Shown here: positions 1 through 64,000 of the stretch, in pieces
How the letters are laid out: each line of letters opens with the position of its first letter
How positions within the stretch are numbered: the stretch's first letter is position 1
Source of the DNA: Triglochin maritima
Taxonomy: Eukaryota; Streptophyta; Magnoliopsida; Alismatales; Juncaginaceae
Direction: 5' to 3'
Assembly: GCA_963682175.1 (NCBI GenBank)
Contig: OY821772.1
Coordinates: forward strand, 44,600,925-44,664,924
Length of the DNA stretch: 64,000 bases
Translations under genes and position numbers: made by a program
Notes under the pieces: model-generated
Seen by the model: only the letters and a program-made list of their open reading frames with translations
What the model was told of the DNA's origin: nothing
Database searches by the model: none

Positions 1-266
1 AACACATAAGTACACAAAAATATACATGCCAACTACCCAAAAAACCGCATATGAGTTACATACCAAAAAACACATCTGCCTTGGACACCATAAAAACCAG
101 ACTCTCCTAAATGTTAAAAAAAGGCGAGTGCACTTAATACATCCTTCTTTGAGTATCTTGATTCAATGATGTCATTATATGTTTTAAGCTTCTTGGGTGT
201 TCCTAAGTTTTCCTCAAAGCTCTATGTTGTTGGGTGTGGGGTTTCATGAGCCTCATGTGCTACATC

Positions 267-515
267 TTAGGCTCCTTCGTCTGCAGCTCCGTATAATGTT
301 TGATGGTGTCCTGTTGGTCCTCCACCATGTGCATGAGAGGGTAAGGGTTCTTCATGTGTTGCTTCGTATGGTGTTTGATGGTGTCCTTCTGCTGGTCCTC
401 CACCAGGTGAATGAGAGGGTAAGGGTCCTTCAGGTACTGCAAATGTTGTTTGATGGTGTCCTTCTGATGGTCCTCCACAAGGTGCATGAGAAGGTGTAGG
501 TTGTTGAAGGTGCAT
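267..515 (-). CDS. Hypothetical exon encoding a 25-residue tandem-repeat peptide
   Basis: An open frame of 82 codons on the minus strand reads through three copies of a 75-bp repeat. The product has three 25-residue units built on the pattern PLPSHxPGGGPxEGHHQT, rich in Pro, Gly and His, and ends at a TAA near 267. Just upstream of the ATG the minus strand reads AATCCAACAG, which looks like a splice acceptor, so this may be the last exon of a gene whose first exon I cannot identify. There is no signal peptide inside the frame. The overlapping minus-strand frame (487-260) is also open and repeated, because the repeat length is a multiple of three, so the coding frame is uncertain. I do not recognise the family. 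Confidence 0.25.
   Translation of the reverse strand: MHLQQPTPSHAPCGGPSEGHHQTTFAVPEGPLPSHSPGGGPAEGHHQTPYEATHEEPLPSHAHGGGPTGHHQTLYGAADEGA
291..515. repeat. 75-bp tandem repeat, three copies
   Basis: The phrase TGATGGTGTCC starts at 301, 376 and 451, giving an exact 75-bp period. Each unit also has GGTCCTCCAC and ATGAGAGGGT-like segments. Units differ by scattered substitutions and small indels, so the array is not newly formed. Confidence 0.85.
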
Positions 516-2789
516 CTGTTGGATTCATATTTAGGAAATAAAATAATTTGTGATGTTAAATATATAAGTCGGTAAATTTTTAGTCACAACATTGAACTTT
601 AATCTTACTTTGTCTTATTTTCTTTTGTTGGCACTTGTGTTTGTTATTGTGGTATGTTGCGTTTGAACCCAACTACAAAATGAACTTATAGTTATTGATG
701 TAGCAAAGTAATGCACAAAATTAAAAATTAAAATAATTGTTAGTTTAAGAAATAACTTGGTGTTGCAATTTGGGAACCTTGAATTGCTAAAAGAAGTGGT
801 GCCAAAAATTACCATGGAAGAATATTCCATCAGGAATACTCATCGTCGATGGAAATTCAGTCACCAAAAGTCCACCAGCATTACGAGTGTCGACAATGGT
901 ATTTTTTACACTTTTTTACACCAATGTTTTTTGAACAAAAAAAACCCATTAACTTTTTTTTTAAATTAAAAAATATTTTTTTCCTAAAATTATTTTCTTC
1001 ACCAAGAAATAAAAAAATTACAATTAAAATGCAGTCAACATTAGAAATAACATTCAACATCCAACTTAAGATAAAATATAACTGTAGGATTTCGTTCCCC
1101 TATGTATGTATATATTTTTTAAAAATTATACATGCATACAAGATCGATTTTCATATTTTCGACGATTTCATTTACATTATTTTATAATTATTCTAATATC
1201 ATGTAATCTACATATATATTAAAATATGTAGTTGCCCGTTGAATCGTCTGCCGATTCGTCTCAAAGTATTTACCAAACTCTAAACAAGATTATAGAGAAA
1301 TGAGTTAGTCAATTAATCTTTAAATCAAAGTTAGAATCGAACTAATAACCTATTTAAAGCTCTTGAAATTTAATCACCAAAACATTGAATAATTAAGAGA
1401 ATTTTCAGATGGATTAATGGGGTGGTTAGAGAAAGAGAAAATTTTTGCATTAATATTATCAAAGAATTGAGGATGAACCTATTTATATGATTTCCTCTAA
1501 CACATATCATATGCAAACCACTTACACGTAATCCATTATTAATCTCTCCAGTAAACCACATCATGTGTAAATCACTTACACATGATCTCTTATTTACATC
1601 TCCACTAAACCACATCACGTGCAAACGACTTTGCACATGATCTTTTGTTTATTTTGTCACATCATCATCTCATAACTACCTTTGACCAATGTGTATGAAA
1701 TCCAACAATTAATTAGTAAAAAATCTCTTATTAATATATGCAAAAACATCGTCAAATTGTTGGACTATTTTTCACTGTTTTTGACTCTACCAAATTTTAA
1801 ATTAATATCCAACAAAATTTGGACTTTAAGGTTTTAACAAATTCATATGTTATAATGTTGTAGATCACATTATATCATGTAATATATTATCATATATAAT
1901 GTCAAAACATTATACCCCATAATATATATACATCAAACACGAATTTATTTATTATTCTAACCATGTCGTTTGTACGACATATTGATTTTATTATTTTACC
2001 ACATGTATATTATTTCACAACACATGAAAGTTAATGCATCATATAAAATATAAAATCATATTTCGTGTTTCCCAATTTTGTGGTGTGGCCTATAGAAGGA
2101 TTTAAGTTATGTTGACAATGATATAAAATATTTTATATCATAAACTATAAACGGTATCTAGCTACACATTATAGATACCTCAATAACAAAGATATTTTGC
2201 GCACTCGAACTAAACATGATCCACATATTAATATGTAAAATATCATTTGTTTCATGATATTAAAAATTATACAAAGTAGAAATGTGTCACATTTGTATTA
2301 TATATTCATTTCTTAATCTCTTAAGCTAATTTTACATATGTAACTTAATACAAGTCACATCATGCACATTATAATTTCGCTTTATTAATGATCCTACTAA
2401 TATCATTACTCAAGTAAAGATGGAAAATGATAATCCTTTGGCGAATTATCCTTTCCAGCATAAGTCATATTTAACCAACTATTGTCTTTATCATTATACT
2501 TCATTACAACTTTTGACAATAATCAAATTAAACAATTCTTATGTGAAAAAACATAAATCTCATATTTTAGAATTTAAGACACAGTAAAAACATTAATAAC
2601 ACATAACACAATTTCATAATGTTTCAATTGATATGTCTATTCAATATATAAAAGTAATTATTTTCCTCCTTTATATACTCGTGTCGTCAAATATTTGTAG
2701 AGTTACAATATTCGATGACCAATACAACAATCTTATCTTAGTAATTAATATTCCATGTCAATTACTATGATTGTGAATAACTTTTGATT
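516..2789. other. AT-rich intergenic sequence, no gene seen
   Basis: Strongly AT-rich sequence with only short, low-complexity open frames. At 1500-1650 a phrase containing CATGTGTAAATCACTTACA-like segments recurs about three times, a degenerate short repeat. Nothing else could be assigned. Confidence 0.5.
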
Positions 2790-2999
2790 TATGTAAATGG
2801 AACTACTATTCGTCGTCGGAAAACTACTTAAATCGCCCCAAAAATGACATTTTTCCCCTTAACAAATCAATTAATACTGATTTCGTCCCGTATCTTTAAA
2901 CAAGGTGTTTGACTCAGTTTTACTCACATTCCTAGTACCAACACCACGAAAATGTCTGGCGAAGCACCTGAATCTGGCGAGGTAACGGGGGCGGAATTT

Positions 3000-3160
3000 T
3001 TTTCCGACTCGAGCGTCTGGCTAACACGCCTCCACCTTCTGCCTAACACGCCTCCACATAAGTGGAGCCGGTTCTGGCTAAACCGCCTCCACCTTTGTGC
3101 AGGCGTCTCCTATGGACGCCTCCACAAAGGTGGAGGCGGTTTAGCCAGATGCCCGTTTTT
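3000..3160. repeat. GC-rich foldback, left subterminal region of the MULE
   Basis: Inverted copies of GCCTCCACCTT and AAGGTGGAGGC occur within about 130 bp, with repeated GGCGTCT/AGACGCC segments, so one strand can fold into strong hairpins. The same kind of block appears in the MITE derivative and, with other base content, near the right end of the element. Confidence 0.75.
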
Positions 3161-3199
3161 TTTTTAATTTTCCGTTAAATTCAAAATTTTCAAGTTCCA

Positions 3200-5901
3200 T
3201 TGCAAGATTTCGGTGGTGATGGAGTAGATTACAGTGAGTTTTTTGACAGTAAAGAAATATTTACAACAATCGAAGAAGATTGTAAATGGGCGAAACAAGT
3301 TGCAATAGGAGCCAAATTTTTTTTTGTTATATCATCATACAAACCAAAAGCAGATAACCGGATGGATTGTTACCTCAGATGTGATCGCAGACGTGAGATG
3401 AATTCTCGTGATACGAGTATTGCACTGCGAAAGAATACGAAAAGAAAAGGTTGCGGTTGTCGGTTTTTGGTAAAAGTGGTGGAGCGACGAGATCGTGATG
3501 GATGAGTTATTGTTTCTAGTAGCATCTATGGGCACCACCACCAACCATTGACAGTTTATTCAGAGGGCCACTGACAGGTTAGCGGACTTAGTGCTGGGGC
3601 AAAGCAAATTGTTCGGGATATGACAGAGGCACAAGCAAGACCCCGTAACATTTTGTTGGCGGTAAAGAAGAAATTTCCGGACGATAATCCGAATCAAAGA
3701 CACATTTACAACTTCAGAGAGTACATGAGGAGGACGAAATCTGAAGACAGGAATCCCGCACAGCAGTTTCTCAGGGAGGCAGTGCAGCATAAGTATTTGC
3801 ATTGGATTGTGGCAGTTGAAGAAACTAATGTCTTGACTCACGCATTTTTGACACATCCGACTTCAGTTCAGTTGTTGTGTACATACCTATTCGTAATTTG
3901 TATGGATTCGACGTATAAGACGAACAAGTACAAGATGCATTTGTTTGAGATGGTTGGGCTTACTCTAACAAATATGAATTTCCTCGTCGGATATGCGATT
4001 TTGCAAGATGAGACCGAGTCTAGTTACCGGTGGGTGTTGGAGAGGTTGCGAGATATGTTATTGGATATTGTTAGCCCGACAGTAATAATTACGGACCGGG
4101 AGATGGATCTGATGCGACTAGTGGCAGAGGTTTTTCCTGAGTCAACTCATTTACTATGCACCTGGCATATCAACAAAGACGTGTATAACTACGTATACCA
4201 CATATTCAACAAGGAGAAGCAACTTATAGAGAGTTTTAGGCGTGGAAGGTGGAGGAGAGTCATGCTTTCTGATTCACAGACGGATTATGATAGAGAAGTC
4301 CGTAATCTGAAGGATTCTTACAGTTCCTGGCCAGTGCTGACGAAGTATGTGGAAGACACGTGGTTGGTGCATAAGGAAAAATTCATGTTGAATTGGACGA
4401 ATCAAGTTTTTCATTTCGGCAACACTACGAACTGCAGGGTGGAAAATGCACATTCGGCTCTGAAAGAGTGGATCACTACATCGACTGCCGCTTTCAACAC
4501 TCTTTTCGACCGCGTGAACTCGTCTATTGAAATGCAGCTGACGAATATTCGGAACTTTCTTGAAGATTCGAGACGTTTCAGCATATAAATGGCCGAGTTT
4601 CGCATCACTGTTTGTCGTTAATGACTCAGGAGTTGAAGAGAATGGCGGACTTAAGTGATGAAATTGAATATCGTTGTGGGTGTGCTTTCCTGACACCACA
4701 TGGGATTCCTTGTGCATGTACCATGTACGAGTGTTTGGCGTCAGGTGATGGAATTTATTTAGAGCAGATTCATCCATTCTGCAAAACACTTGTTATCGGA
4801 GAAGGAGTCCAGATGTCAGAGTTTGTTGATCATTCAACACAAGACGCCGAGCATTTTCGGAAGCTAGTGGATGAGATCTCAGAGAGCGACCCTGCAGTAA
4901 TTCGTAGTGTCTCTCGTATTTTATACGAACACTTACACCCCGATCAGTCGAACTATGGAGAACCCGAAGAAAATACTAAGGTACGAGGTCGACCTAGGGG
5001 AAAGTCGACACGTCGGGACCCGAGTGCCTTCGAGTATGCTGAGCGAGGTCGTGGTCGGTCTGGCAGAAGTGGGAGCAGGGGTCGTCGTCGGTCTGGCAGT
5101 AGTGGGAGCAGGGGTCGTCAGTCTAATTCGTCTCGATCATCCGTGAATACGGGCAAAAGATCTTCTGGTATGTCGATATCTTTGTTGTTATGTTATTTAG
5201 TATATATCAGTAATCTAAATGAGGTTGAATATATTATCTCCTAATTTTGTTGTTTTAATGAATTGTTATTTACCTATCTTACAGTGTCCGGACGGGTTGA
5301 CGTGGACAACTTCCCATATAATGATAGACTGCCAGGAATCATTTTACCATTTCTGGAAAGGTGGAATGACGTACGTGCTGATGGCAACTGTGGATTTCGA
5401 TGTGTTGCCGATGTCTTTCATGGTGGTCAAGAGAACTGGTCGTACGCCCATCGTGCGATTTCTAATGAGATAGGTGCACATCCTATATATGAGAGTGTCT
5501 ATTTCGGCAATGTGAGAGAGTCTCGTCAACGAATTGATTGGGGCGGGGGAGTTTGTGGCGAGGATCATTATATGGAGGTTTGGTCCGACTTGTTTCCTAT
5601 TGCTAATTTTTACAAGTGTGCGGTCATGTATTTCGCAGTGGGAACGGATGGTTCGTTGTTCCCGTGTCTTACTGTTCTACCTTGGGAGTGTCCGTCTGCC
5701 ATGACGAGGCCTGTCGGAGAGTTGGTCATTGCTCATTTAGGGAGTTACAAACATTTTATTCGTTTGGAATGACTTGATGATTTCCCAGTACCTCCTATAG
5801 CGACCTTATGGTTTCAAATGCGAGATGAGAGTGTTGTTGGATGGGAGGATCAATACCAAAGTAGGATGGAGTATTGGAACCAGTTACGTGGTACATTTTG
5901 A
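3200..5901 (+). pseudogene. MULE transposase fused by splicing to an OTU-like cysteine protease (decayed)
   Basis: The N-terminal part (from 3200) resembles the MULE/FAR1-type DNA-binding region with a conserved CGC segment near KRKGCGCRF. The DDE core follows, with MDSTYKTNKYKM (first Asp) and ITDREMDLM (second Asp), then CTWHINKDV and NCRVENAHSALK. A SWIM-type zinc finger (CGC...HGIPCAC) lies at about 4670-4720, followed by an Arg/Gly/Ser-rich tail. A GTATGT...TTACAG intron at 5168-5284 joins in frame to an OTU-like domain with the catalytic signature RADGNCGFRCVA and a later YKHFIRLE segment that could supply the His. Damage: TGA stops at 3503-3505, 3572-3574 and 5770-5772, and a frameshift between 4588 and 4612. 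After the last internal stop the frame stays open with protein-like sequence to a TGA at 5899-5901. The fusion is seen in the sequence; its activity is not known. Confidence 0.8.
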
Positions 5902-6180
5902 TTGTAATTTGTAATGTTTTTGTAATGTATAATATATCGTGTATTTCTACTTATATCGTGTTGTTCTTTTACCGTATTTTAAATTTAAATATTATTTGAT
6001 ATCTAAAGAAATAAGTTGAAAATATTTTCGTGAAAAATAAATATTAAAAAATACGATAGTCAAAGAAATATGTAGAAGATATGTTCGTCAGAAATAAATA
6101 ATAAGAGTACACAAATAAACATAAGCAAATACCAACAAATGTAGTAACAGTGCAACAAAACGAAAGTAAAAGCAAGACAA

Positions 6181-7411
6181 CTACAGCTCAGCATCTGAAT
6201 CATGGTCAGAAATGCCCAACTGGTTGTTCCAATCCTCGATCAGGCGATCCCAATCTGTACATGCATGTCTCGTCGCCTCAGTCGGCATGATGTCTCTCTC
6301 TCGCAAGAACGACTGCGTACACTGTATCGCCCTACTCATCCACTGTATGTAAAATAAAAATTAGCGTACAATAACAAAATATACTGTACAATTAAAAAAA
6401 ATTAGATAAACTTACCGCATCGGCACATGTCCTATCCAGTGGTCTCTCCGGTCTCGGAATGATACCGCGTACGAGTAGTGGATGTGAGCACCTACCGAAC
6501 CACTGCAAATAAGTCGCGTGGTCTCAGTCTGGAACTGCTCTTATCGACAAACAATACGCAGCCTAGCAGTAAGAAGAGATAAGCAGTCATCTGCGTATCC
6601 TCAGTCCGTGGTGGTCGCCCCCGTCTGCAACACTCGCCCACAGCGTCGATACTAACACCACCGCCACTCCAAAATGAGCTATCCCGCCCAAGTCCCTCCA
6701 GGCTGACACCCAGCAACTCAGATACATATAACTTCAGCTCAGATGTCGGCGCCTGCACACTGACCATGGGACCCTCAACATGAATGTGCAGAATCTGAAA
6801 GACGTCATGCAACATGATCGTCATCTCTCCGAACGGCAAGTGAAAAGTGTTGGTATCAGGCTGCCACCGCTCCACGAATGCCGAAATCAACGGCATGTCG
6901 ATGCAGGAAAACATGTTGTACGACAAGTGACCCAATCTACTGTCAACCACGGTCGCCGTCATATCCTCGGTCATCACTGAACGCCATGCCTGCAATGTCG
7001 TACAAGCTCTGTGTCGATTATGACACTTCAAAAGCTTCCGCTCCTCTCCATCCCAGATGCGTCTGGCGACGTGGCCTCCGAAACTCGGAATGACGCTGTC
7101 ATCTACAGGACCACCGGGAATAATATCTGTGACGATCCAAGACTTGTCATCACCCCTCTTCTTCTGAGCTCGGGCGTCTGCAATGCACGAACTCGAATCA
7201 CCGGTCACAAACCGGTCACCTCGATCCTTTCTAATGACCCACTCAGCTGAATGACCACCGTGTCGCCCCCGTCCTCGACCGGACTGATGTACCGCCTCCT
7301 CATGTGGCCCCAAGTCGTATCGGTCCCCATCGTCACTGTCGTCGTGGCTCCTCACCTCATCTGAATCATTTTCGTCGTCGAAAGACTCTCCAGGTGTCTG
7401 ACGACGACGTA

Positions 7412-7447
<36 letters not shown>

Positions 7448-7548
7448 ACTGAAGCAGAAATACCACGTGTATGTGGATGACGAGGACCTGACTCGTCTGC
7501 TATACTGCGTACCGCGCGTAAGGGAATTGATTTCCCTTTTTCCTCCAC
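6181..7548 (-). pseudogene. Plant mobile domain (PMD/MAIN-like) gene carried by the MULE
   Basis: The minus-strand frame 7466-6492 contains the PMD hallmark around FVERWQPDTNTFHLPFGEMT and MLHDVFQILHIHVEGPMV, as in MAIN/MAIL1 and phosphatase-7 long-form proteins. The start is probably in another frame near 7548; a GA microsatellite at about 7418-7443 separates the two frames. Downstream, two short exons fit well: 6502-6416 (29 codons, starting WFGRCSHP) and 6342-6181 (53 codons and a TAG, starting WMSRAIQ), with the intron 6415-6343 bounded by GT-AG. Between VDKSS and WFGRC a large part of the usual PMD is missing, and no donor site is visible there, so an internal deletion is likely. PMD genes are known passengers of plant MULEs and gypsy elements; here the gene runs opposite to the transposase. 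Confidence 0.75.
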
Positions 7549-7864
7549 GGTAACCCAATAACTATTAATTCAATTTTAAAAATACAAATTTATTAATGGA
7601 TTTACTAAAATAATTAAACTAATTATTAACTTAATAATCGATTTATTTAGCAATTATCACAATTAATCAATAATCCTTTACTAAAATCGTACATAACTAA
7701 TTACTAACATAATAATCAATTTATTTAGCGATTTATTTATTGATTATCACAATTTATAATCAATAAACGATTTACTAAACTAATATAACTCATTATTAAC
7801 ATAATATTCAATTTATTTAAATTTTATCACAATTTATAATCAATTTTAACAAAAATAAAAAAAA

Positions 7865-8080
7865 CCGGGCGTCTGCGATAGACGCCTACCCTACGTGGGA
7901 GACGTCTCCCGCAGACGTCTGTTCCTTGAGTCGGGCGTCCGCGGGAGCCTCCCGACCAAACGATCGGGCGGTCGCGGTCGGGCGGTCGCGAGAACGCCTC
8001 CCCCAAGGGGGAGGCGGTTCCCGCGACCGCCCTCTCGTTGGGTCGGGCGTCTCCCGCGGACGCCCGACTCAAAAATGTTT
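7865..8080. repeat. GC-rich foldback, right subterminal region of the MULE
   Basis: Dense inverted GGCGTC/GACGCC, GGTCGCG/CGCGACC and CGCCTCCCCC/GGGGGAGGCG units make an extended hairpin-prone block just before the right terminal sequence. Base composition contrasts sharply with the AT-rich DNA on both sides. Confidence 0.7.
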
Positions 8081-8324
8081 TTTTAAATTAATTGAAATAA
8101 ACAAGGTAATTTACCAGATATGAGTAGTCAGGGGTCTCCGCTGGTTCTTTTCTTGGCCTCCGAGACATTTAATGTGGTGAATAGAAGAGTGATATGAAGA
8201 GAAAGTTGTGTTAAAAGAGTGAAATGAGGAGTTATATTAGTAGAAATGGTAGAGGGACAAAATGGTAATCTTACAGACGATTTAAGTAGTTTTACGACGA
8301 CAAATAACAGTTCAGTACGTAAAT

Positions 8325-11108
8325 CATTATCTTTTAGAACTTTACAGTTAATGACCAAGAACATTTAATGACCAAGAACATTTTACTTAACACTTCTAAA
8401 AGACGAATACAATAATCAATGAACAAAATATTTGCACATTTAATTCATAACAATTGACATATAAAATAAAACTTTTAGAACATATTTTTTTCAACAATAA
8501 CGTAGATTAATCTAATAATATTCATCCATCTAATATTATAATCATAAAAATTTAACATGAACATTCTTGAAATATAGATAAGAATAGGAAGATACAAAAC
8601 TATAAGATTGTTGGAGATGAAAACTTTGAAACCATAAACTTCAAAAATTCAGTTTCAAATGAGGACGACCTCATGGCTAATATGCGGGGAAAAATAGGAG
8701 TTTGGCCCTAAAACAATAAAATGAGGTTAGAGTTGATCATTAAAAATGCTCCAAGATATGAGTTTATTTGGCAAAGATGAATAACAAAACTTTGTTGGGG
8801 GGTAAGGTCATAAATGGTGGGAGACCCATCTTGTTATGGGTTTCGAATACTGGATTGTAAAACAGAGTCCAATACAATTTAGCACACAAAATCAGTCGAA
8901 ATCAAACAATTCTAACTAAATCCAGACCTTTAATTCAGAATTCAGCACAAGTGCCACTCAAATTCAGACTTTGATTCAATTCAGTCCAAATACTGAAATT
9001 CCAGCCTTAAATTAGACCTTAATTCGACCTTATTTCAGAACAGATTCCTCACAAATTCAGACCTAATTCCATACTCAAGGTTCAGTAAAATTCAGCAATG
9101 CAGTATTCAATATCAATTTAACTCAACTAGCTCGAAAATACAGCACAGTTTTCAGTTCAAAATTCCAGCACAAATTCAGTTATAATTCAGCACCAAATTA
9201 ACTCAATTTCAGCACAATGAAGCACCATTCAGCATTCAACTCAATTATAAGTCAAACAAAAATCAGCACAATGCAATTCAGATTTCAGCAGATTTTTCCA
9301 GATTAATTCAAGTAAAATTCAGCACAATTAAATTCAACAGATTTGTTTCTTGTGCCCTCATTCTGTCATTCATGTTGATTTATTTGATGAGAATGGATGG
9401 TTGGAGATTACACCTCAGTAAATCTACGAGATAGTGAGGCTTTCAGCCCTTCTTTTTTTACTGGCTCAGATTTATCTGCTAGAACCAAGTACCAAGTGAG
9501 AATTGAAAACCCAAGTATATAATCAAATCGAGATCGTTTCCTGAATTCGAATCTGTACATAGTCATGTATATTATTTGCAAATTAAACCATTTGGACGTA
9601 ACTAGCTAGAAATATGATGGATGTGTAAAAAATGTTGAGAAAGATACAGATACATTATCAAATTTCAAACTAAAATCTTCATAGTGGACAGATAAACAAG
9701 ATGCAGTTCCCTTCCAACAAAAATACGTCGATACCTGAATATGAAGATAAAACCAATGCTTTTACAAATCCTTGAGCACCAAGCAAATTGCTACATACCC
9801 TTTCTCCTGTCATAAAACTAATAAAATGCCTCACAAACCAATTAAAAAACTGAATGCGTAAACCAAACACATTCTAAAAATGAATTGTTACGATTCAGAC
9901 CTTTCAAATGAGAATTTTGTCTACATGTAAGTTCAAGAAAAAGAAGGAAAGGTAAGTAAGCAAGACAGATAAATACAACATAACTATAAGATGACCACAA
10001 GCTTAATTTAGAAGTGATAGAACACCTAACGTGAAGATGAAAATCATTCCTTTACTAATCCAAAAACAAAATCATTCCCTTACTAAACAGTCGGAAAAAA
10101 CGTAAGCTCTGTCAAAACATACATACAAATTGTTATAACTCCTTAATTTTCACATTTTCTTCGAAAACATATACACATCAAATTTTCATCTATTCCCTGT
10201 CCTTCGGTGATTAAAATTTATTCCCCGACCTTATGTCTCTTTCCTTTTTTTTTTGTTCTTTAAGAACATAATCTGGCATTCACAATAACAAAAAAAAATT
10301 GGAATAGTGATATGGCATCAAAATGCAACTTGAAAGTTTGTTACAGGTCAACCAAAGTTCCATGTAATGTCTTCAAAACATCAATTTTGAGACAATGCAT
10401 GAGTACATATAACCACTAACTTCACCACTTCATTCATAACAAAAATTTAAATTTTAGTACACAAATAGACACAAACAAATAGATAAAGAAATAAGTTATT
10501 TTTAAGCACAAACATATGGAATGAAGCAATGGGTATATGAACTCCTAATTCAATATGACATTTACCCAAACACATGGTAGGCATTAAAGAACACTAAGAA
10601 GTTGAACCAAAAACTAAGCATAAGAAAAATACCTCGCTTATGCACAAGAAAATTTCCAGCTCATACCACCACAAACTAAATAAAACCCACTAAAAATGCA
10701 AAAAAATTCTAAGCTAATATCAACCTTTAAAACTAATACAAACATACAATTTAATCTAATAAAGGCAAATATACATGAAAACCTTAGTAGAACATAACCA
10801 AGACATCATTCTCAACCCAAAACCTCATTTCCCTAAAGCTACACACAATAAAATTGCTTTAAACAGAATACAACTATTTCTTCAGCTAAAGTTCAAATAG
10901 AATCGACAACAAATATCAAACTTGTACCAAACAAATCCTCCAATTCCTTGCTTAAACCACCATTCACCATCAAACATTTAAAAGACAACAACTTTATCAA
11001 ATCCACCTTTGAATAGAAACACTTAGTCAACGGAAAACTTTCACCAAAAAATCCTCCATTTCCTTGCTTAAACCTCCGTTACATGCCAAAACCTACAAAG
11101 ACGACACT
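8325..11108. other. AT-rich intergenic sequence, no gene seen
   Basis: No open frame here has recognisable protein features. A degenerate repeat occupies about 8860-9345 and is listed separately. The rest is AT-rich DNA without clear terminal repeats. Confidence 0.5.
8860..9345. repeat. Degenerate short repeat based on AATTCAGCACAA
   Basis: Variants of ATTCAGCACAA, TTCAGCACAATT and AATTCAGAC recur many times over about 480 bp with irregular spacing. It looks like an old, diverged microsatellite-like tract rather than coding sequence. Confidence 0.6.
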
Positions 11109-11288
11109 TTTACTGTAACATCCTCAACACAGCGGAAAATTTAAAATTTTAATAACACACAATCAACAGAGGATATTACGCAAATACTGAACACGAGTGC
11201 ACCAACATATATAATATATATATACGAACATCAGAGTATTTCAAAAGTTGTGATTACATCAAAAGACTATACAAATGGAAGCAGTAAT

Positions 11289-12778
11289 TGTGGGATCGTG
11301 TGGGTCTATAGGTCCACAAACTAATCACAATTGAACCCTAATTAACTACTTGGTTGATCGATCAAAGAATTGCAGCGGAAATTAAACTAAATCAATCACA
11401 AGTAGAAAGACAATGCAAACCACAAAGACGCGTCGATTTTATAGAGGTTCGGCACCCCACCCGGGTCCTAGTCCTCTCTTGTAAGCTCCGCTCGACTCCG
11501 CGAGCTCCGCCTACGTCTTCACTATCCACTTCCCGTTTCGGGCCGAGAGAGAACGCCTTTACACCACAAGCAACGCGAACAACCCTCGCTTGCTTGAATT
11601 CTTCCTCTCACAATCCGAGAGGGACACTTCGGGCTTTCACCGAAGTCCTTGCTTCTTTTGACAACAAATGTAACTGAGTGGGATTCACTCTCTAATTGAG
11701 CACACTTTGAGTAGGATGAGTAATTGATCAAGTGTGTGAAGTTTAGGCTTAAAGAGTGTAGAATTAGAGCTTTGAGGATTTAGGTTTCTCTCTAATGAGT
11801 TGGGACAATTGGAGTTTGAGAGTTGTGTTAACAACAAGTCTTGATCCTCTATTTATAAGTTCCTAAAGATTTCTAGCCGTTTGGACAAGATTTGATTGGG
11901 TTTTGTGCAAGATACACAAGGCAGAAAATCGGGCTGCAAATCTGTCCAGAACCGGTCGACCGAAACTACTAAACCGGTCGACCGTTCACTTAATTTCAAG
12001 GAGAACGGTCGAACAAAAGAATACTCGGTCGGACAAATACGCTAGAACTTAACTCTACTTAAGTTAAACGGTCGAACCAAAGTATGGGGCGGTCGACCAT
12101 TTAGGGGATTCGGTTGAGACAAATGTGAAACAGTCGAACGAAGATGTGTCGACCGATAGCAGGGAATTTTGTTTCTGTTCAACTGGTCGACCGAATCAAG
12201 GTCATCGTTCGTCCGGTTACCAAATATATTTTGGGGTTAAGTTTGTTTTATACGTAGGAATACGACAAGGAAAACGGCCATATTAAAATCCGGGATCGGT
12301 CAACCGAAAAGGTAGGACTGGTCGACCGGTAGAGTTCGGTAAAATCACTGTGGAGAGTCTGTTATAAACTGGTCGAACTGAGAACTGGTTCGGTCGACCG
12401 GTTTCACACAGGAATTCTGGGTTTAGGTTTAAAATTATTTCCGACTAAGGTTTGGGTGATCTAATGAAGTCCAAATTATGTGAAATTTTGTGTGTGACTT
12501 CTCTAAGGAACCTAATGTGTATGTGATAAGTTTTTAGCTCTTGTATGCTCAATTTACACATGTTCCTAAGACTCAAAATAAAATCAAGATTACAAGTCTT
12601 CATATAGCTTTATTACAAATCTTGACTTGATTTCCTTCCTTCCATGAGTCTTGATCACCTGTAGAGGTTAGCACATGCAATATATATGCAATACATATGT
12701 GTGCTACTCTACATTACTTATGATTAAGATTAGGTTGATTAAATCATGAAAACAAGGATTAAGGCCAAAAAGCCAACA
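11289..12778 (-). mobile_element. Solo LTR of the gag-only retrotransposon family
   Basis: Reverse complement of the LTRs at 28826-30334 and 32663-34167, but more diverged. It runs from TGTGGGATCGTGTGGG to AAAAAGCCAACA and is flanked by a perfect 5-bp duplication GTAAT (11284-11288 and 12779-12783). The TATA-like sequence reads CTATTTATA on the + strand (11849-11857). CGGTCGACCG-type sites lie at about 11950-12405, upstream of that TATA box in LTR orientation. No internal sequence remains, as expected after recombination between two LTRs. Confidence 0.92.
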
Positions 12779-13009
12779 GTAATCACTCGACCTCAACTGA
12801 GAGAAAGCTGGATCCGGTAGCGGTGCTCCTCTCCTCGGTCACCACCCCCTAACGCCGATCATGTCCTGAAAGTTAACATGCAACAATGCAACATGCAAAA
12901 GTTGGAAACCCCGTATGTCAAACTCTAAATACATGAACTGAAAGACACCCTAGCATGAAATTCTACTAAACAAGAAAAACATCTCAACGGGCTGGGCTCC
13001 AGGGCTCTT

Positions 13010-13440
13010 TCACCCAACCACAACACACACCACAGTCACGGGGCTCCAGGTCTAATTTCAACCAACCACCGTATCACACACTCGTCGCCAAGCTGGGCTT
13101 CAGGTCTAATCTCAACCAACCGCAGCTAGCACGACACGACCAAGGGCTCCAGGTCTAATTTCAACCAACCCAAACATCTAAGGGCTTCAGGTCTATTTCA
13201 GCCAACCTGAACGCACTACATGGCTCCAGGTCTAATCTCAACCAACCACCGTACAGACTAGCTGGGCTCCAGGTCTAATTTCAACCAACCGCAGCTCTCA
13301 CACAGTCACGGGGCTCCAGGTCTCTTTCAACCAAACGCCGCAACACCACAATTCTAAGCTGAGCCTCAAGCCTATTTCAGCCAATCCCAAACTCTCGCAC
13401 CGTCACGGGGCTCCAGATCTATTTCAACCAACCACCGCAA
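13010..13440. repeat. Minisatellite inside LTR copy A
   Basis: GGGCTCCAGGTCTAATTTC followed by AACCAACC recurs about nine times with a variable spacer, giving periods of roughly 40-60 bp. The equivalent place in the other family members holds different repeat units. Confidence 0.8.
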
Positions 13441-13546
13441 CTCTCGTGCACCCTAGCACACTTTCCGGAAGAACATCGGCACCACAACTCGCCCCACACA
13501 GACGATCACAACAACAGTACCTCCATAGTGCAAAACTGGACACAAA

Positions 13547-14220
13547 CGGTCGACCGAACCAAAAGTCTCGGTCGACCGAATCAAGCAAATACAGGGCAAC
13601 CGCATCGACAGACACTCCATCGGTCGACCGTTTCCCACCAACCGCACTCGTTCGGTCGAACCAAAGTTAAGGGACGGTCGACCGTTTAGATGGTCAACTC
13701 CCAAGTTCAACGAACAAAACGACCATTCGGTCGAACGGCAAAGATGCCTCGTCCGACCAAAAGTCACAAGGGACAAAACCCACAACGAATTCGGTCGAAC
13801 ACCTCAGCACTCTCGGTCGACCGAATCCCACCAGGGAAAAATCCCTCACACGCACCACGAATCTGGTCGAACGCCGAGACCTCCTCGGTCGACCGAATTC
13901 CACCACAACGTTCCCCACGCTCAACACACAAGTCTGGTCGACCGAAACCATCTTTGGTCGAACCGACCACTATTCTCACTTTAAGTCACGGTCAGACGAA
14001 GTCAATGAGCGGTCGACCGTTTGGATGGTCAATCGCTCCCAACCGACTTAAGATAGTGCACACGGTCGAACGACAAAAGGGACCTGTTCGACCGAATCTC
14101 ACCAGGCTTGCCTCCTACGCACGATCGGTCGACCGCCCCAAGGGCATCGTTCGATCGATTTGAGGCAGAACCCGAATTCTCTTCACGATCGGTCGACCGT
14201 TTGCACCAACCGGTCGACCG
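13547..14220. promoter_or_regulatory. Paired CGGTCGACCG sites in LTR copy A
   Basis: About ten perfect CGGTCGACCG palindromes and several one-base variants (CGGTCGAACG, CGTCCGACC, TGGTCGACCG). Start positions pair at 13547/13569, 13653/13675, 13728/13750, 13792/13814, 13864/13886 and 13935/13955, so spacing is 20-22 bp. The role is unknown. The palindrome suggests a dimeric DNA-binding protein; this is inference. Confidence 0.6.
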
Positions 14221-14893
14221 ATCAGGCAGTGAAATCTGCTGCACATTTACTCGCGACGAGCCGAAAGGCCTACCGTCGACTTCCAAATACTCACGATAAC
14301 TAAGTGAGCGAGCTTGACATACCGGAAGGCTTGAAGAAGCCTTTGAAGAACCGCGACGATGCCTCCACGGGCACGTCTCCCCAAATCACGATCCGTCGAC
14401 GAAATCTCACGTCCAAACGACGATCAATCGCCTCCTCGACGATCCACAGCCATAACACCACCTCCGGCAACCTCTACTAACCAACCACGACCACAGAACT
14501 CGAGTGAGGTAGAGAGAGAGAAATGGAAAACGCGAGGGGTGGGCTAGTAAACCACAACTCACCTCCGACCACCAAGCAACCAGAGCCGATCCTCACTTCG
14601 CCGGAGATCACCACCACCACGCCGGAGATCACCACCGAGGGAGAGAGAGAATGTGAAAGAGAGAAACTGAGAGAGAGAGAGAGGGGATTACCAATAAATA
14701 TCTCTCACCGCTTCAATCTCATCCATCCACTCCTCCCCAATCCATCTCCACCACTCATCTCATCCAAATCATCCAAGCCCTTCATCCATCTCCTCTCAAT
14801 CCCAGCCGTCCATCACCAACTCCCCCTAATCACCACCTAAACAACAACAAAGCACAATTAGGATTAGGATTAGGATTAGGATAGAATCCTACA

Positions 14894-15265
14894 TTTTCCG
14901 AGCCACCGATACAAATCACAATAAAACAACTTAAGAAGCCCCAAAAACCACCCAATCTCACCTGATCGTCTCACCCAACCCGCCCTAACTCTTCCTCCGG
15001 AGCAACTTCCTTCTATTCTTGTATTTATGCTAACACCTTCCGCTTCATTTTCACGCTCTCGGCCCAAATCCAGGTTTAGTCCTCGAGGAGGTGAGGGAGG
15101 ACGCCCGAGGAGGGAGATGATCGTGAGGTTGAGGTGGGGAAGGAACGATGAAGGGGAGGAGAAAGAGGAGTGGGTTAGGGTTGGGGGTGGGGTTGGAGGA
15201 GAGGATGGATGAGGATTTTGGAGGACAAATGCCATATTTGGGTTTGTGGAGAGGGATTAATGGTT
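14894..15265. other. Intergenic sequence, no gene seen
   Basis: Between the LTR copy and the next MITE. Open frames on both strands are low-complexity, Ser/Pro- or Gly-rich, and none resembles a known protein. Confidence 0.4.
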
Positions 15266-15268
15266 TTA

Positions 15269-15849
15269 GGGCACCCTTAACGGGGTTTCCCCCCCGTTAG
15301 CCCTGGTCGGGCGCCCGAGCGCACCCCCGTTAGCAGGGCAAGTGCCCACCCAAGATGCCCACCCGGGCCCGGGCATTGGGCGACCTCGGGTGGGGGGCAC
15401 GTGTCCCCATTCGTCGAATTGTTTTTTTATTTTTTAATTATTTAGTGGAAATTTCGTTATTAATGGATTGTGTATTTGTTATTAATGTGGGGTAATAATT
15501 TTTTGTAAGTGATGAAGATTCAAAAAATTTCAGAACCAACAATTTCAAGGTGAGCGAGACCCCCGAACGACCTGTCGAGGTGGTTTAATAGTATGGTCTA
15601 ATATATAAATTTAGAATTAGAATTATATAAATTGTAATTTGTTAAATGTTGTGTGAAAATTAAAATTGTTTAATTAAGAAATGAAGTGGAGGAAAGAGAG
15701 TGTAGGGTGGGTGGGGGTAGCCCGGGCATGGATAAGAGGAGTTTTTGGGTGAGTTGGGTGAGCTGGTGTGGTAGAGAGAGAAACTGGTGTGGCTGAGAGA
15801 GAGAGAGTGCAGGGCGCCCGGGGTAGCCCGGACACTGTTATTTGTGCTC
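15269..15849. mobile_element. Tourist-like (PIF/Harbinger) MITE
   Basis: Imperfect inverted ends: GGGCACCCTTAACGGGG on the left and, reverse complemented, GAGCACAAATAACAGTGTC on the right. The 3-bp flanks are both TTA (15266-15268 and 15850-15852), the duplication typical of PIF/Harbinger elements. The GC-rich subterminal part, full of CCCGGGC-like palindromes, has no coding capacity. Confidence 0.75.
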
Positions 15850-15871
15850 TTATAGCACAGGGGTGGAGTCT

Positions 15872-16186
15872 ATTGCATCACAACACGACCTGTGTTGAGT
15901 TGGTATTGGTTTTTTTTGTGTGCGAGTCTTCTTGGCAAAGACTTTTCTTGTATTGGAGTTGGTGGTAGAAAACTTGCAAATTGTCTGTGTTGGAAATTTG
16001 TGTGTAGGAAAGTGCATGTGGTAGGCTGGTCTGTAGAAGATTGGTGTGCAGTAGATTAGTTTGTGGGAAATGCGTGTCTTGTGGAATGAGGTTTTGGAGA
16101 TTGAGGCAGGAATGGTTGAAGGTTTTCCACGGTATACAGAAGCAAGAGTTTTCCAAGGTATCAAAGACGTCGTGTTGTGATGCAAT
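15872..16186. mobile_element. Short MITE with perfect 18-bp inverted repeats
   Basis: ATTGCATCACAACACGAC at 15872-15889 is exactly reverse-complemented at 16169-16186. The 315-bp unit has no coding capacity. Immediate flanks are CTA and TTA if the ends are trimmed by one base, suggesting a TWA-type duplication, but the family is not certain. Confidence 0.65.
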
Positions 16187-16288
16187 TAGGCCTGTCAATT
16201 TGACACGATATAAGAAAACCGACACGAAAAATTCGTGTTTGAGTTTAAGGATGTCGTGTTTCGTGTCGTGTTCGTGTCGTGCATCATG
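16187..16288. mobile_element. Partial hAT-type MITE (TAGGCCTGTCAA end)
   Basis: The terminus TAGGCCTGTCAATTTGACAC and following CGTGTCGTGTTCGTGTCGTG repeats are typical of a widespread plant hAT MITE type. Only one end is present. The flanks GATGCAAT and CATGCAAT resemble an 8-bp duplication with one mismatch, so the right end may have been lost. Confidence 0.45.
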
Positions 16289-17236
16289 CAATACCACACC
16301 ACTTTATAATTTAAGGGGTAGTCAACCACCAGCACCTGCCCTACCTCTAAAAGTTTTTTGTGGAAATACCCTATCTTTCCTATTAACCCATTGACCCTTC
16401 TAAATATTCGAAAAGTGTAATGTGTAGGAATGTCACACCCGAGGGGATTGATTTTGGTGGAGATTTGCTCGATTGGGAATTAGGTTTTGTCGGTGGGAGA
16501 GAGATATTTGGGAATTAGGGTCGGGTGTGGGTCAATGTTGGTTGGGACATATTGGGGTTGAATGTGTTAATTTTGTAGTTTAACGAAATAATGAGTAATT
16601 CACTTAAAAAAGAATAGGAATAAGAGGTAACAGAATGACAATGTCAAAATCTTAATGGCACACGAGAAGTAGTGTAGTTTTGTAATGACACTTATTTAAA
16701 TATCGTTTGAACGATAACAAAAATAAAAATATAGTCTTTTGAAATGATATTCAAGTAAAAACCCAACTATTTATCTTGTTAGTTCATTTATTTACCATAG
16801 AGTAAGTTAAGTTAATTAGCAAAGTGATTGGTTAAAAATCTAAAATACTTTGCCTCGTGGATAATTACACTAGAGACAGATCATTGGTAGCTTTTGAAGC
16901 AAGTCCTTCCTACAAAAGCGCGCCAAAAGTGAATCTTATAGGTATCCGAACTAGAACGAGATAACGGTTCAACTTCCTCCCATCTCCGAATCCAACGGAC
17001 AGGATCCTCTCTCACCAAAACACGTGCGCTTTCCAATCCCAAAGACCCACACTTTCCTCTTTGGCTCTTCTCCCTTCTCACTCAATTTAGGGTTTAACCA
17101 AAAAAAAAACAACCTTTGTCCTCCTCGCAATCGCCATGGATTAGAGCTCGAATCCCTCCTCCATCCCCTACCAAGGTGAAAACCCCCTTCCCCATCTCCA
17201 TTAACGATAAAGCAAAGTTCTTTTAGAACGTTCCGA
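16289..17236. other. Intergenic region and presumed promoter of the RBR gene
   Basis: No gene is visible. The last 200-300 bp become C/T-rich and probably hold the promoter and 5' leader of the gene starting at 17237, but no clear TATA box was found. Confidence 0.4.
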
Positions 17237-18554
17237 ATGGCATCGGAAGTGGCGTCGAGCGTCAAGCTAGAAGAGGACGCGAGAACCCCTCTTCGGCCGA
17301 TCTCCTGCCACGGGGGTGACCGGGACACTCCCATATCGGTCGAGGATTACAAATTCAGGTTCCGCGGCAAGGCCGCCGTGATCGATGTAGACGATTATGT
17401 TGATCAGCAGGATGACGTTGTGGTTTTGGAGGATTGGAAGTGGAAGCCCCGAGTTGGGAGTAGTTCGAAAGAGAGGTCGAGGTCGAGTGGTAGGAGGAGG
17501 GTTAGTAAGCCGTTGTCCGGCGTTCGTATCATTGAGATCGGTGAGTCTTCCGGTCACGCGAGTGAGATTGCTGATTCCGCGGTTGCTGATGAATTTCTGG
17601 AGACACCAGCTCCTATGGTGTTTTGTGCGATATGTATGGAGCCTAAATTGGTTTCCGACTCGTTTGGGATGAGCGGTTGTACGCACTTGTTCTGTGCTGA
17701 CTGCGTTAGGCAGTATGTTGCAGCGAAGTTAGGGGAGAATGTTACCAAGATCCGTTGCCCGAATCCCGATTGCAAGGACGGTTTTTTGGAGCCGGAGAGG
17801 TGCCATTCGATTCTTCCTCCGGAGGTGTTTGAACGGTGGTGCAGCTCGCTTTGTGAGTCGCTGTTGATTGGATCGACTGGGTTTTATTGCCCCTTTAAGG
17901 ATTGCTCGGCTCCCTTGATGAATGACGTTTCGGAGGTGATCAGGGAATCTGAATGCCCACATTGTTGGAGGTTGTTTTGCGCACAATGCAAGGTGCCATG
18001 GCATGCCGGTGTCACGTGTGAGGCTTTTCAGAAGTTAGGTGAGGGAGAGAGAGGTCAAGAGGATATAATGCTTTTGAATATGGTGAAAAACAAGAAGTGG
18101 CAGAGATGCCCCCAGTGCAAAATGTATGTCGAAAGGATCGATGGCTGCATGTTCATGAAATGCAGGTTTGCTTTGTTATACCTACGCTTGAGTTTTAGTT
18201 AGTTCGAGCCTTAGCATGTAACCCTTAAAAGCAATGACATGAACTTGCCTTCTCTAACATTGATTTAGATAGGCTTACATTATACTACAGAGGAACGTAC
18301 TTAAGTTTTTTTGCTGTATGAACCACATGACCTTTCCTAGTTAATTATAACTAAATCAACAATAATGTCAAATACACCTTATGATGTTCATAAGGGTATA
18401 CATGCAGTGATTAACACACAAAAACCTCTTATTTTATCAAGTTGTAAGCTTTTTTGATTTGTTGATGTGTATATCTAGGTGTGGACACACTTTCTGTTAT
18501 GGCTGTGGGACAAAGATGACTGTGAACCACTACTGCACGAAGTGCAAGCGATGA
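17237..18554 (+). CDS. RING-between-RING (RBR) E3 ubiquitin ligase, RNF144-like
   Basis: Two exons, 17237-18165 and 18479-18554, joined across a GT-AG intron in phase 2, encode 334 residues. The order is an acidic and basic N-terminal region (1-125), RING1 from C130 (CAICMEP...CTHLFCADC), an IBR zinc-binding region (about 200-261, FYCPFKDCSAPL...CPHCWRLFCAQC), and RING2 from C291 (CPQCKMYVERIDGC...CGHTFCYGCG). C304 in the IDGC motif is at the position of the catalytic cysteine that takes ubiquitin from the E2 in RBR ligases. Exon 2 supplies the last zinc ligands and ends in TGA. All key cysteines are present, so the gene looks functional. No membrane segment is seen. Substrates cannot be predicted. 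Confidence 0.93.
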
Positions 18555-19310
18555 TATTCATGTCCGCCAACGATGCACATTTTCACAGTTCGAACTCCAT
18601 TTTACTGGATTTTCTCGGCATGAGTTTAGTTGAATCTCAAATATGTTTCAGTGATAGATATCATCTCATAGTGTAGGCAGTTTTATAGTATATTTTATTT
18701 TTGTGTATTTAAGAAAGACATCCTCAATTCAGCCATGAGAATTGGGATTAACCTACGTTCTGGCAAACTAACAATATTTTACCATCACCTTCCTGTTTAT
18801 TGTTTTTATTGCAAAATCTCTTCAGGTTTTATCCTCTCTTTTTTGTTCACTTTTTCCCTACCATACGTTCATTTTACGCAATATGAATTGCTGATGGCCA
18901 TAACTTATTAGGTCTTCTAATGATTAAAAAAAGTTATTAGGTGTTCTGTTTGTTTATATTCTTAGCATTCATATGACCTTTTTTTTCTTTTCCAAAGGCA
19001 TTTAGTAAAGTTTTTTATGCATGTCAATATTGCTACCTGTGACCTTCCCTCGACGAATTGAAGAATGATTTTAGTAAGGATGATGTTATATATTTTCGTA
19101 ATAATGAATTTTGTATCCAATCTTTTTCATCTTTCTCGTCTGCAGCTCATGATCTTATGAGACATGGAACTATGGAAGGCCCAAAAAATGAAAATCATAT
19201 TTTTCTTTCTTTTGTTCCTTATTGTTGGTGTATGCGTGTCGGTGTACTTCGTGTTTTTGTTAGTTGGCAAGAAGTTTAAACATAATTGAGTCTTGCGTAT
19301 TAAATATTGG
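18555..19310. other. 3' flank of the RBR gene
   Basis: AT-rich sequence likely containing the 3' untranslated region. Open frames at 19058-19279 and nearby show no protein features. Confidence 0.4.
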
Positions 19311-19319
19311 TTACTAAAT

Positions 19320-19761
19320 CTCAAGTTGTCGTCGTCGGAAAACTACTTAAATCGTCCTAAAAATTATTTTTTTGCCCTTGACAAATCAATTAATACTCAT
19401 TTCGTCACGTGTCTTTAAACAAGTTTTTAACTCGGTTTTACTCACATTCCTAGTACCAACACCACGAAAATGTCTAGCGAATCACCTGAATCCGGCGAGG
19501 TAACGGGACGAATTTTTTTTCCCGACTCGGACGTCTGACTAAGACGCCTCCACCTTGGTGGAGGCATCTGGATACGACGCCTCCACCAATGTGGGGGCGT
19601 CTTAGCGAGGCGTCATACCAGATGAATAGAAGAGTAATGTGAAGAGAGAGTGGTGTTAGAAGAGTGAAATGAAGAGTTATATAAGTAGAAATGGTAGAAG
19701 GGCAAAATGGTAATCTGTACAAACGATTTAAGTAGTTTTACGACGATGAATAGCATTTCAG
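19320..19761 (+). mobile_element. MITE derived from the MULE at 2799-8315
   Basis: The left half repeats the MULE left end almost base for base, from the CGTCGTCGGAAAACTACTTA block through ACCAACACCACGAAAATGTC and the GCCTCCACC foldback. The right half repeats the MULE right end (GTAGAAATGGTAGA...GATTTAAGTAGTTTTACGAC). All coding sequence is missing. Possible 9-bp flanks TTACTAAAT (19311-19319) and TTTAAAAAT (19762-19770) match at six of nine bases. Confidence 0.85.
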
Positions 19762-19770
19762 TTTAAAAAT

Positions 19771-21408
19771 GGTGTACCTGTTATGTATGAAGTTAAAATA
19801 CTTAATGACTATATTAGATCATTTTTTTAAAGAATTAACTAACTGTATTACCTTTGTCTTAATGCAGATTTTTAGTTTTATGGGTAATTTTTGCAGCTGG
19901 ACAGAAGCTTATATGAGATGTAATTTGTCGTGTCATGCAGGATGAAAGCAACGATTTGGTTGTTTGCCATTGAAAATGATATTATGGTTATATAATGTGG
20001 CGTGTTATGTTCACCTACCCTTTAATTTGGGTTCAGTCTAATCTTTAAGATTGTCTCTTAAAAAATCCTTGGATGTCTCTTAAAAAAAATCTTGGGTGTC
20101 CAGTATGTGCATTTGTCTCTATTGTCATAGATTCTCTGAATTGTAACAGAAGTGCGCCTGTCTTTATTCAATGCTCGTACACTTTAATTTAGTAGTTAAT
20201 GAAGGTGCAAAGGGAGTGATTACATGTTTCTTATAATAGGCAGTTCAGGGCGTTCGAAAGTGTTCTTTCTTCCTTTGCTGGGAACTAGGATTAGGTATTT
20301 TTCCAGTAAGAAACAACCTTTGGGTTCTTTTGCGCGACGTACGGAACGACTGAAAGAAGAAAAAAATAGTACTTCCATTTGGACTTTGAACTTTGACGAT
20401 AAATTCAACTGGTTCACATAAAGAACTTTTGAAGTTTACATGACGATTTTTTTTCCAACGGTTGTGCTTATTATCCTAGGAAATCGTTCTGAGTGAAGCT
20501 TCTGTGCTCCTACGTCTCCAATTGAGTAAAGACATTTTCCTTATCAACATATTGTTTGGTAAATTCATGGTAAGATCCCTACCATGTGGTAGGTGAGGAC
20601 TTGGGTTCGAAGATGCAACTCATTGTGAAAGTAAAAACTATAGTTTTTCTCCCAGATTCAATCTTGCGCTTGGAAACTTTCTTACGCAACTCCGTGAAAA
20701 ACGAAATGTCCGTTGTCCTATTTCAGCCTAGAGAGACAATCAACACGCATTGCAAGTTGAAGCTACTCGACAACTCCGGACTTGTCAACCCAGCTGTCGA
20801 ACATTTTCTATTATCCTACACCTCCTCACATGACACAACACAAGATTCTCCAATACCATCATTCTCGATATTTATCTCATCTTCACCTGTGATATATATC
20901 AGCAACAGTGCATTACTGCTCATTTGGAAGATGGGCCAATTAACAACCAACCAATTCACCAATATTTGAGGATAAGCTTCCCACTCTGTACCTTTCCAGC
21001 TCGTGAGAAACTCCACTATTTTCTTCCAAAAGCAATTGACACGCCTGCATTCTAATGTTTACGGCAATAACAATCTCATGGCACATGAAAAACGAATCAC
21101 ACGGGTTCATCCGTTATAGTCATACATAAAATCGAGTACTCTTACAGGCTTGACGGCTTGAGACCATACATAATTCAAGCTATCACAACGAAATATATAC
21201 TAGTCATAAGATAAAATTCGCACCACAAAGCATTCTACATCATGATTTTCTTTCTGCTCCACAATCTACAGAGATTTTGCTTCCTGAAAGATAAGACCTC
21301 TTAAGTAGTTCTAAAACACTGCTGAAATTATTATAAGGAACTGATATAAAATTAAAGATGAGTGCATACATTCCCCTTATTTACAGTAGATTGCTCAGGA
21401 TGGTAACA
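19771..21408. other. Intergenic sequence with uncertain relics
   Basis: Contains open frames at 20224-20421 and 20586-20969 that I could not assign. A tRNA-like phrase (GGTAGGTGAGGACTTGGGTT at about 20589) might be a SINE remnant. The last 100 bp are probably the 3' untranslated region of the ERF gene on the opposite strand. Confidence 0.4.
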
Positions 21409-23514
21409 TCAGTACATCGGCATGTCGTCAAAGCTCCACAGACAAACTGGGCTTTCACCGCATTCCTCAGTGAGATCACTTCCGAAAAGATTACCAATTG
21501 ACTCATCCGAACTGCCCTCGACATAAGGTATCTCAAGGAACTTCATGTAGGATTCAAAATCCGAGAGGTCCTCGGAGAGGTCCATTGGATTTGCTTCCTC
21601 AGTTGCAACCGCATCACCCAAGTTGTTCTTCAGTTTCTTCTGTGGATTTTCGTATCCAAGTAACTCCAATTCACTGTCTTCAGATGCAAGAACAGAGGTG
21701 ATATCCGGAGTTCTGGATCCAGACTCAAAAAGAGCCGAGCAGTCGAAGGAATTGCTGCTTCCCTCAGAGTAGAAACCAAGGCCACCAATTTCAACAGATT
21801 CCATTGAAGAAGTCACTGGAGGGGGAGAGACCTCATGTTCAATTAGCTTGATCGGCACTTTCTCCTCCACGGCCTCAAAGCCAGAGTAGAAGTCAGTGTC
21901 GAGATTGTTCAAGTATCCGAAATCTTCTTCGATGTTAAGCTTCTGGATAGGGTTCTGCTCGGGTGCCTTCTTTGTGATCAGTTTGGAAGCACGTTTTTGT
22001 GCCGCAGGTGAAGACGCTTCAGGGAAATTAACCTTGGCTTTCTTGCCTCGGATCCTTCGGGCCTCAGCATCGTAGGCTCTAGCAGCTTCCTCTGCAGTGT
22101 TAAAGGTACCAAGCCAGACACGAACACCTTTGCGAGGATCCCTGATCTCCGCAGCCCATTTTCCCCATGGGCGCTGTCGGATTCCTCGGAACTGATTCTT
22201 TCTCTTTCTAGATGAAGATTTGTTAACAGATATGTTGGAATCAGCAGGCTTCGGTGTTGCTGTGAACTCTGAGTTACAAAAACAAAGATATGGATTTATA
22301 AGTCTGGCAAATTAAACGGTTTCACTTGAATTTTAAGCCATTCATGAAAGAAACAAAATGCATAAAAAGTATGTGTACATTTAAAATAGGTCTTGGAATC
22401 AAACTCACAGATGCTAAAGCAGAAGAGATAGCATCTCGGAGAATAAATATAGTTGCTCGAGAACAAAATTAAAATAATAAACTCCACATGATCACCACTT
22501 TGATCAATGGAAAAAGCATCAGATTCTGAAGTAAATTTGGATGCACATGCAACAGCAAGAAGCTGAAACAAGGATCTATCCCAATGCTCACTTTGAATCT
22601 TAGAGGAATAAAAGTATTTGGTAATAAGGTAAGAATTAGATGAATCCACAAAATTTTCCAAACATCACCCTTATATGGAACACACAAATAAGAAACACCA
22701 TAATTTAAATTTAGTCAGAGGTGGGTAATTAATTGGTGATTAGTAATTTCCGAAGTTAATAGACCACATGATCCAATAATAATGAGATTGGTCGCTCAGA
22801 TCTAACTCATATGCACCAAAGAAATATTACCAATTGATTAGTGTGTTTGAGTTCCCTTCAAACTACAAAATTAAAATTTTAAACAGATAAAATCTATCAA
22901 CAGAAGATAAAGATAACTGGTTTTTGTGTTTTTAAGAAACTATCAATCCTAAAGATTAATACCCACCTTCAAAGAAAATCTATCAATTGTGCAATATCAT
23001 ACCCACCTTCAAAGAAAAGTAAAACTTTGACTAAGAAAAGGTTCCCGGAATTTATTTATTATTAGATATAAACAGGGACATAAATAAATAGAAAATTTCA
23101 GATTTAGACTAAACACCTCGGAAGCAAATTTACACTAAATATATATATATAAACACAGATTTAACAGGAATGGTACCTCCAACCACTAATTATAAAAAAA
23201 AACACATATACGGGAGAGCATACGAAAAAAAATGGAAAACATCCCCCAACATAATTACCAACAAAAAGAAACCAGAAAAAAAAAGAGACAGAACCTTGAG
23301 GGAAGGAGGAGTTGGGCAGAGCGGCGAAAGAAAAGGGCTTGACATCGACTCCCCCATCATTGGACTCGTTCTCGAACTCCTCGAAGTCGGCCTCGAAGTC
23401 GTCGGCCTTGTTCCTCTTCGAGGTCTTGAGGTCGGGCCAGAGGTAGTCGGCGGTCAGACGCCGCGCCGACTTGGACGTTGGGATGAAGTCGGAGATGATG
23501 GCTCCTCCACACAT
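21409..23514 (-). CDS. Group VII ERF transcription factor (RAP2.2/RAP2.12-like)
   Basis: Exon 1 (23514-23295) and exon 2 (22268-21409) join in phase 1 across a GT-AG intron and encode 359 residues. The N terminus is [12 protein letters not shown], the conserved group VII motif. In this family Met removal exposes Cys2, whose oxidation by plant cysteine oxidases marks the protein for degradation in normal oxygen, so the factor accumulates in hypoxia. A basic RKRK segment (94-97) precedes the AP2 domain (about 100-156, [12 protein letters not shown]...[19 protein letters not shown]). The C-terminal half is acidic and ends [10 protein letters not shown], typical of group VII activation regions. 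The intron between the degron and the AP2 domain is the usual position. The gene looks intact. Confidence 0.93.
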
Positions 23515-25309
23515 GACGTTGGGTTTTGGTTGAGATCAGAGGTTGAAAGATAGAATCTTTGGGTGTGTTTTTTTTTTTGGTTGGAGAAGGATAGATGGGT
23601 GGGAGGCTTGCGTGTGTATTTGTAGTGGTGGGAGACCAAAGATGTGGGTGTGTCATGTGTGGTGTGTGTCATTGTGCGTGTGTGGTCAGAACAAAATAGT
23701 GAATTCTTGGACTTTGTGGGATTACATATTAATTATAATAATTAATTAGTCATAAACAAAGGGGAGGGAACATAATAATTGATAAGGATAATTTGCAATG
23801 TACGTGCCAATTTCCATTTCAATCCAAACTTTTCACTGAAAATTCACTTAATCTATCCATTCTACAAAACTTAGCATCAAGGATTACAGAATATGTTAAG
23901 TTAGGTGAGTTCTTATACTTTTTCGATACACGACTTAGATTATTTTGGTTAAGCCGCCATTATGAAAGATTAGAGGATATATTCTAAGTATTTTACAATG
24001 AGATTGTGTTGTGATGATGTTTTTGGTAGTGCTTGTGATGGAAAGTATTGATTTAGAATCTTCAAAAATGAAGATTGAAGAATCATACATGGTAAAGTCA
24101 CACCGTGCAACGGACGAATTTTAGTGTAGTAGGAATATAACATGATGAAACAAAATTAGGTTTTTGCAATACTACATGGGATAACACCCATTGATACATT
24201 CTTATTTTCTTTGTTTCGGTTATCTTTTCGGACGAAAAAGACTACGTATCATACTTATAATTATAATAGTGAAAATTATGTAGTTTTATAATGATACTTA
24301 CCTAAACTTTAAGTTCTTGTAATGGTAGGTAAGTAATTCAAAATTAACAGCTAGAGTTAGAAACCAATTTAAGGTGTTCTGTTGGGGGAGAAAAATAAAT
24401 TCTATTGTTAGTATTTAGTAACCTGGAAATAGTGACCAAACGTGTCCAACAAAACAAGAGTGGGATGAAACGGAAATTGATGATTCCTTTGGTCATCCTC
24501 ACAAAATTGCGAAACAAAATGGGCCATAGAGGTAGGTGGAGGTGGAGGTGGATGGTAAGTGGGCACTAGACTACTTGAGAAACTACTTGGAGAATTTTAA
24601 TTTACAGGAATTTTGTTTATGATGAATATTAGGTTTGTGATTCACCCAAATGTATTTAAAAAACCTTTTGAGGCTTTAGCTTTACTGTTAAATTCCCCAT
24701 AAAGTTGGTATTAGAGAACGATACTTTTCTAAAACGTTTTTTTTCTACTCTGCTTATAATTACATCACAATACGTGAACCATCAGTTTGTTACTGTTTGA
24801 TCATGTTTGTCTATTCAAACTCAATAATCTACTAATTGCGATTTTCCTTAGAATAGTACATCCGTTAAAATTGTCATTTCTACAAAACTTGTTACATCTT
24901 GATGTTCTTCAAATGAAACTCTTGATTTGATTTCGCCAGCGAATAGACTTCTCGCATTTTCCTATTAATAAATCATTTGTTTATGTTCGTGTAATATGTA
25001 TATTTTCTTTTTCCAATGAGATAGGAAGATTAATTGACTTGTAGATATTATTTTTTGTGATTAGAAAAATAAAAAGATACACTTTCTTTTTTCTTTTGTA
25101 GTGTTTCTCAGCCGAAAATTGGATGTGGTGTGATTATTTGTGTTTGTTATGATCTAGTTGTTCTTTATTTCTACGAGTCCATCCCAACAATTGCATTCAT
25201 ACTTGGACAACATAGCTTTTAGTTTTGGGATTAAACACTACACCATTCATGTTGTATTCCCAAAATATTGTTGATAATGTTCAAATAAAAATTGAGGCGC
25301 CACACTTTC
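23515..25309. other. ERF gene 5' region and AT-rich intergenic DNA
   Basis: The first 150 bp on the minus strand are C/T- and A-rich and are likely the 5' leader. Beyond about 23700 the sequence is AT-rich with no recognisable genes or terminal repeats up to the copia element. Confidence 0.4.
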
Positions 25310-25314
25310 AATAG

Positions 25315-26174
25315 TGTTGTTGTTTACCTTGAATAAGTGTTTAAAGTATACGTGCAGAAAAACAGACAATCGGTCGACCGGATGGAGTGATTCGGTCGAC
25401 CGGATGTGTGTTAATTTACCCAGCAAAAGTGTCTGTCGTTTTTCGGTCGACCGGAATCTAGGATTCAGTCGACCGGACACACGGTTTGGAGCTGGGCAAA
25501 AGTTACTGTCGATTTTCGGTCGACCGGAACCTTGGATTCGGTCGACCGGAAACGTTCGAGGAGCTGGGAGAAAAGTGTCTGTTGAAATTCGGTCGACCGG
25601 AACTTAAGTGTACGGTCGACCGATTATGCACTCGCGCAAGCCAGAAAAGTTACTGTCGATTTTCGGTCGAACGAGACTCCAATTTCGGTCGGACGTTGGA
25701 ATACAGTTATTGGATCGGTCGACCGATGCACCCGATCGGTCGACCGTTTGGACCCAGTTCTGTCCACGTTTTGCACATTACTCCACCCGATTTTGGTGCA
25801 ACTTATACTTGTTTTGGCCTCATATATAAAGGCAATTTCGTCCCCTTTGTATTATCAGTTAATTCTATTGTCCACTTTTATGTTCTTGAGAGAAAAGAGA
25901 GAGAGAGCATCCTTGTGATTCGGTAGGAGAGATTTTGAGCCGAGTTCTTCGTCGGTTCGTTCGCATCTCCTGTAAGCATCTCTTGTAATACGTTTCTCTA
26001 TATTGGATTTGAGTTGTGTCGTCCGTGGTTTTTCCCGCATTGGGTTTCCACGTTAAATCTTGCGTGTTTGTGTGGTTTGAATCTTGGATTTGCGTTTTGT
26101 TCTCAAGTTTAGCCAATTGGATTCGTGTTTTTTTTGTTCCGCTGCGTATTTGGGATTGGTTTTAATTCTCAACA
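25315..26174 (+). repeat. 5' LTR of the copia element
   Basis: 860 bp, TG...CA. TATATAA at 25823-25829 probably marks the promoter, so transcription should start near 25855. The U3 part upstream holds the CGGTCGACCG array. A 22-bp segment holding one site near 25732 is absent from the 3' LTR. Confidence 0.93.
25371..25745. promoter_or_regulatory. 73-bp-period array of paired CGGTCGACCG sites
   Basis: Nine perfect CGGTCGACCG palindromes plus variants. Pair starts are 25371/25393, 25444/25466, 25517/25539, 25590/25613, 25664/25686 and 25716/25736. Within pairs the spacing is 20-23 bp, and successive pairs up to 25664 are 73-74 bp apart. The array ends about 80 bp upstream of the TATA box, in the enhancer position of U3. 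The equivalent array in the 3' LTR begins at 35624. Confidence 0.7.
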
Positions 26175-26176
26175 AC

Positions 26177-26188
26177 TGGTATCAGAGC
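26177..26188 (+). other. Primer binding site, initiator tRNA-Met
   Basis: TGGTATCAGAGC two bases after the 5' LTR is complementary to the 3' end of plant initiator tRNA-Met, the usual primer of copia elements. Confidence 0.95.
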
Positions 26189-26237
26189 ATTTGGGTCCGA
26201 ATTTGGGGATTATTTCTTCAACTTTTGTCAAATACTT

Positions 26238-28825
26238 ATGGCGAATAATTGGAAAATTGAGAAGTTGAGCCGAGATGTTAATTTCGGCTTGTGGCAAGTC
26301 AAGATGCACGCAATTCTGGTGCAGCAAGAGGTGGAGGACGTTCTTGAGGGCATGGATAAGTTGCCAAAAGAAATGTCCGATCAAGATAGGCAAAAGCTTG
26401 ATCGAAAGGCGATGTCAACCATCAAGTTGTCGTTGTCCGACGAAGTTCTGAGAGAAGTGTTGAAGGAGAAGACGGCTACAAGTATGTGGAAGAAATTAGA
26501 AGAGGTCTACATGAAGAAGTCACTTGCTAGCCGGATTATCTTGAAGAAGTTGTTCCTATTCAAGATGAAGTCGGGTATCTCCCTTCAGCAACACTTGGAT
26601 GATTTCAATGCAATCATCATGGACTTGGAGAAGGTTGAAGCAAGGTTTTCTGATGAGGATCAGGCGATCCTTTTACTTTGCTCGTTGAGTTCTTCATATG
26701 ATCACTTTGTGGAGACGATGATGTACAGCAGGACCGACATCTCTCTTGCGGATGTCAAAAACGCACTCTCCTCCAAATTTGATATGGAGAAGAGGTCTGA
26801 TGGTTCTGATTCGAGCAAAAGTGAGGCACTTGTTGCTCGTGGTAAGGGGAAATAGAGGACTTTCTCAAAGAACACCTCTAAGACCAAGTCGAAGGACAAA
26901 GATATTATTTGTCATTACTGCAAGAAGAAGGGTCACAAGATATCAGAATGTTTTAAGCTACAGAACAGAGAGAAGCAAAGGGGTTCTAGTAGCGGTGATC
27001 AGTCAGGTTTGAATGTCGCGGAGTCCGATTCTGATTTTGTGTTGGCAGCTACAGGTTCTTCTGAAGCTTCCGACGGTTGGGTGATTGATACGGGCAGTAC
27101 ATTCCACTTAACTCCGAATAAACAATGGTTTTCATCTTATGAAACAATGTCAGGTGGAATGGTTGTGATGGGCAATGGTGACAGGTGCGAGGTTGCAGGA
27201 ATTGGTTCTGTCAGATTGAGGACCCATGATGGCCTAGTCAAGATTATATCGGATGTGCGACATGTTCCGAAGGCGAGCAAGAATCTGATTTTAGTAGGTA
27301 GCCTGACTGCAAAGGGCTACAAATTCAGTGGTGAGGATGACTGCATATCCATCACCAAAGGATCACTTATTCTGATGAAAGGGAAGAAGCTTGGGCCCGG
27401 TAAGCTTTATATGCTCAAAGGAGAAACTGTTGTGGGTGACGCAACTGTAGCGTCATCGTTGTATGGTGAGGAGAATGCCCAACTTTGGCATATGAGGTTG
27501 GGGCACATGAGCGAGAAAGGCATGGCGGTGTTGAACAAACGTGGTTTGTTTGGAAGTCAGAAAATCGGCAGTCTGGACTTCTGTGAATTTTGTGTTTTTG
27601 GGAAGCAGAATAGGGTTAGCTTCTCAGCAGCTAAGCACACCACCAAGGCTACTTTAGATTATGTCCACTCTGATTTATGGGGACCTTCTCAGGTTCCATC
27701 AAAAGGTGGAGCTCGCTACATGCTCACATTTATTGATGATTTCTCCAGGAAGACTTGGGTTTATATTCTGAAACAGAAGAGCGATGTGTTTCAGAATTTT
27801 CAACACTAGAAGGTTATGATTGAGAATCAAACAGGAAAGAAAATTAAGGTTCTAAGGACGGATAATGGTTTGGAGTTTTGTTCCTCAGAATTTAACGATT
27901 TCTGCAAGGATGAAGGAATCATGAGACACCGAACCGTACGTCACACACCACAACAGAACGGAGTAGCGGAACGTTTGAATCGAACTATCTTAGAGAGAGC
28001 TCGATGTATGCTTCTGAATGCGGACCTGACTAAGGATTTTTGGGCAGAAGCAGTGTGTACCGCTTGTTATTTAGTGAACCGTTCGCCTCACACCGTTTTG
28101 GATATGAGAACACCGGAAGAAGTTTGGACAGGTGGAGCTTCAGATTTGTCCAAGTTGAGAGTCTTCGGTTGTCCAGCGTACGCACATGTAGATCAAGGAA
28201 AGTTGAATGCTCGGTCGTTGAAGTGTATATTCCTTGGCTACGATTTGGGTGTGAAGGGTTATCGTCTGTGGTGCAAGGAATCTCAGAAGCTCATGGTTGA
28301 AAGAAATGCTGTCTTTAATGAGCTTGTTATGTTACCTTCCAGGAAAGACACTGTTATTTCTACTCCCGTGTCAAGTGGGACTCCAGTTCAGGTGGAGCCA
28401 CCGGTAGTGACTGCTGATGAGGATACCGGTGTGACACAACGAGAGAGTTCGAAATCTGAGGAAGATGAAGAGTATTTGTTGGCAAGGGACAGAGAGAGGC
28501 GGCTGACCAAGAAACCCCGTAGATATGCTGAATCAGTCCTTGCATATGCTCTTAGTGCAGCTGAAGATATTGGAGCCTCTGGTGAGCCGAGCAAGTATTC
28601 AGAGGCAATTTCGGCACCCGATTCAGCTGCTTGGGTGGGTGCAATGAATGAAGAGATGGAGTCTCTTCATAAGAACCAAACTTGGAAGTTGGTAGAACTT
28701 CCAAAAGGAAAAAGGGCCGTTAGCTGCAAATGGGTCTTCAAAAAGAAAATCGAGGGTATATCAGATGTGAGGTACAAAGCTCGATTGGTTACTCGTGGTT
28801 TTAGTCAGGTGGAGGGTGTGGATTA
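26238..28825 (+). pseudogene. copia gag-protease-integrase-RT (5' part, with two stops)
   Basis: One reading frame starts MANNWKIEKLSRDVNF and contains a UBN2-type Gag, the zinc knuckle CHYCKKKGHKISEC, the protease motif WVIDTGSTFHLT, an integrase zinc site (HMRLGHMSEKG...CEFCVFGK) and core (HSDLWGP, RTDNGLEF, HTPQQNGVAE), then the start of RT (WKLVELPKGKRAVSCKWVFK). In-frame TAG codons at 26853-26855 and 27807-27809 break it. The first lies between Gag and its zinc knuckle, not at a normal gag-pol junction, so both look like decay. The frame is interrupted at GVDY by the nested element and continues in phase at 34173. Confidence 0.92.
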
Positions 28826-30334
28826 TGTTGGCTTTTTGGCCTTAATCTATGTTTTGATGATTTAATTAACCTAATCTTAATTATGATGATGTAGAGTAGC
28901 ACACATATTGCATTGCATGTATATTGTATTGTGCTAACCTCTACAGGTGATCAAGACTCAAGAAGGATGGAAATCAAGTCAAGATTTGTAATAAAGCTAA
29001 ATGAAGACTTGTAATCTTGATTTTATTTTGAGTCTTAGGAACATGTGTAAATTGAGCATACAAGAGTTAAAAACCAATCACATACACAATAGGTTCCCTA
29101 TAGAAGTCACACACGAAATTTCACATTATTTGGACTTCATTAGATCACCCAAACCTTAGTCGGAAATCACTTATAAACTTAAACCCAGATTTCATGTGTG
29201 AACCGGTCGACCGAACCAGTTCTCAGTTCGACCGGTTTATAACAGACTCTCCACAGTGATTTTACCGAACTCTACCGGTCGACCGGTTCTACCTTTTCGG
29301 TCGACCGATCCCGGATTTTAATATGGCCGTTTTTCTTGTCGTATTCCTATAACGGTCGTATTCGTATAAAACAAACTTAACCCCAAAATACATTCGGTAA
29401 TCGGTCGAACGACGACCTTGATTCGGTCGACCGGTTGAACATATTTTCAGAAACCAAATTCCCTGCTATCGGTCGACACATTTCTCGTTCGACCGATTGA
29501 CCTTTGTCTCAACCGAATCCCCTTATCGGTCGACCGCCCCATACTTTGGTTCGACCGATTCACTTAAGTAGAGTTAAGTTCTAGCTCGTTTGTCCGACCG
29601 AATATTCTTTTGTTCGACCGTTCTCTTTGAAATCATGTTAACGGTCGACCGGTGTACTAGTTTCGGTCGACCGGTTCTGGACAGATTTGCAGCCCGATTT
29701 TCTGCTTTGTGTATCTTGCACAAAACCCAATCAAATCTATCCCCAACGACTAGAATACCTTAGGAGCTTATAAATAGAGGATCAAGACTTGTTGTTAACA
29801 CAACTCTCGAACTCCAATTGTCCCAATGCATTAGAGAGAAACCTCAATCCTCAAAGCTCACAATTCTACACTCTTTAAGCCTAAACTTCACACATTTGAT
29901 CATATACTCATCCTACTCAAAGTGTGCTCAATTAGAGAGTGAATCCCACTCAGTTACAAGAGTTGTCAAAAGAAGCAAGGACTTCGGTGAAAGCCCGAAG
30001 TGTCCCTCTCGGATTGTGAGAGGAAGAATTCAAGCAAGCGAGGGTTGTTCGCGTTGCTTGTGGTGTAAAGGCGTTCTCTCCCGGCCCGGAACGGGGAGTG
30101 GTTAGTGAAGACGTAGGCGGAGCTCGCGGAGTCGAGCGGAGTCTACAAGAGAGGACTAGGACCCGGGTGGGGTGCCGAACCTCTATAAAAACGCCGAGTC
30201 TCTTTGTGGTTTGCATTTTCTGTTAATTTCCCTACTTGTTTTTAAATTTGTTTCCGCTGCATTTATTGTTTGATTAGTTAGGGATTAGCTTAATAGTGAT
30301 TAGTGGACCCATAACCCACACGATCCTTCCTACA
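28826..30334 (+). repeat. 5' LTR of the gag-only element
   Basis: 1509 bp. TATAAATAG at 29769-29777 is a good TATA box. The U3 region upstream (29204-29673) contains the CGGTCGACCG cluster. A 95-codon frame at 29818-30105 has a counterpart in the other LTR but shows no protein features. Confidence 0.93.
29204..29673. promoter_or_regulatory. Paired CGGTCGACCG sites in U3 of the gag-only element
   Basis: Seven perfect palindromes plus variants such as CGGTCGAACG, TGTCCGACCG and TGTTCGACCG. Measured pairs: 29204/29225, 29276/29298, 29402/29424, 29527/29548, 29591/29611 and 29642/29664. One looser pair is at 29470/29486. The cluster ends about 95 bp upstream of the TATA box. Confidence 0.65.
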
Positions 30335-30336
30335 TT

Positions 30337-30348
30337 TGGTATCAGAGC
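30337..30348 (+). other. Primer binding site, initiator tRNA-Met (nested element)
   Basis: TGGTATCAGAGC two bases after the 5' LTR, identical to the site in the host copia element. Confidence 0.95.
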
Positions 30349-30388
30349 CTTGTTAGCTAAATTTCATTACTTTACCGTAATTTTTAGC

Positions 30389-32029
30389 ATGACTTCAACA
30401 TCTAATCACTTAGAGGGTTTATGCACCACAAGGCCTCCTTTGCTTAATGGGTCAAATTATGATTATTGGAAAAATAGAATGAAAATCTTTTTAATATCAA
30501 ATGACCTTAAGTATTGGAAGTTTATTCAAAATCCATACATACCCCCAAATGAAGATGATTTAGATTCTCTATCTAGGGCTCAAATGAAAGAAATTGAAAT
30601 GAATTCAAAAATTATGAATATTCTTTATTGTGGCCTTAATGAGGGAGAATACAATAGAATTAGGGGATGTGAAAGTGCAAATGAAATATGGCATAGGTTA
30701 CAAATGCATCATGAGGGTGATAGCAAAACCAAAGAAACTAGGATAAGTCTCCTCATGCATAAATATGAAATATTTTCTATGCAAATCGGTGAGAACATAA
30801 GCGACATGAACACTCGCTTCACCGATATCACTAACTCTCTTTTGATTCTTGGAAGAAGGATAAATGAAGGAGAGATGACTCGAAAATTCCTCCGGTCATT
30901 GAGCAACGATTGGGAAGACAAGGTCGTGGCAATTGAAGAATCGCACGATCTTTCAAAATTGAAGATGGAGGAACTCATTGGAAATCTCATGGCCTATGAG
31001 CTCCAATTGAGTCATCGAAGAGAGAAGGAAGCTTCAAAGAAAAACTCCGTGGTGGCATTGCATGCAAATTTTGATGAGCCAAGGAGGGTGGAAGAAGAGG
31101 ACATTGAGGTCCTTGCCCAAGACTTCTTCAAATACCTCAAGAGAGATAAGAATGAAAGAAGAGGTAGAAGAAGTGAAAAGAGAGAAAAAGAAAAAGAGAG
31201 AGAGGAGAGCGAAAATGAGAGAAGACAAGGGGTAAAGAAAAATGAGAGAAGGGAGAGAAGAAGAGAAAAGGAGAGGAGTAAGAGAAAAGAGAAGAGGTTG
31301 GAAGCTCACAAGGCCACTTGGGACGATACATCGTCGTCATCGTCCAAATCAACCGCACCTTCATCAACAAAGGAATATGCGCATATGTGCTACATGGCAA
31401 TTCAAGATGAAGGAAGTGAGGTATCTTCTAACTCTTACACCACTAGAAGCAATTCATGTTCAAATAAATCATATTCTAGTGCTAGCTCTAATTCTAATGC
31501 TAATGATGAATCATATACACATGATGAGCTTCAAAATGCATTTCATGATTTAGTTAAACAATATGAGATCATTTGTGAAAAGAACAAAAATGCTAGAAAA
31601 ACTATAAATGATCTCAAATGCCAAATTGAATTAATCATGAATGAAAAGAATGAGGTGATTGCTAGACTTGAATCAAATGAATCATCACTTGCTAGTCTAA
31701 GTAAAACACCCATTGTTGATGAACATGTAGATCTTAAAGTTTCAAATATGCAATTAAGAAAAGATCTAGAAATGTTCACTAAAGGAACAAAAATGCTTGA
31801 TATGCTTTTAGGTAGTCAAAGACAATCCTTAGCTAAACATGGTTTAGGATACTATGTTCAATTAAAAAACCATGTATCTCATACTACATTAAATGGCAAG
31901 CATTTATTTGTTAAGTCTACTTCCTCAAGTGTGTGGGCTCCCAAAACCAAAATGGTGTGGATTCCCAAAGCTAACACTCAAGGACCCAAAGTTGTTTGGG
32001 TACCTAAATCTACTCTTGTAGGAGCTTGA
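30389..32029 (+). CDS. Gag-like protein of the gag-only element
   Basis: 546 residues from MTSTSNHLEG, the first Met outside the LTR, to TGA. The N-terminal half is a copia-type Gag (PPLLNGSNYDYWKNRMKIFL, then a UBN2 domain with EIWHRLQMHHEGDSKTKETR and FLRSLSNDWEDKV). A highly charged Lys/Arg/Glu segment (about 270-345) follows, then a Ser-rich linker, a coiled-coil-like stretch, and a tail with repeated VWxPK motifs as found before the protease in SIRE-like polyproteins. The CCHC zinc knuckle expected in that region is missing. The frame is open and undamaged. It presumably packages the element's RNA using enzymes supplied by a relative. Confidence 0.85.
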   Translation: MTSTSNHLEGLCTTRPPLLNGSNYDYWKNRMKIFLISNDLKYWKFIQNPYIPPNEDDLDSLSRAQMKEIEMNSKIMNILYCGLNEGEYNRIRGCESANEIWHRLQMHHEGDSKTKETRISLLMHKYEIFSMQIGENISDMNTRFTDITNSLLILGRRINEGEMTRKFLRSLSNDWEDKVVAIEESHDLSKLKMEELIGNLMAYELQLSHRREKEASKKNSVVALHANFDEPRRVEEEDIEVLAQDFFKYLKRDKNERRGRRSEKREKEKEREESENERRQGVKKNERRERRREKERSKRKEKRLEAHKATWDDTSSSSSKSTAPSSTKEYAHMCYMAIQDEGSEVSSNSYTTRSNSCSNKSYSSASSNSNANDESYTHDELQNAFHDLVKQYEIICEKNKNARKTINDLKCQIELIMNEKNEVIARLESNESSLASLSKTPIVDEHVDLKVSNMQLRKDLEMFTKGTKMLDMLLGSQRQSLAKHGLGYYVQLKNHVSHTTLNGKHLFVKSTSSSVWAPKTKMVWIPKANTQGPKVVWVPKSTLVGA

Positions 32030-32662
32030 GGAGGAGATTGGTGGTGACCGGGTGAGCTCAAGAGTCAAATTCAAATCCGGTTGCATCACCAAATGAGATT
32101 GGAGCTAAATTCGAATTCAACATTGGTATAAATGTCTATCCTTGAAATTTCTGAATATTTAGCTCTAATCTAGTTTATATGCTTAATTGTCATATCTTTA
32201 GAATTTTAATTCATTGCAAATCATATACCCTATTCATTGCAAATCATTTATCACATCCATTGATTCTAAATGTCAAATTTTAAATGGATGTTATAATAAG
32301 GCTTAAGTTGAAACTTAAATGAACTTAACTTGAATCATACTCATTGTTTCCATTTAGCCTTATTGATAGGGGGAGCTTAAATGTTATATCTTTTATTAGA
32401 GTAATGAAGTGCAAAATTTAGGGGGAGCAACTTCATTACAAGACATCCAAATTCTATGCTTAAAGTCTTAAATAATTATTATTTTTGATGGATGTCAAAG
32501 GGGGAGAGATAATTAAGGGGGTAACTTGGAATTTGGCATAAAATTGATCAAAAACTATGCACATCCATAGGGGGAGCATTAATATGCATAGTTTACATAT
32601 ACAAATTCCATGTATTTAGATAGAATTAAGATATAGGTTGCCATCATCAAAAAGGGGGAGAT
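32030..32662 (+). other. Non-coding region with multiple polypurine tracts
   Basis: Between the gag stop and the 3' LTR, GGGGGAG-type tracts occur near 32369, 32421, 32498, 32515 and 32570. The last, AAAAAGGGGGAGA at 32649-32661, abuts the 3' LTR and is the likely plus-strand primer. Confidence 0.75.
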
Positions 32663-34167
32663 TGTTGGCTTTTTGGCCTTAATCTATGTTTTGATGATTT
32701 AATTAACCTAATCTTAATTATGATGATGTAGAGTAGCACACATATTGCATTGCATGTATATTGTATTGTGCTAACCTCTACAGGTGATCAAGACTCAAGA
32801 AGGATGGAAATCAAGTCAAGATTTGTAATAAAGCTAAATGAAGACTTGTAATCTTGATTTTATTTTGAGTCTTAGGAACATGTGTAAATTGAGCATACAA
32901 GAGTTAAAAACCAATCACATACACAATAGGTTCCCTATAGAAGTCACACACGAAATTTCACATTATTTGGACTTCATTAGATCACCCAAACCTTAGTCGG
33001 AAATCACTTATAAACTTAAACCCAGATTTCATGTGTGAACCGGTCGACCGAACCAGTTCTCAGTTCGACCGGTTTATAACAGACTCTCCACAGTGATTTT
33101 ACCGAACTCTACCGGTCGACCGGTTCTACCTTTTTGGTCGACCGATCCCGGATTTTAATATGGCCGTTTTTCTTGTCGTATTCCTATAACGGTCGTATTC
33201 GTATAAAACAAACTTAACCCCAAAATACATTCGGTAACCGGTCGAACGACGACCTTGATTCGGTCGACCGGTTGAACATATTTTCAGAAACCAAATTCCC
33301 TGCTATCGGTCGACACATTTCTCGTTCGACCGATTGACCTTTGTCTCAACCGAATCCCCTTATCGGTCGACCGCCCCATACTTTGGTTCGACCGATTCAC
33401 TTAAGTAGAGTTAAGTTCTAGCTCGTTTGTCCGACCGAATATTCTTTTTTTCGACCGTTCTCTTTGAAATCATGTTAACGGTCGACCGGTGTACTAGTTT
33501 CGGTCGACCGGTTCTGGACAGATTTGCAGCCCGATTTTCTGCTTTGTGTATCTTGCACAAAACCCAATCAAATCTATCCCCAACGACTAGAATACCTTAG
33601 GAGCTTATAAATAGAGGATCAAGACTTGTTGTTAACACAACTCTCGAACTCCAATTGTCCCAATGCATTAGAGAGAAACCTCAATCCTCAAAGCTCCCAA
33701 TTCTACACTCTTTAAGCCTAAACTTCACACATTTGATCATATACTCATCCTACTCAAAGTGTGCTCAATTAGAGAGTGAATCCCACTCAGTTACAAGAGT
33801 TGTCAAAAGAAGCAAGGACTTCGGTGAAAGCCCGAAGTGTCCCTCTCGGATTGTGAGAGGAAGAATTCAAGCAAGCGAGGGTTGTTCGCGTTGCTTGTGG
33901 TGTAAAGGCGTTCTCTCCCGGCCCGGAACGGGGAGTGGTTAGTGAAGACGTAGGCGGAGCTCGCGGAGTCGAGCGGAGTCTACAAGAGAGGACTAGGACC
34001 CGGGTGGGGTGCCGAACCTCTATAAAAACGCCGAGTCTCTTTGTGGTTTGCATTTTCTGTTAATTTCCCTACTTGTTTTTAAATTTGTTTCCGCTGCATT
34101 TATTGTTTGATTAGTTAGGGATTAGCTTAATAGTGATTAGTGGACCCATAACCCACACGATCCTACA
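32663..34167 (+). repeat. 3' LTR of the gag-only element
   Basis: 1505 bp, nearly identical to the 5' LTR, with TATAAATAG at 33606-33614 and the same CGGTCGACCG cluster. It lacks 4 bp near its end relative to the 5' copy. Confidence 0.93.
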
Positions 34168-34172
34168 GATTA

Positions 34173-35487
34173 TAGCGATATTTTCTCACCCGTTGTGAAA
34201 CATACTTCTATTCGTGTTTTGTTGAGTTTGGTTGCAATACATGATTTAGAGTTAGAGCAACTAGATGTGAAGACCGCTTTCTTACATGTAGAATTAGAGG
34301 AGCAAATTTACATGTCCCAGCCGGAGGGCTTTGTGGTCGAGGGTAAGGAGAATCAGTTCTGTTTGCTGAAGAAGTCGCTTTATGGGTTAAAGCAGTCGCT
34401 TCGACAATGGTATAAAAGATTTAATTCTTTTATGGTTGGACATGGGTACAGCAGGTCCCAATATGACTGTTGTGTTTACCGAAATGTATTTTCAGATGGC
34501 TCTCTCGTTTTGTTATTACTCTATGTAGATGATATGTTGATAGCAGCTAAGGACAAGTCTAAAATTTCTGAGCTTAAGGAGTTGTTGAAGGCTGAGTTTG
34601 AGATGAAAGATCTTGGATCAGCAAAGAGGATTCTAGGTATGGAGATACGTCGCGATCGTACATGCAAGAGTTTGTTTCTCTCCCAGCAGCAATATATTGA
34701 GAAAGTCTTGCATCGTTTTGGCATGGAGAATGCCAAGTCTGAAAGAACTCCTCTCGCAGCGCATTTTAAGCTCTCGGTAGACTTGTGTCCCAATGAGGAG
34801 GAGGACAAGGCATACATGTCACGTGTGCCTTATACTAGTGCAGTTGGCAGTTTGATGTATGCTATGATATGCACTCGTCCAGATATAGCTCAGGCGGTCA
34901 GTGTGGTGAGCCGCTATATGTCGAATCCAGGAAAGGAGCATTGGTCAGCTGTGAAGTGGATTCTCCGGTATCTAAAAGGTACAACTAAGCTATCTCTGAA
35001 ATTCGGTCGATCTTCGTATTCATTAATGGGGTTTGTTGATGCCGACTACGCGGGAGACCGCGATAGACGAAGATCTATGACTGGTTATGTGTTTACTGTT
35101 GGGAGCACGGCTATTAGCTGGAAAGCGACGTTGCAACACACTGTTGCTCTGTCTACAACGGAGGCAGAGTATATGGCAGCGACCGAGGGTATCAAGGAAG
35201 CTCTTTGGCTGAAAGGTTTATTTGGAGAGCTTATTCCAGGTCAGAATACAGTGGTTGTTTATTGTGATAGTCAGAGTGCCATTCATCTGACGAAGGATCA
35301 GATGTACCACGAAAGGACGAAGCATATCGACGTCCGTTATCACTTCATTCGGGAAGTTGTTGCTGAAGGAGGTGTGGTGGTGAAGAAGGTGGGCACTGAA
35401 GATAATCCGGCTGATATGTTGACGAAGCCAGTTATTTCGACTAAGTTCATGGTATGCGTGAACTTGGTTGGTTTGAGTTCCGAGTAG
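34173..35487 (+). pseudogene. copia RT and RNase H (3' part)
   Basis: Continues the frame broken at 28825. RT motifs are LEQLDVKTAFLH and the catalytic YVDDMLIAA. RNase H motifs are GFVDADYAGD, TTEAEYMAA and YCDSQSAIHL, with the usual ending KHIDVRYHFIREVV. Stop at 35485-35487. This part has no internal stops, but it is severed from the 5' part by the nested element. Confidence 0.92.
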
Positions 35488-35550
35488 GTGGAGCTAAGAC
35501 GACGACACGAGGAAGGAAGTGTTTCCTTCAAAGAGTTACAGAGGTTATTC

Positions 35551-35566
35551 AAGGTAAAGGTGGAGA
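35551..35566 (+). other. Polypurine tract of the copia element
   Basis: AAGGTAAAGGTGGAGA immediately upstream of the 3' LTR, the expected plus-strand primer site. Confidence 0.7.
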
Positions 35567-35567
35567 T

Positions 35568-36403
35568 TGTTGTTGTTTACCTTGAATAACTGTTTAAAGT
35601 ATACGTGCAGAAAAACAGACAATCGGTCGACCGGATGGAGTGATTCGGTCGACCGGATGTGTGTTAATTTACCCAGCAAAAGTGTCTGTCGTTTTTCGGT
35701 CGACCAGAATCTAGGATTCGGTCGACCGGGCACACGGTTTGGAGCTGGGCAAAAGTTACTGTCGATTTTCGGTCGACCGGAACCTTGGATTCGGTCGACC
35801 GGAAACGTTCGAGGAGCTGGGGAAAAGTGTCTGTTGAAATTCGGTCGACCGGAACTTAAGTGTACGGTCGACCGATTATGCACTCGCGCAAGCCAGAAAA
35901 GTTACTGTCGATTTTCAGTCGAACAAGACTCCAATTTCGGTCGACCGTTGGAATACAGTTATTGGATCGGTCGACCGTTTGGACCCAGTTCTGCCCACGT
36001 TTTGCACATTACTCCACCCGATTTTGGTGCAACTTATACTTGTTTTGGCATCATATATAAAGGCAATTTCGTCCCCTTTGTATTATCAGTTAATTCTATT
36101 GTCCACTTTTATGTTCTTGAGAGAAAAGAGAGAGAGCATCCTTGTGATTCGGTAGGAGAGATTTTGAGCCGAGTTCTTCGTCGGTTCGTTCGCGTCTCCT
36201 GTAAGCATCTCTTGTAATACGTTTCTCTATAGTGGATTTGAGTTGTGTCGTCCGTGGTTTTTCCCGCATTGGGTTTCCACGTTAAATCTTGCGTGTTTGT
36301 GTGGTTTGAATCTTGGATTTGCGTTTTGTTCTCAAGTTTATCCAATTAGATTCGTGTTTTTTTTGTTCCGCTGCGTATTTGGGATTGATTTTAATTCTCA
36401 ACA
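35568..36403 (+). repeat. 3' LTR of the copia element
   Basis: 836 bp matching the 5' LTR. TATATAA at 36054-36060. Nine perfect CGGTCGACCG sites at about 35624-35980. Confidence 0.93.
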
Positions 36404-36408
36404 AATAG

Positions 36409-39400
36409 TCCCATGAATCATATCATACAATTGATTACTAATTATCTGAAATGTCCATACTATCTGATCAGAGTTCAATCTTCACTCGATTGAAAGAAAT
36501 TAATTTGATTATTTAGAAGGTTTATGACCATTGATATTCAACTGACGAACATGCATGAAAGTTGACAGCCACCAAAACATCACCTTTCCGAGTCTTACAT
36601 TGTTTTATCACTTTATGTGCTGGTCAAAACTTGATTTGGCGAGAGTTCGTAGATTAGAAGCATGAGGCGTGTGTTTCCAATTGAAGTTACGGATTTGGCT
36701 TATCAATTTAGATGGGTGATTGCTTGGAAGAATTTGTGATGTGAGTTGAATCTAATTTTGCTTTCAGTAGAAGGTTTCCATTCATGTATTGTGCCAAGAA
36801 GGGGAGTCATTATTTTGAAAGCAAGTAGGGTCATTATTATCCAATAAATATGATAAATACAAGTTGCATAAAGTAGTTGATCTCTATCTCAACCACTACA
36901 CTACAAGACATGCTTTTGATTGGCCCCGATTACACTAGGAAAATGAAAGGTTGCATATCTCCCGCAAAAAAAAAGTCATATCAAGACGCAACATAAATAT
37001 CTTCCACTTGTTGATCAAAATGACCATTTAAGCCCAACCAACTAGATATTTATATACCATACCACGGAAGATTAGAAGTTAGAACTCATAAGCCATATCA
37101 AATACAAATTGCAATTCAACTCCTTACGGTCTCGAGTTAGTAACATTTGCTCCTTAACCGCCCAAATTTCTAACTTCACCTTGAAATTCAAGTTTGGTAA
37201 CAATTTCCTACTCCATGGAAAAAAATGGCACGTAGGGAAGGATTTCGCTCTAGTTTTGGAGCACTGTGGTGAAGATAAGGGTTGGATTGGATTGATTAAA
37301 GACAGATGGGGCAATTTCGCTGAAGCTAATAACAAAGCGCAATACAAAAGTAGTACTATATTAATCACAAACAAAAAATCATAGACAAGTAGTACTATAT
37401 TAACTACATGCAAACTGAAGTGGTGCATGGAATTCAGATAAACAAGTCGGAATTTATGAAGACAATAGTAATCGGGACAAAATATTCAAGAAGGTTGGAA
37501 TGTTAATAAGTTATTATTATTAAATTAAGGAAAACCTCAAATCTTTTCTATCATTTGACACCTTCGAACTTGGCAACACTCATCATGGATACAGAGACAC
37601 ATGATAATATCATCTAAGATGTGTGAATCTTAAGTTGAAATGGTAGATATTTTCTTAAGAGGGATTGGATAACACCCCAATTCCAATTCCAATTCCAAGT
37701 CACAATGTTGTCGTAATCCAAGTCCTCAATTAACGGTAAAAGTTGAAGCCGAGTTAATGAGAAGTGTTCATGAAGATGACGAGGTGGCCAAACGTGGAGG
37801 AAAGAGACAAGAGTTCGTGGGACCACCAAGGTGGCCACATGAGTTGAATCGGTTGGTGTGCCTTTTAGCACTTTTTTAATCCATCTACCAGTTAACGTGC
37901 TGTGCTTTTAGAATATTTATGATTTATGACATCCACTTAATATTTTGTCCATGATAATATCCTCTAACTACATTTGTGATTTTTGGATTTTGATGGGTTT
38001 GAAAAACGGGTTTTGATGGATTTTTTCTTTTGCTATTTCAAAAAATATATACAAAGATGTTTTAGTTCGTTGTGTTTTTTTAGTTCTTTGGATGCAGTTA
38101 TTGAATCATATTTCTTGATGGAGCTGAACAATTACTTTTGATTGTTTTCCTATCTTTTCTCGAATAGTATTGTATTAATGAAACGGACATTAGCAGAAAT
38201 AAATTCGAAGAAAAGAGTTATAACAATAGAAAGAGGAAAATCGTAGTTGCAAGACACCCAAAAGATTTGAACTTGCAATAGTTAATTGGTCGAGAGTAAT
38301 TCTCAGGAGATCAACTAAAATAACTCAATTTGTCGTATGTTTTCTTATCTGTGCAAACAAAAATTACCATAAACTCATTATATTAGCCCTAGCTAACCGA
38401 CATGTAGTTATTGATTGAAAGAAGTTAGCAATTGAAGAATACTTTTATATTTAATGACAAAAATATTATAAGGAATAACTAAAATAACTCAATGAAACTA
38501 AAGAATTTGTTTATATTAAAAAAATCAAAATATGGAATTTAAATGATTTGTAAAGTACTGATGTCAATATCTATTTTTTTAAAATAATGTTTTTTTATTG
38601 GTAGAGGAATAAGTAAGTATATGGATATATATGTAACTAACTAACTAAAACTAAAGTCTCAAGAACATGAACTCAATATGACCTGTCCCTCTTACTATTC
38701 TTTTCAGTCTTACGTTTTTGTTTGCTTAAAACTAGAACATTTTTAGGTAATTTAGTTAATTAATTAAAGGCAATTGAGCAATATAAGAAAGGAAGGCACA
38801 CTTCATACTTTTATAAGCCTACTAGGCATACGTACGTGCATAGTCAATTTACATTATTTCTCACTTATCCCAAATGTCATAAAACCACGTCACTTATAAT
38901 ATTATGACTCCCAAGAGTAACTCAAGATCACACCATCTACAAGATCATCACATCGACGAAGTTACATAACATTGTAAAGTTTTTAAGGGTCACTATTCAG
39001 CATCGCATGAGCTTGGAACATAACTGCAAATTAAAGTTTTCATTCATTTCACATGATTTGCCGTATGTGTGTAATATACGATCGGGTCTCTTAAGCGTGT
39101 ACGTCAAATAATATTAGTCCGCAATCGTCAGTACAACACCAACACCAAGTCACCAACTAGGCTTTAATTTCGTCTATATATTGTTGTGGAAAATCTTCTT
39201 GCTAAACTTCTATTCTCCAAGATACAACATCTTTATTCGTGGTTATTCCGTGACTACAGACCTAGTAGTTAAAATAGCTGGATGTCAAAGTGATATTATT
39301 AAGTAGGAACATCAATAGACAGACTAATTAACACGCTTTCTTATAGAATAAAAACCATAACCACAATTTGGTGCTCAACCGTCCATTTTGACAACACTAG

Positions 39401-40140
39401 ATTGACCACGTTCATGTGTTTGTTACAGGGATGTAAATGGTAATCGATTACGCAAGTATTCGATTTAGAAAATAAATTTAGTTGATATATGATAAAGAAG
39501 TTCTTACCGAATACAATTTGAAAAACAAATTCCAATTAAAAAACTTTATCACTATCAAATTTGGATACGAATTCAGATATAGATAAAATAATATCCGCAT
39601 ATCCAAAAATACCAATTTTTTGCATCCAATATATATGGTTGTTAATATTTATATTGTAAGTTAATAAAAAAATTAAGTTATTCCTATATAAATATAAACA
39701 TAATAGAGTGTAAAAGTAAATTGTAATATAAATATCTTAAGATGTTTTTTCAAAATCTTAGATTATACAATAAAAAATAAAATATACTATAAGAATTTGA
39801 ACATTATCCTAATTCGAAAAGTTTTCAAAGTTAATACGAAATTGATAAGTTATAAAAAAAAATTGATTTGATATGTTTATTTGAAATTCGGATCGCAGAT
39901 ACAGATTATATTCTGTTCGAAAATATTTGTTTGCATCGTTACGTACGTACATTCTTGAGGACCAAGCGACCGACACGTCCATTACAGAGATTTGTTATTT
40001 TTCGGTTGCGGGTCTGATCTCACTATTATTTGGAAACTTAATTATTGTTTAATGGTTCAGAGTATAATTCTGGTTTGTCATTGTAAAGAGGGTCGTGAGT
40101 TTGTTATTAGGATTGCCACGTGTCATACTCTGGTATAATG
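36409..40140. other. AT-rich intergenic sequence, no gene seen
   Basis: About 3.7 kb of AT-rich DNA. A 91-codon frame at 37109-37384 and others are short and unlike known proteins. No clear terminal repeats were found. Confidence 0.5.
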
Positions 40141-40159
40141 GGCGGTCTCTTGTAACAAA

Positions 40160-40162
<3 letters not shown>

Positions 40163-40202
<40 letters not shown>

Positions 40203-40400
40203 GAATTCTCAAGTGAGCCCAGGGCTTAATCAAACTAAATTAAGTCCCCACAATATCCACCACTCATTTCAAAATGTAAGGTAGATTAAGAAAAAAACAG
40301 TTATGCTAATGAATGGTGAGATTAACTGTAAATAAGATCCAACGGTGAGATTGTATGAGCTTAAACTAAATTTGATGAGCTCTGGGCTTACTAGAGCTTG

Positions 40401-40436
<36 letters not shown>

Positions 40437-41071
40437 AATTCTCAAGTGAACCCAGGGTTTAATTTTCCTAAATTAAGTCCCCACAATATTCACCACTCAT
40501 TTCAAAATGTAAAGTAGATTAAGAAAAAAACGGTTATGCTAATGAACGGTGAGATTAACCGTAAATAAGATCCAATGGTGAGATTGTAGGGGGCTTAAAC
40601 TAAATTTGATGAGTCATGGGCTCACTAGAGCTTGAATATATATATACACATACAGGAATTCTCTAGTAAGCCTAGGGTTTAATTTTTCTAAATTAAGTCC
40701 CCATAATATCCACCACTCATTTCAAATTGTAAGGTAGATTAAGAAAAAACGGTTATGATAATGAATGGTGAGATTAACTGTAAATAAGATCCAATTGTGA
40801 GATTGTAGGGGCTTAAACTAAATTTGATGAGCCCTAGGCTCGCTAGAGCTTAACCCTATATATATATATACAGGAATTCTCTAGTGAACCCAGAGTTTAA
40901 TTTAGAAAAATTAAGTCCCCACAATATCCACAACTCATTTCAAAATGTAAGGTAGATTAAGAAAAAAACAGTAATGCTAATGAATGATGAGATTAACTGT
41001 AAATAAGATCCAATGATGAGATTGTAAAGGGTTTAAATTAAACTAGATGAACACTAGGCTCACTGGAGCTT

Positions 41072-41112
<41 letters not shown>
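40163..41112. repeat. Four (TA)n-flanked Micron-like elements in a row
   Basis: Four related units of about 205 bp start near 40200, 40435, 40653 and 40871. Each begins with (AC)AGGAATTCTC followed by AAGTGAGCCC-like sequence and ends GGGCT(T/C)ACTAGAGCTTGA. The two ends are partly inverted around GTGAGCCC. Units are separated by (TA)n runs. This organisation resembles the TA-microsatellite-associated Micron MITEs described in rice; the sequence relationship to them is not tested. Confidence 0.7.
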
Positions 41113-41117
<5 letters not shown>

Positions 41118-43849
41118 ATATTACAATGAGACCAAGTCTCGTTATAAAAAAATAAGACCCCATATTTTCCTCCCTTAGATCTGGATCCAACGGTTGGTTC
41201 ATCCAATATTCAATTTATACAACCAAAGGGTAATATGGTAATCACACAGACACACCCCACCTCATCGTCTTCTTCCCATCACATCTTTCTCTCTCTAAAC
41301 CGTTGGTTTTCTTCCAAACACTTCTACGGTTTGTTTGTTTGTTTGTGTGTTTCCACCTCTGATCTCCACACAAGATCCGCCAACTTCATCTTCATTTTTT
41401 CTGTTTTACTCTTGCCACCGAAAGGTGAGATTTTTATGCTTTTTTTCGTTTTTGTTGTGGTTTTTGTGCTTTTTGGGAGAAATGTGTATTTTTCTGCTGT
41501 TTTGGTACTTTTGCCTCTGTTTGAGTGATTTTCTTCGTTAATGCGTGTTTTTCTTTTGTTTTTGGAAAGATTTGAACTTTGTCTTTTTCTGGTTGGTTTG
41601 AGAACTTGGTTTTGGTTCTGGATTCTGTTAGGATTTGTGGTTTTGGTTCAAGTCTTTGTTTGTAGTTTTGGTTTGTGTTGGAGGAAATGTGGGCTTGTGT
41701 GGATAAATCTATGATTTTTTATTTGCATTTTCTGTTTTTTTGGTTTATGAACATAGCATTTTTGTTTATACTTTTGTTAGATTGGATTTTGCAACTTGTA
41801 AGGTTATAGATGTTTTGGAATCATAATATAAGCCAAATTTCTCATTTTTCTTGTCACATTATGTGTTTAAGTCCTTGTGGCAGAGTAGTCTAGATTTTAG
41901 TAGTTTTTTGGAGAGAAAAAAATTAACTTTGGGATGGCACATCGATAGTTTTTCCCTTGGATGTCATGAAAGATGTCAACAAGACGTTGGTTTGAATTCA
42001 GTTTTGAGCTTCTCCTCAGCCACACCCTCAAGGAACACATAAATCTACATAGAAACCAACAGTTTCTTCATACATGTTACAACAATTGCAACTCAAGTTT
42101 CTTGCATTGGGTCTTACTTCTGACTCTTAAAAACTTTTGTGGTGGTTACTGCATGTTTACAGATTTTCTTATCAAGTGTAGCTTTTGTTCTTATAAATAC
42201 TATGCTCTAGAAGTAGAAAATAATGATAAGTAAAATACATAATATAATTGAAAGGTTTACGTGGTAATAAAAGATGATAGTGGAGGAGAACTAATCCAAC
42301 CACTTCCACCACCACCACAACCTCCTCATGATCTTCCAAACTTGCAGGTTTGCGTGCATTTTCCAACTTGATTAATGTTTATATATCTGTTGGTTTCGTT
42401 AGTTTATTCTCATGTGTTACTTAAACTTTTAATGGTTTTGTTATGCTTGCATTCTTGTTATTTTGTTGGATGCTTGCATTCTGATTATTTTGTTGTATTT
42501 TCTTGAAAACAGGAGCATGTTGATCCACAAGTGCCACCACCAAACAATGATCATCCAAACCTGTAGGTTTGCATTTTCTAAATTTATTGTGTATTATATT
42601 TCATTAGTTTATATTCTTGGTTTGTTTTAAAATTTTACCTTCCTAGTTATATTTTTCTTGCCTTTTAAGTTTACCTACTTATTTTGTGTAGAAATGTTTC
42701 ACGAAAGAAGTCGTTGAGAAGCTTGCTTCTTGTATACACAAAAGAGAGAGAGAGAAGAATTTCTCATGAGTTTTTGTGTTTTTAATAGCTTAATTTAATA
42801 TTCTAGTAGCTTTCTATGTAGCAACTTAAAATGGGATTAGCTAATTTGGGGGTGTCATGTTGCTTATCAAAGTTGAGTAGCAATTGCTATCATGGTTTCA
42901 CTACACTAGTGTTTTATGTTTTCAACACCGTGATTGTCACACCTTTTAAGTGAAGTTTAGGCTTCAAAATGTGGTCTTTTGTTTTAGAGAGATGATGAAT
43001 AGCATTATGTGAAGTGAATTCATATCATATAAATAAATTTCCCTTCCCATGTTATGGTACTTCTTAGTTCGTATGTTGCGTTGTTTATTTATATTGGACT
43101 GTGTAGGTTCAATACACAATATTATAAGTTTAATACATAACTATATTATTTCAATACACAATTGAACTTGAGTAGTTATGTATTCCACCGAACATGAAGT
43201 GTAATTCCCAAAGATTTCTACAATTGCATTAAATATTCTGTATTTCTGCATCTCAACTTATTAAATATGTATATTTGCATCCCAGTTTCTGAACTTATGT
43301 ATTCTAAATATTTGAACAATCTCATGTGGTTGTCTACAAGTCATAAGTTAACTTATTGTGTATGATATTAGATTACATGTCTAGATCCTTAGTAGTTGTT
43401 GTTTAATGTTGTCTTATTATATAAAGTAATATGCAGTAGGTCTTCAATTCCGAAATTAAATTATTCACTTCCAAGAATAAACTAATATTCTTTGGTGCCT
43501 AATTTACAATGATATTTTGTCAGATCATCAACAAGGAGATTCATGCATCCCAAGAGTTTGAACTAAGACTCATATTACAGGTTGATTATTCTTGACAGTG
43601 TTCTGGAGTTTATGCTTTGTTTAGACTGCAGGAGTTTCTGCCTTCTTTGGACATCTGAAGTTTTTGCCTTTGTTGTAAGGCGTTTTGCCTTCTGTGAAAG
43701 TAGTAATGATGTCTACTGGAATTCCTTGTTAGGACTGTCGTGGTGGTTGTGGAAGTACTGATGATATATATCTGACTTAATTGTCGGAAGTTGTGGAAGT
43801 AGTGATGATATCTGAGTTAAGTAGGATTATAGTAGATATCATCTTTTTT

Positions 43850-44740
43850 GTTGTTGTTATATACTTGCAACCAATGTTGCTACATTTTGTATATAGTAGG
43901 ATTCACAACTATGTACTCACTTAACACATTTGATATGTCAATCCAACAGGTTACGACACCTATTTTTGGTAGTTTTGATGTGGAGTGTCGACGAAGATTG
44001 TGTTAGTGTAACTTTTATTTCTAGGAAATAAGACCAAATATTTGGTGTGTTTGTAGTTCCTTTAATATATCATATGCTTTGAGTGAAGCATATAATATAT
44101 ATATATGCATTCAATACACAACATTATAAGTTTAATACATAACTTATCATTTCAATACACAACTGTATCTTTTTATTACACAAGTTCAAGAACTCTTTAA
44201 CTCATAAAATCATTATTAAAATACACAATTACATTATAAGTTTAATATACACAACTATAAAAGTTTAATATACAATTACATCATTAAACTACACAACTAC
44301 ATCACTTTCGTAAATAAAAATTCACAACTACAGAACACGTTTAATACACAAATACAGTTGGTTGTAGCCGGAGAGGAAGAATCGAGCAACATGATTCTAA
44401 AAGAGATACGTACATAAAATGAATTGTGATCCTTATGGAGGAAAGGAAGTAGATGGAGGTTTCATGTTGTTGTATATGGTATGAGAGTTAAGGCATTAAT
44501 TGGTATTGGGGTCCGGGGAGAGGGGAAATGTTTGATTTTGTATATTTTTATGATCAGACATATAAATGATTAATTGAAGTCAACTTAGGGAGCTTGTGGA
44601 TATCCTCACTTAAGCCTACCATAGATGCTAACGGACTCACATAAGACTAAATTACTATAGTATGACATATTTTTCTATAGGAGAGAGAGAGAGGAAAGAG
44701 GGATGTTGGAGATAGAAATAAAACTTCCAGTGAATACACA
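43850..44740. repeat. Direct duplication within the TA-bounded element, copy 1
   Basis: Shares long segments in the same order with 46330-47280, including GTTACGACACCTATTTTTGG, GAGCAACATGATTCTAAAAG and CTAAATTACTATAGTATGAC. Offsets run from about 2.4 to 2.6 kb. Both copies are packed with TTCAATACACAAC and TTTTATTACACAA phrases. Confidence 0.75.
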
Positions 44741-44939
44741 TTTATATGTGTTCAATACACAATAGTATATGTTTAGTACACTAATATATTATTTCAATAC
44801 ACAATGATATCATTTTATTACACAAATTCAACAACTCCTTCATAAAAACTCATTCACAAAATCTGTCAAGCAACAAAAACATTTCTAAAAACCTGTCAAG
44901 CAATTTGTCACTATCAAACCATACAAGTCTTGTTGTTCC

Positions 44940-45180
44940 CGCCTTTGGCCTTTCACTTTGTCCACTTCCTTTTGTCTTGGACTTTCCGGGTTAGAGGACT
45001 TGAACTTATGTTTCATCATTTCTTAGATTAGGAATTTCATTCTGACTTGCTGAAATAGAATTTATCTTTTGTACTTCTGTCATAGCATCTGATAATGTTT
45101 TTTCCACAACTGCATAAATTTCTTCATATTTGGAAGTTTAATGTATCAATTCATTGGAACTATCATTGAGATTACCTCGG
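44940..45180 (-). pseudogene. FAR1-related C-terminal relic
   Basis: The minus strand encodes a 43-residue stretch (YEEIYAVVEKTLSDAMTEVQ...) followed, after a stop and shift, by SKTKGSGQSERPKAG. The latter resembles the conserved KTKG-type tail of FAR1-related proteins. It is short, damaged and tentative. Confidence 0.3.
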
Positions 45181-46329
45181 GTAAACAAGACAGTTAATTT
45201 GTAAAAGTAATTTATACTAATTAACAATAGTTTATCAAACAATTTTCTAGTGTAGCACAAATGTTTGTCATTTTATTACCCAACTAACTTATTTTACAAA
45301 ATAATAGTTTTAGTAAATTAAAGAACTAAACCAAACTATTGAACAACTATGACAGTATATATTACTTTAAATATAACTTAACAAGAATAATACTTACAAT
45401 ATGTGTCATTTGAGATGTTGGTTGAACAAACAAATGATTTTCCATTGATGTGTTTCCATCTATATAATGAATAAAAATCACAACATTACTATATTAAACA
45501 ACTAAACTAGATTATAAATCATTTAAAAAAGAATACTTAGAATATGTGTAACAGGAAATGTTTGTTGAACAACAATATGGTTTACCGTTGAATTCAATTC
45601 AGCCTATAAAATAATAATAATAATCATGTATTGAACTGTGTAGTTATGTATTGTACAAGGACAATTGTCTATTGAACTAGTGTAGTTATGTATTGTAATA
45701 GTGTTGTTATATATTATTATTGCATTTTTGTGTATTAAACTGTTATGTTTGTGTAATATTCAACAAGTGTATTTCTGTTACATCAGAACACCTTAGACTC
45801 AAATTCAAACGAATCTCATTGTTTTTCCAATTCATTGAGAATTTGAGAGCTTTTTAGAGGTGTGATCCTTGAAACATCCTACCTCCATATTATAAGTTAT
45901 GATTTCGAAAGAAATGAAACTAATGAAGCTGGTGTTGGTCTGAACCTAAGACTTTTTTTAAAGATAGTGACGAAAATGGTTGAGTATTACTATCTGACTT
46001 ATTTGTTTATTGTATTAGATAGATAGAAAGGCTAGAACAAGGTCCATTTTGGGGAGAACGTTAATCGTGGAATGAAAGTTGTTCTTCCTTTGGCAAAGTT
46101 TGGTATAAAATGTTCTGCATATGTTCTTTGTGATCATGTTACCGGCTTTGTTATTACTGGACGAAACAATCTAAAAATATTTGTTATTTCGTTATTGCTA
46201 TTATATGATATTTGATCACTTTGCCGTTTGTTCCGTGCAGGACAACATAAAAATGGACTCGAAGCACACGACAGAATTTTACAAGTTAGACTCTTTGTTG
46301 TTTAACCTTTTGAATTGGTTGTTGTCTCA

Positions 46330-47280
46330 CTACACTTTGTTACAACTATGTACTCACTTATTACATTTGCTATGCTAATCTAACATGTTACGACACCTAT
46401 TTTTGGTAGTTTTAATGTGGAGTGTCGACGAAATTTGTGTAAGTAACTTTTTCCCCGGAAATGAGATCAAATATTTGGTTTGTTTCGTAATTCCTTTAGT
46501 ATAATATGCTCCCAGTGAAACATATAATATATATATATATATACGTTCAATACACAACATTATAAGTTTAATACATAACTATATCATTTCAATACACAAC
46601 TATATTCTCTTATTACACAATTTCAAGAACTCTTTAATTCATAAAAATCATTATTAAAATACACAATTGCATTATAAGTTGAATATAATGTTGTTTAGTA
46701 TGGTTTAACTTGTCTATTAGATATTTTGGTTAGAGAACATTTTCGAAAAATCATTATTAAAATACACAACTGCATTATAAGTTTAATATACACAACTCTA
46801 AAAGTTTAATATACAATTACATCATTAAAATACACAACCACAACATTTTCGTAAATAAAGCTTCCAGTGAATATACATTTATATGCGTTCAATACACAAC
46901 AGAATACGTTTAATACACAAATACAGTTGGTTATCGCCAAAGAGGAATAAGTGAGCAACATGATTCTAAAAGAGATACGTACATAAACATGAATTGTTGG
47001 TCCTTAAGGAAGTGGATGAAGGGTTCATGTTGTTGTACATGTTATGAGAGTTAATACATTGATTGATGTTGGGAAGAGAGTAAATGTTTGATTTTGTATA
47101 TTTTTTCAACTTAAAGAGTTTGTGGACATCCCCACTTAAACCTACCATAGATGTTAATGGGCTCACATAAGACTAAATTACTATAGTATGACATATTTAT
47201 CTATAGGAAAGAGAGATGTTGGAGATAAAATTGACACAACACTACATCACTTTCTTAAATAAAACTTCCAGTGGATACAC
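46330..47280. repeat. Direct duplication within the TA-bounded element, copy 2
   Basis: Diverged second copy of the segment at 43850-44740, with extra insertions of the ATACACAAC-type repeat at about 46680-46930. A further copy of the CTTCCAGTGRATACACAT phrase lies at 47262. Confidence 0.75.
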
Positions 47281-48949
47281 ATCTATATGCGTTCAATACA
47301 CAACAGTATATGTTAAATACATCAATATTTCATTTCAATACACAACGGTATCATTTTATTACACAAGTTCTCCGGAACATATAACTGGATCTGAACACTA
47401 CAAATAATAGAAATAAGTATTAGAAAAAATGATTTTTCGTAGAATCATGCAAGTCTACAAACTTGAAGGTGGCGACGATTATCTCACAAATCTATAGATT
47501 TAAAAATGGTTTTTCCGAACTATAGTCCGTAACAAGTTGGATATAACTACCTTTCTCGTTTTTAGGCATAAAAAAGAATCTTTGAAAGGAACAAAAATAG
47601 AGGTGATATCCGGAGCTAAAGTGCGATTAGAGAACAAATCTGTTTTTTGTTTTTCGAGAAAAAAATGGAATTTGGAGTCCATATTTGAGGGAATGCGAGA
47701 AAGAGTAATAATCTTAAAGTTGGAAAATGAATATTACGAAAATTGGATTTGGATTTGGAAAAAAGACAACGAGATCGGAGATCGGAAGGAGACGTGCCAA
47801 CTCCGACATCTTTTGGAAAGTTGCTGGAGGCATCACGCGTGGTTAGGTGCGATTGGGAAGGACCGAAGGAGGAGAGGAAGAAGGAGGACGTGATGGGTGC
47901 GATGGGAAGGAAAGAAGGAATGGAGGGGAGGAAGTAGGAGACAAGGAGATTACGAAATTATCCTTTTCATCTTTCACCGTTAGATTTGATCTTGATGGTG
48001 TATGTTTGTGGTCTCATTATATTAAATTGAGACATGGTCTCATTCTAATACCACTATATATATATATTAAAATGCGTCAATCTAGTTCTCACGTGGTTCG
48101 TGGAAACCGTTATTTAGTTCTAGGTTTTATCTCACAATAATGCATCAAAATGCATCCAAACTCTAAGCTTGATGAAATACAATGCTACGATCGGAGGAGT
48201 TGTAACTTTAAACTAAACTTTTTAAAGAAATTTAAACTTTTTAAAAGATAGTCAAGGCAGTCAAATCAACACACGAGGACATTATAGAAGAATAAAACAC
48301 TAGGTGCACCAACCTATATACCATATATATCTGAATGTTTTAATAGTATGATTACATCAAAATGATATATAAAGAAAATATACATGTAGTCACTACAACC
48401 TCCAAAAATAAGAAAGCAGATTACGTCCCGGATATGCTCCTCCACGGTCACCCCCTAACACCGCTCTTAAACTGAAGGTAAACATGCAACGATGCCTGAG
48501 TTTCCAGAAAGAAACCATGTATGCCAAACCCTTATCACATATAAGAACTAGACAACTACTAGTATGGTATGATACAAAATGCAATAATACAATTATCATC
48601 ATCAATACTGTACTTCAGGGCTCTCTCTCCCCGCCACAGCAGACACAAATCACAACGGGTCTCGATGGTCCTCTCACCCATCACCCACACGTGCACATCA
48701 GGCACCACAACCGGAAAAATCGTCGGCCAAAACATTACGTGCACCCTGGCACCACAGCCGGAAACATCCTCGGCCAACAACACATGCACATAGACACCAC
48801 TGTCGGAAACATCCTCAGCCAACAACATGAGCACACCATTGATCGCTATCAGGACGACCTGTCCTTTCCGTTGCCCCCGAATGACCGGTGAACCCGTTGT
48901 CCTCAAAGCTGATCACAAAACACCAACCAACACAAGACAGAGCACAAAC

Positions 48950-49220
48950 GGTCGACCAAACCAAGAGTACCGGTCGACCGACTCTCTCTAGAAATAGGCA
49001 AGTACCTCGACCGACATACCATCGATCGAACTCCCAACCGACTAACGGTCAAACAGAAGTCACAGGCGGTCGACCGTTTAGAATGTCTATGCCACAACAC
49101 CAGCAACACAACAACAATCGGTCGAACGAAGGTCAGGACCGGTCGACCGTTTAGAAGGTCACCTCCCAAATCCAACTAACAAAACGACCAATCGGTCGAA
49201 CTAAATGTCTCAAGCGGTCG
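48950..49220. promoter_or_regulatory. CGGTCGACCG-type sites in LTR copy B
   Basis: The first pair starts at 48950/48971 (21 bp). More sites follow to 49220, and beyond the MITE another pair is at 50050/50070. More of the sites are mutated than in the copia LTR. Confidence 0.55.
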
Positions 49221-49437
49221 ACTGCTAAATTGGTCTACGACACCACACTAACACATGAACATCCCAACGGTCGAACGACAAAGGGGGCTTAGTCGACCAA
49301 AAATAACACGGACTTCCTACGTTCTCTCTAAGTCACACCGGTCGAACCACAACACACCAGTCGAACAAGGTTTAAGTCAACTTAAGCCATCAGTCAGACA
49401 AAATCAACTGGCAGTCGACCATTAAGACAGTCCACGC

Positions 49438-50015
49438 TAGGGGTGTAAGCGGGGCGGGGCGGGGCGGGTTTTTGGTCCACCGCTACCCGCCCCGCATAAG
49501 TTAACTGGGTATGCGGGACGGGGCGGGGTGGGTCAAAAATAAAAAAACCGTTACCCGCCCCGCATAAGGTTGGACTAGGTGAGGCGGGGCGGGTTATGCG
49601 GGTTTGGCGGGTTTTTTAATTTTTTTTTGATTTTTTCTAAGAAAAATAAAAGAACATCAAAACTTGAAAAATTTTAATTACTCATTGTATTTTTTGGGAA
49701 ATTGAATGTGTGTTGAGTGAAAAACTAGACATTTGGTTAGTGTTGAATAATGATTTGGTAAGGTGGGTTAATGATTATGAGTAAAATGGAAACATTAAAA
49801 TGATTTTGGTATATAAAAAATTAATAATATATTTGATTAAGCGGGTTGCGGGTTATGCGGGGCGGGTTGCAAGACAACCGCAACCCGCCCCGCTTATTAG
49901 GCGGGTTATGCGGGTGGCGGGTTAGCGGGTTGGCGGGTAACATTTTTTTGTCCGCTACCCGCATTAGGCGGGGCGGGGCGGGTTGCGGGTAAAATATTAC
50001 CCATTTACAGCCCTA
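49438..50015. mobile_element. hAT-type MITE with GCGGGGCGGGG subterminal repeats
   Basis: Inverted ends TAGGGGTGTAA and TTACAGCCCTA. A perfect 8-bp duplication GTCCACGC flanks it (49430-49437 and 50016-50023), diagnostic of hAT transposition. Both subterminal regions carry many GCGGG/CCCGC repeats in opposite orientation around an AT-rich core. No coding capacity. Confidence 0.92.
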
Positions 50016-50859
50016 GTCCACGCCCAGTCCAGATTTGTCCAGCAAACATCGGTCGAATAGTCATATAGGCGGTCGACCGTTTAGTGGTCTAGGCCCCAAC
50101 CGACTTAGTTACAGGTACAATCGGTCGAACAGATCAAACTGACGGTTGACCGTTTAGGAGGTGTAAGCCTGAACCGACTTACCAACAGTGTAATCGGTCG
50201 AACAGTAAAGGGGGTCCGGTCAACCGAAAACATTCAGAGCTTGCCTACTATGCTTAACCGGTCGACCGCGCATGACATCGTTCGACAGGTGGAAGGCAAA
50301 ACTCCTGCACACACAGGAGCCCGGTCGACCACTGCACCAGCCAGTCGACCGTTCTCAGCAGACACTCTGCTGCACATTTACCTCTGATGAGTCTATCGGC
50401 CTACCATCGACTAAAATCACCTTCACACACATTGGGTGAGTCTTAAAACGAAGCTTGACATACCGTAAAGGTTTGAAGAAATCTTTGAAGCACCACGACG
50501 ATCGCCTCCTCGCAAAAGCTCTTCTCCGGCGAACTTCCCGTGCAATCAACTGAGGATCGCAAACACCGACGACCTCACTGAACTCCTCCTCTCCTCGCCG
50601 TCGACCACACCACCACGAACCACGGAGCTGAGAGGGAGAGAATGCGTTGGAGAAGAGTAAAAATGAGAACAAGAGATAAATGAGTTAAGTTTAAGCTTTT
50701 AAACCTCCTCACCTCTCCAACAACTAATCACAACCCTCCAACCATCCCATCACCTTACTTCCGCCAGCCAATCAGTCACTCACCCTAACAAAATATCCAC
50801 CAAGGATTATGATTAGTCTCAAACCCAATTAGCCAACTAATTAGGATTAGGCTCTAACA

Positions 50860-52470
50860 ATTATAGTCTGGAGGTTTCTTCTTTCACGTGAGCCCGTGGA
50901 CGGAAGAGCTGTTTTGATGTATCATCTTCGGTTTTTTATTATTGATAATCTAGAATCTTGAGTGTTGGTGGTATAGTTTGAGGTGAAAAGAGACGGAAGT
51001 TATTTCCTTATTGTAAACTAAACTGAGACTTGTAAGTTGTACGAAGTGATTTTTACCCTGTATTTTTTTTTTAATTTTTATTCTTGAAGATTCTCAAATA
51101 ACGACCAAAAAATTGATACATCTCACAAAATTCTTCAATATTATTTTTGTTATCAACTTAAAATAGTTTACTTAACAATTAATATTCACATGCACAATTT
51201 TCAAGGGATTATAGTCACAAATTTTTGGACTTTCATCGTGAATACTACCGGAAAAACCATCACGGACAATTATCCCACTTTTAAACACTTTCTACTATCT
51301 TGAATAACTTAATTGTAAAATATGCAGAATTTATCAATTTCTAATCATTCTAAGGGCTTATTTATAAAGTACCCAAAGAAGATCCTCAAATCTTTATTCA
51401 ATATGATGTTTAATAACGACTTAAATTAGTTTTACCTAAAGAAAAATAAAATCACATGCATAAAAGACAATATATTATATCATAAAATTTTCATCGTAAA
51501 CACAACTAATTTTTTTATCACAAACAATAATCCCACTTTTTTAACATTTTTCAATAACTTGGCTTAATTTTAAAATACCCAGAATATTTGTAATGTTCTA
51601 ATAACTCAAAGGAGTTTTGTGCAAAATACGAAAAAATGTCCTAAATGTTTAAAGATATTCTAATAATTTCAAGGACTTATATGCAAAATAACGAAAATGT
51701 CGTGCTCAGGCACTCAGCTTTACGCACTACCAATGTATTGAAGACGGATGTTGCTTTCCGTTGTTCAAAGATACTCCGGACGTAATCTTATATGTAATCT
51801 TATATCTTATTGCATGTCTGGAGCCACTTAATGTTAGGATAATTGCATAGTACGTTGATCCATTTCTTAATGAAAACGTGGTTCTTGTTTTTGTAAAGTT
51901 TTTCCACTAATCTACAAGAACATCTCTAAATTTCACTAATTCACAATAAACGACAGATAATTTCGATTTTTTCTTAGTTTTATTAGGTCCATCACACATT
52001 CACACCAGAATTGCAACTACGGGCTTTAAGGCATTTTATTCACCAGGTTAAGGGGTGAACTGGAAGGTCTAGGCCCAAAGTTCACATGCTCTCACTCTTA
52101 CACTGTTTTACACGTTCGAGTTGGACTACGTATAATGTGATTAGAGACTTGGACGATGTAATAGAATGTTTGATCCTATCATTAGGACTCAGACCCATAT
52201 TTATAGAGATAAACAGATATTAGTTACAAGAGATGTTAGAGCTGGCGATCTACAACAAGCTACAACTCTCAACATAACAAACTTTTATCAACTGTAACCA
52301 ACTACGTAACACAGTTTGAGTTTGCCTTCATAGAACTTTGACCAGAGTAGGTCGTTGACGTTTGAAATAAACATGTCCAACCCAAATAAATGCGCCGAAG
52401 CAGGAACATAGCATTAAGTCATGCAACTATTGTTAGCTAGCTCGATCAGTCAATCCTATTCCCTAGATCT
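50860..52470. other. AT-rich intergenic sequence, no gene seen
   Basis: No open frame of note and no terminal repeats recognised. Confidence 0.5.
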
Positions 52471-52475
52471 TATAT

Positions 52476-54635
52476 TGTTAGATCCCTAACCTAGGGTTAG
52501 TGGGCTAATGATGTTTAAGGAGGGGGTTTGCATAGGGAAGGGGTGTGTGAACAGTAAGGTCGTGGGAGGTATGGTGTAGGGTGATGGGTGGAGTGTTGGT
52601 GAGGTGAGAGGGTGGGTTTTTAAGCTAACCTCTCTCCCTCTCTCTCATTTTTGGATCTCACTCACTCACTCTTCCCCTTTTCCCTTGTGCGGCGAGCAGC
52701 AGAGGACGCGAAGGCTCCGGAGTGAGGAGGTCGGCGCTGGGAAGAGGTCGCGCGTACGGAGGCGCGAGCGAGCTCCGGCGGTTCGTCGTCGTTGGTTGAG
52801 GTATGTCGACTTGTTAGTGTGGTTTGTTGATCACTCTCGTATGGGTGAGGCGTTGGTCGGTCGGGAGAGGTCGGAGACCTCTCCGGCGACGTGTTTCTTC
52901 GTAAAACCTCGGCTGGCGCGAGGTTGAAGACGACCAACGGTCGACCGGTCCCTTCGGGTGGTCGACCGAGTGTACTGTTTTACCCGACTTTAACCTTCAC
53001 CGGTCAGACGATGCCTTGTGGCGGTCGACCGGTAGTGCATATTTGCTGGTGAGTTGGGACTGCCTGTTGTGTTTCGGTCGACCGGGGTCTTGTGTTCGGT
53101 CGACCGGAACTTAAGTGTACTGGATTTTATTGCATGCTTGTTCGACCGATTGTTGGTTGCGTTCGGCCGTTTATGACATAGAATTGCTAGGTTAACCCTG
53201 TAGGATTTCGGTCGACCGGGACCCCTGAGTTGGTCGACCGATAGATCCGATTTTGATGTTGACCTGACTCCGAATTTTGACCTCGTTCGGTCGACCGGTT
53301 TTAGACCTTTGTTCGACCGTTGGGGGGTTCTGTTTTGAGCGCAACGGTAGACCGTTTTAGGAGTACGGTCGACCGATTCCTTTCTGGAACCGGTCGACCG
53401 AATCACCTCTTCCGGTCGATCGTTTGGGCCCACGACAGAATTCCTGGTTCCCTTTTTGAACGCCAACTTTGTCCACGGAAACCCGTGTCCTCGCCTTGTG
53501 CGTGAGCCGGGAGGTGACGGTGGGTGCGTGATGCATGCCTGCCCAGGGACCGCCGTTGGGAAGAGTGTGGGTGTTCGGGACGCGTCACCTCCGTGTATGG
53601 ACCGTGACTTGAGATGGATTGATTGGGCACTTTGTAGTATAGCAGACCTGAGGGATCGCGGATCCCAGTGTTGATGTTTGTGCGGGCACGCAACTGGCGT
53701 TGGGTGAGGTGACTACCGGCCCACGGGCTACGGAGGTCGCTGCCCTGCTTTTATAGCGGCACAGTTGGTGTTTGCGGCTCGAGGAGCCTGATGACCTGGC
53801 AGACTTCGGTCTGGATACGTCTGATGTTGTGCCGGACGTTTGTGTTGGATCCGTCCGATGCTGTGCCGGACATTGTGATAGACCACCGAGGCTGTTCCGG
53901 TGATGCTTCCGAGGTTGTGCCGACGATGATGATTGTTGGGCCGAGGCTGTTCCGGCTATGTTGTTTTCCTCGGCTGGGCACCTACCGAGATGTTGTTGTT
54001 ATACCTTCCGGACGACGGCCCCGTTGGTCCCTGTGGCTCCGACCACTGAGATTTGCAGATCTGTATTCTATCAGCGCGCAGGCGTGACAGAGGCTCCCTG
54101 CCGAACCCTTGAGTAGTGTAGCTGCGTGTGGGGGGTGCGATGTCGCGTGCTGTAAGGCTGCATGTGCCTGCAGTAGGTCTCCTCGGGAGACTCGTTGTTG
54201 ACTGTCGGACTGATGTCCTGTTTTACCCTTTGGGGGAACTGTTTTCCATTTCTGTCGATGACATGACATGATACTAGTATTATAGGTTCATTGTGTAATG
54301 CATGCATATATAGGTGAGTTGGCATACGGGGTTTCCTTCTGTAAACTCAGACATTGTTGTTGCATCTTTTTCAGGACCGCAGTAGGTCCAGTGGGGTGGT
54401 GATCGGCGGGCGCGCGCATTTGGAGTCGGATCCTCTAGTCGGACCACTGAGGTCAACATGATTACGTTTATCTTCCTTTGTCGTTTTGTTGTAATCATGT
54501 ATTCATTTTGGCAAACTCTGATGTATTCTGGTGCACCACTATTTGTTTATGAGAAGTAACAGTCTCACCTTTGATTATTGTGTTGTTTGTCTTAATTATG
54601 AATTTTTAAATTTTCCGTTGTATCGGGATGTTACA
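52476..54635 (-). mobile_element. Solo LTR of the TGTAAC family, copy E
   Basis: 2160 bp in reverse orientation: the minus strand starts TGTAACATCCCGATACAACG and ends GGATCTAACA. A perfect 5-bp duplication TATAT flanks it (52471-52475 and 54636-54640). It contains CGGTCGACCG sites at 52938-53410 and a repeat of GAGGCTGTTCCGG/GTTGTGCCGGA units at 53820-53960. Open frames inside follow these repeats and are not genes. Confidence 0.85.
52938..53410. promoter_or_regulatory. CGGTCGACCG-type sites in solo LTR copy E
   Basis: The first pair starts at 52938/52959 (21 bp). Several perfect palindromes and half-mutated sites follow to about 53410, many arranged as close pairs. Confidence 0.55.
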
Positions 54636-54640
54636 TATAT

Positions 54641-55434
54641 CACGCTTAACCTATTAAATAAAAATAATAACACTGTATTATTGTACATTCTGAATGAAAA
54701 TGATATATACGTAATAATTCATGAATGCCTCTAGCCTAGTGGGAAACCAAAAGGTGGCGGTCAAATTCCAATCCTACGTTGTCTTTTGTGTGTAGAGTAT
54801 TAGTTGTCATTGCTGGAACCATCGTATACTTCCACTGAGAGTCCGGTTTCTGGGTCCCTTCTAAGCCCACGCCACCACGCCAGGCCAGCTACGATCCATC
54901 AATTGCGCCAGAGCTTTTTTTGTTTTGAGAGTTGTTGAGATCTGTTTAAACTTTAAACACACATCATGGCGAGTGACGAGCCTAGGCTAGCAAAGCAATA
55001 GCATGCACAACACAACTCTTGTTTAACTTCATCATCACCGCACGTGCATTTGTCAGATGGACCGCACGTATTTGGTATTTGTTTCCAACCCAAGCACCCA
55101 GTTGAGATATTTTCTCGACATGCTTCAGCAACCAGTGAAGAACCACCACAGCTTATGATTCATATTTCATCCAGAAATTACACATTACAAACGCATTAGC
55201 AGAATTATCTACTTCACTTTCTCAGCATGAGAAACAGTTGCTCGCTTCCATACTTTACACTAGAACAGGAATCCAGAGCTCTACTTCATATTACACGAAA
55301 TCCATAATTTCAAGGGATAAGCCCATAAACAAGGAGTTCCAAACTTGTGGGAGGTGATTAGTTAATCAACTTGATCCCTAATAAGCCCTAAACAAGGGTT
55401 TAGTCTTTCAGTTGGAGAACTTTTGTTATACCGA
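54641..55434. other. Intergenic sequence and 3' region of the protease gene
   Basis: No gene is seen. A tRNA-like phrase at 54727-54775 (TAGCCTAGTGG, then GGTCAAATTCC) could be the head of a SINE, but no tail or flanking repeat was found. The part next to 55435 is the probable 3' untranslated region. Confidence 0.4.
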
Positions 55435-57783
55435 TCAAGAGAGTGGCGCCTGCATTGTGACAACAATTGGACTTCTGACTGTGTGTTTGCCGTCCGACCA
55501 AGTTAAAGCACCACTCTTCACAGTGGAACTCCCGGCTTGCAACTTCGTCGATTCCATCTTGACACGAACCAAAAAGTTCAACTTCTGCCCAACTCTCCGG
55601 AAAAATAGCTGTTTCGGATTCACTTCGACTGCAACACCTTCGGGTGGAGTCACCATTGATTTGTAGGTTGTTCCGGCACCACCAACATTTGTCACAGTTC
55701 TTATGAAATGCGTCGAAAATTTTGATTGACCGTCCTGAACAAACACCGCTGAGAAAGAAGGGTAATTTAAATTCCCAGGGTGGCCTGCCCTTCTTGCGCC
55801 AGCACAATCGGCTGTTCTTGTAATTGCCCGGATATTCTGCTGAGAGTAGTTCAAATTGCACATGAAATTGACGTAATCGCTCGTTGATAGATCGTAGACA
55901 AGCCCTGGATCCATTGCCATAGGCGGGTTAACATGCCCAGAGCCGAAATCCATAACTCCAGCGGATGAATTACCACTCGATTCGTCGAGCATTGTGTTAT
56001 TCCTATTGTCAAGCGTGTAAGCCGTGGTCATCAAAGCAGATCGAATAGCAGCAGGACTCCAACCAGGATGTGCCGCTTTCAGAAGCGCAGCAAGGCCAGA
56101 CACATGGGGACAAGCCATCGAAGTCCCCGACAGAATATTGAATTCCGTCCGCCGTAGGTCGGAAGCAATCCCGCCAGGACCAATGCTATCTGGCCACGCC
56201 GCCAGTATATTTAGCCCAGGTGCAATCAAGTCGGGTTTCAAAATCTCCGGAGTCTGAGGGTTCGGCCCGCGAGCAGAAAACGCCGCCAATACCGGGGCAG
56301 GACGAATCCCGAGCCTTGTCCCGTGAAACTCAATCGTAGCCATGGGAGGCGAACCAGAATTCGACTTCTCGGCAATGTACTTCCTAATAACCTCCCCAGC
56401 CGTCGCCCCAACTGAAGTTGCTGGAATAACATGACAATCAGCAACCAAACCCTCCCCATCGAACACCCCATTGGCCAGAATCATACCGGCCCCGCCGGCC
56501 CTCCGCACCACCTGCCCCTTCGCCGTCCGGGAATTAATCCCTCTATCACAAACCACAATTGCATCCTTCACGGCCTTCGGGTCAAGCGAGCCATCCAAGC
56601 AAAGCGACGACGAGTACCCGTCCCCATCCCCTTCCGCACCGGCGTACACCAACCGGGCCATCCCAAGGCCGGGCCCACCGTAAACGCTCACACCAGGGAC
56701 CACCACCCCATTCCCCAACCTCACGTCCGCCGGAAAATCCCGGTCCATCGACCCCGCTCCGACCGTCGTCACCCACGGAGCCACGTTCGTCACCGTCAAC
56801 CCTCCGGGCCCACCGTTCCCCGCTGACGCCGACACGAACACCCCGGCCTCCGTCGCTGCGAACGCCCCGACGGCGATCGAGTCCAGGTAGTACGGCACCA
56901 CCACCCCTCCCACGCTCAGCGAGATCACGTCGACGCCGTCGGCGACTGCGGCGTCGAACGCCGCGAGAATGTCCGAGTCGAAGCAGCCAGAAGCCCAGCA
57001 GACCTTATACGCCGCCAGACGAGCCTTGGGAGCCATCCCGGAGGCGACGCCACGGGCGTACCCAAGCGTGGACGCCGGGAAGACGTACCTCCCGGCGGCA
57101 ATGGACGCGGTGTGAGTTCCATGCCCGTCGGTGTCGCGGGGAGACCGGAGTTCGACGCTGTCGTTCATCTTCCCGGCCGTGGCCTCGTAGCCGCCGGCGA
57201 AGTACTTCGCGCCGATGAGCTTCCGGTTGCAAACGGCCGCCGGGTCGAAGCCTTTCCCGGCGACGCACTCGCCTCCCCACTTTCGCGGAACCGGCCCGAG
57301 ACCCAAGTCCGAGAAGCTCCGGCGCTCCGGCCATATCCCGGTATCAATAACTCCGATTACGAGGTCGGATCCGAAGTCGGAATCCGCCAAGAGACCCGAC
57401 GAGTCGGATGATTTGAGCCCAAGAAACTGCGGCGATCGGGTGGTGTGGAGCTCCCGGACCTGCTCCGGTATGACGAAGACAACACCAGGAACGGAGGTTA
57501 AAGTCGCCGCCGCGGAGGACGGGATCCGAGCGGAGAAGCCGTGGAAGATCGAACTATAGGTGTGGATTATAGGAGAAGAGAAGGCCTCTTGTTGCTGTTG
57601 GAGTGTGGAAGGGTAGACGGCGGCGAGAGTGGAGTCGTACCAGTGGCGGTGAGTGGGAAAAACGGACGGCTTGGATTCGCGATCGACGCGGACGATGAAA
57701 GTCCGATCTTGGGAAGCGACGGTGGAGATTAGAAAAGAGAGGAGGAGGAGACGGAGGATGGGACGCTTAGGATTCTCCGCCAT
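55435..57783 (-). CDS. Subtilisin-like serine protease, SBT1.5-like
   Basis: Single exon of 782 residues. I chose the Met at 57783 because MAENPKRPILRLLLLSFLIS begins a good signal peptide (cleavage near residue 24); an upstream in-frame ATG at 57837 would add 18 polar residues. The order is an I9 propeptide (about 27-113), then the S8 catalytic domain with D147 (VIGVIDTGIWPE), H221 (DTDGHGTHTAS), N323 (SAGNGGP) and S555 (GTSMACPHVSG). A PA insert spans about 365-480 and a C-terminal fibronectin III-like domain ends VTMQAPL. Phrases such as GYARGVASGMAPKARLAAYKV and SVGGVVVPYYLDSIAVGAF closely fit the SBT1.5 group. The product is expected to be secreted to the apoplast; substrates are unknown. 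The gene appears intact, with a much higher GC content than its surroundings. Confidence 0.95.
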   Translation of the reverse strand: MAENPKRPILRLLLLSFLISTVASQDRTFIVRVDRESKPSVFPTHRHWYDSTLAAVYPSTLQQQQEAFSSPIIHTYSSIFHGFSARIPSSAAATLTSVPGVVFVIPEQVRELHTTRSPQFLGLKSSDSSGLLADSDFGSDLVIGVIDTGIWPERRSFSDLGLGPVPRKWGGECVAGKGFDPAAVCNRKLIGAKYFAGGYEATAGKMNDSVELRSPRDTDGHGTHTASIAAGRYVFPASTLGYARGVASGMAPKARLAAYKVCWASGCFDSDILAAFDAAVADGVDVISLSVGGVVVPYYLDSIAVGAFAATEAGVFVSASAGNGGPGGLTVTNVAPWVTTVGAGSMDRDFPADVRLGNGVVVPGVSVYGGPGLGMARLVYAGAEGDGDGYSSSLCLDGSLDPKAVKDAIVVCDRGINSRTAKGQVVRRAGGAGMILANGVFDGEGLVADCHVIPATSVGATAGEVIRKYIAEKSNSGSPPMATIEFHGTRLGIRPAPVLAAFSARGPNPQTPEILKPDLIAPGLNILAAWPDSIGPGGIASDLRRTEFNILSGTSMACPHVSGLAALLKAAHPGWSPAAIRSALMTTAYTLDNRNNTMLDESSGNSSAGVMDFGSGHVNPPMAMDPGLVYDLSTSDYVNFMCNLNYSQQNIRAITRTADCAGARRAGHPGNLNYPSFSAVFVQDGQSKFSTHFIRTVTNVGGAGTTYKSMVTPPEGVAVEVNPKQLFFRRVGQKLNFLVRVKMESTKLQAGSSTVKSGALTWSDGKHTVRSPIVVTMQAPLS

Positions 57784-59032
57784 TCTTGGGGTGTTATGGT
57801 AAGTCGTGTTTTTGTTTTTTGCTTTCTTATAACCCAACGAAAGGGAGTGAGTTCGGGAGTGTGTTCGTTCATGGTTTTCGTGAATACGGGGTTATGATAA
57901 TTAAAGCATGGGTTATGATTGCGATGGGAATATTAAGAGGGAGATCGTGTTGTTTAATGTTCATCCGAATCTGTGTTGGAGTGTTAATTAGAAGACCACG
58001 TGGTATGCAGTGGTTTGTTTAGCATTGGTGCTAGATTAGAGGACAGGATGTGGTCGGTGGTCCATTATTTGAAGAGCATGTATGTCTGGTTTTGTTATTT
58101 CTTCTACCAAGATAGGATCTTAAGTAATCACGTGTGAGGGAGGTGTTGTATTATGTAGGTTGGCGTTGTGCCGTCGTCCCAAGGAATCGAGTGCGACGAC
58201 TGTTGGAAAACTGTCGTGGAGTGGTGTGTTGAATCCTCTCTCGTGAGACTGCAGTTTTTTAATTGTTTTATTATAACCTTTTTTCTCGTGATAAGATCTT
58301 GTTTGTTTGTACTTGTAAGATTGGAGGAGTTTATTATTAAAAAAATGAAGAAAATTATAGGAGTTCAAAGAAAAACATAAAGAGCCACATATGTCAAATA
58401 AATAAGGTTCAACTCCTTCAAACTACAAAATCAGATAAAGATTCAAAGAGGACATCAAAGTGAAGCACTGAAGCCAATGAGGTAGACCAAAACAGGTAGC
58501 CTTGTCTTTGCAGTTTGTATTGGGGAAGATGTAGTGGCATGTCAAGAAATGAGATATTAGCTAGTGAATATGATATGCAAGGTTGGAAGATGCTTTTCCA
58601 AACAAGAACTTCTTAATGCTAACCAGTTGTTTTACTTTCTTTAAACAACGGTACCGTACTATTTATTAACATTGATGTGTTACTTTATGATAGCAAAACC
58701 GTGTTGGCTCCATTTGAGACAATGCAATGAAGAAGTGGGGTTAATGGTTGCTGCGAAATTGAATGAAAAATATAGCAACTACTTTGAAGAGTCCTTATAC
58801 ACGGACGCGGGCGTCACGGACGCGCCTTACGTGGACGTGTTGAGTCAGCGTCCAATCAGCAAAATTTCTCTTCACGTGCTTTGGTCTTCTTAAAAACGCC
58901 GGTTCTTTAGGTTGAACGATTCTTTTCCCAATACACAGATAGTGCAGACCCTAGGACAGCGTGCAGACCCTTTATTCGTGCAGAGTCCAGACTTATCATA
59001 ATAAAATATTATTTTTAACTTTTAGGTTGGAT
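57784..59032. other. Protease gene upstream region, no further gene seen
   Basis: Presumed promoter and 5' leader of the minus-strand protease gene followed by AT-rich DNA. Small open frames (for example 58672-58893) are not recognisable. Confidence 0.4.
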
Positions 59033-59652
59033 CAACTTAATCCAAACAGACACACAACATATTCCGAACAGACAGTCTTCTTATTCCGAACAGACGCACA
59101 ACTTAATCCGAACAGACACACAACATATTCCAAACAGACACACAACATATTCCGAACAGACACACAACTTAATCCGAACAGACACACAACTTAATCCGAA
59201 CAGACACACAACTTAATCCGAACAGACACACAACATATTCCGAACAGACAGACTACTTATTCCGAACAGACATACTTCTTATTCCGAACAGAAAGACTTC
59301 TTATTCCGAACAGACATACTTCTTATTCCGAACAGAAAGACTTCTTATTCCGAACAGACAGACTTCTTATTCCGAACAGACACACAACATAATCCGAACA
59401 GACAAACAACATATTCCGAACAGACAGACTTCTTATTCCGAACAGACGCACAACTTAATCCGAACAGACACACAACATATTCCGAACAGACAGACTTCTT
59501 ATTCCGAACAGACGCACAACTTAATCCAAACAGACAGACTTCTTATTCCGAACAGAAAGACTTCTTATTCCGAACAGACAGACTTCTTATTCCGAACAGA
59601 CACACAACATATTCCGAACAGACTGACTTCTTATTCCGAACAGACATACAAC
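59033..59652. repeat. 22-bp minisatellite, about 28 copies
   Basis: Tandem units of the form TATTCCGAACAGACAGACTTCT alternate with TAATCCGAACAGACACACAACT-type units. CCGAACAGAC is nearly invariant. The unit length of 22 bp is not a multiple of three, so the open frames seen here are not meaningful. Confidence 0.93.
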
Positions 59653-59691
59653 TGCTGTACATGAAGAAAATGAAGAAGAATGTGATCATTC

Positions 59692-60025
59692 CTACATTCT
59701 TAAGGATGACTTTGGTCTTGTTTGTTGTATATGTGGAATTATACGCAAAAGCATAGAACTTTCTGATTGAACTTTTAACAGTAGAATATCACGCCAAAAT
59801 CCTCGGAAGCTTTGACACCATTGCATCTCGTTCCAGCACATTAACACCTGACCCAGAGGTAGCAAACAAACGGGTGTGATGCCTTTTCTTAACACAAAAA
59901 CCACAAGAATCGGCATAAGCAACGTAAAATGTTTGGGCTTCTTCGAAAGAGGAGAAAAACATCCCCTCCTTAGGAACGTTTGTCGGCTGCTCCACTTGGA
60001 AAGACACATGAACGATTTCCATCAA
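59692..60025 (-). pseudogene. FAR1 DNA-binding domain fragment
   Basis: The minus strand encodes VPKEGMFFSSFEEAQTFYVA then YADSCGFCVKKRHHTR, the start of a FAR1-type zinc-binding domain (P-x-x-GM-x-F-x-S-x-EEA-x-x-FY pattern). The frame stops after LPRILA at 59789 and no DDE or SWIM region follows; the minisatellite lies just beyond. It is either a broken FAR1-related gene or a remnant of a MULE. The upstream part (60026-60240) shows no further domain. Confidence 0.6.
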
Positions 60026-60480
60026 AGCACAGAGGTAGGACCACAGAAGAGAAGGGAAGAAAAAGGAAGACGCATGTTGAGATTTATAACAAGTCTCCTG
60101 TGCTGTGTAGGAGAGCCAAAATGTTCATGGAAAATGAGTGATTTGAGACGCATTAATGAGGGATGGAGGGATGTAGACATTTGTACGAAACGAGGAATAA
60201 AATAAAAAATAAACTTTTTCTGTGGAGACTGCCAACTCAAACGTGTCTGCTGACTGGGCTGACCACATAAGCGCGTGTCCCGAACCCTAGCGTCCGCTAA
60301 TCGTTTTCCTTTGAAGAATCACTACCTGTCACCTCAGAAATAAAATATCCGACAAGAATAGAGTAGTCGGCATCAACATATATTGTCACTTCATAATAGA
60401 TTCATCTCTACTATTTTTTTGGTTCAATCATTTAGATTTTAAGGAGACCGATGGATCATCTTAATTTCCAAAAATTGAGT
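60026..60480. other. Intergenic sequence, no gene seen
   Basis: No recognisable gene or repeat boundary, apart from the beginning of LTR copy C near 60481. Confidence 0.4.
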
Positions 60481-62381
60481 TAACGAACGTACCAAAAACA
60501 ACGAAAAATTTAAACAATATAAAAGACCGTCAACGGTTAACACCAGACATGTCACGAGACAACAAGAAAAAAATAATATATAAATAAATAAGATATATAT
60601 CCACGTGGAAGTCAAAATGCACCTGAGTCAACTGTGATTACAACCGAAATAAATACAACTAGGTAATCACTACCTCAACAAAAAGGTAATAAGAGAAGAC
60701 ATGATCAGATCCCGAGGGCACCCTCCTCGGTCACTACATCGACTCTAATGCTGCTCGCTACCTAAAATGCAAACAATTAAAACATGCTTGAGTTCCCTGC
60801 TGGAACCCCGTATGCCAAACCTCCTAAAATACAAAATGGAATTAAAGACAATGCAATGCAATGCACATGATCATCCACCTCGGGTCCACAATAATACCCC
60901 TCTCCGCCTCCGCGGTACTGAACCACTCCTGCCGCCACGAGGGTCAAGTCAGTCCACCGCTGCCTCACAAGGGTCCGTCGGCACTACTGCTCCCCAAGAG
61001 CCGCAAAAAGGAACCCTGGCACAATGCCGCCACCCCAGGAGCGAGTCAGCACGCTGAATGCACAACTCGGGCCAGACAACAGCCGCTGCTCCCCCAAGAG
61101 CCGCCAAACGCGCACCCTGCCGGAACATCGTCGGTCTACCGACAAACCCCAGCAAACAGCCCAAGGTTTACGGCAATCATCTCTCACACCCCGCTCGATA
61201 TGAGAGGCCAACAATAATACGCCCTCGTCGAAGGTGAAATCTGTCGCTCCCAAGGCCGGTAATCGACCGTCGCCTCAGAGCCGGTAGTCGACCAATACTC
61301 GACGGCTCGCGTGTGGATAAATCCACCAACCTGCGGCAGATCGGTCGACCGCTACAAGCACACCGGTCAACCAGTCTTCCACACAGTACTCGGTACTGTA
61401 CAAACAGTGCATTCGGTCGAACCACGCCAACCGAATTACCGACCAATTGGTCGAACAAAAGTCATCTAGCGGTCGACCGTTTGGATGGTCTACGCTATAC
61501 AATATTTATAATATATATATATCTGACCGGTCGAACCAAGGGTCCGTTCAACCGATATCAGGGATTCTCAATATTTTGCCTAAGTCATATTCGGTCGACC
61601 GGAACTGAGATACAGTTCGACCGAACACAGGCACTCTACTGCTTATTTAAAATGCTCAGTCGGTCAACCAAAAGTTAAAGAGCGGTCGATCGTTTTGATG
61701 GTCAAAGCTCCCAACCGACTTAGCATCGAATAGATCGGTCGAACCAGGTTAAGGATGTTCGACCGTTTAATAAGTCAAAATCCCCAACCGACCCATTCTC
61801 ATTGTTTCGGTCGACCGGCGAAGTGGATCCGTTCGACCGATGACAGCATTAAACCCTTTTTCCCGCAGAAATCTGGCATAACGGTCGACCGTCCTCAGAC
61901 ATCGTTCGACCGTTTGCGGGTGCAAATCAATATAATAATAGAATCGGTCGACTGCCCACAGGCACCGGTCGACCGATTGTCGTCTTCAACCTCTGAATGG
62001 GTTGCAATTCGACGGGGAATTCGACACCAACGTCGATCCCCAACACCCACAAAGCTTATGTGAGTTATAATGAAGACTTGGCATACCTTTTTGAAGTTCG
62101 TGGAAGCTTCTCAAACTTTGGCAAGCCTAACCCAACTCTCCACCTTCACTTCTTCTCCTTCTCTCCTTCTTCTTCTCCTCCCAGATTGTCTCTCTCACTC
62201 TCTGCTTGCTCAACTGAGGAAAAATGTTTTAGATAAAACCTTACCCTCCTATTTATAACCAAAACCTAAAAATCTAATTCTTATCAATTACCTCCACCTC
62301 TCTCTCTACTGTAGCATGCTTAATTAAGGTTAATTAGGTTTAATTTAGTTTAATTAGGGTGTTTAGATCAAGATTATTACA
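60481..62381 (+). mobile_element. LTR of the TGTAAC family, copy C
   Basis: From about 60490 it matches copy D closely (AATTTAAACAATA, AAAGACCGTCAACGG, CCACGTGGAAGTCAAA). Its first bases are altered, so the start is approximate. It ends AGATTATTACA at 62381. Inside are Gly/Ala/Pro-like GC-rich repeats (60890-61190), CGGTCGACCG sites at 61342-61980 and TATTTATA at 62249-62256. The TATA-like sequence downstream of the sites repeats the layout seen in the other two families. Confidence 0.6.
61342..61980. promoter_or_regulatory. CGGTCGACCG-type sites in LTR copy C
   Basis: The first pair starts at 61342/61364 (22 bp, second site CGGTCAACCA). Several more perfect and variant sites follow up to a last perfect site near 61968. 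Confidence 0.55.
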
Positions 62382-62738
62382 GTTAGGCATCGTAAAGAAA
62401 GGAGAGTAAGCATAGCTGATGTCTTGCATTATTCGAAGGCAGTGATTACTGAGGAATTATGAGAGTGGACAGTTGTAGAAACTTTGAACGAAGTAAAAAC
62501 CTAACTCCACGTCCGTCTTCTGCCATTAACAGTTTCTTCTACTGGTCATATGCGATTTATATGGCATGTGAATACCTCAGCTTCAATTGCTGAACAACCT
62601 TGAGCTGGAGACATTTGATTTTGATGATATATAATATTTGCTTTGATTCCTTATGCCAAAAATACATGATAGTGGTATTTTGACTTCCAATTAACAATGG
62701 CTTATCAATCACCACAAATATCGCCAATCAAGGAAAAC
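62382..62738. other. Spacer between LTR copies C and D
   Basis: 357 bp of AT-rich sequence, too short for retroelement genes. Nothing recognised. Confidence 0.4.
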
Positions 62739-63523
62739 TGTAACCTACCCGAAAACAGCGGAAAATTTAAACAATAATAAAGACCGTCAACGGTCAACAC
62801 AGGGCACGTCACGGGAAAACAAACCAACATATATATAAAATATATAAGATACAGACCCACGTGGAAGTCAAACTATATAAATGAGTCAACTGTGGTTACA
62901 ACAAAAGTGAATATACATGTAATCACTACCTCAACAAAAGAAGATATAAAAGAGAACACAATCTGATCCTGGGGGCACTCTCCTCGGTCACCACCTGACT
63001 CTAATGCTACTCGCTACCTGAAATGAAAACAAACAAACATGCCTGAGTTCCGTGCAGGAACCCCGTATACCAAGCCTCCTAAAAATATAAAAAGGAATTA
63101 AAGACAATGCAATACAATGCACATGATCATCCGCCTCGGGCCCACAATAATGCCCTCACCGCCTCCGCGGCACTGAACCACTCCTGTCACTAGGGTCAAG
63201 TCAATCCACCGCTGCCTCACAAGGGTCAGTCGACACCACTGCTCCCCAAAAGTGCAGGAAGGAACCCCTGGTACACGCCGCCACCCCAGGAGCGAGTCAG
63301 CCCGCCGAATACACAACTCGGGTCAGACGACAGCCGCTGCTCCCCCAAGAGCCGCCAAGCGCGAACCCTGCCGGAACATCCTCGGCCTACCGCTAAACCC
63401 TCGCAAACTGTCCAAGGTTTACGACACACATCCCTCACACCCCGCTCGGTAAGAGAGGCAACAGTAGTACAATAATACGCCTTCGTCGAAGGTGAAATCC
63501 GTAGCTCTCAAAGTCGGTAATTG
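62739..63523 (+). mobile_element. LTR of the TGTAAC family, copy D, truncated
   Basis: Starts TGTAACCTACCCGAAAACAG and is very similar to copy C, including the GC-rich repeat at 63130-63370. It stops just where the CGGTCGACCG region would begin, apparently cut by the element starting at about 63524. Confidence 0.65.
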
Positions 63524-64000
63524 ATGAGAATTTTATTTATACCGCAAGTGCACGGCGTCTATGAAGACGTGGCAAGTACGGGTCGAACACAAGGAGGGAG
63601 AGATTTCGTTATTTTTGTTATTTCGATTGAGGGGAAGAAGTAGAGAAGAATCAATTAGGGTTTTTGGTTTAATTAACTAAACTACGAAACAAAAGCAATT
63701 AAAACTAAAAACAAGAATAAAGATGGAGAATTCCGTCGGGTGGAGGTCTAGACTTAGGTTTAGATTGGAGAATGGAGAAACTTGAAATAAATCATGTTAG
63801 TTATGAAGCATTACAAGATAAATGATTTAACATAAACTCAAGTAATCAAAATATACTAATCACGAACTTAAAACAATAACATGCATTCATCTTCTCGACC
63901 CCTAATTCCATCACCTCCACCCTTTGGAAAGAGTTAGAAACTCATGGAGGGAGGAAGAAAAAGGGATCCTAGAGACATTAAGTAAAGAAAATTAAAACAA
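63524..64000 (+). mobile_element. Start of another LTR-type element, runs off the window
   Basis: TGATGAGAATTTTATTTATA followed by CCGCAAGTGCACGG and GGTCGAACACAAGGAGGGA. The CGCAAGTGCACGG phrase followed by CGAA-CACA-GGGA recurs at the ends of many plant LTR elements. The other end is beyond the window, so the class is unverified. Confidence 0.35.

Follow-up and report, generated by a model that had tools for sequence, protein, structure and literature searches.

What does a single ten-base palindrome do in the LTRs of several retrotransposon families, and how did these families come to share it? We examined these questions in a window of 64,000 nt from Triglochin maritima contig OY821772.1 (positions 44,600,925 to 44,664,924, forward strand). 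The palindrome CGGTCGACCG was found in 63 exact copies, compared with 0.02 expected (mean of 100 dinucleotide shuffles, the largest count being 1), bearing out the claim of an earlier sequence-only reading that dozens occur where chance would give less than one. It was the commonest palindromic 10-mer of the window; after two TA/AT runs, the next had 3 copies each. All 63 copies lay inside LTRs of three families: A (solo LTR 3, 5' LTR 7, 3' LTR 6), B (9 in each LTR) and C (C1 10, C2 5, C3 8, C4 6). Outside the nine scored LTR stretches (49.6 kb, in which C5 and a small left part of C1 were counted as outside) no site matched at 9 or all 10 positions, and nine matched at 8. The motif is thus not equally abundant outside LTRs, and both the confinement to LTRs and the sharing of one module by three families, as first proposed, held. 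Rfam and tRNA scans of the window gave no match.

Known motif, new carriers

The palindrome itself is not new; it is the published Sirevirus repeated motif (RM). The available text of Bousios et al. 2010 (PMC2829016) gives the RM of the grapevine ('Vitis') Sirevirus as CGGTCGACCG, with 10 copies in the 3' LTR, and those of rice Osr8 and Osr10 as CGGTCAGACCG and CGGTCTGACCG. There, RMs are described as palindromic CGG-CCG dyads at CpG-island borders with a TATA shortly after, present in 13 Sireviruses with at least 8 copies each (LTR and linker), mostly in the upper LTR, and they are called Sirevirus-specific; no single RM-binding factor was found by those authors. Sireviruses are given as 8.5-14.4 kb long (average 10.55 kb, smallest 8.45 kb) and classic copia elements as 5.6 kb on average, and the Sirevirus hallmarks include multiple AGGGGGAG polypurine tracts (PPTs) and a terminal PPT followed by AT/TG, a place at which classic elements vary (same source).

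Element A, a copia element with gag alone, shows Sirevirus hallmarks. Its 5' LTR (28826..30334, plus strand, 1509 nt) carries an array at LTR positions 379-848, with 13 sites of at least 8/10 matches, 7 of them exact, and a TATA at 944, as is typical of Sirevirus RMs. The open frame that follows (30278..32029, plus strand, stop to stop) encodes a copia-type gag (Retrotran_gag_2, PF14223), and no pol domain was found in it. The linker (32368..32660, plus strand) holds the Sirevirus polypurine octamer five times, in a cluster ahead of the 3' LTR, the last copy being followed by AT/TG (AGGGGGAG-AT-TGTTGG from 32653). The 3' LTR (32663..34167, plus strand, 6 exact sites) is 99.7% identical to the 5' LTR, and the element is flanked on both sides by the TSD GATTA and nested inside element B. 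The 5' junction, CA/TTTGG/TATCAGAGC, is one base off the Sirevirus CA/ATTGG/TATCAGAGC. Since A has gag only and spans 5.3 kb, instead of a complete gag-pol of 8.5-14.4 kb, it is at most a non-autonomous Sirevirus relative. A solo LTR of the same family (11289..12778, minus strand, 3 exact sites, TSD GTAAT) is inserted in C1.

Element B, in contrast, is a short copia element that lacks most Sirevirus features. Its 5' LTR (25315..26174, plus strand, TSD AATAG) has 9 exact sites in an array at LTR positions 57-432 and TATATAAAGG at LTR 511; its 3' LTR (35568..36403, plus strand, 9 exact sites) is 95.5% identical. Gag and the first part of pol (gag, integrase and the start of RT; 26166..28865, plus strand) lie in one frame as three open stretches with two stop codons between, and the remainder of RT follows past the nested element A (34141..35487, plus strand). 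B has no AGGGGGAG tract and measures about 5.7 kb without A. Its terminal tract is AGGTGGAG, followed by AT/TG (AGGTGGAG-AT-TGTTG), which is by itself insufficient to class B as a Sirevirus, given the variation of classic elements at this position. The 5' junction, CA/ACTGG/TATCAGAGC, differs from CA/ATTGG/TATCAGAGC by one base, at a position where G is known. The RT of B was only 36% (256 aa) and 40% (92 aa) identical to P0011, an indirect Sirevirus yardstick whose gag resembles that of A, compared with 59-71% to 118 of the 120 matches listed, 55% to P0053 and 56% to P0103. The gag domains place both A and B in Ty1/copia, and the description of the three families as unrelated was too strong for this pair.

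Family C, which we class simply as an LTR retrotransposon family, is present in the window as solo or truncated LTRs only. C3 (52476..54635, plus strand, 8 exact sites at 52938-53400) is a solo LTR with TG...CA ends and a 5-bp duplication (TATAT-TGTTAG...GTTACA-TATAT). C1 (11114..14893, minus strand, 10 exact sites at 13547-14220) is split by the solo A LTR and has a possible TSD, TTTAC/TTTTC, matching at 4/5 bases. The remaining members have uncertain or cut ends: C2 (48400..50870, minus strand, both ends approximate, 5 exact sites), interrupted by a hAT-type MITE; C4 (60487..62381, minus strand, left end approximate, 6 exact sites at 61342-61975); and C5 (62739..63524, minus strand), a truncated 3' part with no exact site. 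No TATA-like match was found in C1 or C2, the single one in C3 lies after the array, and a match before the array occurs in C4 only, which leaves the place of the C arrays relative to the promoter uncertain.

Pairing, half-site bias and helical phasing

The arrays have an internal geometry. Successive exact copies were 20-23 bp apart in 14 of the 48 gaps of up to 130 bp, and 41 paired modules could be listed when degenerate partners were allowed, so that the spacing of about 22 bp noticed in the sequence-only reading was confirmed. When the 47 sites with one intact 7-base half were examined, 27 had a partner 18-25 bp away and 20 had none; in 24 of the 27 paired sites it was the outer half that was kept (binomial P 2.5e-5). 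Among the 41 modules, which were chosen by near-intact outer halves so that outer conservation there is partly built in, the commonest inner variants were G to T in the 3' site (16/41) and C to A in the 5' site (8/41), neither of which is a deamination change. At the first position of the 3' site, 12/41 modules had T in place of C, which may be deamination.

Sites also tended to recur on the helical repeat. The period score peaked at 10.5 bp, 66 of 86 gaps falling within 1.5 bp of a multiple of it, and of the other 4-mers in these masked LTRs, the 20 that offered at least 30 gaps all scored 0.09 or less, compared with 0.61 for the sites. Pooled P values are too small, given the tandem array in B, the paralogy among the C LTRs and the solo LTR being a copy of A. 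Phasing was clear in A (P 0.005 after scanning five periods) and in C1 and C2 (P 5e-5 each; 0.0006 and 5e-5 without the 22-bp pairs). Once these pairs were removed it was weak in C3 (P 0.27), C4 (P 0.42) and B (P 0.02 counting repeats, 0.16 for the n=2 distinct gaps), and A itself fell to P 0.055-0.084. For adjacent gaps, periods of 7.3 bp in B and 7.1 bp in C3 scored above 10.5.

The available text of Bousios et al. (PMC2829016) describes neither two-turn pairing, outer-half bias nor phasing for the Sirevirus RM, and titles and abstract openings, a scope that takes in few subscription papers, contained no report of RMs in non-Sirevirus LTR elements, of pairing or of phasing. Within these sources, the carriers B and C, the pairs of about 22 bp with their outer-half bias and the 10.5-bp phasing go beyond the published RM. 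The identical consensus, the CGG-CCG dyads and the order of array then TATA in A and B are as published.

Possible shared ancestry or exchange of the arrays

The sequence-only reading had suggested convergent capture or transfer. An origin compatible with any function is that the arrays were inherited or exchanged, through recombination, template switching of co-packaged RNAs or a common copia ancestor, and did not converge; we regard this as a serious possibility, if somewhat short of an even chance. Because A is itself Sirevirus-like, part of the motif sharing is ordinary inheritance; A and B are both copia, and the 22-bp pair with its half-site bias occurs in all three families. Full-length homology of the three LTRs was rejected. 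No blastn match at E 1e-8 joined A, B and C LTRs (in a table without the low-complexity rows at 40100-41200 and 59000-59700), and Smith-Waterman alignment of LTRs with the sites masked (22 comparisons, shuffled nulls) left them not clearly alike: the B-C3 score was 34, with 33 as the null maximum, the opposite-strand B-C1 score of 31 came solely from a GAGA run, the same-strand scores of A-B and A-C2b were reached by 3 of 100 shuffles, and each of the other comparisons by 9 or more of 100.

The earlier statement that the LTRs show no visible similarity elsewhere stood for these masked sequences but failed for one stretch. The 26-mer TTCGGTCGACCGGAACTTAAGTGTAC (25588..25613, plus strand) recurs at 35840 in the 3' LTR of B and at 53095 in C3; it includes 14 shared non-palindromic bases, a number reached by none of 400 column-permuted sets (largest 10), which argues for inheritance or exchange. 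However, it contains CTTAAG, which C1 has at a similar place, and the match may be partly local to C. The lack of any unexpected flank shared by A with B (P 0.87) or C (P 0.45), the limited likeness of the masked LTRs, and the reported absence of RMs from classic copia elements in the available text of PMC2829016, also speak against this origin. Flanks were compared by narrow counts at +1 to +5; profiles extending to +14, with P 2e-4 for all three family pairs, were dropped since their outer columns can hold a neighbouring site. At +1 and +2 outside the palindrome we found an R then W lean in B (P 0.008 and 4e-4) and A (P 0.053 and 0.016), and the clear bias in family C was T at +2 (P 1e-5).

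Candidate functions

We lean, with moderate confidence, towards the arrays being same-face enhancer-type modules for a dimeric DNA-binding protein. Judging from the geometry, a sequence-specific, probably dimeric protein would sit on neighbouring sites along one face of the helix. Its unit consists of two sites spaced by two helical turns, CGGTCGA[C/A]C and, after about 12 bp, G[G/T]TCGACCG; the outer half-sites are conserved and the inner ones looser. Such units recur at additional near-integral helical turns, a pattern plainest in C1 and C2. The TATA box of A and B follows the array by 79-96 bp, and the array could act there in transcriptional activation like a promoter-proximal enhancer in U3; in C it might conceivably sit within a leader intron, past the start site. 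As the site is common to elements of different lineages, the factor is probably host-encoded. The leans at +1 and +2 beside the palindrome, the high CpG content of the A array and the array-then-TATA order in A and B count in favour of this reading as well. The proposal of one regulatory module keeps its core, a unit shared by three families with a fixed internal geometry that fits a DNA-binding protein, and loses the part of the sharing that inheritance explains.

Composite unit and phasing turn a conserved palindrome into a concrete probe, a two-site 32-bp unit for a dimeric protein; should a single factor act on several lineages, retrotransposon activity would have a common control point in the host. 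A bolder version, which we offer tentatively, is that one ancient angiosperm factor reads the tandem dyad CGGTCGAMC-N12-GKTCGACCG and that phased arrays were repeatedly gained or exchanged by grapevine Sireviruses, classic copia and another LTR family, which would make the dyad a code for activation or anti-silencing common to plant LTRs.

Secondary structure is an unlikely alternative as the selected trait. The palindromes might be kept for RNA hairpins or cruciforms, either serving as small-RNA hotspots or suffering from being such, as proposed for maize Sireviruses, in which small RNAs are reported in excess over palindrome-rich LTR regions (available text of PMC5311732 and PMC10760457). 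Four arrays folded at z -5.65 to -7.19, as good a fold arising in 0/100, 0/100, 0/100 and 0/20 shuffles, and a stem can form between the two outer halves within a pair. But any dense inverted repeats fold strongly, hairpins do not require 10.5-bp phasing, and the inner halves showed no co-variation within pairs (odds ratio 0.43 in 40 of 41 modules, after exclusion of the one carrying a different base; Fisher P 0.44 two-sided and 0.92 for compensation). The maize palindromes themselves resemble those described here in clustering in the LTR regulatory region and differ in sequence (CACCGGACNNNGTCCGGTG) and in the emphasis on folding and small RNAs; the maize palindrome also crosses superfamilies into Helitrons (available text of PMC10760457).

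We think it improbable that a VANC-like anti-silencing factor, belonging to one family or captured, binds the motif and demethylates all carriers, an idea raised in the sequence-only reading. VANC targets of VANDAL elements are likewise clustered short motifs in non-coding parts including introns (VANC21), one protein acts on more than one element family, and VANC6 motifs are present in the unrelated element AT9TSD1 (available text of PMC5735166). CpG is retained in the arrays described here (in the A array, observed/expected reaches 2.2, versus 0-0.35 in the LTR parts on either side), and in C they may be intronic. VANDALs themselves are DNA transposons whose TE-encoded binder is known (same source). 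Against such a factor here, VANC21 motifs are non-palindromic and in one orientation (same source). A Pfam scan of open frames yielded no candidate protein, with gag only in A and gag-pol domains only in B, and the six CpG differences inside sites of the solo A LTR are all C>T or G>A, the pattern that methylated DNA would give. Rates of site decay in this LTR (non-CpG differences 1/60 in sites versus 91/1260 outside, CpG differences 6/70 versus 6/76) involve too few events for a conclusion.

That a chance palindrome was spread by tandem duplication as a functionless by-product is very improbable: a 73-bp tandem repeat does make up part of the B array, and part of C2 also has a 73-bp repeat, but the repeat finder placed no such unit over the A, C1, C3 and C4 arrays, the 10-mer is identical in three families, and the outer-half bias and the phasing belong to these sites specifically.

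The enhancer-type reading has a parallel in the heat-response elements of Brassicaceae COPIA LTRs, where several LTR families recurrently gained one host-factor site; there the factor is known (heat shock factor), and the available text describes no long arrays (PMC5059998). Lineage-wide CG methylation dips are described in PMC12844716, the available part of which reports no palindromes. Public viral contigs showed two close sites in 12 stretches, the maize motif in 6 and the Sirevirus PPT in 3; none matched the B RT or A gag (tblastn), 20 of the 21 had a G+C of at least 0.5, and we take them as chance. The occurrence of GGTCGACC in PMC6712407 is a primer.

Abundance and location of the palindrome

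The ten-base palindrome CGGTCGACCG (the site) occurred in 63 copies in 64 kb, compared with a mean of 0.02 in dinucleotide shuffles, and other palindromic 10-mers were present in three copies or fewer each in the window, two TA/AT runs excepted. All 63 exact copies in the window lay within LTRs. In the 49.6 kb outside the nine scored LTR stretches we found nine sites at 8/10 matches and none with more than eight. The sequence-only reading had restricted the palindrome excess to LTRs, and both the shuffling and the location of the copies bore this out. The limits that it had set also coincide with LTRs of a third family, C: 11114 is one end of the LTR C1, and 63523 adjoins the cut end of C5, where the LTR breaks off at 63524 and different sequence takes over (63525–64000).

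Elements carrying the arrays

Element A (28826–34167; LTRs 99.7% alike, TSD GATTA) has only a copia-type gag as its coding content, and a lone LTR of the same family (solo A, 11289–12778, TSD GTAAT) is inserted within C1. We found that the linker of element A contains five AGGGGGAG octamers, a Sirevirus feature, that AT/TG is present at its 3′ LTR, as in Sireviruses, and that its array of repeated motifs (RMs; LTR 379–848) is followed by a TATA at LTR 944, matching the Sirevirus arrangement. The 5′ junction is one base off the Sirevirus form. Element A would be a non-autonomous Sirevirus relative. The CpG observed/expected ratio reached 2.2 in the array and was 0–0.35 on both sides of it, climbing back to about 1 towards the 3′ end of the LTR.

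Element A is nested in element B (25315–36403), a copia element of about 5.7 kb with gag, integrase and RT domains (LTRs 95.5% alike, TSD AATAG; array at LTR 57–432, TATA at LTR 511). Given the two stop codons in its gag-pol frame and the interruption of that frame by element A, this copy appears to be dead. The terminal tract is AGGTGGAG followed by AT/TG, and the 5′ junction, like that of A, departs from the Sirevirus form by one base. The RT showed 59–71% identity to 118 of the 120 plant matches listed (the remaining two reached 55% and 56%) and 36–40% to P0011, whose gag part resembles the A gag; blastp gave no match between the gags of A and B. Judged by its terminal tract, length and RT, element B appears mostly not Sirevirus-like.

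Family C was represented in the window by four array-bearing LTRs (C1–C4) and the truncated C5, and no internal region was recognised there. C3 is a solo LTR (TSD TATAT). The TGT...ACA ends of the family presumably recall chromoviruses. C4 has TATAAATAG at LTR 125, ahead of the array; no TATA-like word turned up in C1 or C2, and the single one in C3 lies downstream of its array. Donor-like GGTATG was found upstream of the array in C1 (571), C2 (407), C3 (93 and 325) and C4 (295), and the words of C1, C2 and C4 align with one another. Acceptor-like TTTCAGG/TTTTAGG lies downstream of the array in C1, C3 and C4, C2 being without it; these words are also found elsewhere in C3 and C4. It may be, on weak inference, that the family C array sits in a leader intron, and the strand assignment of the family depends on the same donor- and acceptor-like words. 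In addition, a hAT-type MITE with ends TAGGGGTGTA...TACAGCCCTA (49438–50015) lies within the C2 array, flanked by the 8-bp duplication GTCCACGC. Short tandem units occur beyond the arrays of C2 (45 bp, 48687–48835) and C1 (43/54 bp, 12994–13334, unlike those of C2).

Pairing and helical phasing of the sites

Read in element orientation, the sites are paired about 22 bp apart. Only one perfect 7-base half was present in 47 sites, 20 of which had no partner 18–25 bp away; in the 27 with a partner, the outer half, facing away from that partner, was kept in 24 (outer–inner tallies: A 3–0, B 1–0, C1 4–0, C2 6–1, C3 3–1, C4 6–0, solo A 1–1). A set of 41 modules of paired sites was selected for near-intact outer halves. 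Their inner variants comprised G>T (16 modules) and C>A (8 modules), neither being a deamination change, and C>T at position 1 of the 3′ site (12 modules), where deamination is possible.

We then counted the gaps between neighbouring sites no more than 130 bp apart, which gave 12 in A, five distinct values in B and 69 in C. Multiples of 10.5 bp, within 1.5 bp either way, accounted for 66 of the 86, and the phasing score was maximal at 10.5 in a scan of 9–13. This score was 0.61; none of 20 further 4-mers, each with 30 or more gaps in the masked sequence of these LTRs, exceeded 0.09. Pooled P values overstate the phasing, because the C copies are paralogues. When the 22-bp pairs were removed, C1 (P=0.0006) and C2 (P=5e-5) carried the signal, and phasing was weak in C3 (P=0.27), C4 (P=0.42), A (P=0.055–0.084) and B (P=0.02 counting tandem copies, 0.16 on two distinct gaps). 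For the adjacent gaps of B and C3, the score near 7 bp exceeded that at 10.5.

Most simply, the sites would form a regulatory array serving a putative dimeric DNA-binding protein, which would occupy paired sites two helical turns apart and bind them on one face of the helix. A hairpin or small-RNA reading of the arrays, as known from maize according to excerpts of PMC5311732 and PMC10760457, explains their strong folding but leaves unexplained both the phasing and the absence of compensation between G/T and C/A inner variants (40 modules). A VANC-like factor, proposed in the sequence-only reading and comparable to that in the excerpted PMC5735166, is possible but comes without a candidate protein.

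Relation to the Sirevirus motif and origin of the arrays

According to excerpts of Bousios et al. 2010 (PMC2829016), 13 Sireviruses carry palindromic RMs, 8 to 32 per element and clustered upstream of the TATA box, with a CGG-CCG core in all but one of the 13. The consensus RM of the grapevine Sirevirus is identical to the palindrome found here, whereas those of rice Osr8 and Osr10 differ from it by one inserted base (PMC2829016). The RM was termed Sirevirus-specific in that paper; on this evidence it would not be confined to Sireviruses, since the array-bearing element B mostly departs from the Sirevirus pattern.

Once the sites were masked, the A LTR did not significantly resemble either B or C. 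Fourteen bases beside a site are common to B and C3, with the 26-mer at 25588, 35840 and 53095, and a shared flank of this length was attained in 0 of 400 permuted sets. This hints at an exchange between B and C3 but is not proof of it, as CTTAAG also stands at a comparable position in C1. Heat-response elements offer a precedent for several LTR families repeatedly gaining a host-factor site (PMC5059998).

Elsewhere in the window, a 233-bp unit forms a tandem array of about four copies with TA runs (40185–41090), and a 22-bp tandem repeat (59033–59653; about 28 copies, 85% matches) has two frames on the + strand open through most of it. The host is a plant and, judged by a single gene, probably a monocot near the Alismatales: the window's subtilase was closest, among the 120 matches listed, to those of Zostera marina and Colocasia (77%).
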